DNA of 52,340 bases from Dyella sp. C11. GTDB lineage: Bacteria; Pseudomonadota; Gammaproteobacteria; Xanthomonadales; Rhodanobacteraceae. The stretch is from positions 56-52,395 of the forward strand of contig NZ_QAVX01000030.1 in the NCBI RefSeq assembly GCF_003121485.1, written 5' to 3'. The notes beneath the pieces are model-generated. The model saw nothing but the letters and a program-made list of their open reading frames with translations. It was not told the origin of the DNA and did no database searches. Positions 1-52,340 of the stretch are shown one piece after another. The stretch's first letter is position 1. Each line of letters begins with the position of its first letter. Made by a program: the position numbers and the translations under genes.

Positions 1-136
<136 letters not shown>

Positions 137-1936
137 TCACGCCTTCGGGTGTGCCGGGGCCTTGCCCGACTTCACCGCGGCAATCCAGGCGTTGATACGG
201 GCTTCAAGCACGTCCAGCGGCAGCGCACCGCCACCCAGCACTTCGTCGTGGAAGGCGCGGATGTCGAACTTGTCACCCAGTTCCTTCTTCGCGTGGGCAC
301 GCAGTTCCACGATCTTCAGCTGGCCGGTCTTGTACGCCAGCGCCTGGCCCGGCCAGGTGATGTAGCGGTCGGTTTCGGCCTGCACGTCCGGCTCATCCTC
401 GCTGGAGTGGGCGTGGAAGAAGTCCACCATCTGCTGGCGCGTCCAGTGCTTGTAGTGCACGCCCGTGTCGAGCACCAGGCGGTCGGCGCGCAGCAGTTCG
501 TCGGAAAGGCGGCCGTAGTACGAGAGCGGGTCCTTGTAGAAACCCAGCTCCTTGCCGAGCTGTTCGGCGTACAGCGCCCAGCCTTCGATATAGGCGGTGT
601 AACCGGCCTGCTGGCGGAACGGCGGCAGCGCGGGCAGCGTCTGCGCGATGGAGATCTGCATGTGATGACCCGGAATGCCTTCGTGATAAGCGGTCGACTC
701 GATGCTCAGCACGCTGCGGTTCTGGTAGTCACCCGTGTTGACGAAGATCTGGCCCGGGCGCGAACCATCCGGCGTGCCCTGGTGGTATTCGGCGGCGGGC
801 GCCTCCTTCTCGCGGAAGGCTTCCACCGGCACCACTTCCACCTTGGTCTTGGGCAGCAGGCCGAACAGCTTGGGCAGCTCCGGCTGCATGCCGGCGAGGT
901 AGCCGCGATAACGGTTGAGGATGTCGTCACGCGAGGTGGCATGCACCTTGGGGTTGGTCTTCAGCGAGGCACGGAAGCTGGCCAGGTCGTTGAAACCCTG
1001 CTGCTTGGCGACTTCGGTCATTTCGCCTTCGATGCGCTTCACCTCGGACAGGCCGATCTCGTGGATCTGCTCCGGCTTTTCCTTGGTGGTGGTCATCTGC
1101 TCCACGTCGAACGCGTAGATCGCGTCGCCATTGGGCAGCGACCACACGCCCGGCTCGACGCGGCCGTGCGGTGCGTAGTCGTTCTTCACGAAGGTACCGA
1201 GCTTCTGGTACGCCGGGCGCACCTGCTGGTCGATGGCAGCGAGAATCGCGTCATGCAGGCGCTTCTGGTCGGCGGCGGAGACCGTCTTGGGGAAGTGCTT
1301 CAGCGGTTCGGCAAACACGCTGTCCATGCCGGCAGGCTTGGCGATGCTGTCGATCTGCGTGACAACTTTTTCCAGCAGGTACTTGGGCGGCATCATGCCG
1401 TCCTTCAGGCCCTGCTGCGACACGCCAATGACCTGGTCGAACGCGGCAGGCACCGCCTTCAGGCGCGTCAGGTAGTCGTCATATTCCTTGGTGTTGTCGA
1501 ACGGGATGGAACTGATGAAACCGGCGAGCTGCAGGTGCACGCCGTTCATCTGGTCCAGCGGCATCTCGTCCAGCTTCAGGTCGTGGGCCTTCAGCGCGTC
1601 CTGCAACTGGCGAACCATCAACTGCTGGTTGAGCTTGTCCTCGTCGGCGAAGCCCGTGGTGTCGATGGCCTCGAAGCGCTTGAGGTATTCCTGCGTCTTG
1701 GCCACTTCGGCCTGCTGGTGCGCCAACGACAGGTCGCTCCAGCGATCGTTGTAGCGCAGATCGCCCAGGATGGTGGCGAACTCCGGCGCATTCTCCAGGT
1801 TGTGCTGCCACTGCTCGGCCAGCAGGTCGTTCAGCGCCTTGGTGCGCGTGGCCACATCGGCCGTGGCGGCCTGCGCGGCGGCACAGGCGGCGGTAAGCGC
1901 CAGGCCGGCCAGAAGCATGCGCGGTCCAATCTTCAT
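137..1936 (-). CDS. DUF885 family secreted protein, putative metallopeptidase
   Basis: A 599-residue protein of the DUF885 family, which is conserved in proteobacteria and thought to be zinc-dependent peptidases of the cell envelope. The N-terminus has a short basic segment, a hydrophobic core and an AQA-AT cleavage site near residue 23, so it is probably exported. The family signature YHEGIPGHHMQ lies near residues 416-426 and contains the HE..HH residues expected to hold a metal. The start is supported by GAGGG eight bases upstream. It lies on the same strand 83 bases after the last permease of the large ABC operon, with a hairpin in between, so co-transcription is possible but not shown. 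The substrate is unknown. Confidence 0.88.
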   Translation of the reverse strand: MKIGPRMLLAGLALTAACAAAQAATADVATRTKALNDLLAEQWQHNLENAPEFATILGDLRYNDRWSDLSLAHQQAEVAKTQEYLKRFEAIDTTGFADEDKLNQQLMVRQLQDALKAHDLKLDEMPLDQMNGVHLQLAGFISSIPFDNTKEYDDYLTRLKAVPAAFDQVIGVSQQGLKDGMMPPKYLLEKVVTQIDSIAKPAGMDSVFAEPLKHFPKTVSAADQKRLHDAILAAIDQQVRPAYQKLGTFVKNDYAPHGRVEPGVWSLPNGDAIYAFDVEQMTTTKEKPEQIHEIGLSEVKRIEGEMTEVAKQQGFNDLASFRASLKTNPKVHATSRDDILNRYRGYLAGMQPELPKLFGLLPKTKVEVVPVEAFREKEAPAAEYHQGTPDGSRPGQIFVNTGDYQNRSVLSIESTAYHEGIPGHHMQISIAQTLPALPPFRQQAGYTAYIEGWALYAEQLGKELGFYKDPLSYYGRLSDELLRADRLVLDTGVHYKHWTRQQMVDFFHAHSSEDEPDVQAETDRYITWPGQALAYKTGQLKIVELRAHAKKELGDKFDIRAFHDEVLGGGALPLDVLEARINAWIAAVKSGKAPAHPKA

Positions 1937-1989
1937 GGGTTCACCCTCGGTTTGAGATAACGCCTATTCTGCACACCCACTGCCTTCGT

Positions 1990-2011
1990 GCCCGTGCCGA
2001 ACCGCACGGGC
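1990..2011 (-). terminator. hairpin between last permease and DUF885 gene
   Basis: GCCCGTGC and GCACGGGC form a perfect 8-bp stem around a 6-base loop, just after the stop codon of permease B5. No T-run follows on the minus strand, so it may be an attenuator or RNA-stabilising end rather than a strong intrinsic terminator. Confidence 0.4.
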
Positions 2012-2019
2012 GCGTTCAG

Positions 2020-3270
2020 CTACACCGCCCGCGTGGCCACCACGGGGGGCACCTCGGCAGCCCGCATGGCCGGCCCCAGCACGGCCAGCTGGCCCAGCAG
2101 CAGCACTAGCGCGCCGCCAATGGGCAGGTAGTTCCAGGGCAGGTGCGGCAGCTCGTAGTAGTGCATCAGCATGCCATTGGCCACATAGGCCAGCGCCATG
2201 CCGATCACCACGCCACCGCCGGCCACCAGCAGGTTTTCCAGCATGAAATAACGCAGCACCTGCGAGCGCCGCGCACCCAGCGCGCGCTGGATGCCGATGT
2301 GCCGTGTGCGCCGCTGCACCCAGAAACCGGTGAGCCCCATGATGCCGATGGCCGTAACCACGATCACCGCGAGCGTCACGCCGGCAAACAGCCACAGGGC
2401 GGCGCGTGCGCTGGCCAGGGCGTCGTGGCGTCGTTCGGCATAAGTGGAGATCTTCACCGGGAAGTCCTGCACCAGCTGATCGCCAAACTGACTCTTGATG
2501 GTGGCGCGGATGCCACGCAGCGCCACCTCGCGCATGGCCGGATCAATGCGCACAGCGAAGCTGAGCATCGACGTATCACCGATGCGCTTGGCAGTGAGCA
2601 CGGTGTCATCCGCCCGGCCATCCGTGGCGAGCGTCAGCTGATTGCGCATCAGGTGGCGCACCACTCCCACCACCATGTAGCCATGACCATCCGGCTCATC
2701 AGGAACGTCCACTATCTTGCCCACGGCCGGCTGGTTACCAAACAACTGCCTGGCCAGGGATTGCGTGATGATGAGAGGCTCGGCCGTCGACGTCGCGGGC
2801 AGGCTGCTGGAGTGCTCACTTACGCCGAAGTCGCGATATTCCTCAGGCAGAAAATCGCGCCCCGCCACAAGATCCACACCCAGCGTGTGGACGAGACCGA
2901 CACCGAAGTAACCGTTCACCCCCACCTTGGCGCCATGCGGCGATTGCAGCGTGTAATCGACGATCGTGGTGCCGATCATCGGCAAGCCCAGTGCCGCAGA
3001 GGCGGAACGCACGCCAGGCACGTGACTCAACGCAAGCTCCCCCGCACGCACTTCGGCCGCGGTCCAAGGGCGCACGTGCGACGCCATCTGGTCGATCAGC
3101 ACCAGCTCGTCTTCCGCAACGCCACTGGGTGCCACCATCGGCTGCACGCGCTGCCAAACCAGAAAAAGCACGTTACACAGGATGGCGCACGCCAGCGCCG
3201 TCTGAAACAACACCAGCGCGGGCATCAGCGCATGGCGGCGAAGTATCTTGAACATGATGCCAAGTGACAT
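2020..3270 (-). CDS. MacB-like ABC transporter permease, B type (B5)
   Basis: A 416-residue permease of the MacB/FtsX (type VII ABC) class, the last member of the array. One membrane segment lies near residues 15-40, then a large periplasmic MacB_PCD-like domain, then an FtsX domain with three membrane segments. The cytoplasmic coupling motif IGIQRALGARR is intact, and the protein ends VVATRAV. The start was set at 3270 because GGAGAA precedes it at good spacing and overlaps the TGA stop of A5 (TGAGGAG). It is the most diverged B-type copy (IQRALGA rather than VRRALGA). No ATPase domain is fused, so it must use the shared ATPase at 15027-15749 or another one. Confidence 0.9.
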   Translation of the reverse strand: MSLGIMFKILRRHALMPALVLFQTALACAILCNVLFLVWQRVQPMVAPSGVAEDELVLIDQMASHVRPWTAAEVRAGELALSHVPGVRSASAALGLPMIGTTIVDYTLQSPHGAKVGVNGYFGVGLVHTLGVDLVAGRDFLPEEYRDFGVSEHSSSLPATSTAEPLIITQSLARQLFGNQPAVGKIVDVPDEPDGHGYMVVGVVRHLMRNQLTLATDGRADDTVLTAKRIGDTSMLSFAVRIDPAMREVALRGIRATIKSQFGDQLVQDFPVKISTYAERRHDALASARAALWLFAGVTLAVIVVTAIGIMGLTGFWVQRRTRHIGIQRALGARRSQVLRYFMLENLLVAGGGVVIGMALAYVANGMLMHYYELPHLPWNYLPIGGALVLLLGQLAVLGPAMRAAEVPPVVATRAV

Positions 3271-3281
3271 TGTTCTTCTCC

Positions 3282-4613
3282 TCAGGCGCTCTTGACCTGC
3301 AGACCCGGTTCGATGCGCGACGCGCGCCACGCCGGCAGCCACCCCGTGATGATGCCTACCGCAAAGGCAAGCGCGAACAACGCACCAAACATCGCAGGAT
3401 CGAGCGTGGCCAGATCAGTGAAGCCACTGTCCTGAAGCCGCAGCGTCCACAACCCGAACAACGTCAACGGCAGCGCAAGAAAGCCTCCGAGCAGGCAAAT
3501 CATCGCCGCCTCGAACACATGTTGCTGAAAGATCGCTCGCTGAGGCGCACCCAGGGCGCGGCGTATGCCGATCTCCGCACTTCGACGCAGAAAGCGTGCG
3601 GCAAGCAGGCCCGCGACGTTGGCCATGCAAAGCAGCAAGAACGAACCGGCCAACCAGGCGTTGAGGCGTACGTTGTCGGGCACGACATTCTGCTGGCTCA
3701 GCCATGCATCCACACGGGTCAATTGCGCGGGCCTGGCATGTCCAGCGCCGACCAGTGCCTGCTGGTTGTCGAGATAGCGCTGCAGATACGCGAGAAAATC
3801 GGATGCCTTCGCGCGATCGGGCAAGTCCACCCAATAGCTCACCGAAGCACAGTACATGGGGTCGCTGGTGAACAGCGTTTTCGGCTTCGGTGAATCGACA
3901 TCGCAGCCATCGTCGCCGGCCAGGTCCACGCCGGCATCCAGCAGCGAACGAAGCGGCACAAAGGCTTGATCGCGGCGCAAGTTGCCGAAGGTAAACGAGG
4001 CCAGGTCGTAGAAATGTGGCTGTGGTGCAAACGGCGCGCTTACGCCGATGATGCGGAACACACCATGGCCAAGGTGAAATTCGCGTCCCAGTACATCGGT
4101 GGTGCCGTACAAGGAAACCGCCATCTCGCTGTCGATCACGACCACCGGAGCATGCGCCTGATCTTCGGCGGGCGTCCAGCTGCGGCCACTTCTAAGCGAT
4201 ACGCCTAACATCGGCAGGAACTCGCTGGTGGTGGCCAGCAGGTAGTCGCTTCCCTTGCGAGGCTTGTCCCCATCACTCTTGAATTGCGTAAAGACACTGG
4301 CCATGGGCGCCTGCCACGTGGCGCGGTGGTCATGCAGAAGCTCCTCCGCATCACGCAACTTGATGCGGTGGCGCTGATCCACCGTGATGCCGTTGAGCGA
4401 CTGGTTCTGCGTTGGCTTGGCGCGTACCGTATCCACCCACGCCAGATAAAGATGGCTGCTGCGCCCCGGCAGGGGATCGGCGGTGAGCTGATGCAACAAC
4501 GCCAGCGTCGTCATGGTCGCCGCCAACCCCATCGCGACGGTGACCACAGCCAATACCGTGCTTCGTGGAAACCGCTTCAAGCCGTGCCACGCCAACATCA
4601 GGTTGTAACGCAT
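3282..4613 (-). CDS. MacB-like ABC transporter permease, A type (A5)
   Basis: A 443-residue permease with an N-terminal membrane segment near residues 15-40, a long periplasmic domain and a C-terminal FtsX domain carrying EIGIRRALGAPQ. The C-terminus LQVKSA corresponds to the LQLKS(N/Q/L) end of the other A-type copies. It is the most diverged A-type member: its N-terminus MRYNLMLAWHGLKR is unlike the MFxYY start of A1, A3 and A4. It is separated from B4 by 69 bases that contain a 9-bp-stem hairpin, and its TGA stop lies inside the Shine-Dalgarno of B5. Probably forms a heteromer with B5 (inference from the pairing). Confidence 0.9.
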   Translation of the reverse strand: MRYNLMLAWHGLKRFPRSTVLAVVTVAMGLAATMTTLALLHQLTADPLPGRSSHLYLAWVDTVRAKPTQNQSLNGITVDQRHRIKLRDAEELLHDHRATWQAPMASVFTQFKSDGDKPRKGSDYLLATTSEFLPMLGVSLRSGRSWTPAEDQAHAPVVVIDSEMAVSLYGTTDVLGREFHLGHGVFRIIGVSAPFAPQPHFYDLASFTFGNLRRDQAFVPLRSLLDAGVDLAGDDGCDVDSPKPKTLFTSDPMYCASVSYWVDLPDRAKASDFLAYLQRYLDNQQALVGAGHARPAQLTRVDAWLSQQNVVPDNVRLNAWLAGSFLLLCMANVAGLLAARFLRRSAEIGIRRALGAPQRAIFQQHVFEAAMICLLGGFLALPLTLFGLWTLRLQDSGFTDLATLDPAMFGALFALAFAVGIITGWLPAWRASRIEPGLQVKSA

Positions 4614-4651
4614 CCGTTCCTACCCTGTTGTCCCATTCGCCCTTCCCCATC

Positions 4652-4674
4652 GCAACGCGCGCCTTGCGCGTTGC
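4652..4674 (-). other. intra-operon hairpin between B4 and A5
   Basis: GCAACGCGC and GCGCGTTGC form a perfect 9-bp stem with a 5-base loop in the 69-base gap between two permease pairs. No T-run follows. Likely an RNA structure that affects stability or read-through into the last pair. Confidence 0.6.
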
Positions 4675-4682
4675 GCCCCTGA

Positions 4683-5891
4683 TCACACCGACCGCGTCGC
4701 CACCACCGGCGGCACGTTGGCCGCACGCATGGCTGGCGCCAATACCGACAATTGACCCAATGCCCACAACACCACTGCCCCGGCCAGCAGGTAATAAACC
4801 GGAAGGCGAGGAACTTCGTAGAACTTCATCAGCAGAAGGTTGAGTGCAAACGTCATCACGATACCGATGGCGATACCCGCACTCACGATCAGGAAATTTT
4901 CCGTCTGAAAGTAATGCAGGATGTCACCGCGCGTCGCACCCATCGCCCGGCGAATACCAATCTGCTTGCGACGCTGCTGCACCCAGAAACTGGCAAGACC
5001 CACGATGCCCAGGGCGGTGACAAGCAACAAGGCGACGATGACACCGGCAAGTGTGCCGACCATCACGCGCGTCTGCCGGAAAAAGTCCGCCCGCAGCTCG
5101 GGCAACGTGCGACTCTGCTGCAGATCGAGCACCGCTTCCGGCGCAGCCCGCTGAGCGGCGACGCGCGCTTCACGCAGCACACGCGGAAGATCGATGGCGC
5201 TGGCACGCAGGACATAGACGCCGTGCAAAGAATCCCCAGGAAGCATCGGCGCGAACACGGACCATTCGCCGGCGCTGTCGCCGTGACCACCACCAGGGTC
5301 GGGAGGCGTCAGGTGCGCCAACACACCGATCACGCGGAAGTGGTATTTGTCGGACCAGAACTCCTTGCCCAACGGATCTTGCCCAGGCCACAGGCGCTGG
5401 GCGAAAGCGCGCGTTACCCACACCGAAGTGTTTTGGGGAAGCCACGATTCAGCTGTCTGAAAATCGTCCGCCTGGAAAGCGCGCCCGGCCATGAGTTGCA
5501 AACCGAGAGTTTCGGCTGCCCCGGGTCCACCCGCGTAGAAATGCGGCACGGCAATGAAGTGTTCCCGATCAAGACTGATGCCGGCATAGCCAGTGGGCTG
5601 GGCGAACGGCGCCGCATTGACCACCGCAACCGACTGCACGCCCGGCACGGCACGCAAGGCCGTGGTAACCCGCGCATTGAGGTCGGCACCCTTGCAGTCG
5701 TCACAACCAAGGTTGATCACGGCCAGCGAGGACTCGGCCACGCCGCTCTCGACATGCAGCGCACGCAGCTGTTGCACGATAAGAAAACACGCGTTGCACA
5801 ACACCGCACAAGCCAGTGCAATTTCAAACGCAATCAGCGCCGTGGCAAGCCGATGGCGGCGCAGGGCGGAAAGAATGGGAGCGAATTGCAT
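4683..5891 (-). CDS. MacB-like ABC transporter permease, B type (B4)
   Basis: A 402-residue permease with the layout membrane segment, periplasmic MacB_PCD-like domain, FtsX domain. The start MQFAPILSALRRHR matches the (D/Q)I.PIL(S/A).L(R/K)RHK start of B1-B3. The coupling motif KQIGIRRAMGATRGD has M in place of the usual L, and the end is PPVVATRSV. The start at 5891 is preferred because TGAGG, which includes the stop of A4, lies nine bases upstream. An ATG at 5906 overlapping the A4 stop is the alternative. The periplasmic half has a CDDC pair near residue 70 that was not noticed in the other copies. It is most like B3. Confidence 0.9.
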   Translation of the reverse strand: MQFAPILSALRRHRLATALIAFEIALACAVLCNACFLIVQQLRALHVESGVAESSLAVINLGCDDCKGADLNARVTTALRAVPGVQSVAVVNAAPFAQPTGYAGISLDREHFIAVPHFYAGGPGAAETLGLQLMAGRAFQADDFQTAESWLPQNTSVWVTRAFAQRLWPGQDPLGKEFWSDKYHFRVIGVLAHLTPPDPGGGHGDSAGEWSVFAPMLPGDSLHGVYVLRASAIDLPRVLREARVAAQRAAPEAVLDLQQSRTLPELRADFFRQTRVMVGTLAGVIVALLLVTALGIVGLASFWVQQRRKQIGIRRAMGATRGDILHYFQTENFLIVSAGIAIGIVMTFALNLLLMKFYEVPRLPVYYLLAGAVVLWALGQLSVLAPAMRAANVPPVVATRSV

Positions 5892-5902
5892 CACATGCGG
5901 CC

Positions 5903-7225
5903 TCATAGCGACTTCAGTTGCCAGGCCGGCATCACGCGACATGCCCGCACCGCCGGAAGCGCGCCGGCAAGCAGGCTGGCGCCGACCGCCGCAAGGAACG
6001 TGAGCAGGAACATGGATACGTCCAGCCTGGCCATATCCGCATAAGCCACCGGTTGCTGCCGGATAAACCAAAGCCCTGCAAGCGTAAGCAACCAGCCGCA
6101 CACGCCGCCGATGAAACCGATCAGGGCCGACTCCACCATGTATTGCGCGAACACCGCGGCACGACTTGCACCGAGCGCTCGGCGCAAGCCGATCTCCCCG
6201 CTACGGCGCAGGAATTTCGCCAGCAGCAGGCCCACCATGTTGACCAGGCAAATGGCCAGGAACGCCACGGCCAGCCACGCCTGCAATCGCACGTTGCTGG
6301 GAAGCACACCATTGAAATCAAGCCATTCCATCAGGCTGCGCATGCGTGTATTGCCGGCGTGCGTGAAACGCCCCATCGCCTGCTGCTGCGCAGCGTAATC
6401 GGCCACGAATCGTCGATAGGAAGCAACGCGTGAGGCATCGTTGAGCTGTACCCACAGCGCCACCCACACACAGGGTGAATCCTGCAGATGTCCCGGACGC
6501 GGAGGCATGGACCAGCAGGTGAACTGCTGGAAATTGCCGTCATTCACATCCAGGCCGGTAAAGAACGGCGTGATGACATCTTCCGGCTTGGCGTAGAAAT
6601 CGCTGGTGTCGCCCGCGGCGAAACGGCCGCCGCGCACAGCGTAGAACTGCGGCGACGGTCGCCAGGGCTTGAGCACACCCACGATGCGCACATCACTGTT
6701 GCGCAGCCGCAGCGCGCGACCCACGCTGTTCTCACCAGCGAACAATTTCTGGTTGAGATCATCGGTGATCACGGCCACGCGTGCGCGCGCCGCATCGTCC
6801 TGTTCGCTCCAGGGTCCGCCGTAACGGAACGGCACGTTGAACATGCTGAAGAAATCCGTCGTCGCCGACAGCATCGGCATCATCACGGCAGGCTTGCCGG
6901 CGTCGGCTGAATTGAGGCGCACCGTGCTCTGCACTACCAGCGCCTGCCGATCGGCGCGGCGGGCCGTCCACAGATCAACCGCCGAACGGTAATCGAGCAT
7001 GTCCAGCGGCTCGCTGCTGTCCTTGTTCTTCGGGTTCGCATCCACCTGCGGATAGAAGATGGACTGGCTTCGCCCAGGCAGCGGATCACCCGACAGAAGA
7101 TGCACCACGGTCAGCGTCGTCATGCTGGCACCGATGCCAACGGCAATGGCGAGCACCATCAGCGCCGTGAGCACCTTGTTGCGGCGGAGGCTATGGAAAG
7201 CCAGGTCGACGTAATAACCGAACAT
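5903..7225 (-). CDS. MacB-like ABC transporter permease, A type (A4)
   Basis: A 440-residue permease starting MFGYYVDLAFHSLRRNKVL, nearly the same as A3. The first membrane segment is near residues 18-42, a periplasmic domain follows, then an FtsX domain with GEIGLRRALGASRAAV and three membrane segments. The end AWQLKSL is the A-type signature. It lies 15 bases after B3, and its TGA stop forms part of the TGAGG ribosome site for B4. Expected to pair with B4 in the inner membrane and to be driven by the single ATPase of the operon (inference). Confidence 0.9.
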   Translation of the reverse strand: MFGYYVDLAFHSLRRNKVLTALMVLAIAVGIGASMTTLTVVHLLSGDPLPGRSQSIFYPQVDANPKNKDSSEPLDMLDYRSAVDLWTARRADRQALVVQSTVRLNSADAGKPAVMMPMLSATTDFFSMFNVPFRYGGPWSEQDDAARARVAVITDDLNQKLFAGENSVGRALRLRNSDVRIVGVLKPWRPSPQFYAVRGGRFAAGDTSDFYAKPEDVITPFFTGLDVNDGNFQQFTCWSMPPRPGHLQDSPCVWVALWVQLNDASRVASYRRFVADYAAQQQAMGRFTHAGNTRMRSLMEWLDFNGVLPSNVRLQAWLAVAFLAICLVNMVGLLLAKFLRRSGEIGLRRALGASRAAVFAQYMVESALIGFIGGVCGWLLTLAGLWFIRQQPVAYADMARLDVSMFLLTFLAAVGASLLAGALPAVRACRVMPAWQLKSL

Positions 7226-7240
7226 TCCCTGTTCCTCCCG

Positions 7241-8464
7241 TTACACCGACCGCGTGGCCACCACTGGCGGAACAGCCGCCGCGCGCATTGCCGGCCCCAG
7301 CACCGCCAATTGCCCAATGGTCCACAGCAACAGCGCACCCACCGGGAAATAGATCGCCGGCAGGCGCGGCAGCTCGTAGTGCACCATCAACAGCAGGTTG
7401 ATGCCGTAGGCGAGCACCATGCCCACCGCGATGCCGATAGTGGCGAGCAGGAAGTTTTCCGTCTGGAAGTAACGCAGGATGTTGCTGCGCGTGGCACCCA
7501 ATGCGCGACGCACACCAATCTGGCGGCGACGCTGCGCCACCCAGAAGCTGCCCAGGCCCACGATGCCCAGCGCCGTCACGACCAGCAGCGCCACGCACAC
7601 GCCCAGCAGCAGGCCTGCCATGGCGCGGTCGTTCTGGAAGAAGTCCTCGCGCATGTTGCTCAACAGATGCTGCTTGAGCACGATGCGGTGAGGGTTGATC
7701 TCCTTGAGCTTGGCAACGGCGGCCTTCAGCACGCGCTCCCGATTCTTCGGGTCATCCACGCGCACGATGTATTCGTTGTTGGCCACGCGCACCGGCAACA
7801 CCATGGTGTAGCTCTTGGCCGAGTCGTCCCAGATGGACGGCCGGATCAGCTCCTTCACCACACCCACCACGGTGAACGCGTAGTCGGACATGTAGATCTG
7901 CTTGCCCAGCGCCGACTGCCCCGGCCACAGGCGCTGGGCGAGGTTCTGCGTGATCACCGTGACATGTGGAATGCCCTTGGCATCCTTGGCGGCCGCGGCG
8001 GTGACCACCTGGTCCATGTCCATGTAGTCGTCCGGCTTCAGTTCGCGCCCGGCGATGAGTTGCGTGCCCAGGGTCTGCGTTACGTTCTCGCCGAAATAGT
8101 CCGTGGCATTGGCCGTGGCGAGTCGCTGCTTGGGATCGAGCTTGATGCTGCCGTTGGACGAAGAGTTGCCGAACGGCACCTGGTTCACCGACGCCACCGA
8201 CACCACGCCCGGCACCTGCTGAAGCGCGGCCAGGTCTTCGGCACGGCGGGCCTTGTCGTCCTTGGTCACGCCGATGTTGGTCAGCGCGATGTGCAGCAGG
8301 TGCTGCTCATCCACGCCGCTTTCCATGTTGATGCGGTCGATGCGCTGGTTGATGATGAATACCGCGTTGCACACGATGGCGCAGGTCAGGGCGATTTCCG
8401 CGATCACCAGGAAAGCGGTGGTCTTGTGCCGGCGCAACGTCGAGAGAATGGGAAGAATGTCCAT
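7241..8464 (-). CDS. MacB-like ABC transporter permease, B type (B3)
   Basis: A 407-residue permease starting MDILPILSTLRRHKTT, with a membrane segment near residues 17-40, a periplasmic domain and an FtsX domain carrying RQIGVRRALGATRSN. It ends PPVVATRSV. An ATG six bases earlier (8470) overlaps the stop of A3. The later ATG was chosen because GAAGAG lies nine bases before it, the same spacing as at B4. This is the one pair in which the A stop is not embedded in a TGAGG ribosome site. Closest relative in the window is B4. Confidence 0.9.
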   Translation of the reverse strand: MDILPILSTLRRHKTTAFLVIAEIALTCAIVCNAVFIINQRIDRINMESGVDEQHLLHIALTNIGVTKDDKARRAEDLAALQQVPGVVSVASVNQVPFGNSSSNGSIKLDPKQRLATANATDYFGENVTQTLGTQLIAGRELKPDDYMDMDQVVTAAAAKDAKGIPHVTVITQNLAQRLWPGQSALGKQIYMSDYAFTVVGVVKELIRPSIWDDSAKSYTMVLPVRVANNEYIVRVDDPKNRERVLKAAVAKLKEINPHRIVLKQHLLSNMREDFFQNDRAMAGLLLGVCVALLVVTALGIVGLGSFWVAQRRRQIGVRRALGATRSNILRYFQTENFLLATIGIAVGMVLAYGINLLLMVHYELPRLPAIYFPVGALLLWTIGQLAVLGPAMRAAAVPPVVATRSV

Positions 8465-8466
8465 GA

Positions 8467-9771
8467 TCATTGGCTCTTCAGTTGCAACGCGGGAGTGATC
8501 TGGCAGGCGCGCCAGGCCGGCAGAAGACCAGCCAGCAAGGTGGAACCCACCGCCAGCAGGAAAGTGAACGTCAACATGCCCACGCTCATGTGCGCGAGCG
8601 CGGCGTAGTCGGACGGCTGCTTGCGCACCAGCCACAGCCCCACGAACGCCAGCAGCAATCCGCAGAAACCGCCGGCCAGGCCGATCACGCCCGACTCCAC
8701 CAGCAGCTGCATGAAGACCTCGCGCTTGGATGCACCCAGCGCGCGGCGCACGCCCAGCTCGCCCGATCGGCGCAGGAATTTCGCCAGCATCAGCCCGACC
8801 GTATTGACCAGGCACACCAGCAGGAAGCCCAACGCCAGCCATGCCTGCAGGCGCACGTCGCCCGGCACGACCTTGTTGATGTCCATCCATTCCATCAGGC
8901 CGGGCAGCGCGACATTCGGCGGACGCTGGAATCGGCCCAGCGTCTTCTGCTCCTGCGAATAATGCACAAGGTAATCGTGATATGCCTTCACCTTGTCCGC
9001 GCCATCGATCTGCACCCAGAACTGCAACCAAGTGCACGGCGAGGTTTCCGCATGCTCGTCATCGCCACCGCCCGTGCCCCAGCAATCGGTGGAACCTGAA
9101 TGTTCGAAGTGCACGTCGCGCGATGTGCTGAGCGGCACGAACACGTCTTCCACCGAACCGTAGCTCTGCATGTAGATGTCGTAGAAACGCGGCGTCGGCT
9201 TCCATTCGTCCAGCACGCCAATCACCTGGAACGCCGTGTCTTTCATGCGCAGCGTCTGACCGGTGCTGTCCTTGCCGCCGAACAGCTTTTCGTTGAGCTT
9301 GCGACTGATGACGACCACCCGCGCCCGCGAATTGTCCTCGCCCTCCGTCCACGGGCGGCCATACATGAACGGCACCTTGAACATGGGAAAGAAATCGCTG
9401 CTGGTGTAGCGCGCGTCGCTGAAGAACGGATCAATGTTGGACTGTGCTGGCTGCACCGGCACCGCACCACCGGTCATCAATGCCTGGCGATCGGCGCGCT
9501 TGGCATGCAGCAGGTTCAGGCCATCCGTCCAGGTCACCTGGTCGGCAGGGCGTTTGCCCTCTTCGTAGCCATCCATGTCACGCGGATCGACCTGCGGATA
9601 GAACAGCGAGTCGCTGGTGCCCGGGAGCGGGTCGCCCGACAACACGTGCAACACGGTCAGCGTGGTCATGCTGGCGCCGATGCCCAGCGCAATGGCCAGC
9701 ACCATCAGCGCGGTCAGGATCTTGTTGCGCCTGAGGCTGCGTAGCGCCAAATCCAGGTAATAGCCAAACAT
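8467..9771 (-). CDS. MacB-like ABC transporter permease, A type (A3)
   Basis: A 434-residue permease starting MFGYYLDLALRSLRRNKIL. The first membrane segment (MVLAIALGIGASMTTL) is followed by GDPLPGTSD, then a periplasmic domain, then FtsX with GELGVRRALGASKREV and three membrane helices, ending ALQLKSQ. The periplasmic domain has a glycine-rich acidic stretch (TGGGDDEHAE) that was not noticed in the other A-type copies. It sits 30 bases after B2, and its stop is two bases before the B3 start chosen here. Confidence 0.9.
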   Translation of the reverse strand: MFGYYLDLALRSLRRNKILTALMVLAIALGIGASMTTLTVLHVLSGDPLPGTSDSLFYPQVDPRDMDGYEEGKRPADQVTWTDGLNLLHAKRADRQALMTGGAVPVQPAQSNIDPFFSDARYTSSDFFPMFKVPFMYGRPWTEGEDNSRARVVVISRKLNEKLFGGKDSTGQTLRMKDTAFQVIGVLDEWKPTPRFYDIYMQSYGSVEDVFVPLSTSRDVHFEHSGSTDCWGTGGGDDEHAETSPCTWLQFWVQIDGADKVKAYHDYLVHYSQEQKTLGRFQRPPNVALPGLMEWMDINKVVPGDVRLQAWLALGFLLVCLVNTVGLMLAKFLRRSGELGVRRALGASKREVFMQLLVESGVIGLAGGFCGLLLAFVGLWLVRKQPSDYAALAHMSVGMLTFTFLLAVGSTLLAGLLPAWRACQITPALQLKSQ

Positions 9772-9801
9772 GTCGTCTCCCCTTCCCTTGATGGCTGACG
9801 G

Positions 9802-11031
9802 TCACACCGACCGTGTCGCCTCGACCGGCGGCACGCGCGAAGCGCGAAGCGCCGGAGCCAGCACCGCCCCCTGTCCCAGCAACAACAGGATCAACACGCC
9901 TGCAAGCAGATACGCCAGCGACAGCCGGTGCATCTCGAAGCGAGTGACCATCCACAGATTGATCGCGATCGCGAGCAATGCGCCGAACAACACGCCGCCA
10001 CAGCTGATCAAGAAGTTTTCCGTCATGAAGTACCGCAGGATGTCCTTCTGCGTTGCACCCAGTGCACGCCGCACACCGATCTGCTTGCGCCGCTGCCCCA
10101 CCCAGAAGCTGGTCAAGCCGACGATGCCCGCCGCCGTAATCGCCAGCAGCACCAGGCAGATCACACCCATCAGCAACGCCATGCCACGATCCCCTTCATA
10201 GGCTTTGGCACGAATCGTCGCGTAGCTCTGAACGCCATCGTCGTCGTTGATGATGCGGCGCGGATTGGACTTGAAGAGCGCCTCCGGCGCTGCGCGCATC
10301 ACGGCATCGAGCTGGCCCGGCTGGGCGCGCACGATGTAGAACACGCCCAGCGAGACCGCCAATCGCTTAGGCACGATGATGGAACGCCACGCGAATGCTG
10401 ACGCCCAGCGCTCCACGCTTTGCGACTGCAGCAGCTCGACCTCACCGATGATCGTGGTGGGGTTGCCGACGAAGTACACCGTCTTGCCGACAGCGTCACC
10501 GTTGGGGAACAGCTTGTCGGCAAGCGGCTTGGTGACGATCGCCACCGGCGGTGCCAGGCGATCGCGGACATCCATCGCGGTGATTTCTTCAGGCCGGAAG
10601 TTGCGGCCCGCGATCAAAGGGATGTCCAGCGTGTTGAGGAAATGATCGTCGCCGAAATAGACAGCCGCACCGCTCGTGTCCTTGACCTGGTCGGGCGTGA
10701 GCTTGATGCCATCGTCCCAGCCGCCACCACGCAGGGGGAAGGAATTGCTCGACGTGGCATCGGCGACGCCCGGCAATTCGCGAAGAACACGCAGGTCCTC
10801 CCGCATCATCGCGTCCGCACGTTGCGATGACGGTGAACCCACCCACTCATTGGTGATCACGAACGTATTGGCCTCATCCACGCCCGTGGGTTCGGAAAGA
10901 TGCGCCAGGCGCTGCTGGATGATGAAAAGCGCGTTGCACACGATGGCCAGCGTCAGCGCGATCTGCAGCGCGATGAGCACCGTGCCGGCCTTGTGGCGTC
11001 GCAATGCGGAAAGGATGGGCTTGATATCCAT
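9802..11031 (-). CDS. MacB-like ABC transporter permease, B type (B2)
   Basis: A 409-residue permease starting MDIKPILSALRRHKAGTVL. The FtsX half contains GLTSFWVGQRRKQIGVRRAL, identical to B1 over this stretch, and the end is PPVEATRSV. The overall layout is one N-terminal membrane segment, a periplasmic domain near residues 45-270, and three C-terminal membrane segments. The start is well supported by GGAGGAGG; the A2 stop codon is also within a TGAGGCGG run just upstream. B1 and B2 are clearly the closest pair among the B-type copies. Confidence 0.92.
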   Translation of the reverse strand: MDIKPILSALRRHKAGTVLIALQIALTLAIVCNALFIIQQRLAHLSEPTGVDEANTFVITNEWVGSPSSQRADAMMREDLRVLRELPGVADATSSNSFPLRGGGWDDGIKLTPDQVKDTSGAAVYFGDDHFLNTLDIPLIAGRNFRPEEITAMDVRDRLAPPVAIVTKPLADKLFPNGDAVGKTVYFVGNPTTIIGEVELLQSQSVERWASAFAWRSIIVPKRLAVSLGVFYIVRAQPGQLDAVMRAAPEALFKSNPRRIINDDDGVQSYATIRAKAYEGDRGMALLMGVICLVLLAITAAGIVGLTSFWVGQRRKQIGVRRALGATQKDILRYFMTENFLISCGGVLFGALLAIAINLWMVTRFEMHRLSLAYLLAGVLILLLLGQGAVLAPALRASRVPPVEATRSV

Positions 11032-11044
11032 GGCCTCCTCCGCC

Positions 11045-12367
11045 TCAGTTGGATTTCAGCTGCCAGGCGGGCTGCACTTGCGCCGCCCGCCAGGTGGGGT
11101 AGAACGCTGCCAGCACCGTCGCAACAATCGCCAGCAGCAGCGCAAGCAACACCAGCGGCACGTCCAGGTGCGCCAGGCGCGCAATGTGCGGCTCGAACAC
11201 CAGGCCGACGCCGAGCATGCCGATGGCCGTCAGCACGACGCCCAGCAAGCCGCCCGCCACTCCCACCATGCTCGCCTCGGCAAGGAACTGCCGGTAAATG
11301 TCCGCCCTCGATGCGCCCAGCGCTCGCCGCACGCCAATCTCCGGCGCACGGCGCATGAACTTGGCCAGCAACAGGCCAATCGTGTTGACCAGGCAGATGA
11401 CCAGGAAACCCAGCGCCAGTGTCAGCGAGATGCGGCTCTCGGGCGGCACGGCACCTTCATAGTCGAGCCATTCGTGCACGTTGCGCAGGCGGTTGTTGGG
11501 CGCCCAGTTGAAGCGCCCGGCGCTCTGCTGTTCCTTTGCATAGCCATCCAGGAATTGCCGATACGCCTGCACCTGCGCGGCGCTATCCAGTTCCACCCAC
11601 GGGCTGATCCACACACACTCCCCGCGCACCCAGCCGTCGTGAGCGTCGCCGCGCTTGCCGTCGCTGCCGCAGTTGTTGTTGCCGTACGTATCGACTTTCT
11701 GGTCGATGGCCAGCGTGAACGGGATATAGATCTCCACGGCATTGGCGTAGGCGTTGCCGCTGAACATGTCGTAGAAGCGCGGCTTGGGATCCCAATCTTC
11801 GGTGACGCCGACAATGCGGTAGGCATGGTCGTCCATGGTGATTTCGCGTCCGACGCTGTTGGCGCCGGCGAACAGCTTCTGGTTGAGCGAACGGCTGATC
11901 ACCACGACGGACGAGCGCGACTCATCCTCGGCGCCGCCCCAGCTGCCGCCGTACTGGAACGGCACCTCGAACATGCTGAAGAAATCGTTGTACGTCGCAT
12001 AACCCTGTGCCTTGAACGGCATGCGGTGTTCGTCCGCCGGCATCACCGACAGGCCGATGGCGTAGAGCACGGTCTGATGCGGGGCTTTGTGCGCACGCAT
12101 CAGTGCCACGGCATCGGTGTAGTTGAGCGCTTCAGGCGGCTCGCCGTTGCGGTTGTACTGCGGCCCGCGGTTGTCGATCTGCGGCACGAAGAGCTGCGCC
12201 GACTTCTGCGGTATGGGATCGCCCGATACCGCACGGAACACGGCAAACGTCACCATGGAGGCCGCAACGCCGAAGCCGATCGACATGATCATCAATGCCG
12301 TCAGCAGGACGTTGCGCCTCAGGCTTGCCGCGCCCAGTCGCAAGTTGTGGACAAACATGCCGCTCAT
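11045..12367 (-). CDS. MacB-like ABC transporter permease, A type (A2)
   Basis: A 440-residue permease starting MSGMFVHNLRLGAASLRRN; GAGG lies five bases before this ATG, and an internal ATG at codon 4 is a weaker alternative. The first membrane segment is near residues 22-45. The FtsX domain carries PEIGVRRALGASRADI and three membrane helices, and the end AFYPTWRAAQVQPAWQLKSN is identical to that of A1. The central domain keeps ...RFNWAPNNRLRN..EWLDYE, matching RFRWAPNTRLRN..EWLDYQ in A1. It lies 42 bases after B1. Confidence 0.92.
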   Translation of the reverse strand: MSGMFVHNLRLGAASLRRNVLLTALMIMSIGFGVAASMVTFAVFRAVSGDPIPQKSAQLFVPQIDNRGPQYNRNGEPPEALNYTDAVALMRAHKAPHQTVLYAIGLSVMPADEHRMPFKAQGYATYNDFFSMFEVPFQYGGSWGGAEDESRSSVVVISRSLNQKLFAGANSVGREITMDDHAYRIVGVTEDWDPKPRFYDMFSGNAYANAVEIYIPFTLAIDQKVDTYGNNNCGSDGKRGDAHDGWVRGECVWISPWVELDSAAQVQAYRQFLDGYAKEQQSAGRFNWAPNNRLRNVHEWLDYEGAVPPESRISLTLALGFLVICLVNTIGLLLAKFMRRAPEIGVRRALGASRADIYRQFLAEASMVGVAGGLLGVVLTAIGMLGVGLVFEPHIARLAHLDVPLVLLALLLAIVATVLAAFYPTWRAAQVQPAWQLKSN

Positions 12368-12409
12368 GGATACCTCATTCCGCTTCGACGCGACGCACGC
12401 ACCAACCCT

Positions 12410-13642
12410 TTACACCGAACGCGTGGCTTCCACCGGCGACACGCGCGAAGCACGCATGGCCGGCGCCAGCGTGGCGCCCTGGCCCAGGCCCAATAGCGCA
12501 ACCACGCCGATCAACACGTACGTCACCGACAACCGCGCCATCTCGAACTGCGTCACCAGCCACAGGTTCATGCCCACCGCCAGCAGCGCGCCGATGACCA
12601 CGCCCGCCACGCCAATCAGCAGGTTTTCGGTGAGGAAATAGCTGAGAATGTCGCGCTTGGTCGCACCCAGCGCACGACGTACGCCGATCTGCTTGCGACG
12701 CTGGCCCACCCAGAAGCTGGTCAGGCCGACGATGCCTGCGGCCGTAATGCCCAACAGCACCAGGCACACCACGCCCATCAGGATGGCCATGCCGCGGTCG
12801 CCCTTGTATGCGTACTCGCGCACCTCGGCAAACGTACGCACGCCACGCTCGCTCGGGATCACGCGCATGCGGTTCGTCTTTACCAACGCCGCAGGTGCCG
12901 CCTTGACCAGGTCAGCCAACTGCCCCGGCTTCGCGCGGATGAGATAGTTGGTGAACGCGCTGGTGAGCTGCACGGGCTGGATCAACGAGTTCTCATAGAA
13001 CGAATCGGACCACGTGCCATTCCACGGCACCTGAAGACGCTCGACGATGCCGATGATGGTCGACGGCGTCTTGGAGTCGCCGATGTACATCGTCTTGCCC
13101 AGCGCCGAACCGTCCGGATACATCTTGTCGGCCAGCGCCTTGCTCACGATGATCACCGCCGGGTCCGGCAGCGCCTGCGGATCGGCTTCCACGATCTCGT
13201 CCGAACGGAAATTGCGGCCGGCAATCAGCTTGAGCGCCATGGTGCCCAGTGCGTGTTCATCGCCGAAGTATTGCGTGGTGTGTGCCTTGGAATTCTTGGC
13301 GTCCACGTCCGTACGCACGCCAGTGGACCAGCCACCGCCGCGCAACGGATAGGAGTTCATGGCTACCGCGTCCTGCACGCCCGGCAACTGGCGCAGGGCC
13401 ACCAGGTCCGCCTTCACCAGCGGGCCGGCCTGGGTTTCCTGCGTGCCCACGAAGCGGCTCTGTATGGCGAGCAGGTCACTTTCCACCATGCCGGTGGGGC
13501 GCTGCACGCGCTCCAGTCGCTGATGGATGATGAAAATGGCGTTGCAGACGATGGCCAGCGTCAAGGCGATCTGCATCGCGATGAGGATGGTGCCTGCCTT
13601 GTGGCGCTTGAGCGCGGCGAGAATGGGTTTGATCTGCAGCAT
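12410..13642 (-). CDS. MacB-like ABC transporter permease, B type (B1)
   Basis: A 410-residue permease starting MLQIKPILAALKRHKAGTIL. The membrane segment near residues 18-40 is followed by a periplasmic domain with PLRGGGWSTG, which is PLRGGGWDDG in B2. The FtsX domain carries KQIGVRRALGATKRD, and the protein ends SPVEATRSV. Its ribosome site TGAGG overlaps the stop codon of A1, with eight bases to the ATG. Together with A1 it forms the first, ATPase-proximal pair of the array. Confidence 0.92.
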   Translation of the reverse strand: MLQIKPILAALKRHKAGTILIAMQIALTLAIVCNAIFIIHQRLERVQRPTGMVESDLLAIQSRFVGTQETQAGPLVKADLVALRQLPGVQDAVAMNSYPLRGGGWSTGVRTDVDAKNSKAHTTQYFGDEHALGTMALKLIAGRNFRSDEIVEADPQALPDPAVIIVSKALADKMYPDGSALGKTMYIGDSKTPSTIIGIVERLQVPWNGTWSDSFYENSLIQPVQLTSAFTNYLIRAKPGQLADLVKAAPAALVKTNRMRVIPSERGVRTFAEVREYAYKGDRGMAILMGVVCLVLLGITAAGIVGLTSFWVGQRRKQIGVRRALGATKRDILSYFLTENLLIGVAGVVIGALLAVGMNLWLVTQFEMARLSVTYVLIGVVALLGLGQGATLAPAMRASRVSPVEATRSV

Positions 13643-13652
13643 CGTCGTCGCC

Positions 13653-14966
13653 TCAGTTGGATTTCAGCTGCCATGCCGGCTGCACCTGCGCAGCACGCCA
13701 TGTGGGATAGAAGGCTGCCAGCACCGTCGCCAGCACGGCGACCAGCATCGTCAGCAGCACCAGCGACACATCGAGCGTGGCGAGCTTGGCGATGTCCGGT
13801 TCGAACACCAGCGACACGCCCATCACGCCGAAGCCGGTCAGTACCAGGCCCACGACGCCGCCCGCCAGGCCAATCGCAGCGGCTTCGATCAGGAACTGGA
13901 TGTAGATTTCCTTGCGGGTCGCACCCAGCGCACGGCGCACGCCGATTTCCGACGAGCGGCGCATGAACTTCGCCAGCAACAGGCCAACCGTGTTCACCAG
14001 GCAGAGCAGCAGGAAACCCAGCGACACCATCAGCGAAACCTTGGCTTCCTGCGGCACCACCTTCTGGTAGTCCAGCCACTCGGTCACGTTGCGCAGCCGC
14101 GTATTGGGTGCCCAGCGGAAGCGGCCCGAGCGCTGCTGTTCGGCGGAATAGCCGTTGAGATACTGGCGATAGGCACCCGCTTCCGACTTCGTCGGCAATT
14201 CGGCCCAGAAACCCACCCATACGCATTCGGAACGAATCCACGCATCCCAGCCCTTGCCCGGATCGTGATTGCAGTTGTTGTTGCCGTTGGTCGTCGTCTG
14301 CAGCTCCACCGCGCGCGTGAACGGAATGAACACCTGGATCGGATCGTCAAAACCGTTGGTATTGATCACGTCGTAGAACACGGGTTCCGGGTTCCATTTT
14401 TCCGTCACGCCGACGATGCGGTAATCGCGACCGTTGAGGTTGATGTTCTTGCCCACGCTGTTGGTGCCGTTGAACAGCTTGTCGTTGAGCGTCTTGCCGA
14501 TCACCGCAACCGCGGCATGCGAATCGTCTTCGCCGGACGTCCACGCATGGCCGTAGAGGAAAGGAATGTCGAACATGCCGAACGCATCCGCGTACCAGGC
14601 GTAGCTGGTCTCGCGGAACGGCAGCATGGACGGGTCCGTCGGCACGATGGACATGGCCGCGGGAAACAATGCCGTCTGGTGCGACGCACGCTTGTCGCGC
14701 ATCAGGTTGATGGCGTCGGTGTACGTCATGGCATTGGGCGGCTCGCCCTTGTTGTCCTCGTTCGATTCCGGGCCCCAGTTATCGATCTGCGGCACGTACA
14801 GCTGCGAGGACTTCTGCGGAATGGGGTTGTTCGACGTGGCGCGGAACACCGAGTAGGTGGTCATGGAGGCGGCCACGCCACAGCCGATCGCCAACACCAT
14901 CAGCAGGGTCAACAGCGGATTTTTTCGGAGGCTGCGCAAGCCAAGCTGCAGGTAGTAGGCGAACAT
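13653..14966 (-). CDS. MacB-like ABC transporter permease, A type (A1)
   Basis: A 437-residue permease and the first of the ten. It starts MFAYYLQLGLRSLRKNPLL, with a membrane segment near residues 17-40 (MVLAIGCGVAASMTT) and then a periplasmic domain. The FtsX domain from about residue 310 has SEIGVRRALGATRKE (residues 339-353) and three membrane helices. It is 60 bases after the ATPase gene, with a hairpin in the gap. Unlike canonical MacB, it has no N-terminal nucleotide-binding domain. Function is inferred from family: moving a substrate across or out of the inner membrane or periplasm by mechanotransmission. Confidence 0.92.
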   Translation of the reverse strand: MFAYYLQLGLRSLRKNPLLTLLMVLAIGCGVAASMTTYSVFRATSNNPIPQKSSQLYVPQIDNWGPESNEDNKGEPPNAMTYTDAINLMRDKRASHQTALFPAAMSIVPTDPSMLPFRETSYAWYADAFGMFDIPFLYGHAWTSGEDDSHAAVAVIGKTLNDKLFNGTNSVGKNINLNGRDYRIVGVTEKWNPEPVFYDVINTNGFDDPIQVFIPFTRAVELQTTTNGNNNCNHDPGKGWDAWIRSECVWVGFWAELPTKSEAGAYRQYLNGYSAEQQRSGRFRWAPNTRLRNVTEWLDYQKVVPQEAKVSLMVSLGFLLLCLVNTVGLLLAKFMRRSSEIGVRRALGATRKEIYIQFLIEAAAIGLAGGVVGLVLTGFGVMGVSLVFEPDIAKLATLDVSLVLLTMLVAVLATVLAAFYPTWRAAQVQPAWQLKSN

Positions 14967-14992
14967 GGTCGTCCTTCAGCAGAAGATAACCG

Positions 14993-15012
14993 CCTCCCGC
15001 ACGGGCGGGAGG
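14993..15012 (-). other. intra-operon hairpin between ATPase and permease A1
   Basis: CCTCCCGC and GCGGGAGG make a perfect 8-bp stem with a 4-base loop in the 60-base gap between the ATPase stop and A1. Without a T-run it is more likely an RNA-processing or stability element, which might set the ratio of ATPase to permeases, than a terminator. Confidence 0.6.
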
Positions 15013-15026
15013 CCAGGTGGTCGATA

Positions 15027-15749
15027 TCAGGCGGGCGAATTGGCGCGGGCAGCGTGCACGGCCTGGTGGAAGCGCGGGTCTTCCGCCAGATCCACCACCT
15101 GACCGTCGATGATGTGCACGTTGCGCTGGGCGCGGGCGGCGAGTTCCGGATCGTGCGTCACCATGACGATGGTGGCGCCTTCGCGATGGATCTCTTCCAG
15201 CAGCTCCATCACACCACGCGCCATTTGCGTATCGAGGTTGCCGGTGGGTTCGTCCGCCAGCAGCAGGCGCGGCGAACCGGCGAGTGCGCGGGCAATGGCC
15301 ACGCGCTGCTGCTGACCACCGGAAAGCTCGGCCGGATAGTGCTTGGCGCGCGAGGCCAGGCCCACGCGCTCCAGCGCATTCATGATGCGCTCCTTGCGCT
15401 CCGGCGCCTTCATGCCGCGATAGCGCAGCGGCACTTCCACGTTGTCGAACACGTTGAGGTCGGGAATGAGGTTGAACGCCTGGAAGATGAAGCCGATCTT
15501 CTCGTTGCGGATCTTCGAGCGCTCGTTGTCGTTGAGGTTGCTCACTTCCACGCCATCGAGGTGGTACTGGCCACCTGTGAAGGTTTCCAGCAGGCCGGCG
15601 ATGGTGAGGAAGGTGGTCTTGCCCGAACCGGACGGACCGGTGACCGCGACGAACTCGCCTTCGTTCACGTTGATGTTGAAGTCGCGCAGCGCGTAGGTCT
15701 CCACCACTTCGGTGCGGTAGACCTTGGACAGATGGGTCATCTTGAGCAT
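15027..15749 (-). CDS. ABC transporter ATP-binding protein, MacB/LolD type
   Basis: A 240-residue cytoplasmic ATPase that should energise the permeases of this operon. Visible motifs are Walker A GPSGSGKTT near residues 35-43, the Q-loop IFQAFNL, the signature LSGGQQQRVAIARAL, Walker B LLLADEPTGNLD and the H-loop VTHDPE. The pattern is that of the MacB/LolD/FtsE class. The start was set at the ATG at 15749 because AAGGA lies eight bases upstream; a GTG at 15764 is the longer alternative. It is the only ATPase gene in this array and follows the adaptor by 28 bases. A single ATPase serving several permease pairs is an inference. Confidence 0.93.
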   Translation of the reverse strand: MLKMTHLSKVYRTEVVETYALRDFNINVNEGEFVAVTGPSGSGKTTFLTIAGLLETFTGGQYHLDGVEVSNLNDNERSKIRNEKIGFIFQAFNLIPDLNVFDNVEVPLRYRGMKAPERKERIMNALERVGLASRAKHYPAELSGGQQQRVAIARALAGSPRLLLADEPTGNLDTQMARGVMELLEEIHREGATIVMVTHDPELAARAQRNVHIIDGQVVDLAEDPRFHQAVHAARANSPA

Positions 15750-15777
15750 GGTTGTGTCCTTCACTCGTTAGTGGTGT

Positions 15778-17049
15778 TTAGTTGCTGATGGCGACGCGCT
15801 GTGCGCCCTTGAAGCTGTCGGTACCGGAGATCACGATGTTGTCGCCTTCCTTCAGGCCATCGAGGATTTCCACCTTGTCGATGCTGCTGGCGCCGACGCG
15901 GATGGGATGCTTTTCCGCCACGCCGTCGCGTACCAGGTAGGCATAGCTGCCACCGGATTCGTCGACGAACGAGCCGCGCTGCACGGTGAGCACGTTGTCG
16001 CGCTTGTCGAGCAGGATGCGCACGGAAAGGCGTTGGTTCTGGCGCAGCTGTTTGGGCGTCTGGCCGTCGAAGCGCAGGCGGGCGGCAACTTCGCCATTCA
16101 CCACTTCGGGCGAAATGGCGCTGACCAGGCCCTTCCACGTGTTGCCGTTGCCGCTGATCTCGCCGGTCATGCCGATGCCCAGGTCGCGCGCGAAACTTTC
16201 CGGCACCTTCATTTCCACTTCGAGTGCGGAGAGGTCGATGACGCTGAGCAGCTGTGCGTCCTTGGCGACCGTGGCGCGTTCGGCGATGAAGAGCTGGCCG
16301 ACCTGGCCGTCCACCGGCGACTTCACGTTGAGGTCGTCCACCTGGCGCTGCAGGTCTTTCACCAGCAGCAGCTGACGATCGTGTGCGAGCTTCTTGGACT
16401 GGATGTCGAAATTCAGGCTGTCGGTGTTGGTGGCCAGGTCCGTCTTGGCGTGCTCAAGCGTGATGCGCATCTTCTCGAGCGTGTCCTTGGCCTTGTCCAC
16501 GTCCATGCTGGGCACGGCGCCCTGCGAGAAGGCCTTCTGGTAGCGGGCCAGGTCGCGCTGTGCGCCCTGCTCGTCGATGTTGGCGTTGTCGTACGCCTTC
16601 TCCAGCTCGCCCTTGGTCTTGCGCGCCTCGATCTGCGCCTTCAGGTAATCCACCTGCATGGCGTCGGCGGCGCTTTCTTCCTGCGCAAGCTTGTTGGTGA
16701 GTTCGGGGCTGTCGATGACGGCTAGCACCTGCTGCTTCTTCACCGGATCGCCCGCGTGCACCTTCAGCGTCACCGCGCCGCCATAGACGGCGTACAAGGT
16801 GGGGCTCACCGCGGCGACCACCTTGCCTTCGGCGGCGATGTCGCGAACGAACGGGCCGCGCTCCACGGTGGCAAAGGCAAGACGCGAGCTGCTGACCGAG
16901 GCCTCGGCCGAGAACAGGCGGCCAATGCGCGGACCAAACAGCGCGAGCAGCGCCAGCACGGCAACGCCGATGCCGATCGCCATGAAGCGGCGCTTGCGGT
17001 TGGGTTTGACCTCGACCAGACGGTCTTGAGCAGAGGTATCGCGAATCAT
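15778..17049 (-). CDS. periplasmic adaptor protein, MacA/HlyD (RND-type MFP) family
   Basis: A 423-residue membrane-fusion protein, the first gene of the operon. A basic N-terminus (NRKRRF) is followed by one membrane anchor near residues 23-42. Then come a first lipoyl-like half (TLKVHAGDPVKKQQVLAVID), a long alpha-helical hairpin of about 120 residues, the second lipoyl half (LNVKSPVDGQVGQLF), a beta-barrel and a membrane-proximal domain. The long hairpin suggests docking to a TolC-type outer membrane channel, but no such gene is in the operon. The ATG at 17049 has AGGGA at good spacing; a TTG at 17073 is the longer alternative. A sigma-54 promoter lies about 45-60 bases upstream. Confidence 0.92.
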   Translation of the reverse strand: MIRDTSAQDRLVEVKPNRKRRFMAIGIGVAVLALLALFGPRIGRLFSAEASVSSSRLAFATVERGPFVRDIAAEGKVVAAVSPTLYAVYGGAVTLKVHAGDPVKKQQVLAVIDSPELTNKLAQEESAADAMQVDYLKAQIEARKTKGELEKAYDNANIDEQGAQRDLARYQKAFSQGAVPSMDVDKAKDTLEKMRITLEHAKTDLATNTDSLNFDIQSKKLAHDRQLLLVKDLQRQVDDLNVKSPVDGQVGQLFIAERATVAKDAQLLSVIDLSALEVEMKVPESFARDLGIGMTGEISGNGNTWKGLVSAISPEVVNGEVAARLRFDGQTPKQLRQNQRLSVRILLDKRDNVLTVQRGSFVDESGGSYAYLVRDGVAEKHPIRVGASSIDKVEILDGLKEGDNIVISGTDSFKGAQRVAISN

Positions 17050-17094
17050 CGATGGGTCCCTGGCCGCGGACAATGCGGCCCCTGACCCTTGTCA

Positions 17095-17109
17095 GCAATC
17101 TGCGTGCCA
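17095..17109 (-). promoter_or_regulatory. sigma-54 (RpoN) promoter of the adaptor-ATPase-permease operon
   Basis: On the minus strand the sequence TTGGCACGCAGATTGCT matches the sigma-54 consensus: TGGCAC (-24 box, 17104-17109), five bases, TTGC (-12 box, 17095-17098). Predicted transcription would start near 17083, about 34 bases before the adaptor ATG. No matching sigma-70 promoter stands out here. Such promoters need an enhancer-binding activator; no gene for one is in the window. Confidence 0.85.
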
Positions 17110-17166
17110 AGCCTGATTCGTCGATTTATTCGCTATATTTCAGTGAGTTGGGATAGCCACGTTTCG

Positions 17167-17207
17167 GCGGACAGTTGTCCGCGGACACCGGCACGGACAG
17201 GCGGACA
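17167..17207. promoter_or_regulatory. candidate activator (enhancer) sites, GCGGACA repeats
   Basis: A perfect 16-base palindrome GCGGACAGTTGTCCGC at 17167-17182 is followed by further copies of the half-site: GCGGACA at 17181-17187, CGGACA at 17194-17199 and GCGGACA at 17201-17207. A partial CCGGAC is at 17213-17218. They lie roughly 60-110 bases upstream of the sigma-54 -24 box, the usual place for binding sites of a sigma-54 activator. The repeats are seen; the role is inferred. Confidence 0.65.
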
Positions 17208-17220
17208 AGCATCCGGACGG

Positions 17221-17808
17221 TCAATCGCGGGCGGGTGCCAGCTCCACCGCTGCCGCCCTGGCCACGTCGCGCGCGATGCCGCGGCCCAGCGACGACAGGT
17301 GGCCGAGCGGCAGCGTATCGAGCACATCCAGCGACGCCAGGCGCGAGGTGCGAAAGCACAGCAACTCGGCGATGGCGGCCTTGCAGGCCACTTCACCCGG
17401 ACAGATGGGCGCCGCCGGCAACGATGTGCCTTGCGAGAGCAGCGCATCCCAGGCCAGGTAATCGGTATCGGGCAGCAGGTGCAGGCGCGCGCAGAAGGCG
17501 CCGGAAGCATCGAGGCAATCGATCCATTCGCGCGGACCGTCCGCGCCGATCATGCTCGATGTACGCAGTTCTTCGGTGTGCAGCAGGGGCGCGAGATCTT
17601 CGCGGGTCACCAACCAGCCGGGGGCGAGTTGCCGAACAGGCCGGGACGAGGCGCAGGCGGGCAGGTACAGCACGCCGCCAAGCAACGGAAGGCGTGCAAC
17701 GAGCTCGGGGCCGGACATGAAGACCGACGTGCGGCTGATGGTCCAGGCCGCCGTTTCGTCAGCGGTTCGTGCCGGGGCGAAGGCATGCGCGAGCCAACCA
17801 AACATCAT
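17221..17808 (-). CDS. uncharacterised protein next to hemP
   Basis: A 195-residue protein that I do not recognise. It has no clear signal peptide or membrane segment. It contains several leucine-rich stretches, a REWIDCLDASGAF segment and a short ARLHLLPDTDYLAWD motif that distantly recalls haem-handling HemS/ChuX-type domains; this resemblance is weak. The start is supported by AGGAG five bases before the first of two adjacent ATG codons. It follows hemP on the same strand after 183 bases that contain a hairpin, so it may belong to the Fur-controlled transcript. Its stop codon borders the activator sites of the large operon. Confidence 0.7.
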   Translation of the reverse strand: MMFGWLAHAFAPARTADETAAWTISRTSVFMSGPELVARLPLLGGVLYLPACASSRPVRQLAPGWLVTREDLAPLLHTEELRTSSMIGADGPREWIDCLDASGAFCARLHLLPDTDYLAWDALLSQGTSLPAAPICPGEVACKAAIAELLCFRTSRLASLDVLDTLPLGHLSSLGRGIARDVARAAAVELAPARD

Positions 17809-17956
17809 CGTGCTCCTGGGTAAGGAAAAACGACCTGGCTGGCGTTCGGGGAGAAGCGCGTGGCGATAGGCCTGGGAATGCCCGGCCCTGCGGCCGGCGG
17901 GAAGAAGGCGTCCTTGCCCATGAAGCTTCCCTCGGGGGGACGGCGTAGCCGCCAGG

Positions 17957-17980
17957 GGCCCGTGTCGAGGGGCACGGGCC
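17957..17980 (-). terminator. hairpin downstream of hemP
   Basis: GGCCCGTG and CACGGGCC form a perfect 8-bp stem with an 8-base loop shortly after the hemP stop. No T-run follows, so termination is possible but weakly supported. Confidence 0.4.
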
Positions 17981-17991
17981 GCAAAACGCGT

Positions 17992-18216
17992 TTACTTGGT
18001 CAGGATCAGCTTGTCGTTGCGCGTGAGGCGCAGGTGGTACTCGCTTCCCTGATGCTGGATGACCAGTTCGCGCTCGCCTTTCAGCAGTGCCTGGCTGGAC
18101 ACGCGTCGGGTCGCCGCATCCGAGGAATCAGACACCGAAGGCTTGAGGCTGAGCAGACGGAACGGGCGCGCCAGTGCGTCGGCACCCTGGGTGAGGGACA
18201 AAACCGTCGTCGTCAT
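17992..18216 (-). CDS. hemP: hemin uptake protein HemP
   Basis: A 74-residue protein with the HemP family C-terminus RRVSSQALLKGERELVIQHQ, then YHLRLTRNDKLILTK. HemP/HmuP proteins are small iron-regulated factors found with haem-uptake genes; in some bacteria they are needed for expression of the haem receptor. The ATG has GGAG seven bases upstream, and a strong Fur site lies 36 bases before it. No TonB-dependent receptor is adjacent, which is unusual for a haem locus. The length fits the family. Confidence 0.88.
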   Translation of the reverse strand: MTTTVLSLTQGADALARPFRLLSLKPSVSDSSDAATRRVSSQALLKGERELVIQHQGSEYHLRLTRNDKLILTK

Positions 18217-18251
18217 GGTGAAGCTCCGCAGGAGAGTGGTGACGACTCAGA

Positions 18252-18270
18252 TGATAATAATTCTCATTTC
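18252..18270 (-). promoter_or_regulatory. Fur box upstream of hemP
   Basis: On the minus strand GAAATGAGAATTATTATCA closely matches the 19-base Fur consensus of inverted GATAAT/ATTATC units. It sits in the 71-base gap between the beta-lactamase gene and hemP, so it should repress hemP when iron is plentiful. Confidence 0.85.
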
Positions 18271-18287
18271 AGTGTCAACCCTCTGAT

Positions 18288-19172
18288 TTACGGTGTGGTG
18301 CTTCGCCCTGCCCGCTCCTTGGCCAGTTGGGCATCGAGCCTCTTGCCGGCCTGGGCGGCGTAGGCACGGCAAGCCTGGGTATCGACCACGGGGTCCGGTT
18401 TCGCTCCCTTGTCGCGGCGCGCGACACGCTCCAGGAAGTCACTTTGATCCGGGTGCGGCGTCATGAGGATGTCGCACGGCAACGCCGCCACGGTCGCAAG
18501 GCTGCGCCGATAGTTGGCCACGCGTTCGGGATGCGCAGGATCGCTGTAGCGGTAACTGCCCGCAGCCAGCGCGCTCAGGCTGTCCGCGTAAACCATGTGC
18601 AGGCAGCGCCCGCCCTCGCAGGACTGCCACGTCCAGCTGGTACTTCCCGGCGTATGGCCCGGCGTGTAGTGCGCCGTGACCACGACATCGCCCACATGCA
18701 CCACCCCACCATCGGCGATGACTTGCACGTTCGCCTCGGGCGGATATTCAGGCGCGTCGCCGAACTGCGGATCGTCGGGATATTTGCCGCCGAGGCGCAG
18801 TTCCGCCGCGCCCGGTTCGCTCGCTGCCACTCGTGCCCCGCTGTCTTTCGCCAAGGTGGCGATGGCCCCGGCATGGTCGGAGTGCGCATGGGTGTTGAGG
18901 ATCAATTTCACGTCGCGCAACGGGAACCCGAGCGACGCGATGTTGGCTTCTATCTGCGCGGCATTTTGCTGGAGCGTGCCGTCGATCAGCACCATGCCTT
19001 CCGGTGAAGTGATGAGGATGGCGCTCAGCCCGTGCGTCCCGACGTAATACGTGTTGCCGAAAATGCGGAACGGTTTCTCGGGTTGCGTCCATTCGGGCGG
19101 CCCCGCATGGGCTGCCGTACCGAAACACAGCGCCATCGACACACCTAATGCAACGCGATGGAAAAGCTTCAT
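18288..19172 (-). CDS. bla: subclass B3 metallo-beta-lactamase
   Basis: A 294-residue exported zinc hydrolase. A signal peptide ends at AHA-GP near residue 23. The B3 zinc ligands are all present: HAHSDH (H95, H97, D99, H100), H173 in TPGHTPGSTSW and H240 in TPHPDQ. Two cysteines (233 and about 268) match the disulphide of Stenotrophomonas L1, and the stretches YADSLSA, YRRS.ATV.ALPCD and DAQLAKE are L1-like. The ATG at 19172 has AAGGGAG upstream, and the mature length matches B3 enzymes. Expected to hydrolyse beta-lactams in the periplasm, but activity cannot be judged from sequence. No ampR-like regulator is adjacent. Confidence 0.9.
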   Translation of the reverse strand: MKLFHRVALGVSMALCFGTAAHAGPPEWTQPEKPFRIFGNTYYVGTHGLSAILITSPEGMVLIDGTLQQNAAQIEANIASLGFPLRDVKLILNTHAHSDHAGAIATLAKDSGARVAASEPGAAELRLGGKYPDDPQFGDAPEYPPEANVQVIADGGVVHVGDVVVTAHYTPGHTPGSTSWTWQSCEGGRCLHMVYADSLSALAAGSYRYSDPAHPERVANYRRSLATVAALPCDILMTPHPDQSDFLERVARRDKGAKPDPVVDTQACRAYAAQAGKRLDAQLAKERAGRSTTP

Positions 19173-19320
19173 GCGGGGACACTCCCTTGATGGTGTCCAT
19201 GGAGCATGCCAGCGGCGCTTGGCCGCTGATGACGCTGATCGGGCCAGCCAGAGGCAAACCCGGGCAAAACAAAGGCAATCGCTTCGCGGAAGCACACTGG
19301 GCGCTTCCGCATCCTCGTGT

Positions 19321-20289
19321 TCAGGCCACGGCTTGCTCGATGTGCTTGAGCACGTCGGCGTCAAGCTTCGACAGCACGTCGAGCGCGGAAAGATTCTGCT
19401 CCAGCTGCTCCAGCTTGCTCGCGCCCAGCATCACCGTAGACACATGCGGATTGGCGAGACACCACGCGATGGCGAGCTGCGCCATGGAAACGTTCAATTC
19501 CGCGGCAATGGGCGCAAGGCGACGCACCTTTTCCAGACGCGATGCATCGTGCTCAAGCACGGCTTCACGCAACCACTCATAGCCCGGCTGCGCCAGGCGC
19601 GATTCCGAAGGCACGCCGTTGTTGTACTTGCCGCTCAACAAGCCCGAGGCCAGCGGCGACCAGATGGTCGTACCCATGCCGTAGTCCTTGTAGAGCGGCG
19701 CGTACTCCTGCTCCACCCGCTCGCGGTGCAACAGGTTGTACTGCGGCTGCTCCATCACCGGCGCATAAAGATGGTTTTCCTTCGCCACGCGGTGCGCTTC
19801 CACGATGGCCTCGGCCGGCCATTCACTGGTGCCCCAGTACAGCACCTTGCCCTGCCGCACCAGCGTATCCATCGCGGCCACCGTCTCGGCAATCGGCGTG
19901 TCGGGATCGGGGCGATGGCAGAAATACAGATCCAGATGCTCCACGCGAAGGCGCTGCAACGCCTGGTGACAGGCCTCGATGACGTGCTTGCGCGACAGGC
20001 CGCGTTGCGTGGGCAGCGGGTTGTCCACCGCGCCGAAGTAGACCTTGCTCGATACGCAGTAGCTGTCTCGCGGAAAGCGAAGATCGGCCAGCACATCACC
20101 CATCAGGGTTTCCGCCACGCCGTTGTTGTACGTCTCCGCATTGTCGAAAAAATTGACGCCACGATCATGCGCCATCGCCAGCAGGTCGCGCGCCAGCGAG
20201 CGCCCCACCTGCGTGCCGAAGGTGACCCATGCGCCAAACGAAAGGGCGGAAAGTTGCAGGCCGGAAGTACCAAGGCGTCGATATTGCAT
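19321..20289 (-). CDS. aldo/keto reductase, KCNAB/YghZ type
   Basis: A 322-residue NADPH-dependent oxidoreductase with the TIM-barrel fold of the potassium-channel beta-subunit/YghZ branch. The catalytic tetrad is visible: D and Y in FFDNAETYNNG, K in SSKVYFG, H in YFCHRPDPD. The cofactor-binding SKLEQLEQN segment is near the C-terminus. The start was set at 20289 (MQYRRLGTSGL) because GGAG lies eight bases before it; an ATG at 20307 lacks a ribosome site. It is divergent from the ALG10-like genes. Substrates of this branch are small aldehydes such as methylglyoxal or glyceraldehyde phosphate; the actual one is unknown. Confidence 0.92.
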   Translation of the reverse strand: MQYRRLGTSGLQLSALSFGAWVTFGTQVGRSLARDLLAMAHDRGVNFFDNAETYNNGVAETLMGDVLADLRFPRDSYCVSSKVYFGAVDNPLPTQRGLSRKHVIEACHQALQRLRVEHLDLYFCHRPDPDTPIAETVAAMDTLVRQGKVLYWGTSEWPAEAIVEAHRVAKENHLYAPVMEQPQYNLLHRERVEQEYAPLYKDYGMGTTIWSPLASGLLSGKYNNGVPSESRLAQPGYEWLREAVLEHDASRLEKVRRLAPIAAELNVSMAQLAIAWCLANPHVSTVMLGASKLEQLEQNLSALDVLSKLDADVLKHIEQAVA

Positions 20290-20484
20290 GGGACTCGCTC
20301 CGATCATTAGGGGGTGAATCAGGATGCCAAGCGGGCGCCGTGGAGTCCACGCCGTGCGTCCCCCTGGCGTGACCCGACGATCATTCCCCGAGTTCCCCGT
20401 GCCTGTAAACTGGAAGCGCCGATCCTCCGAAACGTCAAGGCGTTATCCCGGGCTTCGGCGTCCGACAAGGGGAAACAGGGGTTT

Positions 20485-21723
20485 ATGCCGTTCATACAAA
20501 GCACCGCTTCGCGCGCTATTGCGAAGGTCGCGTTCATCTGTATCGCAGCTTATGTTTGCGTGGCGTCGTTGCTGTACGCGCAATCCGCTCACAAGCTGAT
20601 TGTCGATGAATTCGTTTATGTGCCCCAGATTGGGAAGTTTTATCGCGGCGATTGGCTGGTCGACCAACGACTGGCGGTAATCCCGGGGTATCACCTGTTG
20701 ATGGCGGGCATCGCCCGACTCCTCGATCTCAACGTCGCTGGCCTGCGCGCGGTCGGCCTGTTTTTTGGGTTCTGCGGCGCCTACGCGTTCTACGGCATTC
20801 GCAAACACCTGGGCGATATCCACGCCGCTCGCAGTGCAGCACTATTTTTCTTTCTTCCCATCCTTTTTCCCTTCTATTTCCTCATCTATACAGACGCGCT
20901 GTCGGTCACGCTCGTCATGTTCGCGATGTGGGCGTCGCTGAAAAACAAGCACGTCCTGTCGGCTATCGTTCTGGTCATGTCGATTCTTGTCCGCCAGAAC
21001 AATGTCGTCTGGGCACTCTTCCTTGCGACCTTGACCGCGTGGCCCGATTTGAAGCTCCTGTTCCAACAACGAGCCTGGTCGACATTTGGAAAAGTAGTCG
21101 GGACGAAATTTGCCTATGCACTGCCGATGGTCGTGCTGGCAGCATTCTGGGCATGGAATGGCACGTTGGCCATGTCGACAGCCGCGTCCCAGGAGCACCC
21201 GGGCATGACCCTTCATGCGGGCAACATTTATTACGCGCTCCTGCTGTACCTGATCTTTTTTCCTTCGGACGTATGGAGGGGAATGGGCAGCTTCTACCTG
21301 CAGGTGAAAACCAGGCCCTGGCTCCTGCTCATACCCATCGCTGTAATCGCGTGCTCCAAAGTCCACGGTAGCCCATCCAACTACGTTTCCCCCGACCGCT
21401 TCCTCCACAACGGCGTGATGAGTGCCGTACAGCAAGGCGGCTGGTTACTCGCAGCCTTCGCGGTGCTCACCAGCATGGCTGCGTGCAGCCTGTATCGACC
21501 GAAACTCGCCGTGGCGCACGGCCGGCTGTACTTCCCGTTCGCCACGCTTTATCTCGGCATGTCGTGGCTTGTGGAAACGCGGTACGCGATCCTTCCCCTG
21601 GCGCTATGGATGGCTATTCGCGCCAATTCGCCCGACCGGGACGAAAGAATCAGCCTGATTGCCTGGATGGCCATCTCGTCGTTCCTGGTTTACGGAATCT
21701 TCGACAACCAGTTCATGGTTTGA
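20485..21723 (+). CDS. polytopic membrane protein resembling ALG10/DIE2 glucosyltransferase (copy 1)
   Basis: A 412-residue integral membrane protein with about ten hydrophobic segments. Its N-terminal half carries motifs that match eukaryotic ALG10 (CAZy GT59): VDEFVYVPQ (residues 40-48), PGYHLL (67-72), FFFLPILFPFYFLIYTD (121-137) and VRQNNVVW (169-176), against DE..HIPQ, PG.YL, FF....YYTD and RQTN(I/V)(I/V)W. ALG10 adds the last glucose to dolichol-linked oligosaccharide, so a polyprenyl-phosphate-sugar transferase acting on a surface glycan is a fair guess. The start follows AGGGG. Base composition looks more AT-rich than the neighbours. Its partner follows after 158 bases. Confidence 0.85.
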   Translation: MPFIQSTASRAIAKVAFICIAAYVCVASLLYAQSAHKLIVDEFVYVPQIGKFYRGDWLVDQRLAVIPGYHLLMAGIARLLDLNVAGLRAVGLFFGFCGAYAFYGIRKHLGDIHAARSAALFFFLPILFPFYFLIYTDALSVTLVMFAMWASLKNKHVLSAIVLVMSILVRQNNVVWALFLATLTAWPDLKLLFQQRAWSTFGKVVGTKFAYALPMVVLAAFWAWNGTLAMSTAASQEHPGMTLHAGNIYYALLLYLIFFPSDVWRGMGSFYLQVKTRPWLLLIPIAVIACSKVHGSPSNYVSPDRFLHNGVMSAVQQGGWLLAAFAVLTSMAACSLYRPKLAVAHGRLYFPFATLYLGMSWLVETRYAILPLALWMAIRANSPDRDERISLIAWMAISSFLVYGIFDNQFMV

Positions 21724-21881
21724 AAGGCGCGCCGAATATCGACACACCACGTGTCCATGTCCGGACTGGAGCCTCGGGATCGAATATCCCCGGGTTTGAA
21801 ATGGAGTCGTGCCAACGATGACAAGCTGGAAGGCTTCCACGATGCCGTCGTCGCATGCACGCAGCCAACAAGGAGGTTGAT

Positions 21882-23120
21882 ATGACTTTCACCACGTACT
21901 TGCCCAGGCTTAAATGGCAAAACGCGGCGCCCTGGTTCATCGCCGGCTGCATTTGCCTGTGTTCATTGTTTTTTGCGCAGTCTTCGCATCGTCTGGTCGT
22001 CGATGAAGTAGCCCACTTGCCACAGATCCAGTGGTTCATGGAAGGACGTTGGGAACTTCGCCAAGGCCTCGCCATGCTTCCCGGCTACCACCTGCTGGTA
22101 GCGGCGTTAGCAGCCTTGCTCGGCCTCGATGTCGAAGGAATGAGGGCCACAGGCGTTCTTTTTGGCCTATCTGCGGCCTGTGCCTTTTATGGCATTCGAA
22201 GGCACCTGAGAGACACACATGCCATTCGAAGCGCAGCGCTCTTCTTCTTTCTTCCGGTTCTATATCCGTACTACTTCCTGATCTACACCGATGTCCTGTC
22301 TCTGGCGCTGGTGCTGTGGGCGCTTTGGTCAACCCTGAAAAGCAGGCACTGGCTGTCGGCATGCCTGTTGACCGCCAGCGTGTTCGTGCGCCAGAACAAT
22401 GTCATCTGGGCTGGCTTGCTCCCTGCCATCGCCTTCTGGCCGGAACTGAAAGCCATGGTGGAATCACGCTGCATGCCTGCGGCACTGCGACTTGTCCACA
22501 AGTCGATGCCCTACGGCGTACCCGTGCTTCTGTTTGCCCTCTACTGGATGTGGAATGGTTCCATTTCCCTCTCCAGGAATGTCGCAGCCGGGCATCCTGA
22601 CCTGACGATCCACACAGGCAACCTCTACTACGCCGTTTTCCTCTGCCTGTTGCTTTTTCCGGTGGAGGCATGCAAAGGGCTGCGCGACTTCCTGGCTTCC
22701 GTGAAGCGCATGCCGTGGCTGGTGCTCTTGCCTCTCCTGCTGGCTTTTGGCGGCAAGATCAAAGGCAGTCCCGACAACTACGCGTTCACTGACTACTATG
22801 TCCGCAACGCCATGATCGAAGCCATTCGCCATGGCGGCTGGCCACGCTGGCTCTTTTCCGTGCTTACCGCATTGGCCGCTTGCGGACTGAGCCGGACACG
22901 TTTCCTGCACGCGCAAGGCTGGCTGATCTACCCCTTCGCTTGCGTCTATCTCGGCTCTTCGTGGCTTATCGAAGGACGCTACGCAATCATTCCACTCGCG
23001 ATCTGGATGGCTTTTCGCGTCAACGCTCCCGACCGCGAAGAGAAGATAACGCTCTGCTGCTGGGCAGCGGTCTCGACACTGCTGGGCTGGATCATCTTCA
23101 CCGGACGACTCATGCTGTGA
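21882..23120 (+). CDS. polytopic membrane protein resembling ALG10/DIE2 glucosyltransferase (copy 2)
   Basis: A 412-residue paralogue of the preceding gene, of exactly the same length. Shared motifs include VDEVAHLPQIQWF, PGYHLL, RSAALFFFLPVL(Y/F)P(Y/F)YFLIYTD, VRQNNVIW and H.GNLYYA. The ATG at 21882 has an ideal AGGAGG six bases upstream. The DE..H.PQ motif here is even closer to ALG10 than that of copy 1, where the H is Y. The C-terminal part ends in a membrane helix (LLGWIIFTGRLML). Tandem duplication followed by divergence is evident. Function inferred: lipid-linked sugar transferase. Confidence 0.85.
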   Translation: MTFTTYLPRLKWQNAAPWFIAGCICLCSLFFAQSSHRLVVDEVAHLPQIQWFMEGRWELRQGLAMLPGYHLLVAALAALLGLDVEGMRATGVLFGLSAACAFYGIRRHLRDTHAIRSAALFFFLPVLYPYYFLIYTDVLSLALVLWALWSTLKSRHWLSACLLTASVFVRQNNVIWAGLLPAIAFWPELKAMVESRCMPAALRLVHKSMPYGVPVLLFALYWMWNGSISLSRNVAAGHPDLTIHTGNLYYAVFLCLLLFPVEACKGLRDFLASVKRMPWLVLLPLLLAFGGKIKGSPDNYAFTDYYVRNAMIEAIRHGGWPRWLFSVLTALAACGLSRTRFLHAQGWLIYPFACVYLGSSWLIEGRYAIIPLAIWMAFRVNAPDREEKITLCCWAAVSTLLGWIIFTGRLML

Positions 23121-23204
23121 ACCTCGGCGGCGTACCCACACCGGTTGTGCACATCTCCACGTCTATGCTCAAAGGCCACGCATTCAGGATGTCGGAGCGC
23201 TGCC

Positions 23205-24224
23205 ATGTCAACGATGAAAGGTTGGGCTGTGCAAGAAGCGGGTAAGCCGCTGGTGCTTTCAGAGTTCGACCTTGGGCCGCTAGGGTCGGAAGAAGTCGAA
23301 GTGGCAGTGGATTACTGCGGCATCTGCCACTCCGATCTTTCGATGATCGAGAATCAGTGGGGCATGTCGAAGTTTCCCTTCGTGCCGGGGCATGAAGTGG
23401 TGGGCCGGGTCACGGCCATGGGCGCCAATGCGAAGGGTTTGAAGATCGGCCAGCGCGTGGGTATCGGCTGGACGGCAAGCACGTGCATGCATTGTCACCA
23501 GTGCCTCTCAGGCCACCAGAACCTTTGCGCGCAATCGCAGGCCACCATTGGTGGCGGTCATCAAGGCGGTTTCTCGGACAAGGTCCGCGCGCACTGGGCA
23601 TGGGCCATTCCACTGCCCGACGGCATTCACCTGCCAAGCGCCGGACCGCTGCTGTGTGGCGGCATTACCGTGCTCAAGCCGTTCCTGGCCTACAACGTGA
23701 GCCCGACGGCGCGCGTGGGCGTGGTCGGCATTGGCGGTCTCGGGCACATGGCGGTGAAGTTCGCGCGCGCCTGGGGCTGCGAGGTCACGGCGTTCACGTC
23801 GAACGCGTCAAAGGCCGATGAGGCCCGCAGCTTCGGTGCGCATAACGTGGTCTCCAGCCGCGATGCCAATGCCATTGCCGGTATCGCAGGGTCGCTCGAC
23901 CTGCTGCTGGTCACGGTCAACGTGCCGCTGGACTGGAATGCATTGATCGGTACGCTCGCCCCGCGAGGCCGCATGCACGTGGTCGGCGCCGTGCTGGAAC
24001 CCATTCCAGTAGCCGCGTTCTCGTTGATCATGACCGAGCGGGAGGTGTCAGGTTCACCGACCGGTTCGCCGGTGGACATCGCCACGTTGCTGGACTACGC
24101 CACGCGACATGACATCCGCCCGCAGGTGGAGATGTTCCCCATGTCCGAGGCCAATGCCGCGCTCAAGCATCTGATCGATGGCAAGGCGCGCTACCGCATC
24201 GTGCTTGAAGCGCAGGCCGCCTGA
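23205..24224 (+). CDS. ahr: NADPH-dependent aldehyde reductase/alcohol dehydrogenase, Ahr (YjgB) type
   Basis: A 339-residue zinc-dependent medium-chain dehydrogenase, the same length as E. coli Ahr and alike along its whole length. Examples are VDYCGICHSDLSMI, GHEV.GRV, QRVGIGWTA, GPLLCGGITV and SRVGV.GIGGLGH-type motifs. Catalytic zinc ligands are C41, H63 and the cysteine in LLCGG; structural zinc ligands are C94, C97, C100 and C108. It reduces a range of aldehydes to alcohols in the cytoplasm. The ATG at 23205 has GGAG seven bases before it. It is 84 bases after the second ALG10-like gene on the same strand. Confidence 0.92.
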   Translation: MSTMKGWAVQEAGKPLVLSEFDLGPLGSEEVEVAVDYCGICHSDLSMIENQWGMSKFPFVPGHEVVGRVTAMGANAKGLKIGQRVGIGWTASTCMHCHQCLSGHQNLCAQSQATIGGGHQGGFSDKVRAHWAWAIPLPDGIHLPSAGPLLCGGITVLKPFLAYNVSPTARVGVVGIGGLGHMAVKFARAWGCEVTAFTSNASKADEARSFGAHNVVSSRDANAIAGIAGSLDLLLVTVNVPLDWNALIGTLAPRGRMHVVGAVLEPIPVAAFSLIMTEREVSGSPTGSPVDIATLLDYATRHDIRPQVEMFPMSEANAALKHLIDGKARYRIVLEAQAA

Positions 24225-24231
24225 GGCGGCC
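24215..24231 (+). terminator. hairpin spanning the ahr stop codon
   Basis: GGCCGCC and GGCGGCC are exact inverted repeats whose 3-base loop is the TGA stop codon of ahr. No T-run follows. It may help end transcription facing the convergent gene at 24330. Confidence 0.4.
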
Positions 24232-24329
24232 AGACAAGGAGGCTCGCTGCGTCCCGCGCAGCGGCCGGCCTTGCCGATCACCGGAACCCAGGGCCACCGC
24301 AGGCAGCCCTGGATCAATCACGGCATGAT

Positions 24330-24911
24330 TTACGGAAGCGTATGGACGTCCATTCGTCCATCCAGACCCTGGTCCGCTTCCGGGCGCCACACGGTGCTCT
24401 TGAGCGGGTCGCCGGTGCCCCAGGCTTTCAGCGCCGCAATCAGGGGCGTGTTGTCCCCATCTTTGCGAACGTAGAAGTCCAGGTGGCGGACGTCATCGCA
24501 CGCGGTATCGCAGTGGAAGCTGGAAAAGGCCACCGCTTCGATCTGCCCGTACTCGTTGACGATGACCGCGGCAGCGCTGCCGCCGCAGTCGCGGGCAGGG
24601 CACGCCGAGAACAGATAGTGCTTGTCCGCCAGCGACAACACCTGCACCGATGCTGCCGAGCCGCCGAGCGCCGAGATGGCCTGCTCGCTTATCGAGCGAT
24701 TGCCGCGGAAATAATTGACCTTGCTGTCGCCGACGAAATGCCCGAGCGCGGTAACAAAGCCGCTGGCACGCGCCAACTGGTTGGCGTCAGCACAGGTGGC
24801 TGGATCGATGATCCGGCAGGGTCCCTGCGGTGCCGCGGTGGCGGCAAACACGGAACAGGGCACAACGGACAGCAACAGCATGAGCACAACAATGCGCATG
24901 AGCTTGCACAT
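24330..24911 (-). CDS. small secreted cysteine-rich protein of unknown function
   Basis: A 193-residue protein with a signal peptide (MRIVVLMLLLSVVPCSVFA from residue 5, cleavage near residue 23). The mature part has six cysteines, in GPC, ATC, ACPARDC and HCDTAC, so three disulphides are likely. The segment YLFSACPARDCGGSAAAVIV recalls the C..(H/D)C loop of Ivy-type lysozyme inhibitors, but the similarity is short and I do not claim the function. AAGGGGG precedes the ATG. It lies 39 bases after the acyltransferase gene on the same strand and may be co-transcribed with it. Confidence 0.75.
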   Translation of the reverse strand: MCKLMRIVVLMLLLSVVPCSVFAATAAPQGPCRIIDPATCADANQLARASGFVTALGHFVGDSKVNYFRGNRSISEQAISALGGSAASVQVLSLADKHYLFSACPARDCGGSAAAVIVNEYGQIEAVAFSSFHCDTACDDVRHLDFYVRKDGDNTPLIAALKAWGTGDPLKSTVWRPEADQGLDGRMDVHTLP

Positions 24912-24950
24912 GACATTCCCCCTTCGAGTGCACTTCCCTCTAAATCCGCA

Positions 24951-26105
24951 TCAGGCCGCGTCCGTGCCGGCCCCGGCCATGACGCCGGTGGCGTGCGCCG
25001 AAGCCGGCGCCTGATGCAAAACCCGCTCCCGCCATTTCAGGCATGGGCGCTCCACCCCGACATGAAGCAACGCCCCAACACCCAAAACCGCCGACGCGTA
25101 ACCCACGAACGTCAGTATCCCGTGGCCGTCCAGCCAGCTCCCCGCCACACGTTCCGTCACATGGAACACGGCCTTGTGCGACAGGTACAAGCTGTACGAC
25201 ACCGCCGCCAGCCACCCTGCCCCAGGCACCCGCAACCGCGCGAGCACGCCCGTGGACTGGGCACCGGCAAACACCAGCAGGCCCAGGCCGAAGGAAAGCA
25301 GCGGATATCCCAGCACCGTGGGAATGAAGCCGGCCCGATCGCCGAATAACCAGATCGAGCCGCCGACTACCGCTACCCCTGCGAGCAGAAAGCCGTTGGC
25401 GTGACGCCCCCATCGGGACCAGGAAACGGGCCGGTAAACCCTGGCCGCAGCCAGTATCACGCCCGTCAAAAGGCCGTCCAAACGGGACCACGTGGGATAG
25501 TAGACGCCCTCAAGGAACATTTTGTTATAGGAATTTTGGTCAATTCCCTTGAATGGGGCCATCCACCACACCCAAATGGCGCCACGCACGAGCATCCCGG
25601 CGAGCACGATGCCGGAGCAGACCACCGCAAATCGAAGCACGGAAGGTTGCCGCGCCAGCCACCATGCCAGCAACGGGAACAGCAGGTAAAAATGCTCCTC
25701 CACGCATAGCGACCATACGTGCGAGAACGCCAGGTGATACTGGGCCTCGATGAACAGGTTCACCGTAAACGTAAGGAACTGCCACAGCGGCTGGATCGGG
25801 TCCACTTCGCGAATGGATGGCCAAATGAAATAGATGGCCACGACAACCAGGTAGGCGGGAAGGATGCGGAACGCGCGCCGCAGGTAGAAATCCTTGAAGC
25901 CGAATGGCTTGCCCTCCGCCAAGGGCTTGAGCACCTGTGAGCCGATCAGGAAGCCGCTGAGCACGAAGAACAGGTCCACGCCGATCCAGCCGTTCTTCTC
26001 GATGCCGCCGAAGTGTCCCCAGCCACCGATAAGGAACGAGTGGAAAATCATCACCCAGACGATGGCGGCCGCGCGCAGCAGGTCCAGACCCGGCAATCGG
26101 CTCAT
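24951..26105 (-). CDS. membrane acyltransferase family 3 (OafA/OpgC-like)
   Basis: A 384-residue integral membrane protein of the Acyl_transf_3 family with about ten membrane segments. The N-terminal signature GLDLLRAAAIVWVMIFHS contains the conserved histidine, followed by GWIGVDLFFVLSGFLIG and RRAFRILPAY. These enzymes usually acetylate or otherwise acylate surface polysaccharides, peptidoglycan or periplasmic glucans. Near residues 170-205 there is a more AT-rich stretch. It starts MSRLPGLDLLR. Proximity to the ALG10-like genes would fit glycan decoration, but this link is only inference. Confidence 0.88.
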   Translation of the reverse strand: MSRLPGLDLLRAAAIVWVMIFHSFLIGGWGHFGGIEKNGWIGVDLFFVLSGFLIGSQVLKPLAEGKPFGFKDFYLRRAFRILPAYLVVVAIYFIWPSIREVDPIQPLWQFLTFTVNLFIEAQYHLAFSHVWSLCVEEHFYLLFPLLAWWLARQPSVLRFAVVCSGIVLAGMLVRGAIWVWWMAPFKGIDQNSYNKMFLEGVYYPTWSRLDGLLTGVILAAARVYRPVSWSRWGRHANGFLLAGVAVVGGSIWLFGDRAGFIPTVLGYPLLSFGLGLLVFAGAQSTGVLARLRVPGAGWLAAVSYSLYLSHKAVFHVTERVAGSWLDGHGILTFVGYASAVLGVGALLHVGVERPCLKWRERVLHQAPASAHATGVMAGAGTDAA

Positions 26106-26327
26106 GCTCTTTTCCCCTTGGCATCCATGCGGCGTCCGATGGGAGGCATCGGGCGAAATTGATCAGGGACTATAGCGCACTGTTCGCGGGGAACCTTGGG
26201 GAGTTCGTGGCGAAAATGTGGCGTTGTGTGCGCTAGCTGTTGAGGAGAAGCCAGTGACGAACATATCTATGCGTTGTTCTTGGGTGCGCCTTGTCTGGCA
26301 TTAATGAGAGCGCATGGCGAGCACCCG

Positions 26328-26365
26328 CCCCTCACCCCAACCCTCTCCCCGGAGGGGAGAGGGAG
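26328..26365. repeat. CCCTCACCCC...GGGGAGAGGG palindromic repeat
   Basis: A copy of an interspersed repeat built of CCCCTCACCCCAACC and then the palindrome CCCTCTCCCCGGAGGGGAGAGGG. Two further copies are at 41783-41820 and 41882-41918. On the minus strand this copy lies just after pgpA, where the strong stem could block transcription. Confidence 0.8.
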
Positions 26366-26380
26366 CTAGAGCTCGGCGGC

Positions 26381-26881
26381 TCAGCGCAGAAGCGCGAGTA
26401 CTGCGCCCAGCACGATCGCGGCAAAAATCCCGGCGACCACGTCATCCACCATCACACCCATGCCGCCCTTCAGCTTTCGATCCATCCACCGGATCGGCCA
26501 GGGCTTCCACACGTCGAACAATCGAAACAGCGCAAACCCGATCACCACGGCCCACCACGGCGCCATCAGCGCGGGGATCAACGCGATCCACAGGCCGACG
26601 AATTCGTCCCACACGATGCTTCGGTGGTCATCCACGCCCAACGCGCGCCCTGCTACGCCGCACGCCCACACGCCCACGAAGAACGCGACGGTGATGGCGA
26701 AGACGTAGAGCTGCAATGGCAACGTGCGCAGGAGCAACCATGGAAGTACCGCAGCCAGCGAACCGAAGGTTCCTTGGGCTACGGGCGCCAATCCCGAACC
26801 GAAGCCGCAGGCAAGCCATCCGGCGGGCGTGGCGAGCAGGCGTTGGCGTTGTTCTGGGGTAAGCAGTTTCTTGTCGCTCAT
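26381..26881 (-). CDS. pgpA: phosphatidylglycerophosphatase A
   Basis: A 166-residue integral membrane enzyme that removes the phosphate from phosphatidylglycerol phosphate in phospholipid synthesis. Family motifs: GFGSGLAPVAQGTFGSLAA near residues 26-44, DEFVGLW, RLFDVWKPWPI, and GGMGVMVDDVVAGI near the C-terminus with the DD pair. Four membrane segments are visible. Its ATG overlaps the thiL stop (ATGA), so translation is probably coupled. The thiL-pgpA order is the standard one in gammaproteobacteria. The length is normal. Confidence 0.95.
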   Translation of the reverse strand: MSDKKLLTPEQRQRLLATPAGWLACGFGSGLAPVAQGTFGSLAAVLPWLLLRTLPLQLYVFAITVAFFVGVWACGVAGRALGVDDHRSIVWDEFVGLWIALIPALMAPWWAVVIGFALFRLFDVWKPWPIRWMDRKLKGGMGVMVDDVVAGIFAAIVLGAVLALLR

Positions 26882-27855
26882 GCAAAGTGGTCCCAGCCGC
26901 GATGTGCGGCTTCCAGCCATTGTCCCGAGGCATCGCGCACGCGTACACCGCCGCCCTCCACCATGCGGCCGATACGCGTGGCGCCACAGCCCATGCGTGC
27001 CAGATCGGTCTGCACGTCGGCCACCATCGCCGGCGGCACGGTGAAGCAAAGTTCGTAATCGTCACCACCGGCGAGGGCGAAGTCGCGCACGGTTTGTTCG
27101 TCGAAGCTCGCCATCAGCATCGGCGAGCGTGGCAACAGCTCGGCTTCGATTTCCGCGCCCAGGCCGCTTTCATCGCAAATATGACCGAGATCGGCGAGTA
27201 GTCCATCGGATACGTCGATGCAGGCGCTGGCGCGTTCACGCAGCGCCAATCCGGCGGCAAGACGTGGCGTGGGTCGATGGAGCCGCTCGATCAGATAGGC
27301 AGCCCGCCCATCGCCCTCATCCACGCGCGCACCACGTTGCAGCATCTGCAAGCCAGCAGCCGCGTCGCCAAGCGTGCCGGTGACCAGCACGACATCACCC
27401 GCACGCGCGCCGTTGCGTGTCAGGGCTTTTCCGGGCGGAACGAAACCATGCACGGCCACGCTGATGCTCAGCCCACCACGCGTGGTATCGCCACCAATCA
27501 ACGCGAGCCGATGCGGTTGCGCCAGCTGCGCGAAGCCTTCGGCGTATCCGTCGATGAATTCCCGCAATTGCTCCGCCGGCTGCGGCGGCAGCGTGAGTGC
27601 GAGCAATGCCCACGCCGGGCTGGCGCCCATCGCGGCGAGATCGGAGAGGTTCACCGCCAGTGACTTCCAGCCAATATCCGACGCGGCGGTGCCATGCGGA
27701 AAATGCACGCCCTCGACCATCGTGTCGATGGCGATGGCGACGTCCTGCCCCGCAGGTGGCGCGACTACGGCGGCGTCATCGCCAATGCCCAGTTTCACAT
27801 CTTCGCGGTTCTGCGCAGTGCGTTCGCGGATGCGGTCGATCAGTCGAAATTCCAT
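26878..27855 (-). CDS. thiL: thiamine-monophosphate kinase
   Basis: A 325-residue cytoplasmic ATP-dependent kinase that converts thiamine phosphate to thiamine diphosphate, the last step of the pathway. Motifs: GDDAAVV near residues 25-31, DTMVEGVHF, NLSDLAAMGA, IGGDTTRG and CIDVSDGLLADLGH. The ATG at 27855 (MEFRLIDRIRERT) was chosen as the family-typical start, with GAGG upstream. It overlaps pgpA by four bases and follows the GNAT gene by 28 bases. Confidence 0.95.
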   Translation of the reverse strand: MEFRLIDRIRERTAQNREDVKLGIGDDAAVVAPPAGQDVAIAIDTMVEGVHFPHGTAASDIGWKSLAVNLSDLAAMGASPAWALLALTLPPQPAEQLREFIDGYAEGFAQLAQPHRLALIGGDTTRGGLSISVAVHGFVPPGKALTRNGARAGDVVLVTGTLGDAAAGLQMLQRGARVDEGDGRAAYLIERLHRPTPRLAAGLALRERASACIDVSDGLLADLGHICDESGLGAEIEAELLPRSPMLMASFDEQTVRDFALAGGDDYELCFTVPPAMVADVQTDLARMGCGATRIGRMVEGGGVRVRDASGQWLEAAHRGWDHFA

Positions 27856-27883
27856 GGCGAGCGACCTCGTCGGAACAGCAGGC

Positions 27884-28423
27884 TTATCGACTGAAGACGA
27901 TCGTCGGGCTGCCGTGGTAAGTGGTGTCCTGCCAGCGCTTGAAACCAGCCTTTTCCGCCACGCGGATGGAAGGCAGGTTCTCGGGCGAGATGATGCATAC
28001 GGCGCGCAGATCGCCGAAGTACTGTTGGCCCCAGGCAACCGCCGCGTTCACCGCTTCGGTGGCATAGCCATGGCCGTGCGCGTGCGGCGCGAGCACCCAG
28101 CCGAATTCCAGCATGCCGTGCATGGACGGCTCCATCTCGCGGCGGAAATCGGCGAAGCCGATGTCGCCGATGTAGCGTCCCGTGGCTTTTTCTTCCACGG
28201 CCCAGTAGCCGTAGCCGAGGATGCTCCACAGGCCCACGTATTGCAGCAGGCGCTTCCACACTTCCTCGGAAGTGAAGGCGCGCCCGCCGATGTAGCGCAC
28301 CACGTCTGGATCGGACCAGATGGCAAGGCATTCGGCATGATCATCCGCACGGTGCGCCCGCAAACGCAGGCGCGCCGTTTCGATCACGGGAACCACGGAC
28401 GAATGTTCCGTGGCGCCATCCAT
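27884..28423 (-). CDS. GNAT family N-acetyltransferase, RimJ/RimL type
   Basis: A 179-residue acetyltransferase. It starts with the typical strand IETARLRLRAHRADD, and the acetyl-CoA loop is GHGYATEAVNAAV near residues 115-128, followed by ENLPSIRVAEKAGFK. The fold resembles enzymes that acetylate ribosomal proteins or small amines; the substrate is unknown. The ATG overlaps the nusB stop by one base (TGATG), so it is translated with nusB. It is an extra gene placed between nusB and thiL, which are usually adjacent. Confidence 0.88.
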   Translation of the reverse strand: MDGATEHSSVVPVIETARLRLRAHRADDHAECLAIWSDPDVVRYIGGRAFTSEEVWKRLLQYVGLWSILGYGYWAVEEKATGRYIGDIGFADFRREMEPSMHGMLEFGWVLAPHAHGHGYATEAVNAAVAWGQQYFGDLRAVCIISPENLPSIRVAEKAGFKRWQDTTYHGSPTIVFSR

Positions 28424-28866
28424 CAGCCGCGCTTCTCGGTGCCGCGCAGCGCGGTGGCCAGCTTGTCCAGCACGCCGTTGACGTAGCTGTGGCCGTGGTC
28501 GGCGCCAAAGCGCTTGGTGACTTCGATGGCCTCGTTGATCACCACGCGGTACGGCACGTCCGGGCGGTACTTCAGCTCATAAGCCGCCAGACGCAGCACG
28601 GCGCGTTCGATCGGGTCGATCTGGCCCACTTCACGGTCCACGTAGGGCTTGAGCGCATCGTCGATGGCTTCCACGTGGCGTTCCACGCCGTGCAGCAGGT
28701 CCTCGAAGTATTCGAGGTCGGCCACTTCCATGTCCTGCTCGTGACGGAACTGGTCGATCACGGCATTCATGCGGCTGCCGCCGATCTGCCATGCGTAGAT
28801 GGCCTGCAGCGCGCGACGACGTGCGCGTGAACGTGCGGCGAGATCGATACCGGAGCCTGTATTCAT
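28423..28866 (-). CDS. nusB: transcription antitermination factor NusB
   Basis: A 147-residue all-helical protein that, with NusE (S10), binds boxA RNA and supports antitermination on rRNA operons. Family landmarks: ARSRARRRALQAIYAWQIGG at residues 11-30, DPIERAVLRLAAYEL, VVINEAIEVTKRFG and VNGVLDKL near the C-terminus. The ATG at 28866 gives the normal NusB start. It lies inside the left arm of a long imperfect inverted repeat, so structure in the message could affect initiation. Confidence 0.95.
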   Translation of the reverse strand: MNTGSGIDLAARSRARRRALQAIYAWQIGGSRMNAVIDQFRHEQDMEVADLEYFEDLLHGVERHVEAIDDALKPYVDREVGQIDPIERAVLRLAAYELKYRPDVPYRVVINEAIEVTKRFGADHGHSYVNGVLDKLATALRGTEKRG

Positions 28867-29118
28867 ATGCCCAGCACCTCGCGCCGGAAGCTGTTTGCCC
28901 GCTGGGCAAGGAAGAACGAAGGAGTGTATGTCGATACACAACTGAGTGATGACGCAGTCCAGCGGGCAAACAGATCCGGCCCGAAGGGTTGCGCCTGCGT
29001 GGCGGCCACAGGGCCGCCCACGACTTGACTTGACACCCAGTCAAGCGCTGCGTCGCGCGCGGCCCTGTGGCCGCCACGCAGGCGCAACGCGAGGTACTGG
29101 GCATACGAATACAGGCTC
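28853..29118. repeat. nested inverted-repeat element between ribH and nusB
   Basis: Three levels of inverted repeats fill the gap. Outer arms 28853-28882 and 29089-29118 match in 28 of 30 positions. An inner pair 28891-28905/28959-28973 is perfect over 15 bases (CTGTTTGCCCGCTGG) and encloses a 6-bp hairpin GTGTAT-GTCG-ATACAC. A second inner pair 28988-29017/29059-29088 is perfect over 30 bases. The left outer arm includes the nusB start codon and the right one ends four bases from the ribH stop. Nothing like a transposase is present. Confidence 0.85.
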
Positions 29119-29123
29119 GTCAT
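28863..29123 (-). CDS. possible small protein spanning the ribH-nusB gap
   Basis: An open frame of 86 codons ([18 protein letters not shown]...FRREVLGI) exactly fills the gap. Its ATG overlaps the ribH stop by one base (TGATG), and its TGA overlaps the nusB ATG (ATGA). The coordinates are striking, but the whole frame consists of inverted repeats, it has no recognised domain, and the perfect arms constrain its sequence. It may serve only to keep ribosomes moving from ribH to nusB. I cannot tell whether a stable protein is made. Confidence 0.35.
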   Translation of the reverse strand: MTSLYSYAQYLALRLRGGHRAARDAALDWVSSQVVGGPVAATQAQPFGPDLFARWTASSLSCVSTYTPSFFLAQRANSFRREVLGI

Positions 29124-29584
29124 CACAGCTTTCCGTACAGGTTGACCATTTCGAGCGCGGCGAGCGCGGCGTCGGCGCCCTTGTTGCCGGCCTTGGTGCC
29201 GGAACGCTCGATGGCCTGTTCAATGTTGTCGGTGGTCAGCACGCCGAACGCCACCGGCACACCGGAGGCATACGCCGCCTGGGCCAGGCCCTTGGCGCAT
29301 TCGCCGGCCACGTAGTCGAAGTGCGGGGTGGAACCGCGAATGACCGCGCCCAGCGCAATCACGGCAGCGTACTTGCCGGAGTTGGCGACCTTGTGGGCAG
29401 CCAGCGCGATTTCCCACGCACCCGGCACGCGGATCAGCTCGATGGCGTCGTCCTTCACGCCGTGGCGTACCAGCACGTCGCGTGCGCCGGCCACCAGGGG
29501 CTCGACGACAAAGCCGTTGAAACGGCCGGCGACGATGGCAAAACGGCCTTTGGGCGTGGCGAAATCGCCTTCGATGGTCTTCAT
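29123..29584 (-). CDS. ribH: 6,7-dimethyl-8-ribityllumazine synthase
   Basis: A 153-residue enzyme that joins 5-amino-6-ribitylaminouracil and 3,4-dihydroxybutanone 4-phosphate to form lumazine, the next-to-last step of riboflavin synthesis; it normally assembles into pentamers or capsids. Motifs: [14 protein letters not shown] near residues 21-34, [25 protein letters not shown] and [14 protein letters not shown]. The start MKTIEGDF is typical. It is 43 bases after the LD-carboxypeptidase gene and is followed by the nested repeat and nusB. Confidence 0.96.
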
Positions 29585-29627
29585 GGATTCGAATTTCCTG
29601 GGGTCTGGGCCCGGAGGGCCGTCTATT

Positions 29628-30593
29628 TTACGGGATTTGAGGAAGCGTGCCCGGATCGGGCGGGGAAACCGCGCCAGACAGGGTGGGATGACCGTGAAAA
29701 GCGCGGCTGGCCCGGCCTTCCGCCACGCGCAGGCGGGCCGGTGCGCCGAATGGCAGGGTGAACTTGTCGGGCTCGTGGCCGAAGGGCATGCCGCGAACGA
29801 TGGGAATGCGGGCTACCCGGGCGATCTGGTCGAAAGCGGTCTCGGTGTCGTAGCCGTTGTCGTAGCTGTGCGGGCGGCAATGCGTGAAATGACCGAGCAC
29901 CAGCGCCTTCTGACGATCGAGCACACCGGACAGGTGCAGCTGGTACAGCAGGCGTTCGATACGGAACGGCGGCTCGCCCACGTCTTCCACGAACAGGATG
30001 CCGCCCTCGATGGCAGGGAAATACGGCGTTCCCAGCAGGCTGCACAGCATAGCCAGGTTGCCACCCCACAGCAGGCCCTCGACATCCAGCTCGTGGCGGG
30101 AAGGGGTTTCCCATGCAGCGGTGGATGCCGGCTCGCTCACCGCACGCCAGAAGTGTTCCCACATCAGGCTGTTGAGCTCAGGCGCACCGAAATCCGGCCC
30201 CAGCATCGGGCCACCGAAGGTGACGAGGCCGCTCTTCACATACAAGGCCATCTGGATGGCGGTGAAATCACTGTGGCCGACCAGCAGCGTGTGCGAGCCG
30301 GCCAGGCGTTCGCGCAAGGCGTCGTAGCGGATGTGTTCCAGCAATCGCGTGGCGCCATAGCCACCACGCACCGACAGGGCGATATCCGGCAACGAATCCA
30401 TGGTGGCCAGCGCATTGAGGTCGGCCACGCGTGCTTCGTCGGGACCGGCGAACCGGTGTTCAGTGCGCTCCAGCACGTTCATCCCTTCGACCACGCAACC
30501 CGATGCACGCAGACGCAGGACGCCACGCGTCATGGCGTCGCGATCGTGCGGGTAGCCCGAAGGGGCGATGAGCTGGAGGGCTGGTGCGGTCAT
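29628..30593 (-). CDS. LD-carboxypeptidase, peptidase family S66
   Basis: A 321-residue cytoplasmic serine peptidase of the LdcA/MccF family. LdcA removes the terminal D-alanine from tetrapeptides during murein recycling, whereas MccF cleaves microcin-type peptide nucleotides. The nucleophile is S108 in [22 protein letters not shown] and the later GHFTHCRP with its histidine are also family-typical. The ATG at 30593 begins [15 protein letters not shown], the usual N-terminus, although the ribosome site is weak. It is placed between ribB and ribH on the same strand, separated from ribB by a REP pair. LdcA is the likelier role. Confidence 0.9.
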
Positions 30594-30672
30594 GGAAGAA
30601 GGTTTCTGGTGGGAAGCCTTGAGTATGGGGTCAATGGGATGGCATGGAGCGGGCATGCGTGAGTCGCTTTTC

Positions 30673-30752
30673 TGTAGGAGCGCGCTTGCGCGCGACCGCG
30701 GGCTGGCATCTTCACCTCTCCGTCGGTGGTCGCGCACAAGTGCGCTCCTACA
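30673..30752. repeat. REP inverted pair 1 (GTAGGAGCGCGC type)
   Basis: Two REP units face each other: TGTAGGAGCGCGCTTGCGCG at the left and its counterpart ending AAGTGCGCTCCTACA at the right, with about 30 bases between. Same family as the four other pairs in this window. It lies between ribB and the LD-carboxypeptidase gene. Confidence 0.9.
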
Positions 30753-30763
30753 TGAAGCGCTGT

Positions 30764-31855
30764 TTACACGTACTCGGTCACTTCCAGGCCAAAGCCACCC
30801 AGGCCCACCATCTTGCGCGGCGTGCCGAGCACGCGCAGCTGGCGAATGCCGAGATCCGCGAGGATCTGCGCGCCCAGGCCCAGCTGACGCCACTCCTGCT
30901 GCTGCGCTTCTTCCGGTGCCTGCGCCGAAGGCTGGCGGTTAAGGCGACGCAGCAGTGCGTCGGCCGTGTCTTCGCCCGAGAGCACCAGCAGCGCCCCCTG
31001 CCCTTCGTCGGCAATGCGCCGCAGTGCGGACGTCACCGTCAGGCCGAGATCATCGCGATGCAGATGAAGCACGTCCGACAGCGTGTTGCGCACATGCACG
31101 CGCGTAAGCACGGGCTGGCCGTTGTCCACGTCGCCCCGCGTCAGCGCGAAATGCAAACCGTGACGAATCGCGTCGCGGTAGGCCACGAGGCGGAACGGAC
31201 CGAATTCCGTATCCACATCGCCTTCGTACACGCGCTGCACGGTCTTTTCGGTTTCCAGGCGATAACGGATCAGGTCGGCGATGGTGCCGATTTTCAGGCC
31301 GTGCTTCTTCGCGAACACTTCCAGTTCGGGGCGACGCGCCATCGAGCCGTCTTCGTGCAGGATTTCGATCAGCACCGCCGACGGCTCAAGGCCTGCCAGC
31401 GCAGCCAGATCGCAGCCCGCTTCCGTATGCCCCGCACGCGTCAGCACGCCACCCGGCTGCGCCGTCAGCGGAAAGATGTGGCCCGGCTGTGAGAGGTCCT
31501 GCGGCTTGGCATCGGACTTCACCGCCACCTGGATGGTGCGCGCGCGATCGTGCGCGGAAATGCCGGTGGTGACGCCTTCGGCCGCCTCGATGGAGACGGT
31601 GAAGTTGGTCTGATACGGCGAGGTGTTGTCCACCACCATCGGCCGCAGGCCCAACTGGCGCGTGCGCTGCTCAGTGAGCGTGAGGCACACGAGGCCGCGC
31701 GCCTCGCGCACCATGAAGTTGATGTCTTCCGGGCGCACCATTTGCGCCGCCATGATGAGGTCGCCTTCGTTCTCGCGATCTTCGTCGTCGAGAATCACGA
31801 CCATGCGGCCGGCGCGGATGTCTTCGAGGATTTCGGGGATGGTGTTGAAGCTCAT
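30764..31855 (-). CDS. ribB: 3,4-dihydroxy-2-butanone 4-phosphate synthase with degenerate GTP cyclohydrolase II domain (RibBX type)
   Basis: A 363-residue enzyme supplying the four-carbon unit for riboflavin. The RibB domain (about residues 1-200) is intact: DDEDRENEGDL at 23-33 and RAGHTEAGCDLAALAG. The C-terminal part is in the position of GTP cyclohydrolase II but lacks its zinc cysteines; the region after VLTRVHVRNTLSD has none, and no EGRGIGL motif is present. This is the RibBX arrangement known from some proteobacteria, so a separate RibA must be elsewhere. The start was set at 31855 (MSFNTIPEILEDI) by homology; the ribosome site is weak. It is separated from ribE by a palindromic repeat. 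Confidence 0.93.
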   Translation of the reverse strand: MSFNTIPEILEDIRAGRMVVILDDEDRENEGDLIMAAQMVRPEDINFMVREARGLVCLTLTEQRTRQLGLRPMVVDNTSPYQTNFTVSIEAAEGVTTGISAHDRARTIQVAVKSDAKPQDLSQPGHIFPLTAQPGGVLTRAGHTEAGCDLAALAGLEPSAVLIEILHEDGSMARRPELEVFAKKHGLKIGTIADLIRYRLETEKTVQRVYEGDVDTEFGPFRLVAYRDAIRHGLHFALTRGDVDNGQPVLTRVHVRNTLSDVLHLHRDDLGLTVTSALRRIADEGQGALLVLSGEDTADALLRRLNRQPSAQAPEEAQQQEWRQLGLGAQILADLGIRQLRVLGTPRKMVGLGGFGLEVTEYV

Positions 31856-31885
31856 GAAGGTCAATCCAATAACGTTTGTCTTTGC

Positions 31886-31966
31886 CGTCATTCCAGCAAA
31901 AGCTGGAATCCAGCGACTTTAATGAGCGCCAAAAGGCACTGGATCCCAGCTTTCGCTGGGATGACG
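31886..31966. repeat. inverted pair of CCAGCxxAAGCTGG repeats between ribB and ribE
   Basis: CGTCATTCCAGCAAAAGCTGGAATCC on the left and its near inverse (CACTGGATCCCAGC...GCTGGGATGACG) on the right. Each arm is itself a hairpin. This belongs to the widespread proteobacterial repeat typified by TCCCGCGAAAGCGGGAATCC; a single copy is at 52156-52188. Confidence 0.85.
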
Positions 31967-31970
31967 AGCT

Positions 31971-32612
31971 TTAGGCAAAACCGTGTTGCTTGAGGAAGGC
32001 TTCATCCAGCCGCGGCGCATCGCCCGAAGCCATCAGCCGCTCGATATAACGCGCCACCACGTCCACCTCGATATTCACCGCGTCACCCGCGCGGCGAGCG
32101 TGGAAAGCCGTGTGTTCCACCGTGTGCGGAATCAGGTTCACGCCAAAGCGATGACCGTTCACCTCGTTCACGGTAAGGCTGGTGCCATCGATGCAGATGG
32201 AACCCTTGGCTGCGATGTAACGCGACAGCGTGGCCGGCACTTCGAACACCCAGCGCAGCGAGCGGCCATCGGGCGTGATGGAGACCACCTTGCCCACGCC
32301 GTCCACATGACCCGAAACCAGATGGCCGCCTAAACGGTCGGCAAGGCGCAGTGCCTTCTCCAGGTTCACCGGGTCGCCAGCCTTGTGCTTGCCCAGCGTA
32401 GTGAGGGAGAGCGTTTCGTTGGAAACGTCCGCACTGAATCCGCGCGGCTCCAGCGTGACGGCGGTGAGGCACACGCCGGACACGGCAATGCTGTCGCCCA
32501 ATTGCACGTCCGAGAGGTCGAGGTCAGCTGTATCGACGTGCAGGCGCACGTCACCGCCACGCGGTTCGAGCCGCGCAATGCGGCCCACGCTCTGGATGAT
32601 GCCGGTGAACAT
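31971..32612 (-). CDS. ribE: riboflavin synthase, alpha subunit
   Basis: A 213-residue enzyme that dismutates two lumazine molecules to riboflavin. It has the two tandem lumazine-binding halves: MFTGIIQSVG at the start and GDSIAVSGVCLTAV in the first, GGHLVSGHVDGVG and IDGTSLTVNEV in the second. The ATG at 32612 overlaps by one base the stop of a 17-codon leader frame and has an ideal AGGAGGTG upstream. It lies directly below an FMN riboswitch with a terminator hairpin, so flavin level should control it. Confidence 0.96.
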   Translation of the reverse strand: MFTGIIQSVGRIARLEPRGGDVRLHVDTADLDLSDVQLGDSIAVSGVCLTAVTLEPRGFSADVSNETLSLTTLGKHKAGDPVNLEKALRLADRLGGHLVSGHVDGVGKVVSITPDGRSLRWVFEVPATLSRYIAAKGSICIDGTSLTVNEVNGHRFGVNLIPHTVEHTAFHARRAGDAVNIEVDVVARYIERLMASGDAPRLDEAFLKQHGFA

Positions 32613-32665
32613 CAGCGCACCTCCTGGCAGGAGGCGGCGAAAGAATTGCAACGATGCTTGGACAT
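32612..32665 (-). CDS. possible 17-codon leader peptide before ribE
   Basis: MSKHRCNSFAASCQEVR ends with TGA overlapping the ribE ATG (TGATG), and the ribE ribosome site lies inside its last codons. It lies after the riboswitch terminator. Upstream sequence offers only a weak ribosome site, so translation is uncertain. If used, it would couple translation to ribE. Confidence 0.3.
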   Translation of the reverse strand: MSKHRCNSFAASCQEVR

Positions 32666-32689
32666 GAAACGTTTCCCGCGTCGAAAAAC

Positions 32690-32712
32690 AAGCGAAAAAC
32701 GCCCCAAGGCGT
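32690..32712 (-). terminator. riboswitch-associated intrinsic terminator
   Basis: On the minus strand ACGCC-TTGG-GGCGT is followed directly by TTTTCGC and a further TTTTT. It sits 40 bases after the FMN aptamer and about 80 bases before ribE, the expected place for the expression platform of a transcription-terminating riboswitch. Confidence 0.65.
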
Positions 32713-32751
32713 CAGGCAGGCACGCACCCGCGAAGGCGCGCACCGTACCGT

Positions 32752-32906
32752 CTTCTCTCATCCGGACTTTCTGGCCGCCATCGCTGGCTGCCAACCGTCG
32801 GCTCCGGCATTGGACCGGATCTGCTGACCTTCCGATGACCTGGAAGCGCTCGCGGGCTCATCCCGAAGGACCTACCGCCGGTGGGGAATCGCACCCCGCC
32901 CTGAAG
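32752..32906 (-). promoter_or_regulatory. FMN riboswitch (RFN element)
   Basis: On the minus strand all conserved parts of the RFN aptamer are present in order: AGGGCGGGGTGCGATTCCCC, ACCGGCGGT, AGCCCGCGAGCG, GATCCGGT, TCCGG..CCGACGGT and AGTCCGGATGAGAGAAG. These form the P1-P6 junction that binds FMN. It should shut off ribE and genes downstream when FMN is abundant. It lies in the middle of the rib gene cluster, after ribD and the two inserted genes. Confidence 0.96.
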
Positions 32907-32944
32907 ACGTCGTTTTTTGGTTTGGCCGGCGAACCGGCCCGGCA

Positions 32945-32953
32945 ATTCTAGCA
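32945..32953 (-). promoter_or_regulatory. candidate extended -10 promoter for the riboswitch transcript
   Basis: On the minus strand TGCTAGAAT fits an extended -10 element (TGnTAnAAT) located 39 bases before the aptamer. No good -35 box was seen at the usual distance. It would give the riboswitch-ribE unit its own transcript. Confidence 0.4.
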
Positions 32954-33039
32954 CCCTCCAGACACCAGGCCCGCCACGGATCGTCCGCCCGGGGGAACAA
33001 TGTGTCGCCGCCTGTGAGTGCCCTGGACGGCACCGAGGG

Positions 33040-34056
33040 TTACAAACCGATGCCCTGCCCCGTGCCGCGGCGATAGTCGCGCAGCACCTGGTCCATCACC
33101 CAACTGGTGCGCGCGCCGCTCTCGGCCGTGGACGGGGCCGCGCCCTTCTGGCCGGTGAGTTCGGCCACGATGGTCTCGATCAGGGGTTGCTGGATGTGCA
33201 GCGGATTGGCCACGCGGTATTCGTGCGTGCCATCCACGTTCTCCACATGGATGGGGCCATCGCCAAAAGTGGCAAAGGCGATACGGCCCTTGTCGCCGAT
33301 CACCTCGATCTGGTCGTGCCGCTTGAAGCTGTCGAAATTCCACAGGCCCGTGCCAAGCATGCCGTTGCCGAACGAGAACGACATCGCTACGCCATCTTCC
33401 ACGCCATAGGCGCCCAGCTGGTTGCTCGCCTGCCCTTTTACCTCAGTGATGGGCCCGAACAGCCAGTCGAGGATGTCCAGCGTATGGCAGCCGATATCCA
33501 TGAACACGCCGCCGCCGGAAATCTCTGGCACCACGTGCCACGGCAAATTGGACGCGTCGTGATAGCGCGGATGGTGCGGCTCGTACAGCACCGTGTTGAC
33601 GATGCGCGGCTTGCCAATCGCCAACTGGCCGAAGATCAACTCGCGCACTTTCTGGAAGCGCGGCAGGCTGCGGCGGTAGTACGCCACGAACACCGGCACG
33701 TTGGCCTGCCTGCCGGCGTGGATGATCGCCTCGCATTCGGCATGGTCCATCGCCATCGGCTTTTCCACGTACACCGGCTTGCCCGCGGCAATGCTCATCA
33801 ACGCGTACTCCTTGTGCGTGGATGGCGGCGTGGCCACGTAGACCGCGTTGACGTCGGGATCGGCGATCAGCTTCGCCGCATCGTCGTACCAGCGCGGCAC
33901 GCCGTGACGTTCGGCGTAATCACGCGCCTTTTCGCCATCGCGACGCATCACCGCCACCAGCGCGGAGTGGGGCGTTTTGCTGAAGCCCGGGCCGCTCTTC
34001 ACCTCGGTCACGTTGCCGCAACCGATGATGCCCCAACGCACCGCTGCCTTGGTCAT
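33040..34056 (-). CDS. Gfo/Idh/MocA family NAD(P)-dependent oxidoreductase
   Basis: A 338-residue oxidoreductase. The N-terminal Rossmann fold has WGIIGCGNVTEVKSGPG near residues 8-24, and the family motif YVEKPMAMD with the catalytic lysine is near residue 95. GGGVFMDIGCHTLDILDWLFG near residues 175-195 carries the conserved D and H of the active site. Substrates in this family are usually sugars, inositols or their derivatives. Its ATG overlaps the stop of the PhyH-like gene (ATGA), so the two are made together and may act in sequence. It separates ribD from the riboswitch and ribE. Confidence 0.9.
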   Translation of the reverse strand: MTKAAVRWGIIGCGNVTEVKSGPGFSKTPHSALVAVMRRDGEKARDYAERHGVPRWYDDAAKLIADPDVNAVYVATPPSTHKEYALMSIAAGKPVYVEKPMAMDHAECEAIIHAGRQANVPVFVAYYRRSLPRFQKVRELIFGQLAIGKPRIVNTVLYEPHHPRYHDASNLPWHVVPEISGGGVFMDIGCHTLDILDWLFGPITEVKGQASNQLGAYGVEDGVAMSFSFGNGMLGTGLWNFDSFKRHDQIEVIGDKGRIAFATFGDGPIHVENVDGTHEYRVANPLHIQQPLIETIVAELTGQKGAAPSTAESGARTSWVMDQVLRDYRRGTGQGIGL

Positions 34057-34919
34057 GTGGTCTTGAACTCCTTCTTGAGGAACTGCTGGTGGTACGCGTG
34101 ATACACGTTCACTTCCGGATGGCGCGCCCGCTCCACCAGGTGCGCCCGGAGCGCTTCGCGCACGCACGGCTCCAGTGAGGACAGGTATTCCAGGCTGTAC
34201 TCGGTGTGATCCAGCACGCCGAAATGCAGCGTGGGCGCGTGCTGCGTGGAATGAAACCCCATGTGGATGGTGATGCGCTTGTCCTGCAGCACGCCACCCC
34301 AGCCGCGATGGACGGCGTAGTTGTTGTAGAACACCGCCTCGCCGGGTTGCAGCACGATCTGCTTGCCCGTCGATAGCTCAGGCGCATCGACCGGCGCCAT
34401 CTTCTCGGTGTTGCCGAACACCGTGCGTTCCTCGGCATCGAGCTGGCGACGGTGGCTGCCGGGCACGATCCACAGGCAGCCGTCCGTGGTGAGCGGCATG
34501 TTCATCTGCACGTAGTTGTAGTGGTAGTCCGCGCTGAACCAGTTCAGGTCGATCTGTTCGTCGGGTACCTGCAGCACGTCGCGGTGCCAGCCCTGCCGGT
34601 AATCGACACCGGCTTCGCCATAGAACAGCGATGCACCATCCACGATGATGCCCTCGCCCAGCAGATCACGGCATGCAGCAAGAATGTCGCCGTTGCAGAT
34701 GATGTCCTGGATGCCGCGAATGGCCTTGCCCGGCTGCAGGAACTGGATATTGCCCATGCGCTGCGTGTCGCCACGTTCGCGGCGCGCGTCTTCAATGGCA
34801 TGGACGTAACGCGCAACACTCGCGTCGTCGAGAATCTTGCGGACCAGGTAGCCGTGCTCGCGAAAAAAAACGAGTTCTTCGGCGCTGAGAAAAGCTTTTT
34901 GAGGACTGACTTGCGTCAT
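34053..34919 (-). CDS. phytanoyl-CoA dioxygenase (PhyH) family Fe(II)/2-oxoglutarate oxygenase
   Basis: A 288-residue oxygenase of the double-stranded beta-helix fold. The iron ligands are visible as H112 and D114 in GWHRDVLQVP and H204 in NNYAVHRGWGG; PGSHRR near residue 155 is also typical. Members hydroxylate lipids, amino acids or small metabolites using 2-oxoglutarate and oxygen. The ATG at 34919 was preferred over a GTG at 34931. The four-base overlap with the oxidoreductase gene suggests a two-step modification, for example hydroxylation and then oxidation. The actual substrate is unknown. Confidence 0.88.
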   Translation of the reverse strand: MTQVSPQKAFLSAEELVFFREHGYLVRKILDDASVARYVHAIEDARRERGDTQRMGNIQFLQPGKAIRGIQDIICNGDILAACRDLLGEGIIVDGASLFYGEAGVDYRQGWHRDVLQVPDEQIDLNWFSADYHYNYVQMNMPLTTDGCLWIVPGSHRRQLDAEERTVFGNTEKMAPVDAPELSTGKQIVLQPGEAVFYNNYAVHRGWGGVLQDKRITIHMGFHSTQHAPTLHFGVLDHTEYSLEYLSSLEPCVREALRAHLVERARHPEVNVYHAYHQQFLKKEFKTT

Positions 34920-34959
34920 TGCTGCATCCACATCGTCATACGTTCAAAGGGCACCGCAC

Positions 34960-36060
34960 TCACGCAACGGGACGCAACTGCAGACGCAGATCATCACCAA
35001 GCACGCGTCGGTCGATGGTGCGCAGTTTCCAGCGCGAAGCCATGTCGGTCAGTGACGGCAATCCCAGCAATGGCTGCGCGCTGTCGCCAAGCAACACGGG
35101 CGCGACATAGATCAGCAGTTCATCCACCAGCCCTGTCGAAAACAGCGAACCGCAGAGGTTCGGACCTGCTTCCACATGCACCTCGCTGATCTGGCGGCGC
35201 GCGAGTTCATCCATCGCGGCGTGCAGATCCATCGCACCGCCCTTCTCCGCGACCACGGCCAGCTCAACCGCCTGGAAACGCGGATCAACAGGCGCGTACT
35301 GTTCGTTGTGCATCACCAGCGTGGGCATGGTTCCGTCGAGCACATGACTGCTGGATGGCGTACGCAAACGATTGTCGAGCACCACACGCCACGGCGGCGT
35401 AAAAGCCTCGCCTTCAGGCAGGCGAACAGTGAGACGCGGGTTGTCCGCCAACACGGTGCCGGATGCAGTGAGAATGGCCGAACTGCGTGCCCGCCAGCGC
35501 TGCACATCCGCACGTGCTGCTTCGCCGGTGATCCATTTGGATTCGCCGTTGGCGAGGCCCGTGCGGCCGTCGAGGCTCATCGCCAGTTTCACGCGCACCC
35601 AAGGGCGACCGCGTTCGATGCGGCTGAAAAAACCGATGTTGAGTTCGCGTGCCGCATCGCGCATCAAGCCGGTGTCCACCGTGATGCCCGCATCGCGAAG
35701 CTTGCCGATGCCGCGGCCAGCGACTTGCGGGAAGGGATCTTCCGCCGCGATGACCACGCGCGTCACGCCGGCGGCTATCAGTGCATCCGTGCAAGGCGGC
35801 GTGCGGCCGTGGTGGGCGCAGGGTTCAAGGGTGACGTAAGCGGTAGCACCTCGCGCCTGCTCGCCTGCTTCGCGCAGTGCGTAGACCTCGGCGTGCGGCT
35901 CACCGGCGCGCTGGTGGTAACCGGTCCCGACGACCGCTTCGCCTTGCGCAATGACACAGCCGACGCGGGGATTGGGATGCGTGGTGTAGAGGCCACGCTC
36001 GGCCAGGCGCAGGGCGTGCGCCATGTGGGTATGGTCGATGGCGGTGAAGGCAGGGCTCAT
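34960..36060 (-). CDS. ribD: bifunctional deaminase/reductase of riboflavin synthesis
   Basis: A 366-residue enzyme that deaminates and then reduces the pyrimidine intermediate. The deaminase half has HPNPRVGCVI, PHAEVYAL and LEPCAHHGRTPPC with the zinc cysteines. The reductase half from about residue 150 begins RPWVRVKLAMSLDGRTGL and ends with VEAGPNLCGSL and LLIYVAPVLLG. The start at 36060 (MSPAFTAIDHTHM) was chosen by normal length. It is 159 bases after nrdR, with a REP pair in the gap, and 40 bases before the PhyH-like gene. Confidence 0.95.
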   Translation of the reverse strand: MSPAFTAIDHTHMAHALRLAERGLYTTHPNPRVGCVIAQGEAVVGTGYHQRAGEPHAEVYALREAGEQARGATAYVTLEPCAHHGRTPPCTDALIAAGVTRVVIAAEDPFPQVAGRGIGKLRDAGITVDTGLMRDAARELNIGFFSRIERGRPWVRVKLAMSLDGRTGLANGESKWITGEAARADVQRWRARSSAILTASGTVLADNPRLTVRLPEGEAFTPPWRVVLDNRLRTPSSSHVLDGTMPTLVMHNEQYAPVDPRFQAVELAVVAEKGGAMDLHAAMDELARRQISEVHVEAGPNLCGSLFSTGLVDELLIYVAPVLLGDSAQPLLGLPSLTDMASRWKLRTIDRRVLGDDLRLQLRPVA

Positions 36061-36112
36061 GATGGCCGCCGTGTGTGGGGACGCCCTCAGTCTATGGGCT
36101 TCCGCCGCATTT

Positions 36113-36195
36113 CTGTAGGAGCGCACTTGTGCGCGACCGCCCGAAGGCAGGGATACACCAGGGCGCCGCGGTCGCGCACAAGTGCGCTCCTACAG
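36113..36195. repeat. REP inverted pair 2 (GTAGGAGCGCAC type)
   Basis: CTGTAGGAGCGCACTTGTGC and its inverse GCACAAGTGCGCTCCTACAG, extending into GCGACCGC/GCGGTCGC, enclose about 25 bases. It lies between nrdR and ribD. Confidence 0.92.
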
Positions 36196-36219
36196 GACAA
36201 GTCACCGATCCGCAGTGGT

Positions 36220-36738
36220 TCAGGACTTCTTGCGACGCGCCACCGACTCGCCCAGCAGCGAAAGCTGCAGCGCTTCCAGTTCGGGCAGGTCGCGTTCCAG
36301 CTTCTCGATTTCTTCGCGGAACGCCTGCACGTCCTCGAACTTCCGGTACACGGAAGCGAAGCGCACATAGGCCACCTGATCGAGCTTCTTCAGCTCGCGC
36401 ATCACCAGTTCGCCGATCTGGCGCGAAGGTACTTCGCGTTCGCCGCAGCGGCGCAGGTCGTTGACGATCTCGCGCACGGCGGTGTCTACCGAATCGGTCG
36501 GCACGGGACGCTTTTGCAGCGCGCGCTCGAAGCTCACGCGCAGCTTGTGCTCGTCGAACGACTCCCGGCGCTCACCACTCTTCACGATGGTGGGCAGCTT
36601 GAGTTCGGCGGTTTCGAAGGTATTGAAGCGCTCGCTGCACTTGGGGCATTCACGACGACGACGCACGGTGGCGCCGTCTTCGGTGAGGCGCGAGTCGATC
36701 ACGCGCGTGTCTTCGTGCTGGCAGAAAGGGCAATGCAT
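36220..36738 (-). CDS. nrdR: transcriptional repressor NrdR
   Basis: A 172-residue regulator of ribonucleotide reductase genes. The N-terminal zinc ribbon has CPFC (C3, C6) and CPKC (C31, C34), followed by [16 protein letters not shown] and an ATP-cone domain with V(K)[14 protein letters not shown]. It senses ATP/dATP and binds NrdR boxes in front of nrd genes. The C-terminus ends in a helical stretch and ARRKKS. The gene lies between glyA and ribD, the usual place in this group. Confidence 0.96.
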
Positions 36739-36764
36739 GGGTCAGTGACCGATGGCAGGAAGAT

Positions 36765-36804
36765 GGAAACGGGTCATGGCGCCCCTGCTCGATGTCCCGT
36801 TTCC
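36765..36804 (-). terminator. inverted repeat between glyA and nrdR
   Basis: GGAAACGGG and CCCGTTTCC are exact inverted repeats 22 bases apart in the 80-base gap. There is no T-run. It may be an RNA stem at the end of glyA that lowers read-through into nrdR. Confidence 0.35.
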
Positions 36805-36818
36805 CTTCATCCGCTGGC

Positions 36819-38072
<1,254 letters not shown>

Positions 38073-38161
38073 CCTGACCTCGTTGGGGGTGGCAAGAAGG
38101 GGGCTAGAACGCGAAATTGTAGCTGTGATGTGTTATGGCGGCCACCTCAGGGCACTTGCGA

Positions 38162-38189
38162 TTGCATTTCGTACAACGTACCGTACATA
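38162..38189 (+). promoter_or_regulatory. candidate promoter and GTAC-rich operator for hydrolase-tetR
   Basis: TTGCAT (38162-38167) and TACATA (38184-38189) are 16 bases apart, a plausible -35/-10 pair. Between them are three GTAC half-sites (38171, 38178, 38183) in CGTACAACGTACCGTAC. This could be the operator of the TetR-type regulator encoded two genes on. Both proposals rest on pattern only. Confidence 0.35.
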
Positions 38190-38216
38190 GCACGCCACGA
38201 TTCCGAGGACTCACCG

Positions 38217-39302
38217 ATGCCGTCCGCACCCTCGCGTACCACGAGCCGCCTGCTGCGCTGGCTGGCCACTGCCCTGTTCCTGCTGGCACCGATGGCGATG
38301 GCCGCGCCGGCCATTTCCGGCGTCGGTATCGCACCCATCCATATTCCGGACCCCGTCAGCGGCAAGCCGACGGACGGCTTCGTGTTCTACCCGTCCAGCG
38401 CCGCCACGCCCGGCACGACCAGCCTGGGACCCTATGACGTGGCGGCGCATTTCGACGTGCCCGCCGTACCGGGTGCCAAACCCTTGATCGTGATCTCGCA
38501 CGGCAACGGCGGCTCTCGCCTGGGTCACCACGACCTGGCCGTGTTCCTGGCCAGCCACGGCTTTATCGTGGCCACGCTCAATCACCCGAAGGACGATTTC
38601 GAGGACACCAGCGGCGTGGGCCACATCGAGGTGCTTGCCGGCCGCCCGGTACAGGTGAAGTCCACCATCTCCACGCTGCTGGCCGATCCCCGCTGGAAAA
38701 CCCTGATCGATCCGGCGCGCATCGGCGTTGCTGGCTTCTCCGCCGGCGGCTACACCAGCCTGATGGCGGTGGGCGCCAAGCCTGATTTCACTCGTTTCGT
38801 GGATTTCTGCGAACGCTATCCGAAGGACGAAAACGTCTGCAGCAAGCTGGCCGAATTCCAGACGGAGGCAGCGGCATCCGGCCTGAACCTGCGCCAGTTG
38901 ATGCAGCAGCGGCAGAGCCAGCTGCAACGCTATGGCGATACTGCCGACCCGCGCATCAAGGCCGCCTTCGTAATGGCTCCGCTCAGCCTGATCTTCGATG
39001 CGCACAGCTTCGACAAGGTAAGCGCCCCGATCTACCTGTACTACGGCCAGAACGACCACGTGCTGCAACCGGACGCCAACGCGCGCCACATCCAGCCGCT
39101 TATCCACACGCTGGCCGGGGTGAAGGAAGTGCCGAACGCCGACCACTGGGTGTTTCTTGCCCCGTGCACACCCACCCTGGCCAGGCAGATCACCGAACTG
39201 TGCAGTGACCCGGCGGGCGTGGACCGCGTGCAGGTGCACGCGCAGATCGACGCCGATGCGCTGGCTTTCTTCCGCAAGGCCTTTCATCTGACGACCGACT
39301 GA
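38217..39302 (+). CDS. secreted alpha/beta hydrolase (dienelactone hydrolase/PAF-acetylhydrolase-like)
   Basis: A 361-residue exported hydrolase with a signal peptide (hydrophobic LATALFLLAPMAMA, cleavage near residue 29). The fold shows PLIVISHGNGGSR as the oxyanion strand, the nucleophile in GVAGFSAGGYT, aspartate in YGQNDHVLQ and histidine in VPNADHWVF. Cysteines in the lid region (DFCERYPKDENVC) may form a disulphide. GAGGA lies seven bases before the ATG. The frame stays open far upstream, antisense to glyA, but that part is not coding. It is followed after one base by the TetR gene; the ester substrate is unknown. Confidence 0.88.
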   Translation: MPSAPSRTTSRLLRWLATALFLLAPMAMAAPAISGVGIAPIHIPDPVSGKPTDGFVFYPSSAATPGTTSLGPYDVAAHFDVPAVPGAKPLIVISHGNGGSRLGHHDLAVFLASHGFIVATLNHPKDDFEDTSGVGHIEVLAGRPVQVKSTISTLLADPRWKTLIDPARIGVAGFSAGGYTSLMAVGAKPDFTRFVDFCERYPKDENVCSKLAEFQTEAAASGLNLRQLMQQRQSQLQRYGDTADPRIKAAFVMAPLSLIFDAHSFDKVSAPIYLYYGQNDHVLQPDANARHIQPLIHTLAGVKEVPNADHWVFLAPCTPTLARQITELCSDPAGVDRVQVHAQIDADALAFFRKAFHLTTD

Positions 39303-39303
39303 C

Positions 39304-39903
39304 ATGCCACGAGCGCTGAGCGAACAGGAAACCGAGGCCTTCCGCGAACGACTCTGCGAAGCGGCGGCACGCCTCTACGTGGATGAAGGCCCCGCCGCCG
39401 TGACCATGCGCCGGCTGGCCGCCGACCTGGGCGTGGGCACCATGACGCCCTACCGCTACTTCGACAACAAGGAAGAGATCATCACGGCCGTGCGTGCCCG
39501 CGGCCTGAACCGCTTCTCCGAAGCGCTGGAACAGGCCCTTGATACGCCCGGTGATGGCCGCACCCGCAGCCGCGCGGTACGCGATGCCTATATCGCCTTC
39601 GCCCGCGCCAACATCGCCACGTATCGACTGATGTTCGAGTACCCGGAAACACGTCGGGACGACCCCGCCTACCAGCAAGCTCACGAACGCATGTGGCGCA
39701 CCATCGCCGCCCATGTGGACGTGATGATCGCCGAAGGCACCGTCGAGGCCGATGCGGCCATCCTCGGTCACCAGATCTGGGCCGCGCTGCACGGCGCGGT
39801 GATGCTGGAAATCGCCGGGATGCTGCCCGCGGGCTACGACGCGGCGTCGCTGCACACGCGAACGGTCAGCGCGCTGTTCGATACGGCGCGTCCAAAACCC
39901 TGA
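39304..39903 (+). CDS. TetR/AcrR family transcriptional regulator
   Basis: A 199-residue repressor-type protein. The helix-turn-helix lies at about residues 30-55 (DEGPAAVTMRRLAADLGVGTMTPYRYFDNKEEI). The C-terminal half is helical and may bind a small ligand (FARANIATYRLMFEYPE, GHQIWAALHGAVMLEIAGM). It begins one base after the hydrolase stop, so both are on one transcript; control of that transcript by the regulator is likely but inferred. A REP pair follows directly. Confidence 0.92.
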   Translation: MPRALSEQETEAFRERLCEAAARLYVDEGPAAVTMRRLAADLGVGTMTPYRYFDNKEEIITAVRARGLNRFSEALEQALDTPGDGRTRSRAVRDAYIAFARANIATYRLMFEYPETRRDDPAYQQAHERMWRTIAAHVDVMIAEGTVEADAAILGHQIWAALHGAVMLEIAGMLPAGYDAASLHTRTVSALFDTARPKP

Positions 39904-39906
39904 CCC

Positions 39907-39984
39907 ATGTGGGAGCGCACCCTGTGCGCGACCCGGCGCCCGGCCACATGCGGGGCTTGTCGCGCACAGGGTGCGCTCCCACAT
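39907..39984. repeat. REP inverted pair 3 (GTGGGAGCGCACCC type)
   Basis: ATGTGGGAGCGCACCCTGTG... and its exact inverse ending GGGTGCGCTCCCACAT, 26 bases per arm, with about 26 bases between. It begins four bases after the TetR stop codon and lies between two plus-strand genes. Confidence 0.92.
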
Positions 39985-40031
39985 AGGTTGTCTCGCCCAG
40001 GTTCCGTCACCGGGCCGCCCCCATAACCCGC

Positions 40032-40037
40032 TATAAT
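40032..40037 (+). promoter_or_regulatory. -10 box upstream of ettA
   Basis: A perfect TATAAT in GCTATAATGAG, 73 bases before the ettA ATG. The -35 region 17 bases upstream is GC-rich and poor. A likely sigma-70 promoter. Confidence 0.5.
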
Positions 40038-40109
40038 GAGTGGTTTACACCCACTCTGATCGCACCGCCTGCCCTCGCGGCCGGCGCCGTGCACGCCGCC
40101 GGAGGTTCC

Positions 40110-41771
40110 ATGCAGTACATCTACACCATGAACGGGGTCAGCAAGATCGTCCCCCCGAAGCGCAACATCATCAAGGACATCTCGCTGAGCTTCTTCCCTG
40201 GCGCCAAGATCGGCCTGCTGGGCGTGAACGGCGCGGGCAAGTCCACGGTGCTTCGCATCATGGCCGGCGTGGACAAGGATTTTCAGGGTGAAGCCCGCCC
40301 GCAGCCCGGCATCAAGGTCGGCTACCTGGCGCAGGAGCCGGAGCTCGATCCGGAGAAGACCGTTCGCGAAGCCGTTGAAGAAGGCGTCTCGGTGATCCTG
40401 GACGCGCAGAAGCGCCTCGAAGAGGTCTATGCCGCCTACGGTGAAGAAAACGCCGATTTCGACAAGCTCGCCAAGGAACAGCAGGAGCTGGAGAACATCC
40501 TGGCGGTGAACGACGCCCACGCGCTGGAACGCCAGCTGGAAGTGGCCGCCGACGCGCTGCGCCTGCCGCCGTGGGACGCCAAGATCGGACCGCTGTCCGG
40601 CGGTGAAAAGCGCCGCGTGGCGCTGTGCCGCCTGCTGCTCTCCAAGCCGGACATGTTGCTGCTGGACGAACCGACCAACCATCTGGACGCCGAGTCGGTG
40701 GACTGGCTGGAGCAGTTCCTGCAGAACTACCCGGGCACCGTCGTGGCCGTCACCCATGACCGCTACTTCCTGGACAACGCCGCCGAGTGGATTCTGGAAC
40801 TCGACCGCGGCCGCGGCATTCCGTGGAAGGGTAACTACACCGAGTGGCTGGAGCAGAAGGACGCCCGCCTCAAGCAGGAAGCCTCGCAGGAAAAGTCGCG
40901 CCAGAAGGCCATCGAGAAGGAACTGGAATGGGTGCGCTCGGCGGCCAAGGGTCGCCAGTCCAAGGGCAAGGCGCGCTTGAACCGTTTCGAAGAGCTGAAC
41001 TCGGTCGAGTACCAGCGCCGCAACGAAACCAATGAAATCTTCATTCCGCCGGGCGAACGCCTGGGCCAGGAAGTGATCGAGTTCAAGAACGTCACCAAGT
41101 CGTTCGGCGATCGCGTGCTGATCGAAGACCTGTCGTTCAAGATTCCGCCGGGTGCCATCGTCGGCGTGATTGGCCCGAACGGCGCCGGCAAGTCCACCTT
41201 CATGAAAATGATCATGGGCAAGGAACAGGCCGACTCGGGCGAAGTGAAGCTGGGCCACACGGTCAAGCTGGCCTACGTCGACCAGTCGCGTGACGCGCTC
41301 GATCCGAAGAACAACGTGTGGCAGGAAGTGTCCGGCGGTTCGGACATCCTTACCATCGGCAACTTCGAGATCCAGTCGCGCGCCTACATTGGCCGCTTCA
41401 ACTTCAAGGGCACCGACCAGCAGAAGATCGTCGGTCAGCTGTCCGGTGGTGAGCGCGGTCGCCTGCACATGGCCAAGACCCTGCTACAGGGCGGCAACGT
41501 GCTGCTGCTCGACGAACCGTCCAACGACCTTGACGTGGAAACGCTGCGCGCACTCGAAGACGCGCTGCTGGAATTCCCGGGTTGCGCGGTGGTCATCTCG
41601 CATGACCGCTGGTTCCTGGACCGCATCGCCACGCACATCATCGCGTTCGAAGGCGACTCGCACGTGGAGTTCTTCCCGGGCAACTACAACGAGTACGAGG
41701 CGGACAAGAAGCGTCGTCTCGGCGATGAGGCTGCCAAGCCGCATCGTGTGAAGTACAAGAAGCTGGCGTAA
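40110..41771 (+). CDS. ettA: energy-dependent translational throttle protein EttA (ABC-F)
   Basis: A 553-residue soluble ABC-F protein (E. coli EttA has 555) that binds the ribosomal E site and couples elongation to ATP/ADP level. Two ATPase domains are visible: Walker A GVNGAGKST at 38-46 and GPNGAGKST near 354, signatures LSGGEKRRVALCRLL near 163 and LSGGERGRLHMAKTLL near 443. LDEPTNHLD is in the first; the second has LLLDEPSNDLD, with S instead of the usual T. The arm region and the linker (KGRQSKGKARLNRFEELNS) match EttA. GGAGG lies four bases before the ATG. Confidence 0.96.
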   Translation: MQYIYTMNGVSKIVPPKRNIIKDISLSFFPGAKIGLLGVNGAGKSTVLRIMAGVDKDFQGEARPQPGIKVGYLAQEPELDPEKTVREAVEEGVSVILDAQKRLEEVYAAYGEENADFDKLAKEQQELENILAVNDAHALERQLEVAADALRLPPWDAKIGPLSGGEKRRVALCRLLLSKPDMLLLDEPTNHLDAESVDWLEQFLQNYPGTVVAVTHDRYFLDNAAEWILELDRGRGIPWKGNYTEWLEQKDARLKQEASQEKSRQKAIEKELEWVRSAAKGRQSKGKARLNRFEELNSVEYQRRNETNEIFIPPGERLGQEVIEFKNVTKSFGDRVLIEDLSFKIPPGAIVGVIGPNGAGKSTFMKMIMGKEQADSGEVKLGHTVKLAYVDQSRDALDPKNNVWQEVSGGSDILTIGNFEIQSRAYIGRFNFKGTDQQKIVGQLSGGERGRLHMAKTLLQGGNVLLLDEPSNDLDVETLRALEDALLEFPGCAVVISHDRWFLDRIATHIIAFEGDSHVEFFPGNYNEYEADKKRRLGDEAAKPHRVKYKKLA

Positions 41772-41782
41772 CGCCCGCTTTG

Positions 41783-41820
41783 CTCCCTCTCCCCTCCGGG
41801 GAGAGGGCTGGGGTGAGGGG
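41783..41820. repeat. CCCTCTCCCC palindromic repeat, copy 2
   Basis: CTCCCTCTCCCCTCCGGGGAGAGGG followed by CTGGGGTGAGGGG, the inverse orientation of the copies at 26328 and 41882. It lies 12 bases after the ettA stop and may act as its terminator. With copy 3 it forms a facing pair 61 bases apart. Confidence 0.85.
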
Positions 41821-41881
41821 CCAGGTCTGGCCTCTTTCCTCAAAAGAACCACTTTCCAAATCAGCGTCACCGCAAGATTGT

Positions 41882-41918
41882 CCCCTCACCCTAACCCTCT
41901 CCCCGGAGGGGAGAGGGA
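41882..41918. repeat. CCCTCTCCCC palindromic repeat, copy 3
   Basis: CCCCTCACCCTAACC followed by CCTCTCCCCGGAGGGGAGAGG. It faces copy 2, so the ettA-pyrF gap could fold into one long stem. It ends 24 bases before the pyrF ATG, leaving the ribosome site free. Confidence 0.85.
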
Positions 41919-41942
41919 ACAAAAAGCAGCGAGGAGAACACG

Positions 41943-42755
41943 ATGCACTTCATGCAATCCCTGCAACAGGCATGGGCTGACCATGACTCCCTCGTCTGCG
42001 TCGGCCTCGATCCCGAGCCCGCCAAATTCCCCGCGCACCTGAAGAGCCACAAGGACGCGGTGTTCGAGTTCTGCCGCGACATCGTCGACGCAACCGCCGA
42101 CGTCGTCTGCGCGTACAAGCCGCAGATCGCGCACTTTGCCGCGCTGCGTGCCGACGAAGCGCTTGAGCGCCTCATCGCGCATATCCACGAAAAACATCCC
42201 GGCGTGCCGGTGATCCTCGATGCCAAGCGCGGCGACATCGGCAGCACGGCGCAGCATTACGTCAGCGAAGCGTTCGATCGCTACAAGGCCGACGCCGTCA
42301 CGCTGAACCCGTACATGGGCCGCGATTCCGCGCAGCCGTTCCTTGAACGTGCCGACAAGGGCGTGATCCTGCTGTGTCGCACGTCCAACCCGGGCGGCGC
42401 GGATTTCCAGGCACTCGATTGCGGCGGTGAACCGCTATACCTGCGCGTGGCCGAAACCATTGCGCGGCAGTGGAACGCGAACGGCAACTGCGCACTGGTC
42501 ACCGGCGCCACCTGGCCGGAAGAACTCGGCAAGGTGCGCGCCGTGGTGGGTGACATGCCGCTGCTGGTGCCGGGCATCGGTGCGCAGGGCGGCGATGTCG
42601 AAGCGGTGCTGAAGCATGGCCGCAGCAGCGACAACACCGGCCTGATGATCAGCTCCTCGCGCGCCATTCTCTACGCGGGCAACGGCGAGGATTTCGCCCA
42701 CGCCGCACGTGAAGCAGCACTCGATCTGCGCGATCAGATCAACCGCTTTCGCTAA
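41943..42755 (+). CDS. pyrF: orotidine 5'-phosphate decarboxylase, type 2
   Basis: A 270-residue enzyme that makes UMP in the last step of pyrimidine synthesis. The catalytic loop [12 protein letters not shown] (near residues 94-105) and LNPYMGRDS identify the longer type 2 subfamily. [10 protein letters not shown] and [15 protein letters not shown] form the phosphate-binding end. GAGGAGAA precedes the ATG at good spacing. A REP pair follows the stop. Confidence 0.96.
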
Positions 42756-42773
42756 GCCACGTATCCGCGCATC

Positions 42774-42858
42774 TTGTGGGAGCGCACCCTGTGCGCGACG
42801 TCCACACCCTGCGATAACGACCTGACCCTGCGGTCGCGCACAAGGTGCGCTCCTACAA
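42774..42858. repeat. REP inverted pair 4, mixed arms
   Basis: The left arm is of the GTGGGAGCGCACCC type and the right arm, read inversely, of the GTAGGAGCGCACCT type, so the two arms come from different variants. The right arm overlaps the last two codons and the TAG stop codon of the acyltransferase gene. It lies between convergent genes. Confidence 0.9.
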
Positions 42859-44028
42859 CGGAGCGACCTGCACCATGGCGCCAGCGCCATGTGGCTGAAT
42901 CAACATCCTCCGCCGCAACCACCGCTCCGACGGCGTCGACACATAACGCTCGATGCCCTTGCCCAGCAGCCAGCACAACGGCAGCGCAGGCAGGTACCAC
43001 AGGTAGCCATAAGTGAAGTCGCCACCGGTCGCCTTCCAGATTCGCAGCACACCGAACACCACGAACATGTGGGTCAGGTAGATCTCGTAACTCAGGCGTC
43101 CCCACGAACGCAGCCAGCCTAGGCCGCGCGCGGCCGCCGCATTCGAACGCGCCCACGCGCTGGCCAGCACAAGGCAGCCGGCCGAGAACGTGAGCACCAG
43201 CATGTAGCCGTTGTGCATCACCGGCCACAGCAGCTTGCCTTCGAACATCACCAGATAGAGGCTGATCGCGCCGAGCGCACCTAGTGCCCACGTTACGCCG
43301 CGCGGCACGCTCTTCCACCGCCATGCCAGCAACGCCGCCAGCACGCCCGTGGCAATCGCCGCCATGCCTGGCAGGTACGCCTTCTCCTGCCAGATCTCGT
43401 TGTCGGCCAGCGCCGCGCGCGTCCACGGCAGGGAGAGGGCCAATACGATCAACATGGGCACCAGCACCCATGTGCGCCGCGTCAGCAGGCACACGAGGGG
43501 AAAGCCGAGGTAGAACACTTCCTCGATGGAGAGCGACCACAGCACGTCCCAGTTGCCGGGCAGGTAACCCGTCATGCCTTCGTACCAGTTCAGGTGAAAA
43601 CCCAGCGCTGCCACGATGGCGCGTGGCAGCGATTGCCCTTCCCGACTGATGACGTAGTCAGATACGCCCAACAGGTGTAACCCGCTCAGCACGGCAACCA
43701 ACAACAACAGGCAGGGTGCGATGCGCGAAAAACGCCGCGCATAGAAGGCACGCAGATCGATGCGGGACAGCGCACCGTCGCGGTGAAGCGCGTTGCTGGT
43801 GATAAGGAAACCGGAGATGACGAAGAAGATGAAGACCGCTTCGTAGCCGTTGAAATTGATGGCGCTCATCACCTTCGTCGGCAGCACCGCGGCGAGCGAG
43901 GTTTTCTTCAGCGGAATGCGCAAGCCGATGTGATGCAGCACCACCAGCAGGATCGACAGGCCACGCAACAAGTCGATACCTGCATTGCGTGTGTGAGCGT
44001 GTTCCTTCACCGACGTCCGTTCCTTCAT
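42853..44028 (-). CDS. membrane acyltransferase family 3
   Basis: A 391-residue polytopic membrane protein of the Acyl_transf_3 family. N-terminal signature GIDLLRGLSILLVVLHHIGL with the conserved histidine, then EAVFIFFVISGFLIT and RRFSRIAP. About ten membrane segments follow. Such proteins acylate surface sugars. The ATG overlaps the stop of the LysR gene (ATGA), an unusual coupling of a regulator with an acyltransferase. The C-terminal TAG stop is provided by a REP unit, so the original end may have been different. Confidence 0.9.
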   Translation of the reverse strand: MKERTSVKEHAHTRNAGIDLLRGLSILLVVLHHIGLRIPLKKTSLAAVLPTKVMSAINFNGYEAVFIFFVISGFLITSNALHRDGALSRIDLRAFYARRFSRIAPCLLLLVAVLSGLHLLGVSDYVISREGQSLPRAIVAALGFHLNWYEGMTGYLPGNWDVLWSLSIEEVFYLGFPLVCLLTRRTWVLVPMLIVLALSLPWTRAALADNEIWQEKAYLPGMAAIATGVLAALLAWRWKSVPRGVTWALGALGAISLYLVMFEGKLLWPVMHNGYMLVLTFSAGCLVLASAWARSNAAAARGLGWLRSWGRLSYEIYLTHMFVVFGVLRIWKATGGDFTYGYLWYLPALPLCWLLGKGIERYVSTPSERWLRRRMLIQPHGAGAMVQVAPL

Positions 44029-44906
44029 CCCAATCGCTCCAGTACGAAATCGACAAACGTTCGAAGCTTGGCGGTGGGTCGAACCTCACGCCGCCGGACG
44101 ATCTGGATGTGTCGCGTAGGCAAGTTCCAATCGGGCAACAGCCGAACGAGTTGCCCGGATGCAATGGAGGGCGCCAGCAATACATCGGCCTGCACCACCA
44201 CGCCAACACCGCACAGCGCGGCCGTCAGCAGCGCCTGTCCGTTGTTGCACATCAACGGCCCTTTCACCGGTACTTCCACCTGGCGACCTTCCTTGCTGAA
44301 GCGCCAATGGTGGCGGGCGCCCCATGCCATGAAACCCAGACACGCGTGACCGGACAGATCTTCCGGCTTGCCCGGCGTGCCGTGCAATTGCAGATACGCG
44401 GGACTCGCCACCGCAAACATGTGCGACGGCGACAGCGGGCGCGCGACGAGTGCGTCATCGTGGATCGGCCCCGAGCGGATGGCCACATCGAAGCCTTCCT
44501 CGTGCATGTCCACCACGCGATCGTTGAGGCTCAGCTCCACCTGCACGGTGGGATAGGCCGCCATGTACGCGCCGATGACCGGCATCAACCGATGCGCACC
44601 CCACGTCACGGGTGCCGTCACCCGCAGCGTACCCTGCGGTTCTGCGCGCATCGCCTCGGCCACCTGGTCCGCAGCCTGCACGCTGCTGAGCACGTCGCGG
44701 CAGCGTTCCAGATAGGCCGCACCGATCTCCGTCAGGTGATGGCGCCGCGTGGTGCGTTCCAGCAGTTGCGCGCCCAGCTGCTGCTCCAGCGCGCGCACGT
44801 GGTTGGCCACCATGGTGGTGGACAGGTCGAATTCGTCGGCCACGGCGGCAAAGCTGCCCTTCTCCACCACGCGAACGAACACCGCCATGCTGGTCAGACG
44901 ATCCAT
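44025..44906 (-). CDS. LysR family transcriptional regulator
   Basis: A 293-residue regulator of the CrgA/YhjC-like branch. The helix-turn-helix covers about residues 5-60 (SMAVFVRVVEKGSFAAVADE, then STTMVANHVRALEQQLGAQL). The effector domain begins about residue 90 (GTLRVTAPVTWGAHRLMPVI). AGGGA precedes the ATG. It is divergent from the SMP-30-like gene, so that gene is the natural target, and it overlaps the acyltransferase gene by four bases. Confidence 0.93.
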   Translation of the reverse strand: MDRLTSMAVFVRVVEKGSFAAVADEFDLSTTMVANHVRALEQQLGAQLLERTTRRHHLTEIGAAYLERCRDVLSSVQAADQVAEAMRAEPQGTLRVTAPVTWGAHRLMPVIGAYMAAYPTVQVELSLNDRVVDMHEEGFDVAIRSGPIHDDALVARPLSPSHMFAVASPAYLQLHGTPGKPEDLSGHACLGFMAWGARHHWRFSKEGRQVEVPVKGPLMCNNGQALLTAALCGVGVVVQADVLLAPSIASGQLVRLLPDWNLPTRHIQIVRRREVRPTAKLRTFVDFVLERLG

Positions 44907-44944
44907 TCCAAATCCCTGCTTTGGAGTGAATGAAGCTTACCCGC

Positions 44945-44957
44945 ATTTATCAATAAT
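44945..44957. promoter_or_regulatory. candidate LysR-type binding motif
   Basis: ATTTATCAATAAT is an AT-rich, nearly palindromic T-N11-A type sequence in the 98-base divergent region between the LysR gene and the SMP-30-like gene. It stands out in this GC-rich context. It may equally be part of a promoter. Confidence 0.35.
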
Positions 44958-45004
44958 GGGCGGCCAATCAAGATCCCTGCCACGACCCACAGGGAGATCG
45001 AACG

Positions 45005-46000
45005 ATGAAGACCCTTCCGCGCCTGCGCCACCTGGCCCTGGCCTTCGCACTCACCTTCACCGCCACCAGCCACGCCGGGCAAGCGCCCGCCACGACACGC
45101 CCGCTACCCGTCGACTGGTACCCGGAAAGCATCGCCGTGGGGCCGGACGGCTCGTTCTACGTTGGCAGCTGGCGCCAGGGTGCGGTGGCTCGCCTCCAGC
45201 CCGGCGAAGACGCACCTCAAGTGCTGGTAACGCCAGGCTCCAACGGTCTCTCGAATGGCCAGGGCGTGTTGGTGGATGCGCACCGTGGCCTGCTGTGGAT
45301 CTGCTCGGGCACGCTGGGCTACACCACCGTTCCCACGAACCCCAGCGCGCTCAAGAGCTACGACCTCGCCACCGGCGCACCGCGTGCCAGCTACGAGCTC
45401 CCCGACAAGGGTTACTGCAACGACCTGGCGGAAGACGAACACGGCAATCTCTACGTCACCGACTCCTTCCAGCCGCGCATCTTCCGCTGGCGCGATGGCG
45501 ACAGGCAGCTTGAGGTGTGGAAGGAAGATGCAGCGTTCATCGCCGGCAGCGACGGATACAAGCTCAACGGCATCGCCATCGACGGCAACCACGTCTACCT
45601 CAGCACCGTGGCTGCCGAGCCTTACCTGTTGCGCGTGGATGTGCAGCCGGATGGCAGCGCAGGCAAGGCCACCCGCATCGACATGCCCCGCACGCTGAAG
45701 AACGCCGATGCCATCCGTTCGGTTGGCCATGGCCGTATCGTGATCTTCGAAAGCAACGCCTTCGGACACGATGGCCCCTATGGCGGGCAGATCTCGATGG
45801 CGACGATCAAGGGCGACAAGGCCAGCGAACTGGTGACGCTGGTGGCGGGACTCAACGATCCCTCGTCAGGCGTGATCGCCAATGGCCGCGTGTATTTCAT
45901 CGAATCGAAGTACAGCCTGCTGTTTGCGCACAAGGGCGATGACGCGGGCATTCCGCGGCAGGTACCGTTCGATGTGCAATCGGTGCCGCTGCCGAACTGA
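45005..46000 (+). CDS. secreted SMP-30/gluconolactonase-like beta-propeller protein
   Basis: A 331-residue exported protein with a signal peptide (MKTLPRLRHLALAFALTF, cleavage at SHA-GQ near residue 25). The mature part is a six-bladed propeller of the SMP-30/gluconolaconase-like or NHL class: repeated GPDGSFYVGSW, CNDLAEDEHGNLYVTDS, LNGIAIDGNHVYLSTVA and SSGVIANGRVYFIES units. The (C)ND and GN.YVTD motifs resemble the metal site of lactonases. GGGAG precedes the ATG. Function could be lactone hydrolysis or only binding. Its divergent LysR neighbour probably controls it. Confidence 0.82.
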   Translation: MKTLPRLRHLALAFALTFTATSHAGQAPATTRPLPVDWYPESIAVGPDGSFYVGSWRQGAVARLQPGEDAPQVLVTPGSNGLSNGQGVLVDAHRGLLWICSGTLGYTTVPTNPSALKSYDLATGAPRASYELPDKGYCNDLAEDEHGNLYVTDSFQPRIFRWRDGDRQLEVWKEDAAFIAGSDGYKLNGIAIDGNHVYLSTVAAEPYLLRVDVQPDGSAGKATRIDMPRTLKNADAIRSVGHGRIVIFESNAFGHDGPYGGQISMATIKGDKASELVTLVAGLNDPSSGVIANGRVYFIESKYSLLFAHKGDDAGIPRQVPFDVQSVPLPN

Positions 46001-46015
46001 AGATCGCTATGACCT

Positions 46016-46096
46016 TGTGGGAGCGCACCCTGTGCGCGACTCGGCGAAACCGAATGCCAACGTTATACCGAGTCGCGCACAGGGTGCGCTCCCACA
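46016..46096. repeat. REP inverted pair 5 (GTGGGAGCGCACCC type)
   Basis: TGTGGGAGCGCACCCTGTGC and its exact inverse GCACAGGGTGCGCTCCCACA, further extended by CGCGACTCGG/CCGAGTCGCG, around about 20 bases. It lies between the convergent SMP-30-like gene and virJ gene. Confidence 0.92.
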
Positions 46097-46111
46097 TATA
46101 TCGCGAGAGGC

Positions 46112-46876
46112 TTACTGCGCCGCAGGCAGATCGTGAATCATCTGCTGCGCGAGACCTTCGTAGTTGTAGTCGAAGTGATGGTCGCCGGTCTTTTCGTAGA
46201 CCTTGATCCACGACGGCAGCTTGGGATCGGCGCAGATGGTGTCGGCCTTGTCCTTGATGCCGTAGTAGCACACCACCGGCGGATGGTTATCCAGCGCTTG
46301 AAGCGGCGGCATGGCATCGAAGTGCTTGACCGGGTTCACCCACTGGAAGAAATCCTGCGTCCAGGTTTTCCACTTGCCTTCGCGCGCCGAGATATAGCCT
46401 TCCATCTCGATTTCGAAATTCACGTCGTGGCTGGGCGACAGCAGCACGATCTGCGCGATGCGCGCGCGACCCTCGGGACTGAGCTTGCCCACGATGGTGG
46501 GAAGCACATCGGCGCCGAAGGAGAAGCCGATCAGCCACACGCGCTTCTTGCCGGGCTGCGCCACGACGCGGGAAATCAACGCGTCCAGGTCCGCCGCGGA
46601 ATCTTCCGGGCTCCTCTCGCGCCAGTAATACTGCAGCAGGCTCACGCCTTCGACCGGAATGCCGTGCGACGCGATGATCTTGCCCAGCGACTGGTCCAGG
46701 TCGCGCCAACCACCGTCACCGGAATAGAAAATCGCCACCACGTCTTCGCGCCCGGCCAGCGGCGTCACGCCTGCCTGCGCAGGCACCTGTACCAGCGATT
46801 CGTCCATGGTGGCGTGATGCCACGGCTGCCAGGCCCACAGGCTCACGCCAGCAGCGATCAGCACAACGAGGGCCAT
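46112..46876 (-). CDS. VirJ/AcvB-type hydrolase, putative aminoacyl-phosphatidylglycerol hydrolase
   Basis: A 254-residue protein of the VirJ/AcvB family with one N-terminal membrane segment or signal (MALVVLIAAGVSLWAWQPW). The fold is alpha/beta hydrolase: VAIFYSGDGGWRDLDQSLG, the nucleophile in LIGFSFGADVLP, and a histidine in KTGDHHFDYNY near the C-terminus. In Agrobacterium, AcvB hydrolyses lysyl-phosphatidylglycerol made by its operon partner LpiA, an MprF homologue. Here it follows mprF directly, which fits that role. The start is uncertain: the ATG at 46876 leaves 17 bases to mprF, while a TTG at 46897 would overlap its stop. Confidence 0.88.
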   Translation of the reverse strand: MALVVLIAAGVSLWAWQPWHHATMDESLVQVPAQAGVTPLAGREDVVAIFYSGDGGWRDLDQSLGKIIASHGIPVEGVSLLQYYWRERSPEDSAADLDALISRVVAQPGKKRVWLIGFSFGADVLPTIVGKLSPEGRARIAQIVLLSPSHDVNFEIEMEGYISAREGKWKTWTQDFFQWVNPVKHFDAMPPLQALDNHPPVVCYYGIKDKADTICADPKLPSWIKVYEKTGDHHFDYNYEGLAQQMIHDLPAAQ

Positions 46877-46893
46877 CCATTTCCAGAGTCGTT

Positions 46894-49500
46894 TCAACGG
46901 CGCACCATGCCAGACAATCCACCCGAGATAAGGCTCGCCACATTGGCGAACACCAGCGGCAAAGCGATGCCATTGGGAACCGCGAGATAACGAGGCTCCC
47001 ACACGGGATCGAATTTGTCCTTGTACTTGTGTAGCCCGCGGAAGTTGTAGAACCGCTCACCGCGACCGAACAGCATGGCACCCAGGCGGCTCCACAGCGG
47101 CGCGCTGCGGCGGTTCTGCAGGCCGGAGAACGGTGCCATGCCAAGGTTGAACCAGCGGTAACCTTCCTGCTTGGACCACTGCATCAGGCTGATGAAAAGG
47201 AAATCCATCACGCCGGAGGTGCCATCCGGAAGGTGCCGCATCAGGTCGAGCGAAGCCTCTTCCTTGTTGTCTGTCAGGAACAGGTTGGCGAACGCCACCA
47301 GCTCCTCGCCCTGCCACACCAATGCCATCGGCGTGCGTTCCAGGTAGCGCGGATCGAACGTGCCCAGCGAGAAGCCCTTCTCGCGCACGCCCTTGTCGCG
47401 CATCCACGCATCGGAAATGGTCTTGAGCTTGGGCATCAACGCGGGCACCGCATCGGCCGGCACGATCTCCATGCGCATGCCGTCGCGGGTGAGTTTGTTG
47501 ATGGTGTTGCGCAACACCTTCTTGGATTTGCCGTCCAGGTTGAAGCCGGCCAGTTCCACGCGCGCTTCCTCGCCGATCTTGAGGAAGTTCATGCCCACTT
47601 CCAGGTACAGGTCCAGATCGTCCTGGCGCACCTGGTAGAACAACGGCCAGCCGCCAGCGCGCTCGCATTGATCACGGAAGGTCCACACCAGTTCGCGGCG
47701 TGCATCTTCGTCTTCGCCGACCGGGTCGCCCATCGCCACCCAACTGCGCCCTTCCACGTCGTACATGATGAAGGCGCGGTTGTCGTTGTCGAACAGCAGC
47801 GTCTTGTCGCCCATCAGCGCCAGATGCGCCTGCGCGGAGTTGAAGTGCTTGATCAGCGGCAGCGCGCGCTGCAGGTCCGCTTCGCTGGGCAGGTGCAAAT
47901 TCGGACGTGCGGGGCGAACAAGACTGGCCAACGCGAACAGGAGTCCCGCCGCCGCCGCGCCCACCAGCGCGCGCAATGCGCGTGGTGCACCGCCGTGATA
48001 GAAACTGAATTCCCACCACAGGTTGTTGCTGTATTCCACGTGCTTGTAGCTGAAGCCGACCAGCCAGCCGGCGCAGACGAACACCGCCACGATGGCGATG
48101 ATCCATCCCCACGAGAAGCTCGCGCTGAACATCGACGCGCGGCGATAGAACAGGCGATGCGCAGGCGCCAGGGCAAGCGCAAGCAGCGACAGCAGAATGG
48201 CTTCTTCGTAGTCGATGCCCTTGAGCAGCGACAACACCGCGCCCAGCACCAGCAGCACCAGCGTGAGCACGTAGGCGGCATCGAGGCGACGCTGCAAACC
48301 GCGCGCAAGGATCAGCAACATCATGCCGACCACGCTGGAGAGGAAGTGGGACACTTCCAGCACGGCCAGCGGCAACACGTCGCGCAGGATGGCCATGCGC
48401 GTGGGTAGTGCCGACGTGGCGCCGGAGAACAGCAGCACGGCGCCCGACACCATCGTCAAGCCCGCAAAGAACGGCGGCAGCAGTCCCGTGAACCACGGTG
48501 CCAGCAGCGCCTTCTGACGCAGGCCGCGCGCCTCGCGCCAAAGCACGACCACCGTCGCCGCAAAGAGCGGCAGGAAGTAATAGATAAGGCGATACGCCGC
48601 CAGCGCGCCGAGAATGGGCGCTTCCAGGCCCTGGTTACCTTCGGCGCCGAAGCCGGCCAGCATCACCGCTTCGAACACGCCAAGGCCGCCCGGTACGTGG
48701 CTGATCAGGCCGGCAATCTGCGCGAGCACGAAGATGGCGAGGAAGTGGCCGAAACCGGTATCCACCTGGTTCGGCATCAGCAGGTACAGCACGTAGGCGG
48801 CCAGACCCCAATCGACCGCGCCCACCAGCACCTGGCGGAAAGCCACCAGCGTGCTCGGCAGGCTCAAACGCCAGCGCCACAGGCGCAATGGACGTCCAAG
48901 CAGACGGCTGCCTGCGATCCACAACAACGGCACCAGCGTCAGCACGCTCGCCACGGGGATACGCAAGCTGGCAAGCGGCAGCGTGGGCGGCACCGGCACC
49001 AGCAACAGCGTGACGCCGGTCAGCGCGCACAAGCCAAGCCAGAAACTGAGCGTGGTGTACACCACCACCTTCGCCACTTCCGCCGTGGACAACCCGGCCT
49101 GGATGTAGAAGCGATAGCGGATGGAGCCGGAGATCAGCAGCGCCATGCCCAGCGCATTGCTGAAGGCGTAGCTGATGAAGGAGATCAGGCTGACCTGCGC
49201 GCCCGGCAAATGCTTGCCGATGTATTTCAGGCCAAACCAGTCGTACAGGATCATCACGCCGTAACTGCCGGCCGTGAGCAGCACGGCCAGCGCGAGGCGA
49301 TAATTTTCCAACCCGTGGACGTAGCGGGCCACCTCGCGGTAGCTCACCTCGCTGGCGAGGCGATGCAGCGCCCACAGCGCCAGGCACAGCATGGCCACCG
49401 AAAGCAGCGGACCGGCGAGCCTGCGCAACCGGGCCATCAGGCCAGGGCGCGCAAGCAACTCACCGGGAATCGGGGCATCCGCCCCTGTCTGCTCCACCAC
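46894..49500 (-). CDS. mprF: bifunctional lysylphosphatidylglycerol synthase/flippase MprF
   Basis: An 868-residue membrane protein. The N-terminal two-thirds has about 14 hydrophobic segments, including the flippase family region (SNALGMALLISGSIRYRFY, HVPGGLGVFEAVML). The C-terminal cytoplasmic synthase domain (about residues 540-850) has WVAMGDPVG, FYQVRQDDLDLYLEVGM, KSKKVLRNTINKL, ASLDLMRH and GYRWFNLGMAPFSGL. It transfers an amino acid, usually lysine, from tRNA to phosphatidylglycerol and flips the product, lowering the surface negative charge. Translation seems to begin at GTG 49500, with GGAGG eleven bases upstream. A virJ-type gene follows. Confidence 0.95.
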   Translation of the reverse strand: MVEQTGADAPIPGELLARPGLMARLRRLAGPLLSVAMLCLALWALHRLASEVSYREVARYVHGLENYRLALAVLLTAGSYGVMILYDWFGLKYIGKHLPGAQVSLISFISYAFSNALGMALLISGSIRYRFYIQAGLSTAEVAKVVVYTTLSFWLGLCALTGVTLLLVPVPPTLPLASLRIPVASVLTLVPLLWIAGSRLLGRPLRLWRWRLSLPSTLVAFRQVLVGAVDWGLAAYVLYLLMPNQVDTGFGHFLAIFVLAQIAGLISHVPGGLGVFEAVMLAGFGAEGNQGLEAPILGALAAYRLIYYFLPLFAATVVVLWREARGLRQKALLAPWFTGLLPPFFAGLTMVSGAVLLFSGATSALPTRMAILRDVLPLAVLEVSHFLSSVVGMMLLILARGLQRRLDAAYVLTLVLLVLGAVLSLLKGIDYEEAILLSLLALALAPAHRLFYRRASMFSASFSWGWIIAIVAVFVCAGWLVGFSYKHVEYSNNLWWEFSFYHGGAPRALRALVGAAAAGLLFALASLVRPARPNLHLPSEADLQRALPLIKHFNSAQAHLALMGDKTLLFDNDNRAFIMYDVEGRSWVAMGDPVGEDEDARRELVWTFRDQCERAGGWPLFYQVRQDDLDLYLEVGMNFLKIGEEARVELAGFNLDGKSKKVLRNTINKLTRDGMRMEIVPADAVPALMPKLKTISDAWMRDKGVREKGFSLGTFDPRYLERTPMALVWQGEELVAFANLFLTDNKEEASLDLMRHLPDGTSGVMDFLFISLMQWSKQEGYRWFNLGMAPFSGLQNRRSAPLWSRLGAMLFGRGERFYNFRGLHKYKDKFDPVWEPRYLAVPNGIALPLVFANVASLISGGLSGMVRR

Positions 49501-49641
49501 GCGTTTACCGCCTCCACATGACCATCGCGCAGGACCATCGCTGCGACCGTCTAGGATAGCCGGTCAAGGCGCATTCCTGTCTGATCGTGGCATGCAGGCA
49601 TGACATTTGGTCGCGCCCGCTTCAGGCAGGTCGCGACCCGG

Positions 49642-49852
49642 GGAGGCCCTGATCCATTCCACGTAGACGGCATGACCCGCAGAGAGTGTGCAGGGTGTGA
49701 GGCGTGACGCAGCCCAGGCTGGCCGCCTGGGCAAGGTGCGCATCGCGCTCTGCACACTCTCTGCGAGTCACCCGAAGGGCCGGTTCTGCCAGGGCGCAGC
49801 TGTACGCCCTGGCAGAATCGGTGACGCCTGCGTGGAATGGATCAGAGCCTCC
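49642..49852. repeat. nested inverted-repeat element between OPT gene and mprF
   Basis: Outer arms 49642-49669 and 49825-49852 match in 25 of 28 positions (GGAGGCCCTGATCCATTCCA...). Inside, 49673-49693 and 49750-49770 match in 20 of 21 positions, and TTCTGCCAGGGCG/CGCCCTGGCAGAA forms a perfect 13-bp hairpin stem near 49783-49816. GCCCAGGC/GCCTGGGC forms a further stem. It has the same layout as the element at 28853-29118, including CCCGAAGGG between the two inner pairs. The 358 bases between the OPT stop and mprF hold no convincing gene. Confidence 0.85.
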
Positions 49853-49858
49853 CAGGAC

Positions 49859-51871
49859 TCATTTGTTGCCGATACCGTTAGCCATGCGGGCTACCCAGCG
49901 GTACATGAAGAACACGATCAGGGCGAAGGCGATGCCGCCGATCCATTGCGCCTTGTCGGCAAAGCTCTCGCCCACCAGCGCCAACGGCGCCTGCAGGTTG
50001 CTGAAGCCCAGCTTGTCGGCGAACGCCACGATGGCGGCAATCAGCACGCCCACGATGCTCTCGCCCACGATCAGGCCCGAAGCGAGCAGCACACCCAGCT
50101 GCTTGGTGGTTTCCGGCTTCGCCGAGCGGTCGGCGCGACGATCGAAATACCAGCCCACCACCGAACCCACCACCACCATCAGCGTGCTGACCGTGGGCAG
50201 ATAGATGCCCAGGCCCACGGCCAACGGAGGAATGCGCGCGCTCTTGGAGGTGCGTGCCAGGATTTCATCGATGGCGATGATGACCACGCCGATGCCCACA
50301 CCGATTTCGATCAGGCTCCAATCGATGTTGCCCGTGATCACGCCCTGCGCCAGCGCGGAAATCAGGCCCGCCTGCGGCGCCGGCAGCGCGTGTGCACCCG
50401 CACCGGCCACACCCACGAAACCGTAAGCCTTGTTGATCAGGTCCAGCACCGGCGGAATCACCGCCGCGCCAGCCACCACACCCACCACCAGCGCCACCTG
50501 CTGGCGCCACGGCGTGGCGTCCACCAGCTGGCCGGTCTTCAGATCCTGCAGGTTGTTGTTGGCAATGGCCGCAACCGTAAACACCACCGAGGTGATGAAC
50601 AGTGCGAACGCCACCAGCGCCTTGCCTTCGTCGGCACCCACATACGGCTTCACGAACGCCACCAGCAACAATGCAGCGGCGATGACCACAAGAATGCCCA
50701 CGCCCGACAAGGGGCTGTTGGACGAGCCGATCAGGCCGGCCATGTACCCGCACACGGTCGACACGAAGAAGCCCATCAGCACCACGAACGCGACACCGCC
50801 AATGGCCAGGACGCCCACGTGTGCGCCCAGGCCTGCGGTGTTGCCGAAGTACCCGAGCAGCCACGCGATGGGAATGAAGCACGCCAGCGTGATCAGTCCC
50901 ACGATGCCGATCGGAATGTCACGCTCGGTGCGCGGCAGCGTGTCTGCCTTGCCCGCCTTGCGCACGCGTGCAGCGGCCATGGCCGACGTCAGGCCGGTGA
51001 TCACCGGCTTCACCAGCTTGGCCAGCGTCCAGATGGCCGACACGCCGATGGCGCCCGCGCCCACGAAGCGCACCTTGTGGCTCCATGTGGCATTGGCGAG
51101 GTCGGAAATCGGCTGCGACAGGTCGCCAAGCACGGAGAAGTGCGGCACGCCCCAGCCCCAGCCGATGATCGCGCCGATGAGCATCGCAATACCCACCGAC
51201 AGGCCCACCAGGTGACCGATGGCAAACAGCGCAAACGAAAGGCTGAAATCGAAACCGCTGACCGCGCCCTTGTCGTTCACGCGGAAGTAGCGCACGAAGT
51301 CGCTGGCGAAAACCTGCGTGGCAACCACCACCGCAAACACCGCCGACACGATGGAACCCCACAGCACGGCAAGCAGGCCGGCTCGCCCTTCTTCCACGCT
51401 GTTGGCATCAGCGTCGTCACCGGCGCCGACCTTCAGCACTTCCGCGCAGGCGATGCCTTCCGGATACGGCAGGTCGGAATTGGTCACCAGCGCGCGGCGC
51501 AGCGGGATGGAATACATCACGCCCAGGATGCCGCCCAGCGCGCAAACCGCGAAGGAGGTCCAGAACGGGAAGTCCGCCCACCAGCCGATCATGATCATGC
51601 CGGGCAGCACGAAGATGATGGACGACAACGTGCCCGCCGCCGACGCGATGGTCTGCACGACGTTGTTTTCCTGGATGGTGGAATCCTTGAACCCGCGCAG
51701 CAGGGCCATGGAGATCACCGCCGCCGGAATCGACGTGGCGAAGGTCAGGCCGGCCTTCAGGCCAAAGAACACGTTGGCGGCGGTAAACACCACCGTGATG
51801 ATCACGCCCAGGATGAGACCGCGGACGGTCAGCTCTTTGCGATTGTCGGTCTGGGAAAGATTGCCGCTCAC
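49859..51871 (-). CDS. OPT family oligopeptide transporter
   Basis: A 670-residue integral membrane transporter with about 15-16 hydrophobic segments. Family motifs: RGLILGVIITVVFTAANVFFGLKAGLTF at the start, NNVVQTIASAAGT, SDLPYPEGIACAEVLKVG near residues 130-150, and the C-terminal DGxGIGVVIIAIDEIL-like region. Bacterial members of this branch are thought to take up oligopeptides or metal chelates by proton symport. The start is GTG 51871 (MSGNLSQTDNRKE); the nearby upstream ATG runs into a stop. The nested repeat lies seven bases after its stop codon. The substrate is unknown. Confidence 0.92.
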   Translation of the reverse strand: MSGNLSQTDNRKELTVRGLILGVIITVVFTAANVFFGLKAGLTFATSIPAAVISMALLRGFKDSTIQENNVVQTIASAAGTLSSIIFVLPGMIMIGWWADFPFWTSFAVCALGGILGVMYSIPLRRALVTNSDLPYPEGIACAEVLKVGAGDDADANSVEEGRAGLLAVLWGSIVSAVFAVVVATQVFASDFVRYFRVNDKGAVSGFDFSLSFALFAIGHLVGLSVGIAMLIGAIIGWGWGVPHFSVLGDLSQPISDLANATWSHKVRFVGAGAIGVSAIWTLAKLVKPVITGLTSAMAAARVRKAGKADTLPRTERDIPIGIVGLITLACFIPIAWLLGYFGNTAGLGAHVGVLAIGGVAFVVLMGFFVSTVCGYMAGLIGSSNSPLSGVGILVVIAAALLLVAFVKPYVGADEGKALVAFALFITSVVFTVAAIANNNLQDLKTGQLVDATPWRQQVALVVGVVAGAAVIPPVLDLINKAYGFVGVAGAGAHALPAPQAGLISALAQGVITGNIDWSLIEIGVGIGVVIIAIDEILARTSKSARIPPLAVGLGIYLPTVSTLMVVVGSVVGWYFDRRADRSAKPETTKQLGVLLASGLIVGESIVGVLIAAIVAFADKLGFSNLQAPLALVGESFADKAQWIGGIAFALIVFFMYRWVARMANGIGNK

Positions 51872-52340
51872 GAGAGTCGTCCCGTCATGTGATTGTCCCC
51901 TGGTGACCGCCCCGGGGCGGCTTGGATACGTCGGGCCCGCCGGAGCGGGACAGCGCGTAGGGTTGCCGGATTTGGGGGGAATCGCAACGGGTTGACGAAA
52001 GGTTGACCTTCAGCCCCTTGCCGCCGTGGCGGCGGAGGCCGGGATCTGGTGACCTTGCCCCCGGTTTGTGCCTCGCAGCCGGGTCTCGCTTCTTCGGGCG
52101 GTGCCGGTTTTTGCGTGCTTGCTTCCGCGTTTCGAAAGCCCCCATCGTTCCCTCACCGTCACTCCCGCGAAAGCGGGAGTCCAGTGACTTTGCTTACGCT
52201 TTTTGCGGTTTTGGTTGTTCGCAACTTCGGGCGCTGCCGCGATCTGGCCGCTCACGCCGCGGAGGCGTTTCGATCGTCTGCCGACGACGCGAAGCTAGTC
52301 CCGTGGGACGCTCGAGTCACTTTTCTTTTGCTGGCCCAAA
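51872..52340. other. non-coding stretch upstream of the OPT gene
   Basis: About 470 bases without a convincing gene. It should hold the OPT promoter, but no clear -35/-10 pair was seen. It includes a GCCGCC/GGCGGC-type hairpin near 52019-52035, the repeat copy at 52156-52188, and at the end GAGTCACTTTTCTTTTGCTGG, a T-rich stretch of a kind that often follows genes in this group. Confidence 0.6.
52156..52188. repeat. single TCCCGCGAAAGCGGGA repeat
   Basis: CCGTCACTCCCGCGAAAGCG followed by GGAGTCCAGTGAC; the core ACTCCCGC-GAAA-GCGGGAGT is a perfect 8-bp stem with a GAAA loop. It is a lone copy of the repeat seen as an inverted pair at 31886-31966. Confidence 0.85.

Follow-up and report, generated by a model that had tools for sequence, protein, structure and literature searches.

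How could a single ATPase and a single adaptor serve ten permeases encoded beside them? This question arises from a locus of the soil bacterium Dyella sp. C11, analysed here within a stretch of 52,340 nucleotides (the window), where a minus-strand block at 2020-14966 consists of ten FtsX-domain genes (PF02687), each above the Pfam cut-off, and where the adaptor and ATPase genes lie upstream on the same strand. We consider this array to be probably a modular, MacB-like (type VII) tripartite exporter, in which one motor serves exchangeable permease heterodimers under a sigma-54 switch.

Composition of the array

The permeases fall into two types, A and B, which alternate A-B five times and are split by 256-697 bits with type HMMs made from these ten genes, the type B model having been built on four correct B proteins plus P10 read in a wrong frame (even so, P10 scored 294 against 38). 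For comparisons beyond Dyella, type models were built on true frames. From upstream to downstream, the features of the locus are:

17176-17187, no strand: palindrome TGTCCGCGGACA, 78 nt upstream of the -24 element
17094-17109, minus strand: sigma-54 -24/-12 promoter, TGGCAC-N5-TTGCT, located some 60 nt ahead of the start of the adaptor gene
15778-17049, minus strand: MacA/DarC-like adaptor (a membrane-fusion protein), with which the array begins; HlyD_D23 and HlyD_3, TIGR01730 above cut-off
15027-15764, minus strand: sole ATPase of the array; PF00005 (E 3e-32), with Walker A, LSGGQ, Walker B and THD present
14992-15013, minus strand: GC-rich hairpin between the ATPase and the first permease
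13653-14966, minus strand: P1, type A, pair 1; MacB_PCD and FtsX
12410-13642, minus strand: P2, type B, pair 1; FtsX and MacB_PCD
11045-12367, minus strand: P3, type A, pair 2; by Pfam and type HMM
9802-11031, minus strand: P4, type B, pair 2; by Pfam and type HMM
8467-9771, minus strand: P5, type A, pair 3; by Pfam and type HMM
7241-8470, minus strand: P6, type B, pair 3; start within a longer ORF (7241-9037), 4-nt overlap with P5
5903-7225, minus strand: P7, type A, pair 4; by Pfam and type HMM
4683-5906, minus strand: P8, type B, pair 4; RRAMGA, start within a longer ORF (4683-6101)
3282-4613, minus strand: P9, type A, pair 5; the most diverged, in a variable pair
2020-3270, minus strand: P10, type B, pair 5; QRALGA, start within an ORF at 2020-3342, FtsX match only
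137-1936, minus strand: DUF885 protein (PF05960) with a signal-peptide-like start, 83 nt past the last permease

Pfam and the type HMMs thereby confirm the initial annotation, which had described ten MacB-like permeases in five A-B repeats with one ATPase and one adaptor on one strand. Its list and layout stand, except that the gaps of 2-69 bases it had given were wrong at two junctions: several listed ORFs start too early (likely starts are 8470 for P6, 5906 for P8 and 3270 for P10), and with the corrected starts of P6 and P8, P5-P6 and P7-P8 overlap by 4 nt and leave no gap. Nine of the ten permeases match both MacB_PCD and FtsX in Pfam, and P10 matches FtsX alone; together with the fold matches of P1 and P2 given below, this identifies them as MacB-like permeases that have a large periplasmic domain. 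As had been noted from the sequence, the coupling motif is kept in all ten, reading RRALGA in eight (all five A and three B proteins), RRAMGA in P8 and QRALGA in P10. Array genes are open in 20 Dyella arrays, with one array truncated at a contig end, and the permeases are under purifying selection (dN/dS 0.07-0.24, window versus G007), hence the array is not a product of chance. The same selection rules out decay of the window permeases, in line with the original impression that none was decayed. The adaptor carries a conserved IRDT following its start. The DUF885 gene, possibly the last gene of the unit, lies close behind 18 of the 19 remaining Dyella arrays, and behind those of some genera that have a single pair; its sequence has no HExxH, which rules out a zinc peptidase.

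Comparison with known systems

Set beside MacAB-TolC, the array has an adaptor (HlyD/RND type by Pfam) that is nearest to MacA among solved structures, A and B folds nearest to MacB 5gko, the best match of the AF2 models of both P1 (pLDDT 83.5) and P2 (pLDDT 90.2), with 5nik also near the top, and in some genera a TolC gene within the unit. It differs in its unfused ATPase, in its two permease types arranged as A-B pairs, and in having 1-11 pairs per adaptor and ATPase. The MacB equivalog NF007826 calls for a fused ATPase-permease, which the array does not have, and gave a best score of 217.9 bits (for the ATPase) against a cut-off of 966, while the adaptor reached 65 bits with the MacA equivalog (cut-off 342). 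A TolC gene is found between the ATPase and the permeases at 30 of the 161 loci having the ATPase (some genomes counted twice), including some Rhodanobacter-group arrays; the window contains none, and a TolC-like ORF on another contig is 49% identical to an in-array TolC.

The darobactin exporter DarBCD likewise has a separate ATPase, adaptor and permease, but the permease of the array is split into A and B and multiplied. DarD is the top NCBIfam model for the array ATPase, followed by LolD, both under cut-off; all Dar models fell short (DarD 259.8 bits with a cut-off of 375, DarC 79.2 with 450, DarB at most 33.9 with 700), and no darobactin-type biosynthesis enzyme was found in the 28 window ORFs scanned. 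In the two-FtsX model of ADOP (TIGR03434), type A matches the first half and type B the second (P3-P10 scanned, 134-188 bits, cut-off 622.3), although ADOP is one fused chain whereas A and B are separate chains. ADOP permeases, a named family, are not known to occur next to an ATPase, and a Dyella A-B pair outside the array, described below, also has no nearby ATPase (two loci). LolCDE resembles the array in its heterodimeric permease and separate ATPase, but each of its ATPases goes with a single pair and it is not known to have a comparable adaptor, and Lol models also remained under cut-off (lolCE at most 31.8 bits with 362, LolD 221.6 with 307.8).

YbbAP-TesA (PMC5985334, PMC12646458) resembles the proposed complex in that two permease units work with an ATPase encoded separately, but its permease is fused and there is one permease gene per ATPase. 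Sharing of one ATPase by several permease complexes is described for the multitask ATPases MsmX/MsmK of CUT1 sugar importers, with the ability reported as of 2020 exclusively for CUT1 importers (PMC7658222), and for MceG of Mce importers (PMC9947336). These systems are alike in the shared ATPase and unlike the array in being importers with other folds.

Pair number and pair inheritance

The initial annotation had suggested comparing pair numbers between relatives with an intact ATPase, and these numbers do differ: 81 non-duplicated arrays have 1-11 A-B pairs with one adaptor and one ATPase apiece (one ATPase being frame-split), of which those of 20 Dyella genomes have 3, 4 or 5 and the 61 further arrays 1 to 11. 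Pair counts beyond Dyella refer to matches on the adaptor's strand; they were redone on merged sequence pieces for nine genomes and come from unmerged pieces for G036, G068, G082, G108, G128 and G146, where AA or BB strings are genes cut at piece ends, and the G040 array may extend past the analysed end. All four ATPase motifs are carried by 123 of the 124 proteins scored (some genomes counted twice), L150 having no THD. The frame-split ATPase, in G084, is possibly a sequencing error. Broken permease sets also occur, with two A genes split in frame in G127 and one A missing in G145. In the rooted A tree (like our other trees a quick search, with SH-aLRT as the only support), the earliest branch is formed by ten of the order's 15 single-pair rows, which makes the multiplication of pairs a derived state.

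Partners A and B travel together through this variation. Their distances across loci correlate at 0.917, compared with 0.185 (sd 0.030) after shuffling of partners inside each array (leaving out 4 of the 164 A rows, which had no complete B partner in the sequence analysed), and the nearest-partner test succeeded in 133 of 138 cases (28.3 expected). Gaps, taken up to the position where the HMM match begins and with some loci counted twice, have a median of 5 nt from A to B (n=340) and 52 nt from B to A (n=273). Pairs 1-3 form one clade each across all 20 Dyella genomes, in the A tree and in the B tree (two cut B rows left out), ruling out gene conversion or recent copying between pairs. Pair content past pairs 1-3 varies in Dyella, and pair order changes between arrays while partners stay fixed. 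Judged by these sequence comparisons, the A-B pair is the unit of inheritance. Type A paralogs within a genome share 80% identity in the coupling helix and 39% in the periplasmic domain.

Promoter, palindrome and hairpin

A strict sigma-54 site precedes the adaptor in 60/60 non-duplicated sampled family arrays and in 139 of 146 loci overall (some genomes counted twice), compared with 0/146 on the reverse strand and 0.09 expected from shuffling; the Luteibacter loci L118 and L128 are one base off the strict pattern. No sigma-70-type promoter within the array exceeded the scan threshold. The palindrome is a candidate enhancer-binding-protein site. That the gene of such a protein lies beside the arrays was rejected: a motif scan of the analysed loci gave only one, at L169, a region chosen for holding one. 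The hairpin is a candidate RNA-processing, stability or leaky-terminator element: it was rated terminator-like with a weak T-rich tail, so that leaky termination is conceivable, and a full terminator is unlikely with genes following behind. Outside Dyella it is less specific, with hairpins in 12 of 24 ATPase-to-A gaps versus 24 of 90 B-to-A gaps.

A pair outside the array

Dyella has an additional A-B pair outside the array, of a kind that sits inside the arrays of other genera, and orthologs of this orphan A occur in 15 of the 20 Dyella genomes. Orphan A clusters (SH-aLRT 99) with six A proteins that lie within arrays of other genera; orphan B belongs to a set of six rows with support 99, and its nearest rows after the other orphan are four of the same in-array pairs as for orphan A. 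When the A tree is restricted to Dyella, however, the orphan, on a long branch, joins the pair-3 clade (support 92). BlaI-BlaR1 adjoins the orphan at all five loci examined, and no array-type ATPase was found near it at the two loci checked (L021 and L166). A promoter scan of the orphan locus gave no palindrome match and sigma-54-like matches at chance level only, which sets aside sigma-54 control of this pair. With neither element, the orphan need not be co-expressed with the array ATPase.

A proposed shared motor for several pairs

Dedicated ATPases elsewhere in the genome, which had been named beforehand as evidence against sharing, were not found among the six best paralogs of the array ATPase. 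The next-best ATPase is 47% identical, and the five best paralogs each adjoin an FtsX gene of their own; the sixth (C12, 39%) has no FtsX match on its contig, and about thirty weaker paralogs lie beyond. There is thus one ATPase gene for several permease complexes and, the sixth-best paralog aside, no other close candidate. A conserved coupling helix is common among FtsX-type permeases; the seven FtsX domains elsewhere in the genome have motifs visibly different from those of the array, and the conservation of the coupling helix hints at a shared ATPase. The variable pair numbers and fixed partners support the modular exporter proposed at the outset, with one ATPase and one adaptor for several pairs, and from the sequences we infer that the ATPase is physically common to several of them. 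Counting against a shared motor, a single ATPase gene could power just some pairs.

In the mechanism we propose, each A-B pair would form a heterodimeric permease, like a split DarB, ADOP or YbbP, and any pair would bind two copies of the sole ATPase and dock on one adaptor-TolC conduit. By analogy with the mechanotransmission of MacB, transport would be outward, the permease closing on a periplasmic substrate and driving it through the conduit. Different substrates would be picked by the periplasmic domains, which diverge between pairs, with motor, adaptor and exit duct in common. One sigma-54 promoter and enhancer-binding site would turn the unit on, and the hairpin past the ATPase may hold the shared parts in excess over any single permease. 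Pairs would be gained, lost, reordered and moved as cassettes, and the Dyella orphan pair, under a BlaI/BlaR1-type regulator and with no ATPase of its own, would borrow that of the array.

Possible link to dssA

PMC11928319 describes dssA of Rhodanobacter R179 as a root immune-modulation gene that encodes an ABC transporter permease in a 17-gene operon, and reports that plant immune responses were suppressed less well once this one permease was deleted. Two Rhodanobacter-group arrays have exactly 17 genes, and from gene count and description dssA is likely an array gene. The words FtsX, MacB, ATPase and TolC are absent from the main text of PMC11928319, whose available passages contain no description of the array. 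Should dssA belong to an array, the phenotype seen on loss of one permease would mean that the pairs do more than duplicate one another.

Alternative readings

The initial annotation had also considered a large mixed assembly, in which A and B proteins associate irrespective of their pair or build a single large hetero-oligomer round one adaptor. The position of all genes behind one promoter would suit such an assembly, and type A paralogs are similar enough in their transmembrane and coupling regions for cross-pairing to be conceivable. It is nonetheless quite improbable and gains no support here, because A and B are passed on as constant partners despite changing pair order; moreover, the Dyella A and B trees give the same position clades, spacing is tight from A to B and loose from B to A, and the orphan pair exists by itself.

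We also regard it as unlikely that only the ATPase-proximal pair is powered, the rest being unpowered sensors, decoys or users of other ATPases. The varying content past pairs 1-3 is compatible with this, as is the existence of ADOP permeases, not known to have an adjacent ATPase, as a named family; yet the coupling motif is present in all ten permeases, these are under purifying selection, no spare close ATPase was found among the best genome paralogs, and, if dssA is an array gene, losing one permease already gives a phenotype according to PMC11928319. An ordinary DarBCD/MacAB exporter with permeases tandem-duplicated for dosage and redundant in function is very improbable: the first-branching single-pair rows (ten of 15), with multiplication derived, agree with it, but the pairs are old, distinct lineages at constant positions in Dyella, and the periplasmic domains of type A paralogs are just 39% identical. 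The modular exporter with one motor and exchangeable heterodimers is thus the reading that we retain.

Implications

A literature search, with most subscription journals outside its scope, found no earlier report of a shared ATPase in a type VII exporter. In its widest form, to which we assign even chances, our reading is of a plug-in exporter whose adaptor-ATPase-(TolC) core would be used by as many as eleven interchangeable heterodimers, some of them outside the operon in trans; this would be the first shared-motor type VII/MacB system, could account for ATPase-less 'orphan' FtsX permeases (ADOP), and would be the machine behind dssA-dependent root-immunity modulation in Xanthomonadales commensals. 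ATPase sharing is documented for sugar importers, and if it is true here, exporter specificity can evolve by adding permease cassettes while the motor is kept, and the FtsX permeases listed in databases as 'orphan' may simply run on a motor that they share. The dssA link, if true, would give the system a published phenotype (PMC11928319), and the natural series of 1-11 pairs makes the idea of a shared motor directly testable.

Array architecture and permease types

The array lies on the minus strand of the window and comprises shared parts followed by ten permeases:

17049-15778, minus strand: adaptor, first in order of transcription
15764-15027, minus strand: separate ATPase, second in order of transcription
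14966-2020, minus strand: ten permeases (P1-P10), with an FtsX domain in all ten and a MacB_PCD match in nine
1936-137, minus strand: DUF885 gene, behind the last permease

Two permease types, A (odd-numbered) and B (even-numbered), alternate along the array. In an NCBIfam comparison covering eight permeases (P3-P10), type A aligned with the first half of the fused ADOP model (positions 2-401; best stretch 247-396 for P9) and type B matched its second half (410-801), so that an A-B pair is the counterpart of one two-FtsX permease, split. AlphaFold models of P1 (type A, pLDDT 83.5) and P2 (type B, pLDDT 90.2) both gave Acinetobacter MacB (5gko) as best fold match, ahead of 5xu1 and further MacB and LolCDE structures, and MacA proteins are the closest solved relatives of the adaptor.

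In 134 comparisons of type A paralogs within a genome, the coupling helix is 80% identical and TM1 and TM2 55-59%, but the periplasmic domain only 39%. This profile is consistent with one motor driving different “grippers”. Conservation of the coupling helix is partly generic; the corresponding motifs of seven FtsX domains elsewhere in the genome are visibly different from those of the array. Two cysteines of the type A periplasmic domain (C232 and C248 in P1) are invariant in two type A alignments and possibly form a disulfide.

The DUF885 gene lies within about 0.4 kb behind the last permease in 18 of the 19 other Dyella arrays and also occurs in some single-pair genera (26/65 loci overall); solved relatives of its product are named “lipoprotein” or “uncharacterised”. 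Elsewhere in the window, two adjoining plus-strand proteins (20314-21723 and 21855-23120) match DIE2/ALG10, a family of eukaryotic glucosyltransferases (E 2e-25 and 4e-29).

A variable number of pairs behind a single ATPase

Across 20 Dyella genomes, each array has exactly one adaptor and one ATPase, and pair number varies: three in two genomes, four in 13 (one of these arrays ending at a contig end), and five in five. Within the GTDB family, 140 of 147 genomes from 26 genera matched the adaptor strongly (E at most 6e-87), and the other seven, including the sole genome of genus-level group g23, matched it weakly (E 6e-21 or worse). After extension of cut arrays, 40 family representatives carried one pair (14 genomes), two (1), three (3), four (5), five (3), six (6), seven (2), eight (3) or nine (2), with one array still cut by a contig end. 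Fifteen further genomes of groups g18 and g22 had 4 to 11 pairs, the maximum being 22 permeases behind a single ATPase (G070). Outside the family, a sample of 274 genomes from the class yielded six carriers at E 1e-40 or better: five have a single pair, and the sixth, from the same order, has four. Of 397 Pseudomonadota genomes, the 30 with a match at that level all belonged to the same class or closer.

The whole genome contains 19 PF02687 matches, namely the ten of the array, an A-B pair on contig C24 outside it, and seven more. The closest paralog of the array ATPase is 47% identical, and the five best paralogs (contigs C11, C3, C41, C42 and C44) each adjoin an FtsX gene of their own, so that no spare close ATPase for pairs 2-5 or the C24 pair was visible among the six best paralogs of the list, which continues with some thirty weaker matches. 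The contig bearing the sixth (C12; 39%) had no FtsX match. All four motifs checked were present in 123 of 124 ATPases (a total that, like 146, 161, 273 and 340 below, includes some genomes twice), the exception, L150, being without THD. Three genomes with broken parts count against this picture of intact arrays, each with one ATPase: the ATPase is split between two frames in G084 (L056), two A genes are split in frame in G127 (L186/L187), and one A is missing in G145 (L188/L189).

The A-B pair as the unit of variation

Across arrays, distances between A proteins correlated with those between their B partners at r = 0.917, versus 0.185 (sd 0.030, maximum 0.284 of 1000) when partners were shuffled within arrays. 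The partner of an A protein's nearest relative proved to be the closest B of that array as well in 133 of 138 cases, where 28.3 were expected. The median separation was 5 nt from A to B (n=340) and 52 nt between successive pairs (n=273), with distances taken to the first position of the HMM match. Dyella pairs 1, 2 and 3 each form one clade in 20/20 genomes, in A and B trees alike; pairs 4 and 5 vary in presence, the fourth pair of G013 being of the pair-5 kind, and other genera carry the same kinds at different positions. Rooted on four single-pair outgroups, the A tree has 10 of the order's 15 single-pair rows as its first branch, with the remaining five nested within, so multiplication of pairs looks derived.

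The C24 pair is intact and adjoins a BlaI repressor and a BlaR1-type M56 peptidase; such regulators and an A gene occurred together at all five orphan loci examined. Fifteen of the 20 Dyella genomes have an ortholog of its A gene (69-100% identity), the exceptions being G006, G008, G011, G016 and G017; the B gene was assigned to its type at two loci. In the family A tree, orphan A grouped with six in-array A proteins from other genera (support 99), and in the B tree orphan B fell in a 99-support set of six rows, its nearest rows after the other orphan being four of the same in-array pairs, whereas an earlier Dyella-only A tree placed the orphan on a long branch with pair 3 instead (support 92). 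Scans of 13.5 and 16 kb around the pair, at two loci, revealed no array-type ATPase. Most simply read, the orphan is a pair of an array kind now located elsewhere, which would use the array's ATPase in trans.

Promoter, palindrome and hairpin

A textbook sigma-54 promoter sequence, TGGCAC-N5-TTGCT, lies about 60 nt upstream of the adaptor start. The strict pattern occurred in 60/60 family arrays (the window, L001-L019 and L027-L066) and in 139 of 146 loci overall, against 0.09 expected by shuffling and 0/146 on reverse strands. The seven loci without it are two Luteibacter, one base off, and five outside the family, where one of six had a strict site. The palindrome TGTCCGCGGACA or a close variant accompanied 129 of the 139, mostly 76-82 nt upstream of the promoter. 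Palindrome and promoter at such spacing occurred in 18 of 20 Dyella genomes, in which a reversed control pattern gave no match; G005 and G018 each contain this combination a second time, at another genomic location. A 2025 study links sigma-54 to FtsX-type ABC permeases at the COG level (PMC12316311).

In the window's own genome, a second palindrome with a sigma-54-like sequence (L167:4179-4272, contig C20) has a 79 nt spacing, nearly as at the array, and lies within an unassigned opposite-strand ORF about 0.4 kb ahead of SCP2 and ABC1-kinase ORFs. Directly upstream of the array promoter, on the same strand, is a 195-aa protein (17221-17808, minus strand) without a Pfam match; 62 of 79 named loci have a homologous frame ahead of the adaptor.

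The gap between ATPase and first permease, the boundary between shared parts and permeases, contains a strong hairpin that recurs in Dyella, where the stem reaches 7 bp or more in 18 of 20 arrays, compared with 8/62 B-to-A and 5/12 adaptor-to-ATPase gaps; it is retained in G016 despite a different sequence. Its specificity is lower across the 40 other arrays (ATPase-to-A 12/24, B-to-A 24/90, adaptor-to-ATPase 12/37). The hairpin may set the ratio of shared parts to permeases, a role known from REP elements.

TolC and a candidate characterized homolog

A TolC-type gene (PF02321) stands between ATPase and permeases in 30 of 161 loci with an ATPase. In the Rhodanobacter-group genomes G118 and G096 (g22), the unit of adaptor, ATPase, TolC and seven pairs comprises exactly 17 genes. 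The dssA gene of Rhodanobacter R179, from an operon reported with 17 genes, is on the details of that report (PMC11928319) probably a permease of the array described here; its deletion is reported to weaken the suppression of plant immunity. At L034:2-829 (genus g7), a TolC-like gene piece (42% identical) immediately precedes the adaptor instead of following the ATPase. On contig C45 of the window's genome, the array's palindrome recurs (L168:4164-4175, GTGTCCGCGGACAC), with no strict sigma-54 site, ahead of a methyltransferase-like ORF that has a TolC-like ORF behind it; TolC and the array may share their control.

Proposed mechanism

Adaptor-TolC pumps are already known, as are heterodimeric permeases and separate ATPases. 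We found no report, in the literature searched, of a type VII exporter in which a single ATPase works for multiple permease pairs; PMC7658222 describes reports of multitask ATPases as coming exclusively from CUT1 sugar importers, and MceG is an additional importer case (PMC9947336). The parts of the array, their order, the pair as unit, its variation and the promoter sequence are apparent from sequence and fold. The working transporter would be an A-B heterodimer with two ATPases bound, docked on an adaptor-TolC conduit, and would pump a periplasmic substrate by mechanotransmission, the mode reported for MacB (PMC5985334).
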